Under the pieces are notes generated by a model. The model searched no databases. It had not been told where the DNA came from and worked only from the letters and a program-made list of their open reading frames with translations. From Methanomassiliicoccaceae archaeon (GTDB lineage: Archaea > Thermoplasmatota > Thermoplasmata > Methanomassiliicoccales > UBA472), in the NCBI GenBank assembly GCA_003153895.1, contig PMBU01000125.1, positions 1 through 32,223 on the forward strand: a DNA stretch of 32,223 nt. Direction: 5' to 3'. Below, one piece after another: positions 1-32,223 of this stretch. The position numbers and the translations under genes were made by a program. Position 1 is the stretch's first letter; every line of letters begins with the position of its first letter.

Positions 1-500
1 AGGGCCTGCTTCACGAAATGGGATATCAAACCGGGATTGGCACCGTGGTCAATGACGGCTGTCGCTCCGTCGTCCCATCCCTTGGTCATTTCCCTCAGGT
101 GCATCTGCCTGGTGTAAAGCGACTTCTCGACCGGGCCCTTAGATTCTATTTCACCGATGGAGTCCCAGACCTCCAGCGAAGTGTTCACGAATAGGACCTC
201 GTGCTCGTGGCACCATTTGATCAAGGCACAAGTGTCGAGGCTCCAGGCCAGGTCGATTAGGAACCCGCCTGGCGACAGGTGCTCCGAGAGGACGGAATCG
301 AGGTTCTCCATGGTTATCCGTTGATGGCTGTACCCGACGCCCTTGAGAGTCCATTCCTTAAGCGCAGAAGCTTTGTTCTCGAAATCGATTATGGTGATGT
401 TGCCAAATGGTATCTTAACATGCTTCAGCAGGATGGGGAGCGTGCATCTCGCGACAGAGCCGTATCCAATCATCAGCACCTTGCCATCGAACTTCATCAT
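1..500 (-). CDS. hss: Homospermidine synthase, N-terminal part (runs off window)
   Basis: This gene is cut by the window edge; about 166 N-terminal residues are visible of a family usually 450-480 long. Homospermidine synthase is an NAD-dependent cytoplasmic enzyme that makes homospermidine from two putrescines, or from putrescine and another polyamine. The start reads MMKFDGKVLMIGYGSVA, a Rossmann dinucleotide-binding loop at residues 11-17. The family motif DHGANPGLISHFVKQA lies close to the window edge. Start: two ATG codons lie in tandem (500 and 497); a GGGAG stretch about 10 bases upstream supports position 500. The SpeD-like gene is 191 bases upstream on the same strand, which suggests a polyamine operon. 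The alternative, a saccharopine dehydrogenase-like reductase of the same fold, is less likely because the Hss motifs match well. Confidence 0.85.
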   Translation of the reverse strand, partial: MMKFDGKVLMIGYGSVARCTLPILLKHVKIPFGNITIIDFENKASALKEWTLKGVGYSHQRITMENLDSVLSEHLSPGGFLIDLAWSLDTCALIKWCHEHEVLFVNTSLEVWDSIGEIESKGPVEKSLYTRQMHLREMTKGWDDGATAVIDHGANPGLISHFVKQA

Positions 501-691
501 CGAATGTGATCTCCCTGAGCAGCTTGCTCGGAACCGAATACCTCAACTGGATAAATGATTCTTCGCATCGAGAAGTATTATTGAAAGTTGGAGCGGGTTT
601 CGTTCGATCCCCTGTTGATTGACGAGATTGGCGCTTTTCATGGGATAGGCCCAAGTCCGCCTAACTTGAGCTGATAATCTGATGCAGAGTC

Positions 692-1114
692 TCAGGTTCG
701 GAAGACCACCGAGTATTTCAGGCCCTGAGCCCCAAAATACTTCTGGCAGAACTCCGCGGTATTCTTGGGCGGATATTCCTTACAGGAGAAGACGTCGATG
801 AACGCACTATTGGTTTCTTCGACGAAGTGCCCGGAGACCAGGGAGGTCTCGACGAGCTGAGCGAGGGAATAACCCTGCACACGCGGATCGGCTCCGAAGC
901 GCACCACAATGGGATCGCCGAACCGTTTCATTTTTATATGGTCACAAAGATCGATTGAGAATTGAGTTATTACTTCCTTGCTTCGGATCTTCTGGGGATC
1001 GCAATCCCTGAGGTCGATGGAGGTGAGAAGGCCCCATTCGCCCCCTTTCTTGAATCTGTCGATACATTCCTTATCGCTCAAGCTCACTCCCATCCGCGGA
1101 CTCATGCTATGCAT
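692..1114 (-). CDS. SpeD-family pyruvoyl-dependent decarboxylase (AdoMetDC-like proenzyme)
   Basis: A 140-residue protein of the AdoMet decarboxylase proenzyme family. These enzymes self-cleave before a serine to form a pyruvoyl cofactor. Aligned on the family core, the nucleophile is Ser91 (in VETSLVSGHF), with Ser94, the processing histidine His96 and the proton-donor cysteine Cys111 (in FIDVFSC) at the same spacing as Ser63, His68 and Cys83 of the Thermotoga enzyme. The residue before the cleavage serine is Thr where Glu is usual. The classical IHTWPEYGYAA segment is replaced by GHFVEETNSAF. Start ATG at 1114 has GGTGA about 8 bases upstream. The downstream neighbour is homospermidine synthase, which does not need decarboxylated AdoMet. 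The substrate may therefore be ornithine or arginine rather than AdoMet (inference), so no gene symbol is given. Confidence 0.8.
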   Translation of the reverse strand: MHSMSPRMGVSLSDKECIDRFKKGGEWGLLTSIDLRDCDPQKIRSKEVITQFSIDLCDHIKMKRFGDPIVVRFGADPRVQGYSLAQLVETSLVSGHFVEETNSAFIDVFSCKEYPPKNTAEFCQKYFGAQGLKYSVVFRT

Positions 1115-1331
1115 GCCCTAGCATCACCATCCAGAGGTATGATGAGGAGTCTAGCACAATCTAGGTATTTGAAACTGATTCCAGTTCGATGGAAAACCCC
1201 GGACCATATCTGAGATTATGTTGGCGTTTTTAACGAATTATCTGAAGCCTCTTGAATGTCGTTTCCGAGAGGATTTCATGATTATCCTTAGAGTTTTATC
1301 GAGGATATCGGTCACGGGAATTTGGAACTCC

Positions 1332-2399
1332 TCATTCGGCGATCTCGTAATTGATGAGACGATTGCCGGCTATCTTCATGATTAGGGTCGCGGCCTCAAG
1401 AGCTGCTAATGAGTCGTCGATGTATTCTTTGCCGTTGAACAATGCCCCCCTGACCTCATCTCCTACGATGTCATCCGTCCCAGCCTGGACTCGTATCATC
1501 ACCGATCCCTTGACCATCAGCTTCTCCCTTGCTATACCATCCTCATCTCCATCGGTAATGGAAACGACGGGGACGTTAAAACGAAATAGAAGGGCACCAG
1601 CGATTTTGCTCGTATCATCACCTATTGTTATTACGAGAGCAGCCGACCTGCAATTGTAGACAGCTTTTTCGGCCGCATGGTCAATCAAATATGTCCCCTT
1701 CTTAACAGAATCGATAGCTCGGGGGTGAGCTGTTGTCCTTCTTGTCAGACCAGAGCGCACATGTGCTGATAGGACGTCGAAATCACCAAGGCGCTTCACT
1801 CCGGTCTCCTTAAGGTCGATCCCGCGGGCGATAATGCGGTTCTGCCTATCCTTACTAATCCATATACTCTCAGATGTAGCCTTTCCGACCACGACTCCGT
1901 TAATCCATACATTTTCTCCTGGGATCACGCCGCCTAACGATCTCCAACCATCTTTGATCTCTTTTAGGGGAGATGATGTCGAGGGCGGGATGTTCACCAA
2001 TCCGAGTTTGCTTTCCAGCAACCGAACGATCTCGCCACCGTCACCATTCCAATCGATGAGGATGCCATCATCAACTTGTATCAACGGCTTGTTGAGCTTG
2101 CTGCCACATCTTGAGAAGATGATCGAGCCGAAACGTTTCGCCGAGTCTCTCGTTTTAGCGGAATTCACGAGCAGAAGAAAATCAGCTGTTTGGCTCAGAT
2201 CCACCAGCTCTACCGATGGTTTCCGCATCCTGGATATGTCAATCTTCGCCTCAAGGCCCGCATCGATTACAGCAGCCACACCGGTGTAACCGCTCATGAT
2301 TGCGGTTATTTGGCCGATCTCCTCCAGCAGCTCTATAATCTTTTTTGCCAAACCAACATCTACTACCTCAGGGCCATGCAGGATTATCCCAAATCTCAC
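1332..2399 (-). CDS. DUF2117 family protein
   Basis: About 355 residues matching the archaeal DUF2117 family, known mostly from methanogens and without an assigned function. The N-terminus carries the family signature: a GIILHGPEVVD start, then a glycine-rich turn and AAVIDAGLEAKIDISRMRKPS near residues 42-62. No signal peptide or transmembrane helix is visible, so it is probably cytoplasmic. The C-terminal half contains several hydrophobic strand-glycine turns (ALVITIGDDTSKIAGALLFR, about residue 255) that look like a nucleotide- or sugar-type Rossmann half. The frame opens with TTG at 2405, but GTG at 2399 gives the usual short start (MRFGII) and is preferred. Neither has a strong ribosome site. 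It lies 217 bases upstream of the speD-like gene on the same strand; a functional link is not shown. Confidence 0.72.
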   Translation of the reverse strand: MRFGIILHGPEVVDVGLAKKIIELLEEIGQITAIMSGYTGVAAVIDAGLEAKIDISRMRKPSVELVDLSQTADFLLLVNSAKTRDSAKRFGSIIFSRCGSKLNKPLIQVDDGILIDWNGDGGEIVRLLESKLGLVNIPPSTSSPLKEIKDGWRSLGGVIPGENVWINGVVVGKATSESIWISKDRQNRIIARGIDLKETGVKRLGDFDVLSAHVRSGLTRRTTAHPRAIDSVKKGTYLIDHAAEKAVYNCRSAALVITIGDDTSKIAGALLFRFNVPVVSITDGDEDGIAREKLMVKGSVMIRVQAGTDDIVGDEVRGALFNGKEYIDDSLAALEAATLIMKIAGNRLINYEIAE

Positions 2400-2514
2400 A
2401 GTCAAACCAATGCTAATTGGGTAATATCATCCTTCCTTACCATTCGAGACTAAAGTTGAACGAAATGATTTCTTCCCTTGGCCCATTCGAAGGAAGGAGG
2501 TTTCAGCTCCTCTC

Positions 2515-2650
2515 ATAGCCCGAACCTCACCGCATCCCGATGAGAGAAAGGGGAAAAGGTTTCGCCGAAAAATCAAAAAGATCATTTTTGGTTTTGATTG
2601 AACAAAAGAAATAGTAATCTGGATAAGCCGAGGTAGCGTCCCCGGCGAAC
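2515..2650. repeat. Dispersed intergenic repeat, copy A (full length)
   Basis: The most complete copy of a repeat found five times in this window. It starts with a module reading CGAACCTCACCGCATCCCGA (2521-2540), then a purine-rich stretch and AAAAGGTTTCGCCG. An A/T hairpin follows (2571-2599, AATCAAAA pairing with TTTTGATT), then AATCTGGATAAGCCGAGG and a closing CGGCGAA (2643-2649). That closing motif is the reverse complement of TTCGCCG at 2561-2567, so the whole core could fold back on itself. It lies about 270 bases before the large LRR gene. Confidence 0.75.
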
Positions 2651-2918
2651 GGTTATTCATAATTATCGTAATCTGAATCAAATTATTTCAGCAATTTTGG
2701 GTCAGGGTTAGCCTCCGAAATTGCATGGTCGCCACATTCTTCGCTTTCTAAAGTGGCAAATTGTTCTCAAATCCGAGACGCAATGTGACGGCAGTTTTAT
2801 CCCCACAACGTGCAGTGTTACTTCATCGGGATGTAATGGTCAAGAAATTGAGAGCAATTCCGCAATTCTATTCTGATACTCCAGTTCATGGAACCATCAA
2901 TCGTATGAGGCGGTTAAA
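2651..2918. other. Intergenic leader region of the GH-LRR gene
   Basis: The gap between the DUF2117 gene and the large LRR gene is about 520 bases. Its left half is repeat copy A. In the remaining 268 bases I see no protein-like reading frame and no tRNA. The only clear signal is a GAGG ribosome site about 8 bases before the ATG at 2919. Confidence 0.5.
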
Positions 2919-5900
2919 ATGAAGGGTCATCGTACGATTCTCCTTGTCATCTGTTTGGCCTTGGTCTGCCCGATGCTCCCTGTTGGCCTAAGCGGCAACG
3001 CTCTGGCATTGGACGTCTCCAGCCATGTGATCGGCTCATCCGGGAGTAGCCTTACGCTCGATGGAACAGTTCTCCATCTGGAGGGGGTTAATGATCAGAC
3101 TGTTATACCATTACAATTCTACCCATATCCAACTTATCATTATCTCTACAGCAACCATCTGTTCTCGAGCGTGACCGGAAGATATACTGGCGACACTACA
3201 ACCATCCTCAACTCGGACAACATGACCGATTTCTGGTGGCAATACTTTTATTTGGTCAACTCGCTTGGTTTGAACTGCGTTCGTCTCGGTGGCTTCAATG
3301 CTTGGGGTCTAAACTGGCTCTATCACACCTATCATACTGACCGGGCATTGTTCGATTCCGTCATCGACCCGATGTTCATGATGGCGGAGCTGAACCATGT
3401 CTACCTAGTATTCGATTTCGGATCGGGGGGAAATGATTGCACTTTTGATACCACGGCTTATCAGTACGGAACCAACACCACACTGGCGCATCCGTTGGCG
3501 GGGAGTTGCTACCAGATTGGGTCCGCCTGCTACAACGAATGGCTGTCATTCATGGGGGCGGTAATGATCCACTATCAAAACCGGTCGTCGCTGGCGATGT
3601 GGGAGACCAACAATGAACCGGATAGCGATGGCAATTTCGTTAACTATTGGTCACATTTCTCAAGACCGAAGGAAGCGTATCGCTCCTGGGCAGAGAACCT
3701 AACCAAGGATTTGAACGCCATTGACCATCACCATCTGCTAACAATAGGTGCCGGTGTTGGCGGCTTGATGTTCTGCATGAACGCAGATACCAAGCTGGCG
3801 AACGACAATTCTGCCGACATATGCCAATCGCATGTATACGGAGAAACGCGGGTTGGCCATGGTTATGGTTGCGCCTATGGCGAAATAGAGGATGAATCGT
3901 CCTTCGTTGCAGGACGGGTTGAAGCCTCAGCGCTTGGCAAACCCGCATTCTTCGGCGAGGCCGGTTACGCCTCTGTCTCACCCCCATGGGTAATCCGCTA
4001 TTGGCCATTCCTTCATGATATTTGTGCTAAGTGCGACATCAACCTTTGTTGGTTGAACCTACTGACCTGTCCTGGCTACCCGATCCCGCAGGATCGCCTC
4101 GCAAATATTCCTGGAATTCCTGCTGAGCCGATAAACCATTCACCGACCCAAGACGGTGACTTCATCTATGAAACATTTGGAAGTTCTGACGTCGCGACCA
4201 TCATAGGATATGCTGGTGCTGCCGGAGCGTTAATCATCCCTTCCACATTGGGTCGCTATGCAACAGTGGCCATCGGGAACTACGCGTTCGCCTCCTGCAC
4301 CTCTCTGACATCCATAGCAATCTCAAATGGTGTCGTCTCAATAGGGGATAATGCGTTCGCCTCCTGCACCTCCCTTATTTCTATGGTCATCCCTAGCAGC
4401 GTCACATCCATCGGTAGCGACGCGTTCCATTCTTGCATTTCTCTGACTTCGATCAGCGTTGCAGAGTCTAACCTAAATTATGCCAGCGTTGATGGGATAC
4501 TATTCAACAAAGTCCTGACAACCTTGATCCAATGCCCTGGAGGAAAGGTGGGGGCGCTCACAATCTCAAGTGGTGTCACGTCCATTGGTAGCTACGCGTT
4601 CCAATCCTGCACCGCCCTAACCAATGTGATCATTCCGAACAGCTTAACTTCCATCGCGACGGGAGCGTTCATGGGATGCACCGCCCTGGCTTCCATCAGC
4701 ATCGGAAGCGGAGTAACTTGGATCGGAGACGGGGCATTCGCATATTGCTCTGCCCTGATTTCTGTCACCGTACCCGACAGCGTAACGCATCTCGGGAGTG
4801 ATGTCTTTTCTTCTTGCACTTCGCTGACAGCGATAAGTGTCGGTTCAAGCAATCCGAATTATGCTAGTGACAATGGCGTTCTTTATGATAAGACCCTCAC
4901 TACATTGATACAATGCCCCGGTGGGCAGGCTGGGTCGTTCACAGTTCCGAGCAGCGTCAAGTCGATCGGACGCGAGGCGTTCTCCTCCTGTTCCTCCATT
5001 ACCTACGTCTCTATACCCAACAGCGTCACCTCTATCGGGTACTATGCGTTCTCCTGCTGCGCTGCTCTTATTTCAGTCACTCTCCCCGACACCATCACTT
5101 CAATCGGCTACTATTGGTTCGCTTCCTGCCCCTCCCTCACTACCGTAATTATTCCAAGTGCCGTGACTTCCATCATGGACGGGTCATTCTCCGGTTGCAC
5201 AGCTATGGCTTCTGTGATAATTCCTGCTGGCGTGACCTCCATCGGAAACTTTGCGTTCCAATCCTGCACCTCCTTGACAACGATAAATATCGACTCAGGT
5301 AATCCCAACTATGCCAGCATCAACGGTGTGCTGTACAACCACGTCCTGACAACATTGATCCAATGCCCTGGAGGAAAGGTTGGGGCACTCGAAACCCCTA
5401 GTAGCGTCACTTCAATCGGGAACTATGCTTTCGCTTACTGCAATGCCCTATTATCGGTCACTATCGCCAGCCGCATCACGTCTATAGGGTTTGGTGCATT
5501 CTTCCATTGTGTTTCGCTGACAGCGATAAATGTTAATGCAAATAACCAGAACTATGCTAGGGTAGATGGTGTCCTTTATAACAAATCGATTATTAAGCTG
5601 ATCACATACCCAGGTGGCAGGATAGGCACATTCAGCGTCCCAAACAACGTCACGATCATCGGGGACTATTCTTTCCAATGGTGCACGGCGATAGCCTCGT
5701 TGGTTATTCCGAGCAGCGTCGACTCCATCGGGGGCTTGGCATTCCAACATTGCACATCTTTGTCGTCCATAATATTCCATGAACACACCGCGCCAACATA
5801 CATTGGTATTGGATGGATTCTAGGTGCGAACGTTGGGATAATAGGTCATGCCTACGCTTCATCCAACTTCCCCGTTCCAGGAAGGATTTTCTATGGATTG

Positions 5901-6920
5901 AAAATGGGTGAGGTCATACCCACCGAGATAATCATTGACGATGTCAGCGCCACCTTCGTTGGCACATGGCCGACCTCGACCTCGGTATCTGGCTATTATA
6001 ACATAGGCTATCATACACATGCGGCCGGGACGGGTGCGAATACAGCCACATGGGGATTCACCATCCCCACCGCCGGTTCTTGGCAGGTGTACGCTCGCTG
6101 GACGGGTTATTCCAACCGGGCCACCAATGCCCAGTACACCGTGAACAGCGTTGGGGGAGCTTCTGCTGTGATTGTGAATCAACGGATCAATAGCGGAACA
6201 TGGATGCTCCTTGGCACGTACAGCTTTAATGTGGCCGGCTATAGTGTGGTGCTCTCGGACAAAGCCAATGGGTACGTGATCGCGGACGCGATACGACTGG
6301 TTTCAACGGCAGCGCCGATTCAATATATGCTGACAGTGAACGTAGTCGGCTCGGGGTCGGTGGCCAAGAGTCCCAATTTGGCTTTGTACTCATCGGGCAC
6401 TGTGGTCACCTTGACCGCCATCCCAGCTGCTGGCTTTGTGTTCACCGGCTGGAGTGGTGCACTAACCGGCACCACCAATCCAGCTACGATCACAATGAGT
6501 GGCAACCGGGTTGTCACCGCCACTTTCAGCGCTGTAATCATCGTTGACGATGTCAGCGCCAAATTCGTAGGAACTTGGCTCACCTCAACCTCCATCGCGG
6601 GGTACAATGGCGTGGGATATCACACGCACACGGCGGGGACCGGAACAAATACAGTCACATGGGGATTCACTATCCCCACCGCCGGTTCTTGGCAGGTGTA
6701 CGCTCGCTGGACGGGTTATTCCAACCGGGCCACCAACGCCAAGTACACCGTGAACAGTGCGGGTGGAGCTTCCACAGTGATTGTCAATCAGCAGATCAAC
6801 GGCAGAACATGGGTGCTCCTTGGCACGTACAACTTCAACGCGGCCGGATATAGCGTGTTGCTTTCTGACAATGCCAACGGATATGTGATCGCGGATGCGA
6901 TACGACTAGTGTACGTCTAA
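2919..6920 (+). CDS. Secreted glycoside-hydrolase-like / BspA-LRR / golvesin-domain protein
   Basis: A 1333-residue exported protein. A signal peptide covers about residues 1-30. Residues 35-400 resemble a clan-A (GH5-like) hydrolase barrel: ETNNEP places a candidate acid/base Glu at 233, and FFGEAG a candidate nucleophile Glu at 347. Residues 411-995 are about twenty BspA-type leucine-rich repeats (TSIG..AF.SC..L..V.IP), broken four times by an insert reading NYAS..GVLYNK..TTLIQCPGG. Two golvesin-C-type beta-sandwiches (about 1003-1128 and 1206-1333) flank a bacterial-repeat domain with the GWSG motif (1136-1205). There is no C-terminal anchor, unlike the other LRR proteins here, so it is probably released or held by its golvesin domains. 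Function is inferred: binding and possibly cutting of extracellular polysaccharide. Start: GAGG 8 bases before ATG. Confidence 0.85.
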   Translation: MKGHRTILLVICLALVCPMLPVGLSGNALALDVSSHVIGSSGSSLTLDGTVLHLEGVNDQTVIPLQFYPYPTYHYLYSNHLFSSVTGRYTGDTTTILNSDNMTDFWWQYFYLVNSLGLNCVRLGGFNAWGLNWLYHTYHTDRALFDSVIDPMFMMAELNHVYLVFDFGSGGNDCTFDTTAYQYGTNTTLAHPLAGSCYQIGSACYNEWLSFMGAVMIHYQNRSSLAMWETNNEPDSDGNFVNYWSHFSRPKEAYRSWAENLTKDLNAIDHHHLLTIGAGVGGLMFCMNADTKLANDNSADICQSHVYGETRVGHGYGCAYGEIEDESSFVAGRVEASALGKPAFFGEAGYASVSPPWVIRYWPFLHDICAKCDINLCWLNLLTCPGYPIPQDRLANIPGIPAEPINHSPTQDGDFIYETFGSSDVATIIGYAGAAGALIIPSTLGRYATVAIGNYAFASCTSLTSIAISNGVVSIGDNAFASCTSLISMVIPSSVTSIGSDAFHSCISLTSISVAESNLNYASVDGILFNKVLTTLIQCPGGKVGALTISSGVTSIGSYAFQSCTALTNVIIPNSLTSIATGAFMGCTALASISIGSGVTWIGDGAFAYCSALISVTVPDSVTHLGSDVFSSCTSLTAISVGSSNPNYASDNGVLYDKTLTTLIQCPGGQAGSFTVPSSVKSIGREAFSSCSSITYVSIPNSVTSIGYYAFSCCAALISVTLPDTITSIGYYWFASCPSLTTVIIPSAVTSIMDGSFSGCTAMASVIIPAGVTSIGNFAFQSCTSLTTINIDSGNPNYASINGVLYNHVLTTLIQCPGGKVGALETPSSVTSIGNYAFAYCNALLSVTIASRITSIGFGAFFHCVSLTAINVNANNQNYARVDGVLYNKSIIKLITYPGGRIGTFSVPNNVTIIGDYSFQWCTAIASLVIPSSVDSIGGLAFQHCTSLSSIIFHEHTAPTYIGIGWILGANVGIIGHAYASSNFPVPGRIFYGLKMGEVIPTEIIIDDVSATFVGTWPTSTSVSGYYNIGYHTHAAGTGANTATWGFTIPTAGSWQVYARWTGYSNRATNAQYTVNSVGGASAVIVNQRINSGTWMLLGTYSFNVAGYSVVLSDKANGYVIADAIRLVSTAAPIQYMLTVNVVGSGSVAKSPNLALYSSGTVVTLTAIPAAGFVFTGWSGALTGTTNPATITMSGNRVVTATFSAVIIVDDVSAKFVGTWLTSTSIAGYNGVGYHTHTAGTGTNTVTWGFTIPTAGSWQVYARWTGYSNRATNAKYTVNSAGGASTVIVNQQINGRTWVLLGTYNFNAAGYSVLLSDNANGYVIADAIRLVYV
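5928..6910 (+). repeat. Duplicated golvesin-domain coding repeat
   Basis: The two golvesin-like domains of the preceding gene (5928-6303 and 6535-6910) are close copies at the DNA level. They include a 65-base identical run at 6063-6127 and 6672-6736. Identity through third codon positions points to a recent duplication or gene conversion rather than protein-level constraint alone. Confidence 0.8.
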
Positions 6921-7040
6921 AGACCGGTGACTAGGTGAATCGAAACCTCTTCCTTTTCACTTTTCCTAAGAACAGCGAAGAGAGCTGATCGCGATCATCG
7001 CCAATAACTAGTTTTTCAATAAGACTGATAATTCATTGAA

Positions 7041-7076
7041 GGGGGAGCCATTCCAGACCGATGTCTGGATTGGCCC
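7041..7076. terminator. Long hairpin between convergent genes
   Basis: A near-perfect inverted repeat with core TCCAGAC-CGAT-GTCTGGA and outer arms GGGG..GCC and GGCCCC. It lies between the stop of the LRR gene (6920) and the convergent Mth938 gene (ending 7130). The position suits transcript-end processing for both strands, but no T-run follows on either side, so a terminator role is only a guess. Confidence 0.4.
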
Positions 7077-7129
7077 CGGCATTTGCGGCAGATCGTCCTG
7101 GCGACCTTCGAAGACATAGGCCGAGGACG

Positions 7130-8086
7130 CTAACAGGTCACATGCAGCAGGGCTATTGCCTTCTCCTCGCACACGGCCAGTTTCTTCAGGGCCTCGGGAG
7201 TCTTTCCGACGAAATAAAGGTAGCCGTCCAGGAACCTCTCGGCCCTGGGCGTCAAGGGCATTGAGCCGCTATCTCCAGTCCCGATGATGATCATCACTGG
7301 TTCTTCCCTTTCCAGTTCCTTCAGTTCACTCCGGGTCAAGGGGGTGTGACCGTATTTCTTCTTCTTCTTTTTGGAAAGCCCCTTCTCCCTTTTGGTTACA
7401 GAGCCGTCCGCATGTACGATGACATCGAAGTCATACCTTTTACCATTCAGCTCAACCCAGCCAACACTGGAATTGAAAGAATCAGCTTTTTCGGTCGGTT
7501 CCGCCTTGGCCTGAGCTTCCTTCGTATCCGGGATCGCCCCGATGGGATGCTCGACCTTCTCCTCGATGGCTCCAGCCTTGGCTCTGCCTCTTATCACTGA
7601 CTTGGGCTTTTCTTTTTCTTTGGGTTTCTCCTTTGGCATGGAAGTACCGGCACCCATGGAGTCACCGAACCTCACTGCCGGCGTCTTCTCGTTCGTCTGG
7701 GCCTTGGGCATCTCGACCTTCTCGGTCGGCTCCATCTTCGCCTCCTTCACAGTCGGGACCGCCGCCATGGAATGCCTGGCATTATCCTCGATCGGTTGAC
7801 CCTTGGGTCCGCCTTCAATCAATGCTCTGGGCTCTTCCCTGTCCTTGTCCTCTTTTATAGGGGCGACAGGACTGATGGAATCACCGAACCTCTCCGCAGC
7901 AGCCTTCTGCGAGGCATGGGATGGCCCATGGACCGTTGGCTTGACCACCTTCTTCTTTTCGCTAGGGACCACCTTTGCAGGTTGAGCCCCCTTGAAATGA
8001 CTTACATTCCTTAATGATGACCCATCCTTGGGCTCCCGTTTCTTACCAGGTATCCTTTTGCTTTTTGTTCCTTTGACCGTGACCAT
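7130..8086 (-). CDS. Mth938-like domain protein with long repetitive charged N-terminus
   Basis: A 318-residue protein. The last ~110 residues (from about 208) are an Mth938/DUF498-type domain: ELNGKRYDFDVIVHADGSV, the HTPLTRSEL segment, the IIIGTGDSG loop and a C-terminal helix. This small fold has no settled biochemical role. The first ~205 residues are Lys/Glu/Pro-rich and probably disordered. They contain a ~70-residue unit present twice (from about residue 66 and residue 138), each with RFGDS, a charged linker, a basic VIRG/LIEG-like segment, H.I/MAA/GAIP.TKEA and EPTEK. Typical family members are only the ~120-residue domain, so the N-terminal extension is unusual. Start ATG 8086 has GGGGAC about 8 bases upstream. 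No membrane helix is seen. The gene runs opposite to both neighbours and stands alone. Confidence 0.75.
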   Translation of the reverse strand: MVTVKGTKSKRIPGKKREPKDGSSLRNVSHFKGAQPAKVVPSEKKKVVKPTVHGPSHASQKAAAERFGDSISPVAPIKEDKDREEPRALIEGGPKGQPIEDNARHSMAAVPTVKEAKMEPTEKVEMPKAQTNEKTPAVRFGDSMGAGTSMPKEKPKEKEKPKSVIRGRAKAGAIEEKVEHPIGAIPDTKEAQAKAEPTEKADSFNSSVGWVELNGKRYDFDVIVHADGSVTKREKGLSKKKKKKYGHTPLTRSELKELEREEPVMIIIGTGDSGSMPLTPRAERFLDGYLYFVGKTPEALKKLAVCEEKAIALLHVTC

Positions 8087-8280
8087 TTGACCGTCCCCTT
8101 CGTTCCAATCTAGGTAGGTCCTCTCTATAATCCTTTTCTATGCTCCGAGTAGAAATGCTGGCCAAATGATCCTTTTAGAACCACTTCCAAGCCATGGACC
8201 TAATGTGGATAATTGACGGATCTTCATCGGTATCGAATTCTGATCATTTTCGATAAGATCGTAGTGGCGGCCTGAGCGAT

Positions 8281-8286
8281 TATATT
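8281..8286 (+). promoter_or_regulatory. TATA-like box for the phosphate transporter gene
   Basis: TATATT lies 25 bases before the ATG at 8311, with no clear ribosome site. This spacing predicts a leaderless transcript, common in archaea. Confidence 0.4.
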
Positions 8287-8310
8287 CCTGGGATTCGTTG
8301 GGTTAGCTAG

Positions 8311-9348
8311 ATGGACCCAATCATCCTCCTCGCCATCGCCGTCATCGTAGTCCTGCTCGCGCTGTTCTTCGCGTTCACCAACGGCGCTAATGACTCGGCC
8401 TCCCTGGTCGCCACTATCATCGCTTGCCATGCGGCCACGCCGCGCGGGGCGGTCATCTTCGCATCGATAGTCGGTTTCTTCGGAGCAATAATGGGGGGGA
8501 GCGCCATCGCCATCACCATTCGGAGCATCGTCGGACCGTATGGCACGGACGTGCTGGTGCTCATCCTCTTCGCCACGGTGATCTCAGCTGTCGCCTGGAA
8601 CCTTATGAGCTCGACCCTGGGGCTGCCATCCTCATCCACTGACGGCATGATCGGAGGGCTCATTGGGGCGGGGATCGGGGCAGGAGGCCTGGGAAGCATT
8701 TACTGGGGTTTTACGGAGCTCTTCGGTCCGTCAATGGCGCTGGTAGGGGTGGCGAAGGTGCTCGTCTTCCTCATAGTGTCCGTTGTCCTGGGTTTCTTCG
8801 GCGGCTACCTAGCCATGAAATCGTCCAGATGGTTGCTCAGGAACGCCAACCGAAGGATCAACCAGCCAATAAGGAGGGTGCAATGGCTCACGGCCGGGCT
8901 TCTGGCCTTCGCCCACGGCGCCAATGACACCCAGAAGCAGATGGCCATCATCGCTCTGGTGATCCTGGGGGCGGGATACTCGTCCAGCGCGGAAGTGCCT
9001 GACTGGGCCAGGATAGCCTGCGCCCTATGCATCGCCCTAGGCACCCTGGGAGGAGGATGGAGGATCCAGAGGACCCTGGGCAGGGGTATCTATCCCCTCA
9101 AGCCGATACACAGCCTGAACTCTCAGATCCCCTCTGCCGCATCCATCCTTATCTCCACCGTCGCGGGCGCGCCGGTGTCCACCTCTCAGGTGGTGTCCTC
9201 TAGCGTCATCGGGGTCGGAGCGGCGGAGAATGCCAAGATGGTCCGCTGGCGGGTGGGAGGACAGATCCTGCTCTCCTGGTTCGTGACCATGCCCGCTTGC
9301 GCGATTATCTCGGGCATCATTTTCATACTGATGAAAGCCATCACCTAG
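8311..9348 (+). CDS. PiT-family inorganic phosphate transporter
   Basis: A 345-residue integral membrane protein of the PiT family, which moves inorganic phosphate (some archaeal and bacterial members move sulfate) with a coupling cation. Both inverted PiT signature halves are present: FTNGANDSA at residues 22-30 and AFAHGANDTQK near 200-210. Hydrophobic helices run throughout, with a basic cytoplasmic loop (SRWLLRNANRRINQPIRR) before the second signature. Length is at the short, archaeal end of the family. The start has no ribosome site but a TATA-like box 25 bases away. The DUF47 gene follows within 35 bases, the usual arrangement for this transporter class, so the two are very likely co-transcribed. 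No symbol is given because the substrate is not proven. Confidence 0.9.
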   Translation: MDPIILLAIAVIVVLLALFFAFTNGANDSASLVATIIACHAATPRGAVIFASIVGFFGAIMGGSAIAITIRSIVGPYGTDVLVLILFATVISAVAWNLMSSTLGLPSSSTDGMIGGLIGAGIGAGGLGSIYWGFTELFGPSMALVGVAKVLVFLIVSVVLGFFGGYLAMKSSRWLLRNANRRINQPIRRVQWLTAGLLAFAHGANDTQKQMAIIALVILGAGYSSSAEVPDWARIACALCIALGTLGGGWRIQRTLGRGIYPLKPIHSLNSQIPSAASILISTVAGAPVSTSQVVSSSVIGVGAAENAKMVRWRVGGQILLSWFVTMPACAIISGIIFILMKAIT

Positions 9349-9382
9349 TAGGGTGATGCGGCTGGCAAAAGGGGACGATACG

Positions 9383-10006
9383 ATGGTGAAGACGAAGCTG
9401 GGGGACAAGCTCTTCCCGCCAAAGTATGACTTCAATGGCATGCTAGAGAATCAGGCCAATGAGACCGTGATTGGCGTACGGGAGCTAGTTGACTGGCTTA
9501 GGAAAGGCGGCAACCTCCCCATCGACAAGATCACCACCATCGAACTCAAGGCCGATCAAATCCGCCATGAGATGGAGCATCTTCTTCAGGAAGCATTCTC
9601 GACGCCGTTCGACCGTCAGGACATCTTCAGCATTTCCAGGCAGATGGACCAGGTGCTGAACTTCTCCTATTCCACCGCCCTGGAGATGACCGCTTTCAAG
9701 GTCGCCCCGGACGAGGCAATCAGCCGGATGGCTCAGTCCCTCCTAGATGGAGTGATCATTTTGGAGAACGGCGTCCACATGATGCAAAGCACCATCCGCG
9801 ATGCCCCCGGAATGATTCATCAGATACGCATTCATACCCATGAGATAGAGGACACCTACATCGAATCGATGGCGTTGCTGTTCCTCCAGCAGGATGCGAT
9901 AATGGCGATCAAGAAGCGAGAGATCTATCATCACTTACGCGATGCAGGGAGGAACCTGAACTCGACCGTCGACATCCTCCACAGAATCATAATGGCCATG
10001 GCATGA
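9383..10006 (+). CDS. DUF47 / PhoU-like partner of the PiT transporter
   Basis: A 207-residue all-helical DUF47 family protein (related to PhoU), usually paired with PiT transporters and thought to regulate them at the membrane face. The start MVKTKLGDKLFPPKYDF matches the family N-terminus. Long amphipathic helices carry the acidic metal-site type segments, for example IELKADQIRHEMEHLL and IHTHEIEDTYIE. The reading frame is open from GTG 9353, but ATG 9383 is preferred because AGGGG sits about 8 bases before it and because it gives the conserved N-terminus. It follows the transporter in the same direction. Confidence 0.88.
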   Translation: MVKTKLGDKLFPPKYDFNGMLENQANETVIGVRELVDWLRKGGNLPIDKITTIELKADQIRHEMEHLLQEAFSTPFDRQDIFSISRQMDQVLNFSYSTALEMTAFKVAPDEAISRMAQSLLDGVIILENGVHMMQSTIRDAPGMIHQIRIHTHEIEDTYIESMALLFLQQDAIMAIKKREIYHHLRDAGRNLNSTVDILHRIIMAMA

Positions 10007-10050
10007 TTCAACCCCCGCTCGCAACGGACAAATCCTCTAATTTCGATAAT

Positions 10051-10220
10051 AAAAAGAAAAAAGTTTCGCCGTCAGAAGGGTTCGGTGCAAATCGAATTTA
10101 ATTGAATCCAAAAATTATTAATCTGGATGACCGTGGCTTAACTTCCCGACGTTTCGCAACTAGCCAGATGTCGATAAATGATAGGGACGCTGAGGCATTT
10201 TCAAGTATCTGGCTAATATG
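10051..10220. repeat. Dispersed intergenic repeat, copy B
   Basis: Same family as copy A but of a second subtype shared with copy E: TTTCGCCGTC, then GGTGCAAATCGAATTTAATTG and AATCTGGATGACCGTGGCTT. It extends further right into CTAGCCAGATGTC, a part shared with copy C. In this copy, TAGCCAGAT is mirrored about 40 bases on by ATCTGGCTA, an inverted pair. It lies between the DUF47 gene and the 3' end of an LRR gene. Confidence 0.7.
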
Positions 10221-10271
10221 TTTCCATTACGAATTGAGACGATCAAAAGAAGAAGGGAAAGTGGGTTGGGT

Positions 10272-11624
10272 TTACGATCTGTGTCTTCTCATTACGAATG
10301 TGGCTGCTCCAGCTAAAGCCATTATTGCGATCACTCCGATGCCGATATATTGAACAATGTTTGGATCAAGAGGATCGGACTGCGGCACTTTTGGAGTGGC
10401 ACTTTTGATATCCGTCACCACGCCATTGCCAACGGAGCTGAAAGCGCAAACCTGATAATAGTATGCCAATCCATTCGTGACCGATGTATCCCTATAGCTG
10501 GTGCCTGAGGTCACGGTCGCCAAGAGCCTCACATTCGAGTTATTTGTCCTGTAGATCTTGTAGCCTGTTAATTGGATAGAACCACTGTTCGTTGGCGCGC
10601 TCCAGGACAAATTCACATATCCATTGCCCGGCGTCACATGGAAGTTGGTCGGCACACCAGGCATGAGCGAGGCGGTGGGCGTTGTTTGGACTCCTGTGCT
10701 GTTCGGTCCCCAGCCGATTGCGTTCTGCGCCGCCACCTTGTATGAATATTCGATGGAGTTGACCACGTTGGTGTCGTTGTATTCCACCGCGCTTCCACTC
10801 CAGACCAATGTGCCGTTGCGGAACAGATGGTAGGTAATAGAGCCTGGCCCCAAGTACGAGGGCGAAGTCCAGTTCAACAACACGTGATCATCGCCGGCGA
10901 TGGCGGTCAACCCGGTTGGGGCACTAGGGGCTTCGGGTATTATTGCACCCATCAGCAATCCGTGAAAAGTGGACCCTGGTGCGGGAAAATTCGAGGCGGC
11001 ATATGCGTGGCCACTGATTTCCGGGTCGGTTGCATGGAAGCAATTTACGCCAACATCGGTCGGCGCAATGAGCCCTAGGAATGATATTGATGAGAGGGAG
11101 CCGCAGTATGCGAACGCGTAGATTCCGATGGAGGTGACATTTCTTCCTATATTCACCGAGGTTAGGGCGGCGCAATCATAGAACGCACTGCCTTGGATGG
11201 ACCTAACACTGTCCGGGATGGTCACGGAAGTCAGTAAGGGGCAATAGTCGAACGCACTTAACCCGATGATTGTGACGCCGGTTCCCAAGGTCACGGAGAT
11301 CAAAGAGATGCACCAGGAGAAAGCATAGGCCCCGATTGAAGTGACGTTATCAGGGATGGTCAAGGAAGTCAGCGAGGAGTCATGAAAGAAAGCCCCGTCC
11401 CCGATGGCCACAGTGGTAAAACCACCTAATGTTGAAGGGATGATGACCGCCCCGCCAGCACCAATGTATCCGGTGATGGTGGCATTTCCATCCTTCACAG
11501 TATATGAATAGTCCCCTTCCTGATCTGCGGACACGTTGCCCATGGCAACGAAGAAGAATGCGCCAAGTAGCAATAGAAGCACGAAGAATGTGAATCCCAT
11601 ACATCTTCCTGTTCTCTTGGCCAT
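10272..11624 (-). CDS. Surface-anchored BspA-LRR / FN3 protein
   Basis: An exported, membrane-anchored protein of about 450 residues. A signal sequence (MAKRTGRCMG then a leucine-rich core, ending near VSA) is followed by an N-cap (YSYTVKDGNATITGYIGAGG), about six BspA-type leucine-rich repeats (SIGAYAFSWC-type units) and a C-cap (APTDVG..GHAYAASNFPAPG). Two fibronectin type III domains follow (about 235-325 and 330-420), then a hydrophobic helix and a short basic tail (MRRHRS). The domain order fits an adhesin held in the membrane with its repeats outside. The frame extends to ATG 11657, but ATG 11624 is chosen for its GGAGGGAG ribosome site and clean signal peptide. It lacks the QCPGG insert found in the other two LRR proteins. 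Confidence 0.85.
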   Translation of the reverse strand: MAKRTGRCMGFTFFVLLLLLGAFFFVAMGNVSADQEGDYSYTVKDGNATITGYIGAGGAVIIPSTLGGFTTVAIGDGAFFHDSSLTSLTIPDNVTSIGAYAFSWCISLISVTLGTGVTIIGLSAFDYCPLLTSVTIPDSVRSIQGSAFYDCAALTSVNIGRNVTSIGIYAFAYCGSLSSISFLGLIAPTDVGVNCFHATDPEISGHAYAASNFPAPGSTFHGLLMGAIIPEAPSAPTGLTAIAGDDHVLLNWTSPSYLGPGSITYHLFRNGTLVWSGSAVEYNDTNVVNSIEYSYKVAAQNAIGWGPNSTGVQTTPTASLMPGVPTNFHVTPGNGYVNLSWSAPTNSGSIQLTGYKIYRTNNSNVRLLATVTSGTSYRDTSVTNGLAYYYQVCAFSSVGNGVVTDIKSATPKVPQSDPLDPNIVQYIGIGVIAIMALAGAATFVMRRHRS

Positions 11625-11689
11625 CGAAACTCTCCCTCCAAATTCAGCTTGGTTCATGACAATAAGCTGTGATTATGTAGAGTGACGTG

Positions 11690-11699
11690 TATTTTAAAG
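11690..11699. promoter_or_regulatory. Shared TATA-like box between divergent genes
   Basis: TATTTTAAAG reads as a TATA-like element on both strands. It is placed suitably for the minus-strand LRR gene (about 70 bases before its chosen start) and for the frameshifted plus-strand gene (about 30 bases before its start). Confidence 0.35.
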
Positions 11700-11723
11700 G
11701 TTCTTGATTCGGCGATTTCTGGA

Positions 11724-12046
11724 ATGGAGGCGTTCTCAGGTGGCAACACATTCCAGCTTCCTTCACAATATCGCTTGGCTTTCAGAGAACTCGGCCTCTC
11801 TATCGGATTTAGAGCGTTAGAGCAATTGAAAGGGACAAAGGGAGCGGAGTTGCTGATCTTCCGCTCCCATGAGGGAATTGATGCGACGAGCGGAAACCCT
11901 AGAGAATTATGTGCCGATCGGAGCAAAGATCGAGCGCTTCTGGACCGATGCTTCCAACCAGAAAGGTACGATGGCTCGAGCACCTGGATATTAATGCAAT
12001 CATGCTAGTGACCAGCCTTGTGCCGGAATCCTTCTTATCCGTCTAA
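11724..12046 (+). pseudogene. Frameshifted small gene, family not recognised
   Basis: No single open frame covers this stretch, yet three consecutive segments in different frames read like one protein. From ATG 11724 the first segment contains FQLPSQYRLAFRELGLSIGF. Near 11870 the sense moves to a frame reading RRAETLENYVPIGAKIERFW. Near 11965 it moves again to one reading WLEHLDINAIMLVTSLVPES and stops at 12046. Each shift is repaired by removing one base from a short run (CCC and GG). The repaired product is about 107 residues, probably helical and cytoplasmic. I do not recognise the family. It is either a young pseudogene or a product of assembly errors. Upstream is the shared TATA-like box; the GT4 gene follows in the same direction. 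Confidence 0.55.
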
Positions 12047-12142
12047 TGGTAGATTCATTGTTGTGTTCGGGACGACCCGCCAATTGTATTATCCATCACC
12101 AATATTTTCCACCTGAATTAGAAATGCCCTAGCGTGGACCCA

Positions 12143-12150
12143 TTTATACT
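12143..12150 (+). promoter_or_regulatory. TATA-like box for the glycosyltransferase gene
   Basis: TTTATACT lies about 55 bases before the ATG at 12202. This predicts a leader of roughly 30 bases. Confidence 0.4.
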
Positions 12151-12201
12151 TTTTCTTAGAAAATGATATCAATCAGCCAAATGCTGTCATTCTGAAAATT
12201 C

Positions 12202-13425
12202 ATGCGAATAGCCTTCGTGACCTTCGAGTACCCTCCAAACATCAATGGAGGTGCTGGTGTTTACGCCGACAACCTTGTTAAGAGCCTGGCGAAGCTTGGC
12301 AACGAAGTCACGGTCTACGTCCCGAGCATCGGAACAGAATCGTCGGTTGAGGAGTTGAATGGAGTGGTGGTGAAGCGCGTCCGCCAGCGATTTAAGGGCG
12401 TTCCAGGCTGGATAAACTATTGTCTTAATTTAGCTAAGGGTCTAGAGCGATTGCATGCCAAAGATGGTATCGATATCGTGCATCTTAACGGCCTGGGCTT
12501 CTTCGCTTTTCGGGATCGGGTCAATGGCCCTCCCTATATTTCCACTGCCCATCATCTGTCCGGGGAGACGGCGAGGAAGGGCGAGCTGCGAATTATCGAT
12601 CGATTGTTGGACATGCAAGGGGAAAATGGCTTTATTGTGCCATTTATGGAGCGTCAGGGGATCAGAATGGTCGATCGCTATTTGGCCGTCAGCGAGCAAT
12701 CCAAGGAGGGACTGAAATGCCTCTATGGTAGACCAGAGAACAGAATCGACGTTGTCTGGCATGGGGTGGATGGGAGCCGAGCTCCGATTGGCCCCCAGGA
12801 CAGAGAGACCATCAGGACCAGGATGCAGCTCCCTGAAGGTCAGCTTTTGCTATTCGTAGGCAGGGTGGACGATCCCAGAAAGAATCTTCTAGGCTTGATT
12901 CGGGCGATGGCATCTTTGCCGAGAGAGTTGGACGCGAAGTTGTTGGTCGTAGGGTCGGGGTCCAATGCCAAGGCGAAGTCGCTAGCGAGGGAGATGAATC
13001 TCGACGAAAGAATTTTTTTCATGGGCCGAGTCTCACCGGAGGACCTCTGGTCGACCTATCTAGTGGCAGATGGACTCGTTTGCGTCTCATGGCAGGAGGG
13101 CTTCGGGCTCACCATTATTGAGGCGCTTTGCGCTGGCTGTCCGGTGATCTCCACCGAGGTTGGCGTGGCACCGGATTTACAAGGACGCCTAGAGAAGGTC
13201 GTTCCGGTTAATGACGAGGAAGCCTTGGCTGAGGCGATATCAGTCCTATTCAAAAGGAAGGGTAGGCCGAAGGTAGCTGAGGTGGTTATCCCCTACGAGC
13301 TCAGTTGGGAACGTTGCGCCATGGAAACCGTGGCCGGGTACGAAAAAGCAATCGACCAGAAGCATCAAGCCAATTCAGCTAAATTTGGAGAGGGAAGCGC
13401 TATTAGTTTTAATGAGAACAACTAA
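12202..13425 (+). CDS. Family 4 glycosyltransferase
   Basis: A 407-residue GT-B fold glycosyltransferase of family GT4, which transfers a sugar from a nucleotide donor to a lipid, sugar or protein acceptor at the cytoplasmic face. The N-terminal domain starts MRIAFVTFEYPPNINGGAGVY, with the glycine-rich acceptor-domain loop. The C-terminal donor domain has LLFVGRVDDPRKNL near residue 215 and the E-x7-E motif (Glu299 to Glu307 in EGFGLTIIE), which binds the nucleotide sugar. No transmembrane helix is visible. It is flanked by genes for surface proteins rich in N-x-S/T sites, so a role in making surface glycans is plausible but not shown; donor and acceptor are unknown. Start ATG 12202 has no clear ribosome site. 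Confidence 0.88.
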   Translation: MRIAFVTFEYPPNINGGAGVYADNLVKSLAKLGNEVTVYVPSIGTESSVEELNGVVVKRVRQRFKGVPGWINYCLNLAKGLERLHAKDGIDIVHLNGLGFFAFRDRVNGPPYISTAHHLSGETARKGELRIIDRLLDMQGENGFIVPFMERQGIRMVDRYLAVSEQSKEGLKCLYGRPENRIDVVWHGVDGSRAPIGPQDRETIRTRMQLPEGQLLLFVGRVDDPRKNLLGLIRAMASLPRELDAKLLVVGSGSNAKAKSLAREMNLDERIFFMGRVSPEDLWSTYLVADGLVCVSWQEGFGLTIIEALCAGCPVISTEVGVAPDLQGRLEKVVPVNDEEALAEAISVLFKRKGRPKVAEVVIPYELSWERCAMETVAGYEKAIDQKHQANSAKFGEGSAISFNENN

Positions 13426-13465
13426 ATAATAATATAGATGAGCCCAGGTAGATAACCAGTGGGGA

Positions 13466-13500
13466 TTACTTTTTTCATGAAAAGATAATTCCCTTTTTAA
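13466..13500 (+). terminator. T-rich stop signal after the glycosyltransferase gene
   Basis: A run ACTTTTTTC followed shortly by CCCTTTTTAA, about 45-75 bases after the stop codon. Archaeal transcription commonly ends at such T-rich tracts. Confidence 0.5.
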
Positions 13501-13584
13501 TGTTCTCAGATTTTTCCACTATTTTGAATTATTTTGCTTCGATGATTCTTCAAAAATAAGGAGAATGAAAGAAGGTTGAAAGGG

Positions 13585-13603
13585 GCGGGTCATTCAGACC
13601 CGC
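13585..13603 (-). terminator. Hairpin after the NosD-like gene
   Basis: A perfect 7-base stem (GCGGGTC / GACCCGC) with a 5-base loop begins 13 bases after the stop of the NosD-like gene on the minus strand. A pyrimidine-rich stretch follows on that strand. It may mark the 3' end of that transcript. Confidence 0.5.
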
Positions 13604-13616
13604 GTTTGTGCCCTTT

Positions 13617-16600
13617 TTAGACCCTGCCGCGTCTTATCAGGAACAACGCGATCAACACTATTGCCAGCACAACGATGATCAATACGATGAGCCACATGTA
13701 GTCTGTTGCGGCTGCATTGGGGGTTATCGCTATGACGCCAAGCGTATTGTTATGTCCAACACCATATGTCTGGTCGTTAAGCACATAATCCTGGAATCCG
13801 CTCTTGGATATGTTCAGGTTGTAAATGCCACCATTCACGAGGAGGGTGAAGTTTCCGTTTGCGTCAGTCACGCCCTCGACGACGGTGGTTCCGTGTGTCA
13901 ATTTCACCGTGGCGTTCATGATCGGGTTACCCATGTCATCATGTACCGTTCCGGTGACCCGCGTTACAACCGTGAAGCTCCAGCTTGCGTTGGAACCAGT
14001 CAGCTGATTGCCCGCCCGGTCCTTACCGGATACCACGATATTATAGATCGTGGCATAGGTCAGGGCCGCATGGGTCAGAGTGACTTCCGTTCCCGCAACA
14101 TTCCAGGTCTTGGTCCCATTGATGCCGGTGAATGTCACTGACGACTGGTTCATGGCCTCGCTGAAGGTTACCTTCACCAATACATCCGGCAACACTATCG
14201 CTCCCGATGCGGGGAGATGGCTAACGACCGTCGGAGGCACTATCTCTGCAAGGAATGACACGTTCCATGTCGCAGAGTTGCCCACCGAATCCACGGCCTT
14301 GACGTGGATGACGTGAGAGCCAGCGGATAAATCGGCGAACAGTTGCGAGGTGTTCAGGCCAACATCCAGCAACGGATTGTCATCCATAGCGACCCAGATC
14401 TTGGCGACCGGGGACAGGCTATCCATGACGACCCAAGTGGCGTTGATCGCCCTGCTCACGGTCTGACCTTCCTGCGGATAGATGATGACGATCTCCGGTC
14501 CGGTCAGATCGACCACGATCGAGACGGTCTTCTCCTGTGCGTTTCCGATAGTGTCCCAAGCCTTCACGTGGAGCGTGTGTGCTCCCTCGGTCAGGTTCAC
14601 GAACAGGTATCCATCGCCGGTGGTCATGTTGACGAACGCACCAGTGTCGTTCCAGACGTGCATATAGGCAACGCTTGTGCCGTTGTCCACTGCGCTCCAG
14701 TTCATTTGGATATTGGTGACATTGGTATGCATGCCGTTGGCCGGTTGGGTTATGGTCACGAACGGAGGGGCATCAACCATGAACATGACGGAGGTCATGT
14801 TGACGTTGGTCGCGTTGTCGACCGCTCTTACCATGAACGTGTGCCTGCCATCGGACAGACCTGACAATACTTTCGAGTGGTTGTAGCCGACGTTCTCCCA
14901 CGTGCTGTTGTCGATCTTAACCTCGAAGAATGCCAGTCCGGAGAGAGCATCGCTCCCGTTCCAAACTATGGTCACTTGGCTGGTATTGAACTTCGTGCCG
15001 TTCGTCGGAGAGACGATATCGACCATCGGTAAGGTCAGGTCCACGGTGAAGGTCACGTTGGCGGTTCCGAAGTTGCCAGCCCTATCGGACACACGCACTT
15101 CCACAAAATGTTGACCCTCGATCATAGAGGGCATAGTATAGCTTGTGGAGGTGTTGCTCAAAGCCGTCCAAGGGCCGCTATCATTGCGGATCAATTGGGA
15201 CTCGATCCCTGATGCCTCAACACCCGCATCTGTGGCGTTCCACTCGATTAGAACATCGGCAGTGTTCACGAATCCACCTGCGGTCGGAACATCGATCACG
15301 ACCGTTGGGTCTATCGTGTCCACGAAGAACTGGACCTCAACGCTGGAGTTTAAGCTGGCATTGTCGAAGACCATCATGTTGAAGGTATGCTGCCCCTGGG
15401 ATAGGACATCCGTGGTGTAGCTCGTGTTGTAACCGATGTTGATGAACGGGCCAGAGTCGATGCTTACATTGGTGTTGAGCACCCTCGATCCCGACTCGAT
15501 GATGTTCCAGCTGAAGGTCACCGTCGTAGTGTTGATGTAACTGCCACTGAACGGGGTCATATTGGTGATCAGCGGGCTGGTCGTGTCCACAGTTATGTTG
15601 ACCGTTGCCACGCGACTGTTGCCGGCGGGATCGATGGCTTTGACCGCGATAGTGTGATGGCCATCAGCCAAAGCCAGGGTCGCGTTCTCGCTGAGTCCCT
15701 CGGACCGCCAGTCATCCGAGTCAACCCTGAGTTGATACTCACTGATACCATTGGCATCGGTGCCATGCCAGGCCGTCAGCACATTTCCGGTGGTATTCAG
15801 GTAGCCATTCATCGGTTCACGTATTTCTATTGTTGGTGCGGTCAGATCTACCGTGAACTGCACCGATGAGATGGAGAAGCCATTGGCGTTGGTAACGTTC
15901 ACAGATACGGTGTTGCTGCCCTCCACGACGCCCTGCGAGGCGTTGAACAGATGGCTGGTCGAAAGGTCCTTGTCAATCCATGCTCCGCCATTCAGTTTGA
16001 CTTCGTAACCGGTGATCGCTGCACCGTTGGGCCAGCCCTGCCATTCGGCGTTGAGATTAGTGGTGTTGAGCATCGCTCCATCGACCGGGGCAGTTATGTT
16101 CACCACCGGCAGGTTGATGGGCGCAACGAACACAAACTTGCTCATAACACCGGAATCGCCGTACTTATTGGTGGCCACGACCTTGTACTCGTAGTTGATG
16201 CCGGGGGAGATTGTTGTATCGTTGAGCTGGGTGATTCCAGCGGCTGTTTCGAACACTGCGGAGTCGGAGCTGTTAGTTCTAGTGATAACGTACTTGAGCA
16301 ACGGACCTCCGGCACTGTAGTTGGGGGCGTTCCAAGTGATCTTGGCCCAGATGTAGCCGATGCTCCCCTGCAAGTTGTTGACCATGCCCACAGGGTACGC
16401 CAGCGGCAGGTTGTCGCTTAGCGAGCCTCCGTCAATGGCATAGGGTACATCGATGATGGAGTCGCCATTCGCATCCGGAGTGGTCCAGTCGGTCCAGTAG
16501 TTGCCAAGGCTGGCAGTGTTCCATGCGTCCGTGGTGCGGTTGTCGAAGGCCTGCATATGATCGTCGTCAGCTGTCGATGTGGCTCCATGATCCCCAGACA

Positions 16601-17861
16601 TCAAGTTCAGGTTGAAGCTCGAGGCTGTACAGTTCTCGGCCATTATGCCATAGCCGGCATTATTGTAGAGATAATTGTTCTGCACGGTGTTGCCAAGTGT
16701 GTTCTGTAGCACCAAACCCTTCTCGGTTGAGTTGGCGATGTAGTTGTTCGTGATAGAGGCCAGGTTGCTATCTAGCAGGATCATTCCCACCATGCTGCCC
16801 TCGATCCGATTGTTGGCGATGTGGGCACTGGTGGAATGCACTATCATGTCGATGCCTATCCCGGTCTTGACTATGACGTTGTCATGGATGTTAGCCCTAA
16901 TGGATCTGGGCGAATAGATGCCGCCCCAGGAGCAATTGGTTATGATATTATAGGCCACGGTGTTTTGGGTGGCGTCATAGTTGAGGGCGATCGCCCTTTC
17001 CGTCATGTTGAAAATATCGTTGTATTGGACCATATTGTAACTAGAGGATTGATCTAGATAGATGCCTTCTGCACATTGGAAGATCTGATTGTGCTCGATG
17101 GTGTTGTTGTAGCCCCATTGGGGGTAGATACCCATATTGATATCGGTGATTTTGTTGCCGGTGACCGTCGTCCAGGTCGTGCGGAGGAGCATGATCCCCG
17201 CAACGAACTGATGGGCAAATATGCTCCCCTGTCCATCGGTGAGTAGGTTGTTGCGCACGAAACTCCTGGTGCAGAAATTGGTTCTGATGGCATTGTAGGC
17301 ATTGTTGACACTATTGTTCTCGATGTAGAACCTGGTTGAGTTGCCGACCCTGATCCCATCCATCTCGATGTTGTTAAAGCTCACATTGCGAACAGCGGAA
17401 TTGTCGGCCGCCTTATTGATCACCACGCCGTTCATCACGTCGTTGATGGTCAGGTTGTTCACCTGGAACGGGGTGTTGATGTTCTTTATAGTGAGTGCAA
17501 CACCGGCGCTACTGTTGTAGATATGCCAGTCCTGGACTTTGAAATAATGGGAAGTGATGTTGGCGATATAGATGCCGAACGCCCCACCTTTCATGTCCAG
17601 GTCACGTGTGATCGCATTGCTTGCGATTATCCACGGGTTGGCTAGGGTCCCAGCGCCAGCCCAATGATTAATGGTAACGGCATTCTTAAGCTGAATATCG
17701 TTGTTGATCCTTATTGTAGTCGCCGATCCAGGATAGCCCTGAAGCACTGTTGAAGCGGTCGTGGTTGGGATCGCGCTCGCAAAAGCTGTCATACTCAACA
17801 GTACTACTAGCACTACCGCCAACAATCCATGTTTTACTCTAATCGAATTCCTCCCTTCCAT
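13617..17861 (-). CDS. Giant surface protein: NosD beta-helix, FN3, seven Ig-like domains, membrane anchor
   Basis: A 1414-residue exported protein. A signal peptide (residues 1-30) precedes a right-handed parallel beta-helix of the NosD type (about 50-490) with many N-x-I..N repeats and the closing motif LGNYWTDWTTPDANGD typical of NosD. An FN3 domain covers about 494-578. Seven Ig-like units of about 90 residues (581-1208) follow, each ending in a VDLTAP-type linker. Next are an SbsA-type Ig domain (1209-1296) and a carboxypeptidase-regulatory-like domain (1297-1375; GTVHDDMGNPI, VTDANGNF). The last ~28 residues are a hydrophobic helix with a short RRGRV tail. It is probably an anchored stalk presenting a beta-helix head that binds or cuts carbohydrate. 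Copper-related NosD function is unlikely without other nos genes. Many N-x-S/T sites suggest heavy glycosylation. Start ATG 17861 has GGTAGG just upstream. Confidence 0.88.
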   Translation of the reverse strand: MEGRNSIRVKHGLLAVVLVVLLSMTAFASAIPTTTASTVLQGYPGSATTIRINNDIQLKNAVTINHWAGAGTLANPWIIASNAITRDLDMKGGAFGIYIANITSHYFKVQDWHIYNSSAGVALTIKNINTPFQVNNLTINDVMNGVVINKAADNSAVRNVSFNNIEMDGIRVGNSTRFYIENNSVNNAYNAIRTNFCTRSFVRNNLLTDGQGSIFAHQFVAGIMLLRTTWTTVTGNKITDINMGIYPQWGYNNTIEHNQIFQCAEGIYLDQSSSYNMVQYNDIFNMTERAIALNYDATQNTVAYNIITNCSWGGIYSPRSIRANIHDNVIVKTGIGIDMIVHSTSAHIANNRIEGSMVGMILLDSNLASITNNYIANSTEKGLVLQNTLGNTVQNNYLYNNAGYGIMAENCTASSFNLNLMSGDHGATSTADDDHMQAFDNRTTDAWNTASLGNYWTDWTTPDANGDSIIDVPYAIDGGSLSDNLPLAYPVGMVNNLQGSIGYIWAKITWNAPNYSAGGPLLKYVITRTNSSDSAVFETAAGITQLNDTTISPGINYEYKVVATNKYGDSGVMSKFVFVAPINLPVVNITAPVDGAMLNTTNLNAEWQGWPNGAAITGYEVKLNGGAWIDKDLSTSHLFNASQGVVEGSNTVSVNVTNANGFSISSVQFTVDLTAPTIEIREPMNGYLNTTGNVLTAWHGTDANGISEYQLRVDSDDWRSEGLSENATLALADGHHTIAVKAIDPAGNSRVATVNITVDTTSPLITNMTPFSGSYINTTTVTFSWNIIESGSRVLNTNVSIDSGPFINIGYNTSYTTDVLSQGQHTFNMMVFDNASLNSSVEVQFFVDTIDPTVVIDVPTAGGFVNTADVLIEWNATDAGVEASGIESQLIRNDSGPWTALSNTSTSYTMPSMIEGQHFVEVRVSDRAGNFGTANVTFTVDLTLPMVDIVSPTNGTKFNTSQVTIVWNGSDALSGLAFFEVKIDNSTWENVGYNHSKVLSGLSDGRHTFMVRAVDNATNVNMTSVMFMVDAPPFVTITQPANGMHTNVTNIQMNWSAVDNGTSVAYMHVWNDTGAFVNMTTGDGYLFVNLTEGAHTLHVKAWDTIGNAQEKTVSIVVDLTGPEIVIIYPQEGQTVSRAINATWVVMDSLSPVAKIWVAMDDNPLLDVGLNTSQLFADLSAGSHVIHVKAVDSVGNSATWNVSFLAEIVPPTVVSHLPASGAIVLPDVLVKVTFSEAMNQSSVTFTGINGTKTWNVAGTEVTLTHAALTYATIYNIVVSGKDRAGNQLTGSNASWSFTVVTRVTGTVHDDMGNPIMNATVKLTHGTTVVEGVTDANGNFTLLVNGGIYNLNISKSGFQDYVLNDQTYGVGHNNTLGVIAITPNAAATDYMWLIVLIIVVLAIVLIALFLIRRGRV

Positions 17862-17905
17862 GATCCTACCGATCGATTTAATAGAAAATGATAAGTGGGT
17901 TAATG

Positions 17906-17914
17906 CTATTTATT
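17906..17914 (-). promoter_or_regulatory. TATA-like box for the NosD-like gene
   Basis: Read on the minus strand, AATAAATAG lies about 45 bases before the ATG at 17861. This predicts a leader near 20 bases that includes the GGTAGG ribosome site. Confidence 0.4.
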
Positions 17915-17968
17915 GGTGATGCCAGGCGAGCGCTTGAGAACGCATTTCTTGGCAATGGGAATAGATGA

Positions 17969-18110
17969 TTGAAGCAAATAATTAATAATCTGGATAAGGC
18001 GAGGATCGTTTCTCCGGCGAACTAGATATTCAAAGGGGTTTTTATAACCTAGCCAGATGTCAATGAATGATATGGAGGAGGATGTATTTGGGAGTATATG
18101 GCCGAAGCAT
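17969..18110. repeat. Dispersed intergenic repeat, copy C (left end missing)
   Basis: It begins within the family core (GATTGAAGCAAATAATTAAT), continues through AATCTGGATAAGGCGAGG and the closing CCGGCGAAC, and extends into CTAGCCAGATGTC plus about 45 bases that match copy B imperfectly. The left TTCGCCG arm is absent. It lies between the NosD-like gene and the 3' end of the next LRR gene. Confidence 0.65.
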
Positions 18111-18151
18111 TAAATAAAGAAGATAATGGAAAGGGTTTTGCATCAAGCGAT

Positions 18152-19939
18152 CTACGGCTTCTTCCTGCTCCTCATGTACAAGAACAGACCGACGATGATG
18201 ATGACCACCAGTATGCCGATTCCTACATACAAGGCGCCATTATCGGAGCCGATGGGCGTTGCACCACCGCTCTCCGGAGCCGCGTTCTGTGAAGAGGATG
18301 CTGCTCCTGAGCCCACCGAGTTCACCGCCAACACATAGTAGGAATATGTCGTGTTGACAATGCCGGTGGTGTCCTCGTAAGTAAGAACGCCGCTGCCGGT
18401 GGTACCGATCTGGGTCGCCGCACCTCCGCCTGTGCTGCGATAGATCTTATAGCCAGTGATTGCCGCGCCACCATTGCTAGCGGGCGCAGACCAGGTTAGG
18501 GTGACCTTGCCAGGACCGGGCGTGGCGGTGAAGCTCTGAGGAGCCGATGGGGTTGTCGGTGTCCCCGTGCCGGCGGTTGCAGTCACTTCGTTGGAGAAGG
18601 GACTCGCCCCAAAGGAGTTGTTCGCTTTCACTTTGTAGAAGTATGGCGTCCCGACGACGACGTCATCGTCCGTGAAGGTAGTCCAGGAGGAAACCTTGGC
18701 AATCGGGGTGGAGCTCTCACTCCCGGTGGCCGTTCCGCGGTAGACAAGGTAATTGCTCGCAACACCAACGGAAGGGGCCGTCCAATTGAGGGTTATATGT
18801 TGCAACGCCGCGACTGCCACTAAGCCTGTCGGAGCGCCTGGGGGCGTTGCGGATAGGGTCGCACCCATCGTCAAACCATGCCAGGCCATGTCCGTGGCGG
18901 GGAAGTTCGAGTCAGCATATGCATGACCTCTGATGCTCGCTGGTGTATTTGCTATCCAATCGGTTCCCACATTGGTGGGAGCGACATGCCCCAAGAACGA
19001 TATCGAGGTGAGGGAGACACAGCTAAAGAACGCGTTGCTCCCAATGCTGGTGACACCGCTCCCGATGGTCGCCGTGCTTAACCCTAGTAGCCCTCCGAAC
19101 GTGGCGTTAGGAATGGTTGTGACACCATCAGAGATGATCAGACCTGCAATAGCGGCGTGATTGAATGCGTTAGGGCCGATCGTTGTTACGGTACTAGGGA
19201 AGGTATACACATTTCCAGGACCGCTTCCCTGAGGGCACTGGATGACGGTCGTTATTGTCTTATTATATAATGTTCCATCGATACTGGCATAAAACAGATT
19301 GTTCGGGTCTACAGTTATCCGGTAGAGATTGGTACAATCCAAGAAAGCATGCAGCCCAAGGCTGGAAACACCGCTTCCAATGGAGACTGTGCCTATTCCC
19401 GTCTCTCGGAATGCTTCCTGGCCGATGCTGATCACGCTGTTTGGGATGGTGACGGAGGTCAAATCCCCGCACCTCCAAAACGCGTTAAAGCCGATGGAGG
19501 TGACGCTATTTCCGATGGTCAAGGTGGTCAAATATCCGCATTTGGCGAAAGCTTCGTCCCCTATCTTGATCACGCTATCAGGGATGACTATGTTATTCAG
19601 GTCAGTATAATGCGAGTTGCCGCAATTATAGAACGAATAGTTGCCAATATAGGTGACACTGTCAGGGATAGTCACTGTATTCATATGGTAGAATCCATTG
19701 AATGTACTATCCCCGATGCTTACCACTGGCTCACCAGCAATTGTGCTTGGAATGACGACAGCATTGCTCGATTGATCATAGCCGGTTATCTCCACCGCGG
19801 TCCCGCCATTTATGAGCTGATAGGTGAAACCACCACTGGTAGCTGCGGACACTGTGCCTACAGAGATATTGATCAATGACACCATGGTCATTGAAACAAG
19901 CAATAATGTTAACAACCCGACGAAGATTTTTCGACGCAT
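18152..19939 (-). CDS. Surface-anchored BspA-LRR / FN3 protein
   Basis: An exported, anchored protein of 595 residues with the same plan as the gene at 10272. A signal peptide (MRRKIFVGLL to about residue 33) is followed by an N-cap (FTYQLINGGTAVEITGY) and BspA-type repeats to about residue 320. One insert (NLFYASIDGTLYNKTITT, then IQCPQG) matches those of the large hydrolase-LRR protein. A C-cap (APTNVG..GHAYADSNFPATD) precedes two FN3 domains (about 355-455 and 462-553). A transmembrane helix ends in the tail MRSRKKP. Start: the frame opens at GTG 19948, but ATG 19939 is preferred because GGAGTGGGGG precedes it. The predicted role is adhesion or substrate binding at the cell surface; the ligand is unknown. 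An upstream TATATATA box is well placed. Confidence 0.85.
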   Translation of the reverse strand: MRRKIFVGLLTLLLVSMTMVSLINISVGTVSAATSGGFTYQLINGGTAVEITGYDQSSNAVVIPSTIAGEPVVSIGDSTFNGFYHMNTVTIPDSVTYIGNYSFYNCGNSHYTDLNNIVIPDSVIKIGDEAFAKCGYLTTLTIGNSVTSIGFNAFWRCGDLTSVTIPNSVISIGQEAFRETGIGTVSIGSGVSSLGLHAFLDCTNLYRITVDPNNLFYASIDGTLYNKTITTVIQCPQGSGPGNVYTFPSTVTTIGPNAFNHAAIAGLIISDGVTTIPNATFGGLLGLSTATIGSGVTSIGSNAFFSCVSLTSISFLGHVAPTNVGTDWIANTPASIRGHAYADSNFPATDMAWHGLTMGATLSATPPGAPTGLVAVAALQHITLNWTAPSVGVASNYLVYRGTATGSESSTPIAKVSSWTTFTDDDVVVGTPYFYKVKANNSFGASPFSNEVTATAGTGTPTTPSAPQSFTATPGPGKVTLTWSAPASNGGAAITGYKIYRSTGGGAATQIGTTGSGVLTYEDTTGIVNTTYSYYVLAVNSVGSGAASSSQNAAPESGGATPIGSDNGALYVGIGILVVIIIVGLFLYMRSRKKP

Positions 19940-19990
19940 TTCCCCCACTCCTCGAGATGAAAATGTTTAGAAAGATACTGGGACTGTTGC

Positions 19991-20000
19991 TATATATAAG
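19991..20000 (-). promoter_or_regulatory. TATA box for the LRR/FN3 gene
   Basis: CTTATATATA on the minus strand lies about 55 bases before the ATG at 19939. This is the strongest TATA match in the window; it predicts a ~28-base leader containing the GGAG ribosome site. Confidence 0.55.
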
Positions 20001-20155
20001 CACTATGAGGGATATAGTATTCAGACGAATGAGGCGCTGTTGGAACGAGTTCTTGAACATTTTGAGCATAAACATCTTTAATAAATTATATCCAATCCTG
20101 ACATTGGAATTGGCAGCACATTGATCATTGCTCTATGAAGATGTCTATTCAAAGC

Positions 20156-20179
20156 CTGCAAAATGGGTCTTTTTTGCAG
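20156..20179. other. Hairpin CTGCAAAA / TTTTGCAG with adjacent short tandem duplication
   Basis: An 8-base perfect stem with an 8-base loop in the 593-base gap between the LRR gene (start 19939) and the nitroreductase (start 20533). Downstream, a 14-base unit (TTTCTGCTATTAGG) is tandemly doubled at 20234-20261, followed directly by repeat copy D. No protein-like frame is seen in this gap. Confidence 0.4.
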
Positions 20180-20265
20180 TCTCATCCGCCCTCTTTCTCC
20201 TCGAAGAGTACGAATTTTATCCCATGCTCTATTTTTCTGCTATTAGGTTTCTGCTATTAGGGATT

Positions 20266-20406
20266 CATAGCGCTTACCTCACAGCATCCTGTTGAAAAAT
20301 AAGAAGGAAAGGGTTTCGTCGGAAAGAATCAAAGAGGGCATTTTTAGTTTTGATTGAAACAAATAGATAATTATCTAGATAAGCCGTTGGTTGTTTCCTC
20401 GGCGAT
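20266..20406. repeat. Dispersed intergenic repeat, copy D
   Basis: A full-length but diverged copy with the same order as copy A. CATAGCGCTTACCTCACAGC is the diverged left module. It is followed by GGGTTTCGTCGG, AATCAAAG..TTTTGATTG (the internal hairpin arms), TTATCTAGATAAGCCGTTGG and CCTCGGCGA. It lies 126 bases before the nitroreductase ATG. Confidence 0.7.
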
Positions 20407-20532
20407 AGCAAAGCCAATTTCATTTCAAACCGAGGACAGGCAAGAAGAGGTCCGCATCCAATTCCAAAATGGCATAACCATTAAGTTAGAGGGTCGCTTC
20501 TAGCAAGGATTGTTGGTTAGAGGTTTGACAAA

Positions 20533-21186
20533 ATGACATCGTTCACCATTGAGGAACAGAACCAGGCGCTTGATTATATTATTGAGTCCAGACGAACTAT
20601 TAGGAAGTTCAAATCCGAAAGCCCTCCACGTGCGATGGTAGAGAAGGTCCTTCAAGCCGGGCTGCTCGCACCATTTGCTCGGATTAGCGTGGACAGGGAG
20701 GACTTTCGTAGGTTCTTCGTCATTCCTAGAGAAAGCGATGTCACTTCCAAAGCCGCCAATCTTATCAAGCGAAGAAGCGCGGTCGCATACGAGCAGCTTG
20801 AGAAACGGGTGCAGCAGGACCCCATCCAAAGAAGCCGAGCGGAACGATACTTAGGTGCGCTGAAGATGGCCAGCCAGGAGGGACCTCCGAACCTTGGTAA
20901 GGCTCCATACTATGTCGTGGTGGCCGAGCAAAGAGGGATTCCCGAGGTGGCCCAGCTTTCCTTGGCCCATTGCTTGGAGAACATGTGGCTTAAAGCTACC
21001 GCACTTGGCCTTGCCTTCCAGCTACTGTCTGTCACTGAGCGAATGTCAGAGGATAAGGAGTTCTGTGAGCTCATTGGCGTTCCCTTTGGAGAATTTGCTC
21101 TGGATGGCTGCCTGATAGGATATCCTGATGTCTCGCCTGCACCATCTAGAAGGTCGCCTTTAGGCGATGTTACAAAATGGCTTTGA
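20533..21186 (+). CDS. Nitroreductase-family FMN flavoprotein
   Basis: A 217-residue protein of the nitroreductase superfamily; members bind FMN and use NAD(P)H to reduce nitro, quinone or other acceptors, usually as dimers. The family start IIESRRTIRKFKSE (about residues 16-29) carries the Arg pair that contacts FMN phosphate. The helix AHCLENMWLKATALGLAFQL (about 145-164) is the conserved central helix, and the end GCLIGYPDVSPAPSRR matches the family C-terminus. The usual SxxNxQPW segment after the first helix is replaced by APFARISVDREDF, so substrate choice may differ. GAGGT lies about 9 bases before the ATG. It is not in an operon with the convergent dehydrogenase. The substrate is unknown. 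Confidence 0.85.
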   Translation: MTSFTIEEQNQALDYIIESRRTIRKFKSESPPRAMVEKVLQAGLLAPFARISVDREDFRRFFVIPRESDVTSKAANLIKRRSAVAYEQLEKRVQQDPIQRSRAERYLGALKMASQEGPPNLGKAPYYVVVAEQRGIPEVAQLSLAHCLENMWLKATALGLAFQLLSVTERMSEDKEFCELIGVPFGEFALDGCLIGYPDVSPAPSRRSPLGDVTKWL

Positions 21187-21465
21187 AAGTGTCGGCAACA
21201 GATGCGAGGGTGCAGCTAGGCACGAGCCATTTCGGTCACTCAGGGTCAGGTTACATTCTGTCAGTAGTATTCTGCGAATTGAACAGGAAGATATGATGAT
21301 GGATCAGCAATGTGTGTTCCCGGGATAGAGCCTGGGCCTCGCCTCTTCCAGTTGACTCGCCTTTCATTTGAATAAGGGAGTTACGGCATTTGATATTTCA
21401 TAATGGGAACTCCGGTATAATCGGAACTGCGAGTGCATTCTAATTTTATTTTGGAGCGATATGCA

Positions 21466-22230
21466 TCATCTATTCATCCTTGAGAAGATTTGCTCGAAGT
21501 TCTCTCTCGAACCTTGCTTTAGTCCAAGTGCCATGCCCACGGCGATCTCGTTCTCGTCATTTTCTAGACCGACAAGCATTGCTTCGGCAACCTCCTTGGC
21601 CGGGATGCCTCGATCGGTCTGCCCCCTTTTCGTTCTTGCCCCTTTATGCAGATCTGTATCCACGGTGGGTGGAATTACCTCACAGACCCGGATGTTGGTA
21701 TCCTTTAGTTGGTGTCGCAAGGAAACGCTAAAGGAATGTACGGCCGCCTTTGTAGCACAATATACTGGCATTGAAGCAATGGGAATGAAGGCTAGGCCCG
21801 AACTTACATTAACGATAGCCGCATCTTTTTTCTTCATAAAGTCGGGGATGAAATGTGCGGTCAAGAATACGTAGGCTTTGAAGTTGATATCTATCTCATC
21901 CCCACCCTCTGCTTCCAAATATCCAAGCAGGTCTACAGGCCCTTTTCTTAGGTCGATCATTCTTTGGATGCCTGCATTGTTAATCAGGATGTTCGTTTCC
22001 GGGAAGTTGGAGATAACCCAATCATGCAGTTTTCCTCGCTCTCCTTCCTTCGATACATCGCATTTGATTGTATGCAATTTTGGAAGCAGGTTCTTTGCTT
22101 TCAGTAAATTCTCTTCCGTCCTGGCGCAAATGATAACCTCATTGCCATGCTGGAGAAAAATATCAGCTATAGCGAATCCAATCCCGGTCGCGCCTCCGGT
22201 TATCAGTATCGTGTTGCCATTCACCTTCAT
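21466..22230 (-). CDS. Short-chain dehydrogenase/reductase (DltE-like SDR)
   Basis: A 254-residue classical SDR that should oxidise or reduce an alcohol or carbonyl group with NAD(P). It has the cofactor loop TGGATGIG (residues 11-18), NNAG (84-87), the catalytic Ser (VSSG, near 143), Tyr157 and Lys161 (YCATK). The segment ENEIAVGMALGL near the C-terminus resembles DltE-type SDRs of bacteria. Its ATG lies 24 bases after the stop of the upstream nitroreductase gene, so the two probably share a transcript. The substrate is unknown. Confidence 0.88.
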   Translation of the reverse strand: MKVNGNTILITGGATGIGFAIADIFLQHGNEVIICARTEENLLKAKNLLPKLHTIKCDVSKEGERGKLHDWVISNFPETNILINNAGIQRMIDLRKGPVDLLGYLEAEGGDEIDINFKAYVFLTAHFIPDFMKKKDAAIVNVSSGLAFIPIASMPVYCATKAAVHSFSVSLRHQLKDTNIRVCEVIPPTVDTDLHKGARTKRGQTDRGIPAKEVAEAMLVGLENDENEIAVGMALGLKQGSRENFEQIFSRMNR

Positions 22231-22254
22231 ATCTGCACATCCCCTACCGTGGTT

Positions 22255-22974
22255 TCATTCAACTCCCTTATTATTGTAATCATTGCGATGGGTGAAGTCT
22301 TTCAACTCTCGTCGTACCCTTAAGCTCTTTGTCATCGAAGAAATCGGATATCCCAAACGAAGCCCATAAACAACGTTCATATGGTCTGGGATATGTAGCA
22401 TGCGCATGACCTCTCTATCAACTCCTTTATCACCGAAGTCACTCAAAATGCGTACACTGATTCCCAGGGATTGAGCCATAAGCCACATATTCTCCATTAC
22501 GCAACCTAGGCTCACAAGACCCAAGATGTCCCCTTCAGAATCTGGTGCCCTTTTTCTGGAATCGTAGATCACGATTAGGATGGTAGGGCTTCCATCGATA
22601 GATTGGCTCAGGGGCATGGGTGGGCATTCTTCGGCGACTTTGTTGAACATCGAAGGGTTCCTAAATGACGATGGAAACGCAGTTCCAAGGATTCCCACTT
22701 TTTTTCTGGACAATTCTTTCTTTGAGAACGAGAGTTGGTCATAGTTCTCTCTTAGAAAATCTATGGTGACGCGAGACTCGATAGTTCCCAGCTTTTCTAG
22801 AACATCTTTGTTATCAACAACGATGATTTCGAAGTTCTGCATGTTGTGAGGTGTGGGAGCCCACTTCGCCGCCTCGAGGATCTGCTTCAGATCTTCTATT
22901 GATATGGAATGATGTGGATCGAATGGAGTCCTAACAGACTTCCTTGCTCGCATCAGTCTTAGCGTACTGTTCAT
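22255..22974 (-). CDS. Nitroreductase-family flavoprotein
   Basis: A 239-residue FMN-dependent nitroreductase homologue, distinct from the one at 20533. The N-terminal RARKSVRTPFDP and the segment AAKWAPTPHNMQNFEI (about residues 35-50) are family hallmarks for FMN and substrate contact. CVMENMWLMAQSLGISVRIL (from about residue 158) is the central helix, and YGLRLGYPISSMTK the C-terminal part. The middle region (about 70-120, with many Ser/Lys and a helical insert) is longer than in minimal members. It precedes the SDR gene by 24 bases. A CTATTTAT box on the minus strand (23007-23014) predicts a very short leader. The substrate is unknown. Confidence 0.85.
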   Translation of the reverse strand: MNSTLRLMRARKSVRTPFDPHHSISIEDLKQILEAAKWAPTPHNMQNFEIIVVDNKDVLEKLGTIESRVTIDFLRENYDQLSFSKKELSRKKVGILGTAFPSSFRNPSMFNKVAEECPPMPLSQSIDGSPTILIVIYDSRKRAPDSEGDILGLVSLGCVMENMWLMAQSLGISVRILSDFGDKGVDREVMRMLHIPDHMNVVYGLRLGYPISSMTKSLRVRRELKDFTHRNDYNNKGVE

Positions 22975-23006
22975 AATGATCGGATATTACAGAGTGGCCT
23001 AGCTTC

Positions 23007-23014
23007 ATAAATAG
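23007..23014 (-). promoter_or_regulatory. TATA-like box for the nitroreductase-SDR pair
   Basis: CTATTTAT on the minus strand lies about 35 bases before the ATG at 22974, divergent from the promoter of the exoprotein gene. Confidence 0.4.
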
Positions 23015-23068
23015 AGCGATGAGTGGGATTCGACTTTGTTATTAAGATTAATGAAACAGCGCCGCGGG

Positions 23069-23077
23069 TTTAAATAT
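23069..23077 (+). promoter_or_regulatory. TATA-like box for the anchored exoprotein gene
   Basis: TTTAAATAT lies about 38 bases before the ATG at 23112. AAGGGAT sits just before that ATG as a possible ribosome site. Confidence 0.4.
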
Positions 23078-23111
23078 CGGCTTTTCAGTCGATTTTCGAA
23101 GGGATATCGTT

Positions 23112-24509
23112 ATGAGAAACAAGTTCTTCGTAGCATCGGCTTCTGTGCTGACTGTACTGACGATGCTGGTCACCGCGTTCGTCATACCAGCCGCTGGCGC
23201 TTCATCTGCGCCTGTCAACCAGAACGATAAGATAACGACCGAGGTCGGCCCAACCACCGAACTGGGTGGTGGAGATCATTTCTACATCAAATTCGGTTCC
23301 GACGCCACCTTCGGCATCTTGTGGGGTACAAAAGATAATCCGAACGACGTCTATTTCGTATCCTATATCTCAAGGTATCTGGGCTGCATAAATGTTGATG
23401 AGCCGAATGGGACGGTGCTCGCTCAAAAACCGTTGAAGATCTACACCCTTTATGCTGTCAAGCTTGACCGTTTGATCGAGTATAACAACACCAGCAACGG
23501 ATTGCTCAACTACAACCCTTCAGGACTAATCGGGGAGCTATTGACCGGACAGATTTACAAAGGGGTGAATCTAAACACCGCTTGGACCGCCAGCAATTGG
23601 CAGAATGGCACCAACACTAACGGCAATCTAACCTGGAGTTTCACCCTGACGGCAACGAATCTGAGTTACAACGTGCCTCTTAGGTATAGAGGGGATGCCG
23701 ATGGCAACGGCATACTCGACAGCATAGCCATGACGTTCCATCTTACCGCGAGCACGAACTTCCTGGACAACATCACTGTTCCGCAATGGAACGTCACAAT
23801 GAACCAGGGTCCACTTGGAAACGAACGGTTCAGGGACCTCCAGAGAGGCAATGACCTCACAGTCTCAGGCAACGTCACCAACTACCATGTCAAGTGGAAC
23901 AAGGTTATCATGGGCTGGGACTTCAATTCAAGGGACACGAACCCGAACCTTCTAGCGGAGTATACCATCATCGTTGGAAACTATATCCCTCCGGTTGTTA
24001 ACGGGCTTATGGCACTGGCCGAATGGCAGAAGGTGGTCGGCGCCACCGGTGACAATGGAACTATGACCGCAGAGGGCCAAAACTTGAATGGAAGCCCTTC
24101 CTTGAGCAATGCTTTCTTGCTCCACACTCCAAGGTTGACCTTCGAAGGTGACCGCTCGCGAATCGGGACCTTCGAGTGGGTGAAGAACGTGACCGTGGAT
24201 GGGCAGACGAAGAACGCCACCTCCCAGGTCACTGCTATAATGCCCTTTAATTTAAGGTTCGGAGCCAAGGACTTCTACGGCTTCACCGCGATCGTCGCCA
24301 TATCATATCCTAGGGGGCAGAGCATAGTGCAGGATCCGGACATCTCGTCTCAGGCAATGACCGATCTGGCCATTTCCACCAGTGGATCAGGCAATAGTGG
24401 AAGCATGCCCAGCTCTTTCCCAATTGGCTTGGTGCTGATCATTGTCATGGTGGCGGCTATCGCTATGGCAGCGATGATCATTCTCAGTAGGAAGAGGGGT
24501 GTCAAGTAG
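23112..24509 (+). CDS. Membrane-anchored exoprotein of unrecognised family
   Basis: A 465-residue protein I do not recognise. A signal peptide (about residues 1-30, ending in AAGA) is followed by a ~395-residue beta-rich extracellular part with more than ten N-x-S/T sites. A Ser/Gly linker (STSGSGNSGSMPSS) precedes a hydrophobic helix and the tail SRKRGVK. An EF-hand-like calcium loop DADGNGILD lies at residues 195-203. No LRR, FN3 or PKD pattern is visible. The anchor design matches the LRR and NosD proteins in this window, so it is probably another surface protein. It stands alone, divergent from the nitroreductase pair. A pyrimidine-rich tract follows the stop. Confidence 0.8.
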   Translation: MRNKFFVASASVLTVLTMLVTAFVIPAAGASSAPVNQNDKITTEVGPTTELGGGDHFYIKFGSDATFGILWGTKDNPNDVYFVSYISRYLGCINVDEPNGTVLAQKPLKIYTLYAVKLDRLIEYNNTSNGLLNYNPSGLIGELLTGQIYKGVNLNTAWTASNWQNGTNTNGNLTWSFTLTATNLSYNVPLRYRGDADGNGILDSIAMTFHLTASTNFLDNITVPQWNVTMNQGPLGNERFRDLQRGNDLTVSGNVTNYHVKWNKVIMGWDFNSRDTNPNLLAEYTIIVGNYIPPVVNGLMALAEWQKVVGATGDNGTMTAEGQNLNGSPSLSNAFLLHTPRLTFEGDRSRIGTFEWVKNVTVDGQTKNATSQVTAIMPFNLRFGAKDFYGFTAIVAISYPRGQSIVQDPDISSQAMTDLAISTSGSGNSGSMPSSFPIGLVLIIVMVAAIAMAAMIILSRKRGVK

Positions 24510-24523
24510 TCTCCAAAAGCAAA

Positions 24524-24549
24524 CTTCTTCCTTTTTCATCCTTTCTTTC
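24524..24549 (+). terminator. Pyrimidine-rich stop signal
   Basis: A run of C and T (CTTCTTCCTTTTTCATCC and more) starts about 15 bases after the stop codon of the exoprotein gene. It is a typical archaeal stop context. Confidence 0.45.
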
Positions 24550-24717
24550 GTTGAAATATAGGCATGAGCAAGATTTCCCAGGATTGACTCCACTAATTAT
24601 GCCATTCTCTATATTCTTCTTGCGGCGTTTCAAATCATGCTGCCATCGACCGGTTTCATGATATATTCAAAAGGAATTTGAATGACAGGGATTATTGCAA
24701 CTACGAAGGAATGAACA

Positions 24718-25488
24718 ATGGCCGACTTCGATGGGGAAAAGTATAAGGCTGCATCCAAGCACCAAAAGGAATGGGGCGAAAGGCTGATTGGTGACCTTGC
24801 TCTAAAAGGAGATGAGAGGGTAATTGACCTAGGATGCGGGGACGGTTACCTTACAAATAAGATTAGGAATTTGGTCCCAAAGGGGAGCGTGCTTGGGATC
24901 GATTCCTCTGCATCCATGATAGAAACAGCTAAGAAATTAGAAGCACCCAACCTGAAATTCCAGAAACTTGACATCTATGATCTTGACTTCGACGAAGAGT
25001 TCGATGTCGTCTTTTCCAATGCGGCGCTCCATTGGGTCAAGGACCATAATCGGTTACTAGGAAACGTCCGCAAGGCAGTCCGAGCAGGAGGTCTTGTTCG
25101 CTTCAACTTCGCCGGGGATGGCAACTGCTCTAATTTCTTTGAGGTCGTCCAGGAGGTTATGGCAATACCGAGTTACCGGGAGTATTTCGATGGAATGGTT
25201 TGGCCCTGGTTCATGCCCTCAGTAAGCGACTATGAAGTATTGATCGAGCCTTATAAGTTCTGTGAATGGAGCGTATGGATGGAGAACGCTGACCGCCATT
25301 TCACCGAAGATGAGTTGGTCCTATGGATTGACCAACCCTCTATCGTTCCCTTCCTTGCGGGACTGAAGCAAGGCGATAAGCAGGCTTTCAGAGAAGAGGT
25401 TATTAATCGGATGCTTCAGAGGACCATAACCCCTGATGGCAGATTCTTCGAAACCTTCCGGCGTCTCAATCTAAAGGCAAAGAAGTAG
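24718..25488 (+). CDS. Class I SAM-dependent methyltransferase
   Basis: A 256-residue Rossmann-fold methyltransferase. Motif I is VIDLGCGDGYL (residues 35-45), which binds S-adenosylmethionine. The acidic residue for the ribose is in LGIDSSASMIE, and motif IV is FDVVFSNAALHWVKDH, with the LHWV form seen in trans-aconitate methyltransferase-like and small-molecule enzymes. The C-terminal lid (WMENADRHFTEDELVLWI) is also typical of that group. The substrate is unknown. AAGGA lies 7 bases before the ATG, and a TATA-like GATATATTC is about 55 bases upstream. It is probably a single-gene unit. Confidence 0.85.
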   Translation: MADFDGEKYKAASKHQKEWGERLIGDLALKGDERVIDLGCGDGYLTNKIRNLVPKGSVLGIDSSASMIETAKKLEAPNLKFQKLDIYDLDFDEEFDVVFSNAALHWVKDHNRLLGNVRKAVRAGGLVRFNFAGDGNCSNFFEVVQEVMAIPSYREYFDGMVWPWFMPSVSDYEVLIEPYKFCEWSVWMENADRHFTEDELVLWIDQPSIVPFLAGLKQGDKQAFREEVINRMLQRTITPDGRFFETFRRLNLKAKK

Positions 25489-25548
25489 CAACCCCATTAG
25501 TCGCCAACTCAATATCTTCTATCTTTTTGTCTCGATCGTCAAAAGCAA

Positions 25549-25814
25549 TCACAGGAAGTATTCCCCTTCGATGTGTTTAATCTGTCCATCAATTCGAATT
25601 TCATAAAATCGCAGGTATTGCTTCTTGACTGGAGTCACCTTTTTGGAGAAAAGGCAGACTCTGGTCATTTTCTTGATCTCTGAGCTCTCGAATGCTTCAA
25701 CGTGGCAAAACAAATCCAATCTTAAACAGCTGTCACAATTCTGGTACCCAACGCCACAGCGGCCGTTTTGCTACTAATGCCAACTATAATATGCCTGGAA
25801 TGTTCGGAAACCAT
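25549..25814 (-). pseudogene. Frameshifted small Cys-rich (zinc- or Fe-S-type) gene
   Basis: Two frames together make one plausible protein of about 88 residues. From ATG 25814 the first 17 residues read MVSEHSRHIIVGISSKT. At an AAAA run near 25769-25772 the sense moves by one base into a frame reading GRCGVGYQNCDSCLRLDLFC, then VEAFESSEIKKMTRVCLF, and ends EGEYFL before TGA at 25549. Restoring one A to the run joins them. The second segment has four cysteines spaced C-x6-C-x2-C-x6-C, a likely metal site. That frame has two stop codons just before it and no usable start before the cysteines, so it cannot be a gene by itself. A TATA-like box sits at the right distance. I do not recognise the family. 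Confidence 0.55.
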
Positions 25815-25847
25815 TCTCAACTTCGATAACACTAATATTCGGTGATG

Positions 25848-25858
25848 TTTATAAATAG
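25848..25858 (-). promoter_or_regulatory. TATA-like box for the small Cys-rich gene
   Basis: CTATTTATAAA on the minus strand lies about 38 bases before the ATG at 25814. The sequence is nearly symmetrical, so it could also serve the plus strand. Confidence 0.4.
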
Positions 25859-25994
25859 TAGCGACTCCCAGTTATTACAGGCCCCCATTGATTGAGCAGA
25901 CCCATGAGGCCATAAGGCCCTAAGATCCTATAATGGTCGTCGCAAGCATGCTCCTTCAAGGGGGATCTCCGATGGGGTTTGATTCCTCAAAGCT

Positions 25995-26014
25995 CGAACC
26001 TCGCCGCATCCCGA
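25995..26014. repeat. Partial dispersed repeat (left module only), before the kinase gene
   Basis: CGAACCTCGCCGCATCCCGA differs by one base from the left module of copy A. The rest of the repeat is missing here. The same module recurs in the same orientation just after the kinase gene. Confidence 0.6.
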
Positions 26015-26078
26015 TTGATTATATGGTCATCGCATTCCTGTCTATCTTCGGGGAGGGCAAAAGATATTAGGATAAAAT

Positions 26079-26087
26079 CTATAAATC
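26079..26087 (+). promoter_or_regulatory. TATA-like box for the histidine kinase gene
   Basis: TCTATAAAT lies 20 bases before GTG 26103. No ribosome site is seen, so a leaderless transcript is likely. Confidence 0.45.
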
Positions 26088-26102
26088 TTTGCAGCTGACC
26101 TT

Positions 26103-28457
26103 GTGGGGAGTACTTTGGAACCGTCAAAAGAAGTAAACAAGAGTCTCATTAGCATTCTTGAGAGAATCACCGATGGATTTCAATTTCTTGATCGCAATTG
26201 GCGATTTACTTACATCAACAATCGCGGCGCCGAGATATTTGGCATGAAGGTCGAGGACCTTCTTGGCGATGTGATCTGGAATCTGTTTCCCTATGCAAAA
26301 GGGAACAATTTCTTTATTGAATATCACAAAGCCATGGAAACGATGGAGCCGAGACATTTCGATGAATACTACCCTGAACCGCTCAACAAGTGGCTGGAGA
26401 TGCATTGCTATCCTTCTGAAGAAGGATTGGCAGTTCACTTCAGGGATGTCACTGAACGTAAGAAATCAGAAGAAGCGCTGGTGGAAAGAGAAAGACTAAG
26501 TTCCGCTTTGATCCAGATTAATGTTTACGTCAATTCCACTCTTGATCACAAAGAGATCATGCAGCGGGTCATCGAGGAAGGAGCTAAGGCAATTGATGCT
26601 GAATCATCGCTCATCAATATGCGAGAGGGCGACGGGTGGGCCGCCCGGTTCGTGTATCGCTTCCCACCTGAGATCCTCGGCCAACCGAAGACGAACGAGG
26701 AATCGCCCACATCCATGCTGGTGATGAAAGAAAGAAGGGTCGTGGCCATCAACGATGCTTTTGAAGATTCCAGAGTCGACAAGCAGGCAATGAAGGCGTT
26801 CAATGCGCGCTCAGTTCTTATTGCCCCGATCATCCGCCGAGACGAGGTCATCGGCATCATCGCTTTCTATCATCATTCCAAAAAGGTCAATTTCAGTGAT
26901 GCTCAGATAGATTTTGCTCAAAAACTGGTCGGTTCGATGTCGCTGGCAATCGAGAATGCCAGGTTGTTCGAAACATTGAGCCAAAACGAAGCCAGATACC
27001 GTGGACTCTTCGAGAACATATCGGAGGCGGTCACACTACGCCAGCTCATCTATGATGAGCGAGGTAAGATCATCGACATGGAATTGATCGACACCAACCC
27101 CGCAAACCTCAAGGCCTTAGGCGTTAGCTCCATCAATGAGTTGAAGGGCAAGAGATATAGCGAAATCTATAAGCCAGATTTAACGGCGCATCTGCTTGAC
27201 ATAGTGAACAGGATGAAAGACACCGGAAAACCTGTCACCGAGGAGATACGCTTCTACTCCAATAATCGAGATTACCTGGCCACTTACACTCCGCTCGATA
27301 AGGACCAGATCATCACCATGAGCGTGGACATCACGGAGCGTAAGATAGCAGAACGAGCCATCGAAAGGGAGAGGGCTCGTCTGCAACTGATTCTCGATTC
27401 TTTGCCAGTCGCTGTTGCCGTGGCCGATGAGAAAGGCAGCCTGCAGATCGTCAACAAAAGAACACATGAAATATGGGCTGGATCAACAAAAAATATCAAT
27501 CAGATTAATGATTATATTGGTTACCTGCCTGGCACGGAAGTCAAACTTAAAACGGAGGACTGGCCGATAACTCGAGCTCTTAGACAGGGAACGACAATAC
27601 TAAACGAGGAGATCGATGTCAAACGACTGGATGGCACAAGGGGAACTGTGGTAGCATCTGCGATCCCATTGAAAGATGAGGATGGTAAGATCAATGGGGC
27701 GCTCGTAGCTTATACGGACATCACCGAAAGGAAAGAGTTGGAGCAAAATCTAGCAAGGTCCAACGTCGACCTCCAGCAGTTCGCTTATATCGCTTCTCAT
27801 GACCTCCAGGAACCGCTCAGGATGGTTAGCAATTACTTGTCGCTATTGGATAGGCGATATCATGACAAACTGGACGCCAAGGCTCAGGAGTATATAGGTT
27901 ATGCTTTAGATGGCGGAGAAAGAATGCGTCAACTGATCAATGACCTTTTGGAATATTCCAGAGTCGATGCGGTGAGTAAGGAGTTCGCTCCGGTTGATAT
28001 GAAAGCCGTGGTTTCGAAATCGCTTGCCATTCTTGAAGAGTCAGTTAAGGAGAATGATGCGGAGATCTTGGTCGAGCCCTTGCCGATAATCGTCGCTGAC
28101 GAATCTCAGATGATCCAATTGATGCAAAATCTAATTGGCAACGCTATCAAATTCCACGGCCCAGAGCGACCGAAGATTCTTATCTCGGCGTCAGAAGGAG
28201 TCAGAGAAGTCACATTTGCGGTCAAGGACAATGGCATTGGCATGAATATGCAGCACGCAGACAAGATATTCCAGATGTTCCAGAGGCTTCATGGCAGGGA
28301 TGAGTATCCAGGGACTGGTGTCGGTCTAGCAATTGCCAAGAAGATTGTCGACCATCATGGTGGAGGAATTTGGGCAGAGTCAGAGGAAGGCAAGGGGGCG
28401 ACGTTCTTCTTCACTATTCCGATTCAAGCGGTGTTGAAAGATGTAACACATGTCTGA
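26103..28457 (+). CDS. Soluble PAS-GAF-PAS-PAS sensor histidine kinase
   Basis: A 784-residue kinase without transmembrane helices, so it should sense an internal signal. Domains in order: PAS (about 14-125, ending RDVTERK), GAF (127-292), PAS (296-411, ending VDITERK), PAS (426-540, ending TDITERK), HisKA dimerisation helix (553-620) with the phospho-acceptor His566 in ASHDLQEPLRMV, and an ATPase domain (670-778) with Asn680 in the N box (LIGNAIKFH), Asp709 in DNGIGM and the GTGVGLAI lid. The DLQEP form is common in archaeal kinases of this type. No heme-, flavin- or bilin-binding cysteine pattern stands out. No response regulator is nearby, so it is an orphan in this window. The start is GTG 26103, with a TATA-like box 20 bases upstream. 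The gene is bracketed by direct copies of a repeat module. Confidence 0.92.
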   Translation: MGSTLEPSKEVNKSLISILERITDGFQFLDRNWRFTYINNRGAEIFGMKVEDLLGDVIWNLFPYAKGNNFFIEYHKAMETMEPRHFDEYYPEPLNKWLEMHCYPSEEGLAVHFRDVTERKKSEEALVERERLSSALIQINVYVNSTLDHKEIMQRVIEEGAKAIDAESSLINMREGDGWAARFVYRFPPEILGQPKTNEESPTSMLVMKERRVVAINDAFEDSRVDKQAMKAFNARSVLIAPIIRRDEVIGIIAFYHHSKKVNFSDAQIDFAQKLVGSMSLAIENARLFETLSQNEARYRGLFENISEAVTLRQLIYDERGKIIDMELIDTNPANLKALGVSSINELKGKRYSEIYKPDLTAHLLDIVNRMKDTGKPVTEEIRFYSNNRDYLATYTPLDKDQIITMSVDITERKIAERAIERERARLQLILDSLPVAVAVADEKGSLQIVNKRTHEIWAGSTKNINQINDYIGYLPGTEVKLKTEDWPITRALRQGTTILNEEIDVKRLDGTRGTVVASAIPLKDEDGKINGALVAYTDITERKELEQNLARSNVDLQQFAYIASHDLQEPLRMVSNYLSLLDRRYHDKLDAKAQEYIGYALDGGERMRQLINDLLEYSRVDAVSKEFAPVDMKAVVSKSLAILEESVKENDAEILVEPLPIIVADESQMIQLMQNLIGNAIKFHGPERPKILISASEGVREVTFAVKDNGIGMNMQHADKIFQMFQRLHGRDEYPGTGVGLAIAKKIVDHHGGGIWAESEEGKGATFFFTIPIQAVLKDVTHV

Positions 28458-28734
28458 TCTTGGGTTCCATAATAAAAAAATGAAGATTCCATTTATTTCT
28501 CCGATAGCCCGAACCTCACCGCATCCCGACACAGACCTCTACGGAAAGTGTGGATTAAAGAAACAACGACTAAGCCCAAAGACGACCTAATAAAATAAGA
28601 CAATGTCTATTAAATTAACTGACCCATATGGCCAAACAGATATCATTATATACAGCTACAATTTAAAATAATAACTATATCCCCCGGATGGGAGTGCGAG
28701 GGGTGCAATTTGAACCTCGATATTCACATTATTA
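28458..28734. other. A/T-rich gap after the kinase gene
   Basis: About 540 bases separate the kinase from the MFS gene. They hold the partial repeat at 28504-28529 and copy E, with A/T-rich sequence between. No protein-like frame, tRNA or strong hairpin was seen. GTGCAATTTGAACCTCG near 28701-28717 may be a decayed second left module. Confidence 0.45.
28504..28529. repeat. Partial dispersed repeat (left module only), after the kinase gene
   Basis: A 26-base stretch identical to 2515-2540 of copy A (it contains CGAACCTCACCGCATCCCGA). The rest of the element is separated from it by about 215 bases; copy E then begins. Confidence 0.65.
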
Positions 28735-28870
28735 AAACAAATAAAGAAAAGGGAAAAGGTTTCGCCGTCCGAGGGCTCGGTGCAAATCGAATTTAATTGA
28801 AACCTAAAATTTTTAATCTGGATGAGCGTGGCTTTGTTTCCCCGTCGGGAGCAATCCCAACTTCACGTGT
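28735..28870. repeat. Dispersed intergenic repeat, copy E
   Basis: Same subtype as copy B: GGGAAAAGGTTTCGCCGTC, GGTGCAAATCGAATTTAATTG and AATCTGGATGAGCGTGGCTT. It lies between the kinase and MFS genes, near the 3' end of the latter. Confidence 0.7.
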
Positions 28871-28997
28871 AACTGCGGAGAATCGAATAGAAGGAAAACA
28901 GCGCTGGATAATCGAAATGCGTTCCCGGATTGACCACTACTGTCGTCTTCATAGCCAAGCCATGATCAGAAAGAGCCGAACCATGTCTTCTAAGATA

Positions 28998-30335
28998 TTA
29001 GGGAATCTCATTGTCTCCTCTACTCACCTTCTCTGGTCCAGGGCAGGCAATTAGATTCAGGCGCTTGGCGTTGAGGGCGAGGTAGAGATAGGCGAGCGAG
29101 GAGATGACGAGGATCATTCCAGCCAGCATCCAGGCTGTGGGGATGGACCAGATGTCAGCCACGAAGCCAATGAGAAGCGCACCGATGAGGCCGCCCCCCT
29201 GGGCGATGAGCGATTCGAACGACATCATTGTAGCTCTTTGCTTAGACGGTATCTGATCGTTGTAGAGGGCAGCATGCGGCGAACCGGCTGTCCCAAGAAT
29301 GAAGTACAGCAGCAGATAGAAAAGGGCAAAGGCTAGAATGGAGCCTTGTAGCGCCAGGGCGAAGAGCAAGACGCCAAGGATGATCCTCATCCCCATGAGA
29401 ATCCGCGGGTAATTGTCACCGGTGATACGGCAGATAGGGGTTGAGACAATGCTCCCCACCGATGCCATCAGGAAGTAGCCTGCGGCGAGCACGCCTAGCA
29501 CCCAGGTTTCCTCCGCGCCTCCGATGATCGCCTGGACCCTAGGCTGCCAGAGGAGCTCAACGCTCGCCAGGCCGAGCCCGAGGAACAGTGTTGCCATTAG
29601 CAGAGCGAACGTTACCCGATTCTTGATTCCGTGCTCGAAGGAGCTGGAGAGTATCTCAGGCATTTTCTTGAAGCCGGCAGCGAGCCCAGAATCCGCTCCA
29701 GGTTTAACGACCTCCACGACGATGAAGATAGTGAGAACGATTTGGCCAACGGTCGCCAGGAGCACGATGACGATGTTCATCGAATAAGGGCTAGATCCGA
29801 ATATAGGGGCCGATGACCCGAGGATCGTCGGGATGAAACCGCCGACTAGCGAGCCGACACCGAGCCCGATCGGACTGAATACCATCGCCTTTGACAGGGC
29901 GCGTTGCAAGTTGATTGCGGGATTCTTTCGCTTGTATTCATCGACGAACCAGGCATCCATTGTCCCCGACGACAGCGCCCTAGCTACTCCATAGAGCATG
30001 ATCGCGACCAGAATGAGGAGGAAACCGGAGGATAGCAAGAGCGTGAAGACGGCCGCGAACATGACGACCAAGGATAATAGGTAGACGCGTTTCCTGCCAA
30101 TGCTGTCCGCCAGACCTCCGGTCGGCAGCTCGAGAAGGAGCGTCGTACCAGAGTATGCGGCCAATATCGTGCCCGCCTCAAGGATGCTGAGCCCCTTCCC
30201 GAGGATGATCAGAATTAGGACCGGGAACATCAAGCCAACAATGAACCAGTGCACCGTCTGGTTCACCCCGTAGACGAAGAAAGGATCGGCCCTGATGGTC
30301 GACGTTCGAGGCATGAAAGGAAATGATGTTGCCAT
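28998..30335 (-). CDS. Major facilitator superfamily transporter
   Basis: A 445-residue membrane protein with about twelve hydrophobic helices in two halves, typical of MFS secondary transporters. The loop between helices 2 and 3 carries the MFS signature in the form GGLADSIGRKRVYL (about residues 73-86). The long central loop (about 205-240) separates the halves. The segment ARALSSGTMDAWFVDEYKRK after helix 4 resembles the drug- or metabolite-exporter branch that includes many archaeal members. The substrate cannot be told. Start ATG 30335 gives a soluble N-terminus; an in-frame ATG seven codons on is an alternative. There is no operon partner. Confidence 0.85.
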   Translation of the reverse strand: MATSFPFMPRTSTIRADPFFVYGVNQTVHWFIVGLMFPVLILIILGKGLSILEAGTILAAYSGTTLLLELPTGGLADSIGRKRVYLLSLVVMFAAVFTLLLSSGFLLILVAIMLYGVARALSSGTMDAWFVDEYKRKNPAINLQRALSKAMVFSPIGLGVGSLVGGFIPTILGSSAPIFGSSPYSMNIVIVLLATVGQIVLTIFIVVEVVKPGADSGLAAGFKKMPEILSSSFEHGIKNRVTFALLMATLFLGLGLASVELLWQPRVQAIIGGAEETWVLGVLAAGYFLMASVGSIVSTPICRITGDNYPRILMGMRIILGVLLFALALQGSILAFALFYLLLYFILGTAGSPHAALYNDQIPSKQRATMMSFESLIAQGGGLIGALLIGFVADIWSIPTAWMLAGMILVISSLAYLYLALNAKRLNLIACPGPEKVSRGDNEIP

Positions 30336-30478
30336 CTTAAGTTAGCTGTCACGGTTGGATATTCTTAGCTACGTGGCGACAAAAGTTGAGAAGTTGGATG
30401 ATCCCTTGGTTCCCTTAATTGGGACTAACCGAAATACAAGGACAGTATCAATGTTGTCTTCATGTTTCATTTGGTTTG

Positions 30479-30486
30479 TATAAAAT
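30479..30486 (+). promoter_or_regulatory. TATA-like box for the DUF362 gene
   Basis: TATAAAAT lies about 90 bases before the ATG at 30573, predicting a leader near 65 bases, longer than its neighbours. Confidence 0.4.
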
Positions 30487-30525
30487 ATTAGGACTGCACA
30501 TTCATTGAACATACCGTACCATCCT

Positions 30526-30561
30526 CCAGCGAGTGCTGGCATTGGGTTGGGAGGGTCCAAC
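30526..30561 (+). other. Two short hairpins in the DUF362 leader
   Basis: CCAGC-GAGT-GCTGG (30526-30539) and GTTGG-GAGGGT-CCAAC (30546-30561) lie in tandem just before the start codon. The loop of the second contains GGAGGG-like bases that could be a ribosome site held in a hairpin. A regulatory role is unproven. Confidence 0.35.
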
Positions 30562-30572
30562 TGGGAAAGATC

Positions 30573-31679
30573 ATGCCAAGCAAAGTGTATTTCTCCAATC
30601 TACGAACGAAAGGCGATAAGGGCAGCAAAGTCAACAAGGTCGAAGCCTCGTTTGATCAAGCCCAGCTGAGTCAATTGATTAAGAAGGGCGATTTAACCGC
30701 TATTAAGCTCCATTTCGGGGAGAGGGGCAACGATAGCCACATCAATCCCGTATTGATCCGTCCAGTGGTGGATGGCATCAAAGCCAGAGGCGCTAAGCCT
30801 TTCCTCACCGATACTAACACACTGTATTCCGGCAGCCGCCATGATGCGGTCGACCACCTCGTGACCGCGTTGGAGCACGGGTTCGATTACACGGTCACAG
30901 GGGCGCCCCTCGTCATCTCAGATGGGCTCAAAGGCGATAACGTCAGGGAGGTGCAGATCGGGAAGAAGCACTTCTCTTCGGTGAAGTTGGCCAGGGACAT
31001 CGTTGCAGCGGACAGCATGGTCGTCATGACCCACTTTAAGGGACATGACATGGCTGGCTTCGGCGGTGCCATCAAGAACATAGGGATGGGCGGAGCGGCG
31101 GTCGTTGGCAAGAAGGAACAACATGCCTGCCGCATGGCCGTGAAACGTGACTCGTGCGTCGGCTGCGGCTCCTGCCAGAAGGTCTGTCCAGAGGGGGCAA
31201 TATCTCGAGAAAGGGGCAAGGCGAGCGTCGCCGCGGAGCTTTGCATCGGCTGCGGAGAGTGTATTACCGTATGTCCGGAGAATGCAATTGATTTCGACTG
31301 GGCTTCGGCCATATTGCCGTTCGTGGAGAGGATGACCGAGTACGCCTATGGCGTGGCTACATCGCATAAAGGGCGCATAGGCTACATGAACTTCCTGACC
31401 AACATCACGCCGGACTGCGACTGTTGCCCTTGGAGCGACATACCCATAGTGCCGGACATCGGCTTCCTGGCCTCCACTGACCCGGTAGCTATCGACCAGG
31501 CGAGCTTCGACCTGGTGAACGCACAGCTCGGCACATCAGGCTCAATGCTAGAGAAGAATCTGGAAGCAGGGGGCGACAAGTTCCGCGGGCTGAGGCCCAA
31601 CACCGAACCGACACACCAGCTGAGCTACGGAGAGGAGATCGGGCTTGGCAGTCGGAGTTACAAGCTGATCATGCTATGA
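30573..31679 (+). CDS. DUF362 domain protein with two [4Fe-4S] ferredoxin motifs
   Basis: A 368-residue cytoplasmic iron-sulfur protein. The DUF362 part surrounds a bacterial-ferredoxin insert: C195, C198, C201 and C205 (CVGCGSCQKVCP) and C224, C227, C230 and C234 (CIGCGECITVCP), each able to bind one [4Fe-4S] cluster. N-terminal hallmarks are IKLHFGERGNDSHI (about 44-57) and FLTDTNTLYSGSRHDAVDHL. The C-terminal part has DCDCCPWSD and the family segment GFLASTDPVAIDQASFD. DUF362 proteins are widespread in archaea and clostridia. An electron-transfer or redox role is expected but the reaction is unknown. The next gene also encodes an iron-sulfur protein in the same direction, 137 bases on. Confidence 0.9.
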   Translation: MPSKVYFSNLRTKGDKGSKVNKVEASFDQAQLSQLIKKGDLTAIKLHFGERGNDSHINPVLIRPVVDGIKARGAKPFLTDTNTLYSGSRHDAVDHLVTALEHGFDYTVTGAPLVISDGLKGDNVREVQIGKKHFSSVKLARDIVAADSMVVMTHFKGHDMAGFGGAIKNIGMGGAAVVGKKEQHACRMAVKRDSCVGCGSCQKVCPEGAISRERGKASVAAELCIGCGECITVCPENAIDFDWASAILPFVERMTEYAYGVATSHKGRIGYMNFLTNITPDCDCCPWSDIPIVPDIGFLASTDPVAIDQASFDLVNAQLGTSGSMLEKNLEAGGDKFRGLRPNTEPTHQLSYGEEIGLGSRSYKLIML

Positions 31680-31698
31680 TTATGGCGCGAGTTCGATT

Positions 31699-31719
31699 CG
31701 AGTTCGACTTCGAAGCTCG
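31699..31719. terminator. Hairpin after the DUF362 gene
   Basis: An inverted repeat (CGAG-TTCGA / TCGAA-G-CTCG) starts 20 bases after the stop codon. The loop is very tight and there is no T-run, so this may be only a degenerate GAGTTCGA repeat rather than a terminator. Confidence 0.25.
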
Positions 31720-31816
31720 TGATAGAATGCTGCAAGGATACGGATCTCATCAAAGATCAATCCACAAGTGAAATAGGGGCAGCGTTAAGCCAATTAACCT
31801 CTTCCGCCATTTTACC

Positions 31817-32223
31817 ATGATGACCTTGGATAAGCGGCTGAGACAGATCGCTTTGAAGGAAGGTGTGGACTACTTCGGATGTGCAGACCTGGCTCCAGCA
31901 AGGAAGGCTATCTTCGACCAAGGTGGCGAGCGTGTTGCATCATATCCCCGGGCGATCTCGGTCGGGATCGGTATCCCGAACGATCTGGTCGAACAGCTCG
32001 AAGACAGGGACCGGATTGGCGTCCGAGTAAGCTATCGACATCATGGATACGATGTGATCAATGCCCGATTGGATTTGGTGACGAGCAAGCTCGCCAGCGA
32101 GATCGGCCGAGCAGGGTACCATGCCCTCCCCGTCCCATCCTCCAAGCGGATGGATAGCGATCGCATTTGCGCCGAGTTCTCTCACAAGATGGCCGCGAAC
32201 CTGGCAGGCCTGGGATGGATCGG
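31817..32223 (+). CDS. QueG-like double-cluster ferredoxin protein, N-terminal part (runs off window)
   Basis: The first 135 residues of a gene cut by the window edge. It begins with tandem ATG codons. Visible features are the N-terminal helix and DYFGCADL, the ISVGIGIPNDLVEQL segment, and HKMAANLAGLGWIG at the edge. This matches epoxyqueuosine reductase-like proteins (COG1600 type) just before their two ferredoxin motifs. In methanogen-like archaea many such proteins are not QueG itself and have unknown roles. The iron-sulfur motifs lie beyond the window, so cluster binding is expected, not seen. It may share a transcript with the DUF362 gene. The start is uncertain by one codon. Confidence 0.75.
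   Translation, partial: MMTLDKRLRQIALKEGVDYFGCADLAPARKAIFDQGGERVASYPRAISVGIGIPNDLVEQLEDRDRIGVRVSYRHHGYDVINARLDLVTSKLASEIGRAGYHALPVPSSKRMDSDRICAEFSHKMAANLAGLGWI

Follow-up and report, generated by a model that had tools for sequence, protein, structure and literature searches.

The window, by which we mean the whole stretch of 32,223 nucleotides that was analysed, is contig C47 of a Methanomassiliicoccales MAG (G000; 1.83 Mb, 157 contigs, 79% complete). It carries three LRR_5 genes, a gene for a PAS/GAF histidine kinase and a set of related intergenic repeats, for which an earlier note had proposed a dispersed family of about 140 bases with five copies. Four of these copies are clearly related, namely A (2510-2652), B (10062-10156), D (20262-20409) and E (28758-28852), while copy C (17943-18024) is a weaker relative without the TTTCGCCG part. 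The repeat is genuine and its occurrence is far beyond chance, but it is composite, consisting of two separable pieces: a junction site of ~20-28 nt with the consensus TnTCnnAGCCCGAACCTCACCGCATCCC, which is the "left module" of the earlier note, and a core of ~95 nt. The features along the window, with the scores of the core model R1, are as follows.

2510..2540, plus strand: junction site of copy A, with the 20-mer GCCCGAACCTCACCGCATCC intact at 2518-2537
2558..2652, plus strand: core of subtype A/D, copy A, reading TTTCGCCG ... AATCTGGATAAGCCGAGG ... CGGCGAA; 93.9 bits
10062..10156, plus strand: core of subtype B/E, copy B; upstream site not recognisable
13401..13457, plus strand: partial core, middle and right part only; 27.8 bits
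17943..18024, plus strand: degenerate core C, right half conserved and left half absent; 37.9 bits
20262..20292, plus strand: degenerate junction site of copy D, with 4 mismatches in the 20-mer
20312..20409, plus strand: core of subtype A/D, copy D; 91 bits
25985..26014, plus strand: core-less junction site with 2 mismatches, left border of the histidine-kinase module
26103..28457, plus strand: PAS/GAF histidine kinase gene, alone between two same-orientation sites and so forming a module
28499..28529, plus strand: junction site with intact 20-mer and no core directly downstream, right border of the kinase module
28556..28716, plus strand: "X-type" downstream flank, common to G000:C68 and to contigs C1, C2, C29 and C45 of G010
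28695..28716, minus strand: displaced 22-nt piece resembling a tRNA-Leu 3' end (GGTTCAAATTGCACCCCTCGCA), aligned with the intact tRNA-Leu genes of G002 and G010
28758..28852, plus strand: core of subtype B/E, copy E; 84.9 bits

The three parts that all five copies had been said to share are not present in every one of them: TTTCGCCG is exact in A, B and E alone, CGGCGAA is exact in no copies other than A and C, and copy D carries TTTCGTCG/TCGGCGA in place of the exact parts. The proposed subtypes A/D and B/E are genuine and recur across the genome, and the two sites said to hold the left module alone are indeed there, on either side of the kinase gene. A relative of this gene also adjoins a site in G002:C80. 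In addition, a 54-nt repeat (CTAGCCAGATGTC...) is found at 10160-10213 and 18049-18102, directly downstream of cores B and C, the two occurrences being 78% identical.

The core model R1 was built from 11 copies and recovers these together with weaker ones; the loci searched hold 11 full-scoring copies, one of them from a relative. Site and core occur apart from each other, since a clear site lies upstream of only 5 of 15 cores, and many sites are followed by sequence other than the core. Where both are present, the distance between them is ~45 nt in A, D, C123 and G040a, and 83 nt in G040b. The ends of the core pair over at least 7 bp in 6 of the 11 copies. The full-length terminal stem that had been proposed for copy A does form there, as well as in D, C69, C66, C32b and G007, but not in B, E, C55 and C32a. 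When the subtype-E core was compared with a plasmid collection, no match was obtained. The core of G040:C19 ends in a tRNA 3' end, which as a single case is only suggestive of a core derived from a tRNA, and the core might possibly be a non-autonomous insertion.

As had been noted, copies A-D, four of the five, have LRR_5 or NosD genes as neighbours, so that a link with surface-protein genes does exist in the window. Genome-wide the link is weak. The G000 cores outside the window adjoin the genes of RibD, an MFS protein, 5'-nucleotidase, alcohol dehydrogenase, KsgA and other ordinary genes, and surface-protein genes are present on only one (C66) of the five other core-bearing contigs. Therefore, the association is largely local. 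Besides the three in the window, LRR_5 genes of G000 are found on C68, C66, C83 and C107, and LRR proteins are among the recurrent module genes in four genomes.

Further copies are present in the genome, and they are most numerous for the junction site: with no more than three mismatches in the 20-mer, 31 sites were identified in G000, compared with none for the reversed-pattern control. Sites were also found in G002, G010, G007, G009 and G040, the last of which belongs to another family, and 5 of 400 class genomes hold the site with at most one mismatch. Exact matches in the GTDB representatives number four, two in Methanomassiliicoccales and two in bacteria, the latter looking like chance matches. 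In the searches made, the site is thus restricted to one lineage of Methanomassiliicoccales. Two exact matches in IMG/VR are not above chance and their flanks show no site-like extension, and a viral origin of the site was rejected. No published report of such a repeat system was found in the literature searched, which was open literature with few subscription papers.

The conservation peak is sharp, covering ~20 nt, or up to 28 nt if the weaker edges are included, and little is conserved beyond it. Among 82 sites, 77 are intergenic. Their orientation is uniform in every contig with at least two sites (18 contigs, 51 sites), for which the probability would be 2^-33 if the orientations were independent; over such short contigs, however, the uniformity could instead follow the direction of replication. 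The genes beside the sites lie on both strands (25 plus, 37 minus), and a reading of the site as a promoter or operator element was consequently ruled out. The base at position +13 of the site is characteristic of the genome, being G in 16 of 19 sites of G010 and C in 27 of 29 sites of G000, and it keeps to the genome even where the downstream flank is common to several genomes. Because this base is fixed for each genome and not for each downstream module, the point of crossover or insertion is likely to lie close to the site's right edge.

The two sides of the sites were compared over 350 nt each for 105 sites in six genomes, counting non-adjacent pairs. Homologous flanks were found for 67 pairs of sites, and in all but one of them the homology is confined to one side (49 downstream only versus 17 upstream only), often extending to within 0-6 nt of the 20-mer. 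The ends of homology blocks lie no more than 40 nt from a site in 53 cases, three times the 15.9 expected. This almost exclusively one-sided homology marks the sites as mosaic junctions, although it could come partly from fast divergence of the other flank. The genomes with sites that were examined all seem to be MAGs or drafts, in which misjoins at repeats are possible, but unlikely at 20-28 nt.

The modules bounded by sites are 0.3-3 kb long and mostly hold one or two genes, and many of them have sites at both ends. In contigs C138, C68, C123 and C62, the sites form clusters at a spacing of 300-1200 bp, with one or two genes per interval. For example, site and block are adjacent in G002:C66, while in G000:C102 a module of ~600 bp lies between them, which is 80% identical to the module starting at the C138:7120 site. 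This C102 module is located just 3' of a degenerate site and has no second site on its right. Similarly, C138 and G002:C80 have in common the gene that precedes the first site, and G000 has ~600 bp more behind it. A ketopantoate-reductase-like gene (G002:C80 15136-16074; G009:C4 ~105599-106538) is 86% identical at the DNA level across two genera, which looks like recent horizontal transfer, and it is inverted relative to the adjacent site. Neither this inversion nor the missing right-hand site of the C102 module is predicted by strict cassette exchange. A clean empty site was not obtained through G009 and its relatives, the latter being without the flanks; what this search yielded was the inverted gene that G009 has in common with G002. 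Another dispersed non-coding repeat (AAAGGGTTTGTGGGACAGGTAAAGAAGCG...) is present at G000:C152 8035-8080, behind a site, and at the end of C138 (7720-7782), behind a module gene.

A minority of the sites are close to tRNA genes. Ten tRNA genes were found in the site-bearing loci, six of them within 250 nt of a site, and all six point their 3' end toward it. Tyrosine integrases typically leave displaced tRNA 3' ends behind as their footprint. The flank common to G002:C20 and to C1, C29 and C45 of G010 includes a tRNA-Leu gene, of which the version in the window retains only the 22-nt 3' piece at 28695-28716; in G000:C68, the tRNA is interrupted by an assembly gap (NN). A fluoride riboswitch (RF01734) was also recognised at G002:C15 ~1960-2021 (L180:461-522, minus strand).

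The sole PF00589 protein found in G000, a tyrosine recombinase, is encoded on the array contig C138, and a relative with 41% identity, 485 aa long and apparently complete, is encoded on G002:C80, which also bears sites. Both genes lie on the strand opposite to the sites. Their matches are only generic (PF00589 and a PHROG integrase): neither protein matches NCBIfam up to an E-value of 0.01, solved structures gave no sequence match, and viral contigs gave no relatives. No recombinase family recurs among the genes near sites, and G010, a 93%-complete MAG with ~21 sites, has no match to PF00589 or to the recombinase profile. Therefore, the tyrosine recombinase is a candidate enzyme only. Each of the two recombinases adjoins a protein of ~455-499 aa, helicase/ATPase-like, with a Walker-A-like motif read by eye, and that of C138 also adjoins a serine resolvase gene. 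Given such neighbours, the recombinases may belong to integrated plasmids and stand beside the arrays by chance. The small serine resolvase gene beside a tyrosine recombinase is found at G000:C138 1205-1873 (minus strand) and G002:C53 10245-10676 (plus strand), a pair conserved in two species; as an enzyme for the sites, this serine-resolvase pair is uninformative, as each of the ten genomes tested matches PF00239, whether it has sites or not. A broken copy of the same recombinase family was also noticed at G000:C54 ~13983-14463, near a tRNA-like 3' end (L170:4853), and it adjoins sequence that in G002:C24 starts 14 nt behind a site.

The presence of one repeat at the joins of unrelated genes suggests the landing site of a gene-shuffling system. 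We consider it slightly favoured over all other readings together that the left module is a site for the site-specific integration or recombination of small, mostly integrase-less gene modules in one Methanomassiliicoccales lineage, acted on most likely by a tyrosine recombinase in trans. Modules of one or two genes would be inserted at a resident site or immediately 3' to it, bringing in surface LRR proteins, the histidine kinase, a ~180-aa orphan family and enzymes, and such insertions would leave runs of same-orientation sites, often beginning behind the 3' end of a tRNA gene. The enzyme would resemble the two recombinases whose genes adjoin the arrays of G000:C138 and G002:C80, and the ~95-nt core would be one recurrent non-coding module, often directly behind the site. 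The breakpoints would then result from site-specific recombination, and the modules may still be moving at present. The suggestion of the earlier note that the repeat is a recombination site is therefore well supported for the left module, but not for the 140-base element as a whole.

An alternative that we hold to be unlikely is that a family of non-autonomous transposable elements has the site as its conserved (5') end. Such elements could, for instance, be target-specific or of the one-ended rolling-circle type (IS91/ISCR-like); the modules would be captured DNA and the core a MITE-like member. It would agree with the more frequent sharing of downstream flanks, with a +13 variant that does not move with the downstream flank, with the C102 module that lacks a second site, and with the cores that have no site. 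However, the gene families that cluster around sites include no recurrent transposase, upstream flanks, too, can be homologous right up to the site, many modules are bounded by sites at both ends, and the tRNA 3' ends indicate a target of the tyrosine-integrase type. Less probable still is a motif for a DNA-binding protein (nucleoid, partition or replication-polarity), with the mosaic look coming from ordinary intergenic gene turnover. The site is short, sharply bounded, intergenic and directional, as such a motif would be, and most G000 contigs show a slightly negative GC skew on the strand of the site, but the clusters at 300-1200 bp, the homology breakpoints at the motif itself, its occurrence in so few genomes of the class and its lack of a fixed relation to gene strand argue against it.

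The remaining two readings concern the whole element and the array. That the element is a structured RNA, as the earlier note had allowed, or a riboswitch, and is transcribed ahead of surface-protein genes, is very improbable: the terminal stem pairs in most A/D-type cores and one compensatory change is seen in C32a, but the stem pairs poorly in several B/E copies, covariation and pairing of the proposed core stems equal those of shuffled controls, no Rfam family matches the repeats, and copies B and E are situated between convergent genes. A canonical integron, in which the repeats would be attC sites and the C138/C80 recombinase IntI, is scarcely credible despite the array layout, the uniform orientation, the recombinase on the opposite strand and the modules of one or two genes, and despite the occurrence of integrons in archaeal MAGs (PMC9668308). 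The sites have no hairpin potential (mean DNA-fold z of ~0 over 56-57 sites) and no complementary partner within 200 nt, and canonical attC was rejected by these two tests; moreover, no RYYYAAC/GTTRRRY boxes are seen by eye in the consensus, and the recombinase is without an NCBIfam match.

The integration-site reading can be compared with systems already described. Integrons, which archaeal MAGs also contain (PMC9668308), have attC gene-cassette arrays that are likewise made of small, mostly unknown genes split by short same-orientation sites; they, too, have a tyrosine recombinase encoded on the opposite strand and variation at the first position. In contrast, the site here is an unfolded sequence of ~20-28 nt and not a folded attC, the module genes lie on either strand, the sites are scattered over many contigs, and the recombinase gives no match to the IntI model. 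The tRNA-targeted integrative elements and tandem accretion islands, with their tyrosine integrases and displaced tRNA 3' fragments (compare Islander, PMC4383910), resemble the present case in the clustering of sites behind tRNA 3' ends, the displaced tRNA-Leu 3' piece and the same-orientation arrays. However, the repeated site is not the tRNA end itself, and the units are of 0.3-3 kb and mostly without an integrase. The dispersed intergenic copies of ~140 nt, with partly self-complementary core ends, are reminiscent of archaeal MITEs and other non-autonomous repeats, except that only some core copies have the full terminal stem and the site is not a terminal inverted repeat. Our best reading is therefore an integron-like or accretion-like layout of small modules, which by membership is neither an integron nor a classic tRNA island.

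A bolder proposal, which we put forward tentatively and regard as unlikely, is an archaeal form of cassette capture, in which a short unfolded site with a tRNA-proximal anchor would work independently of attC hairpins and reshuffle surface-protein and orphan genes across the genera of Methanomassiliicoccales. If the integration-site reading holds, the system would offer a natural comparison for how integrons might work without folded attC sites. It would also give uncultured methanogens a means, so far unreported, of gaining and rearranging genes, those of large surface proteins among them, and the site would serve as a searchable 20-nt tag for finding such modules.
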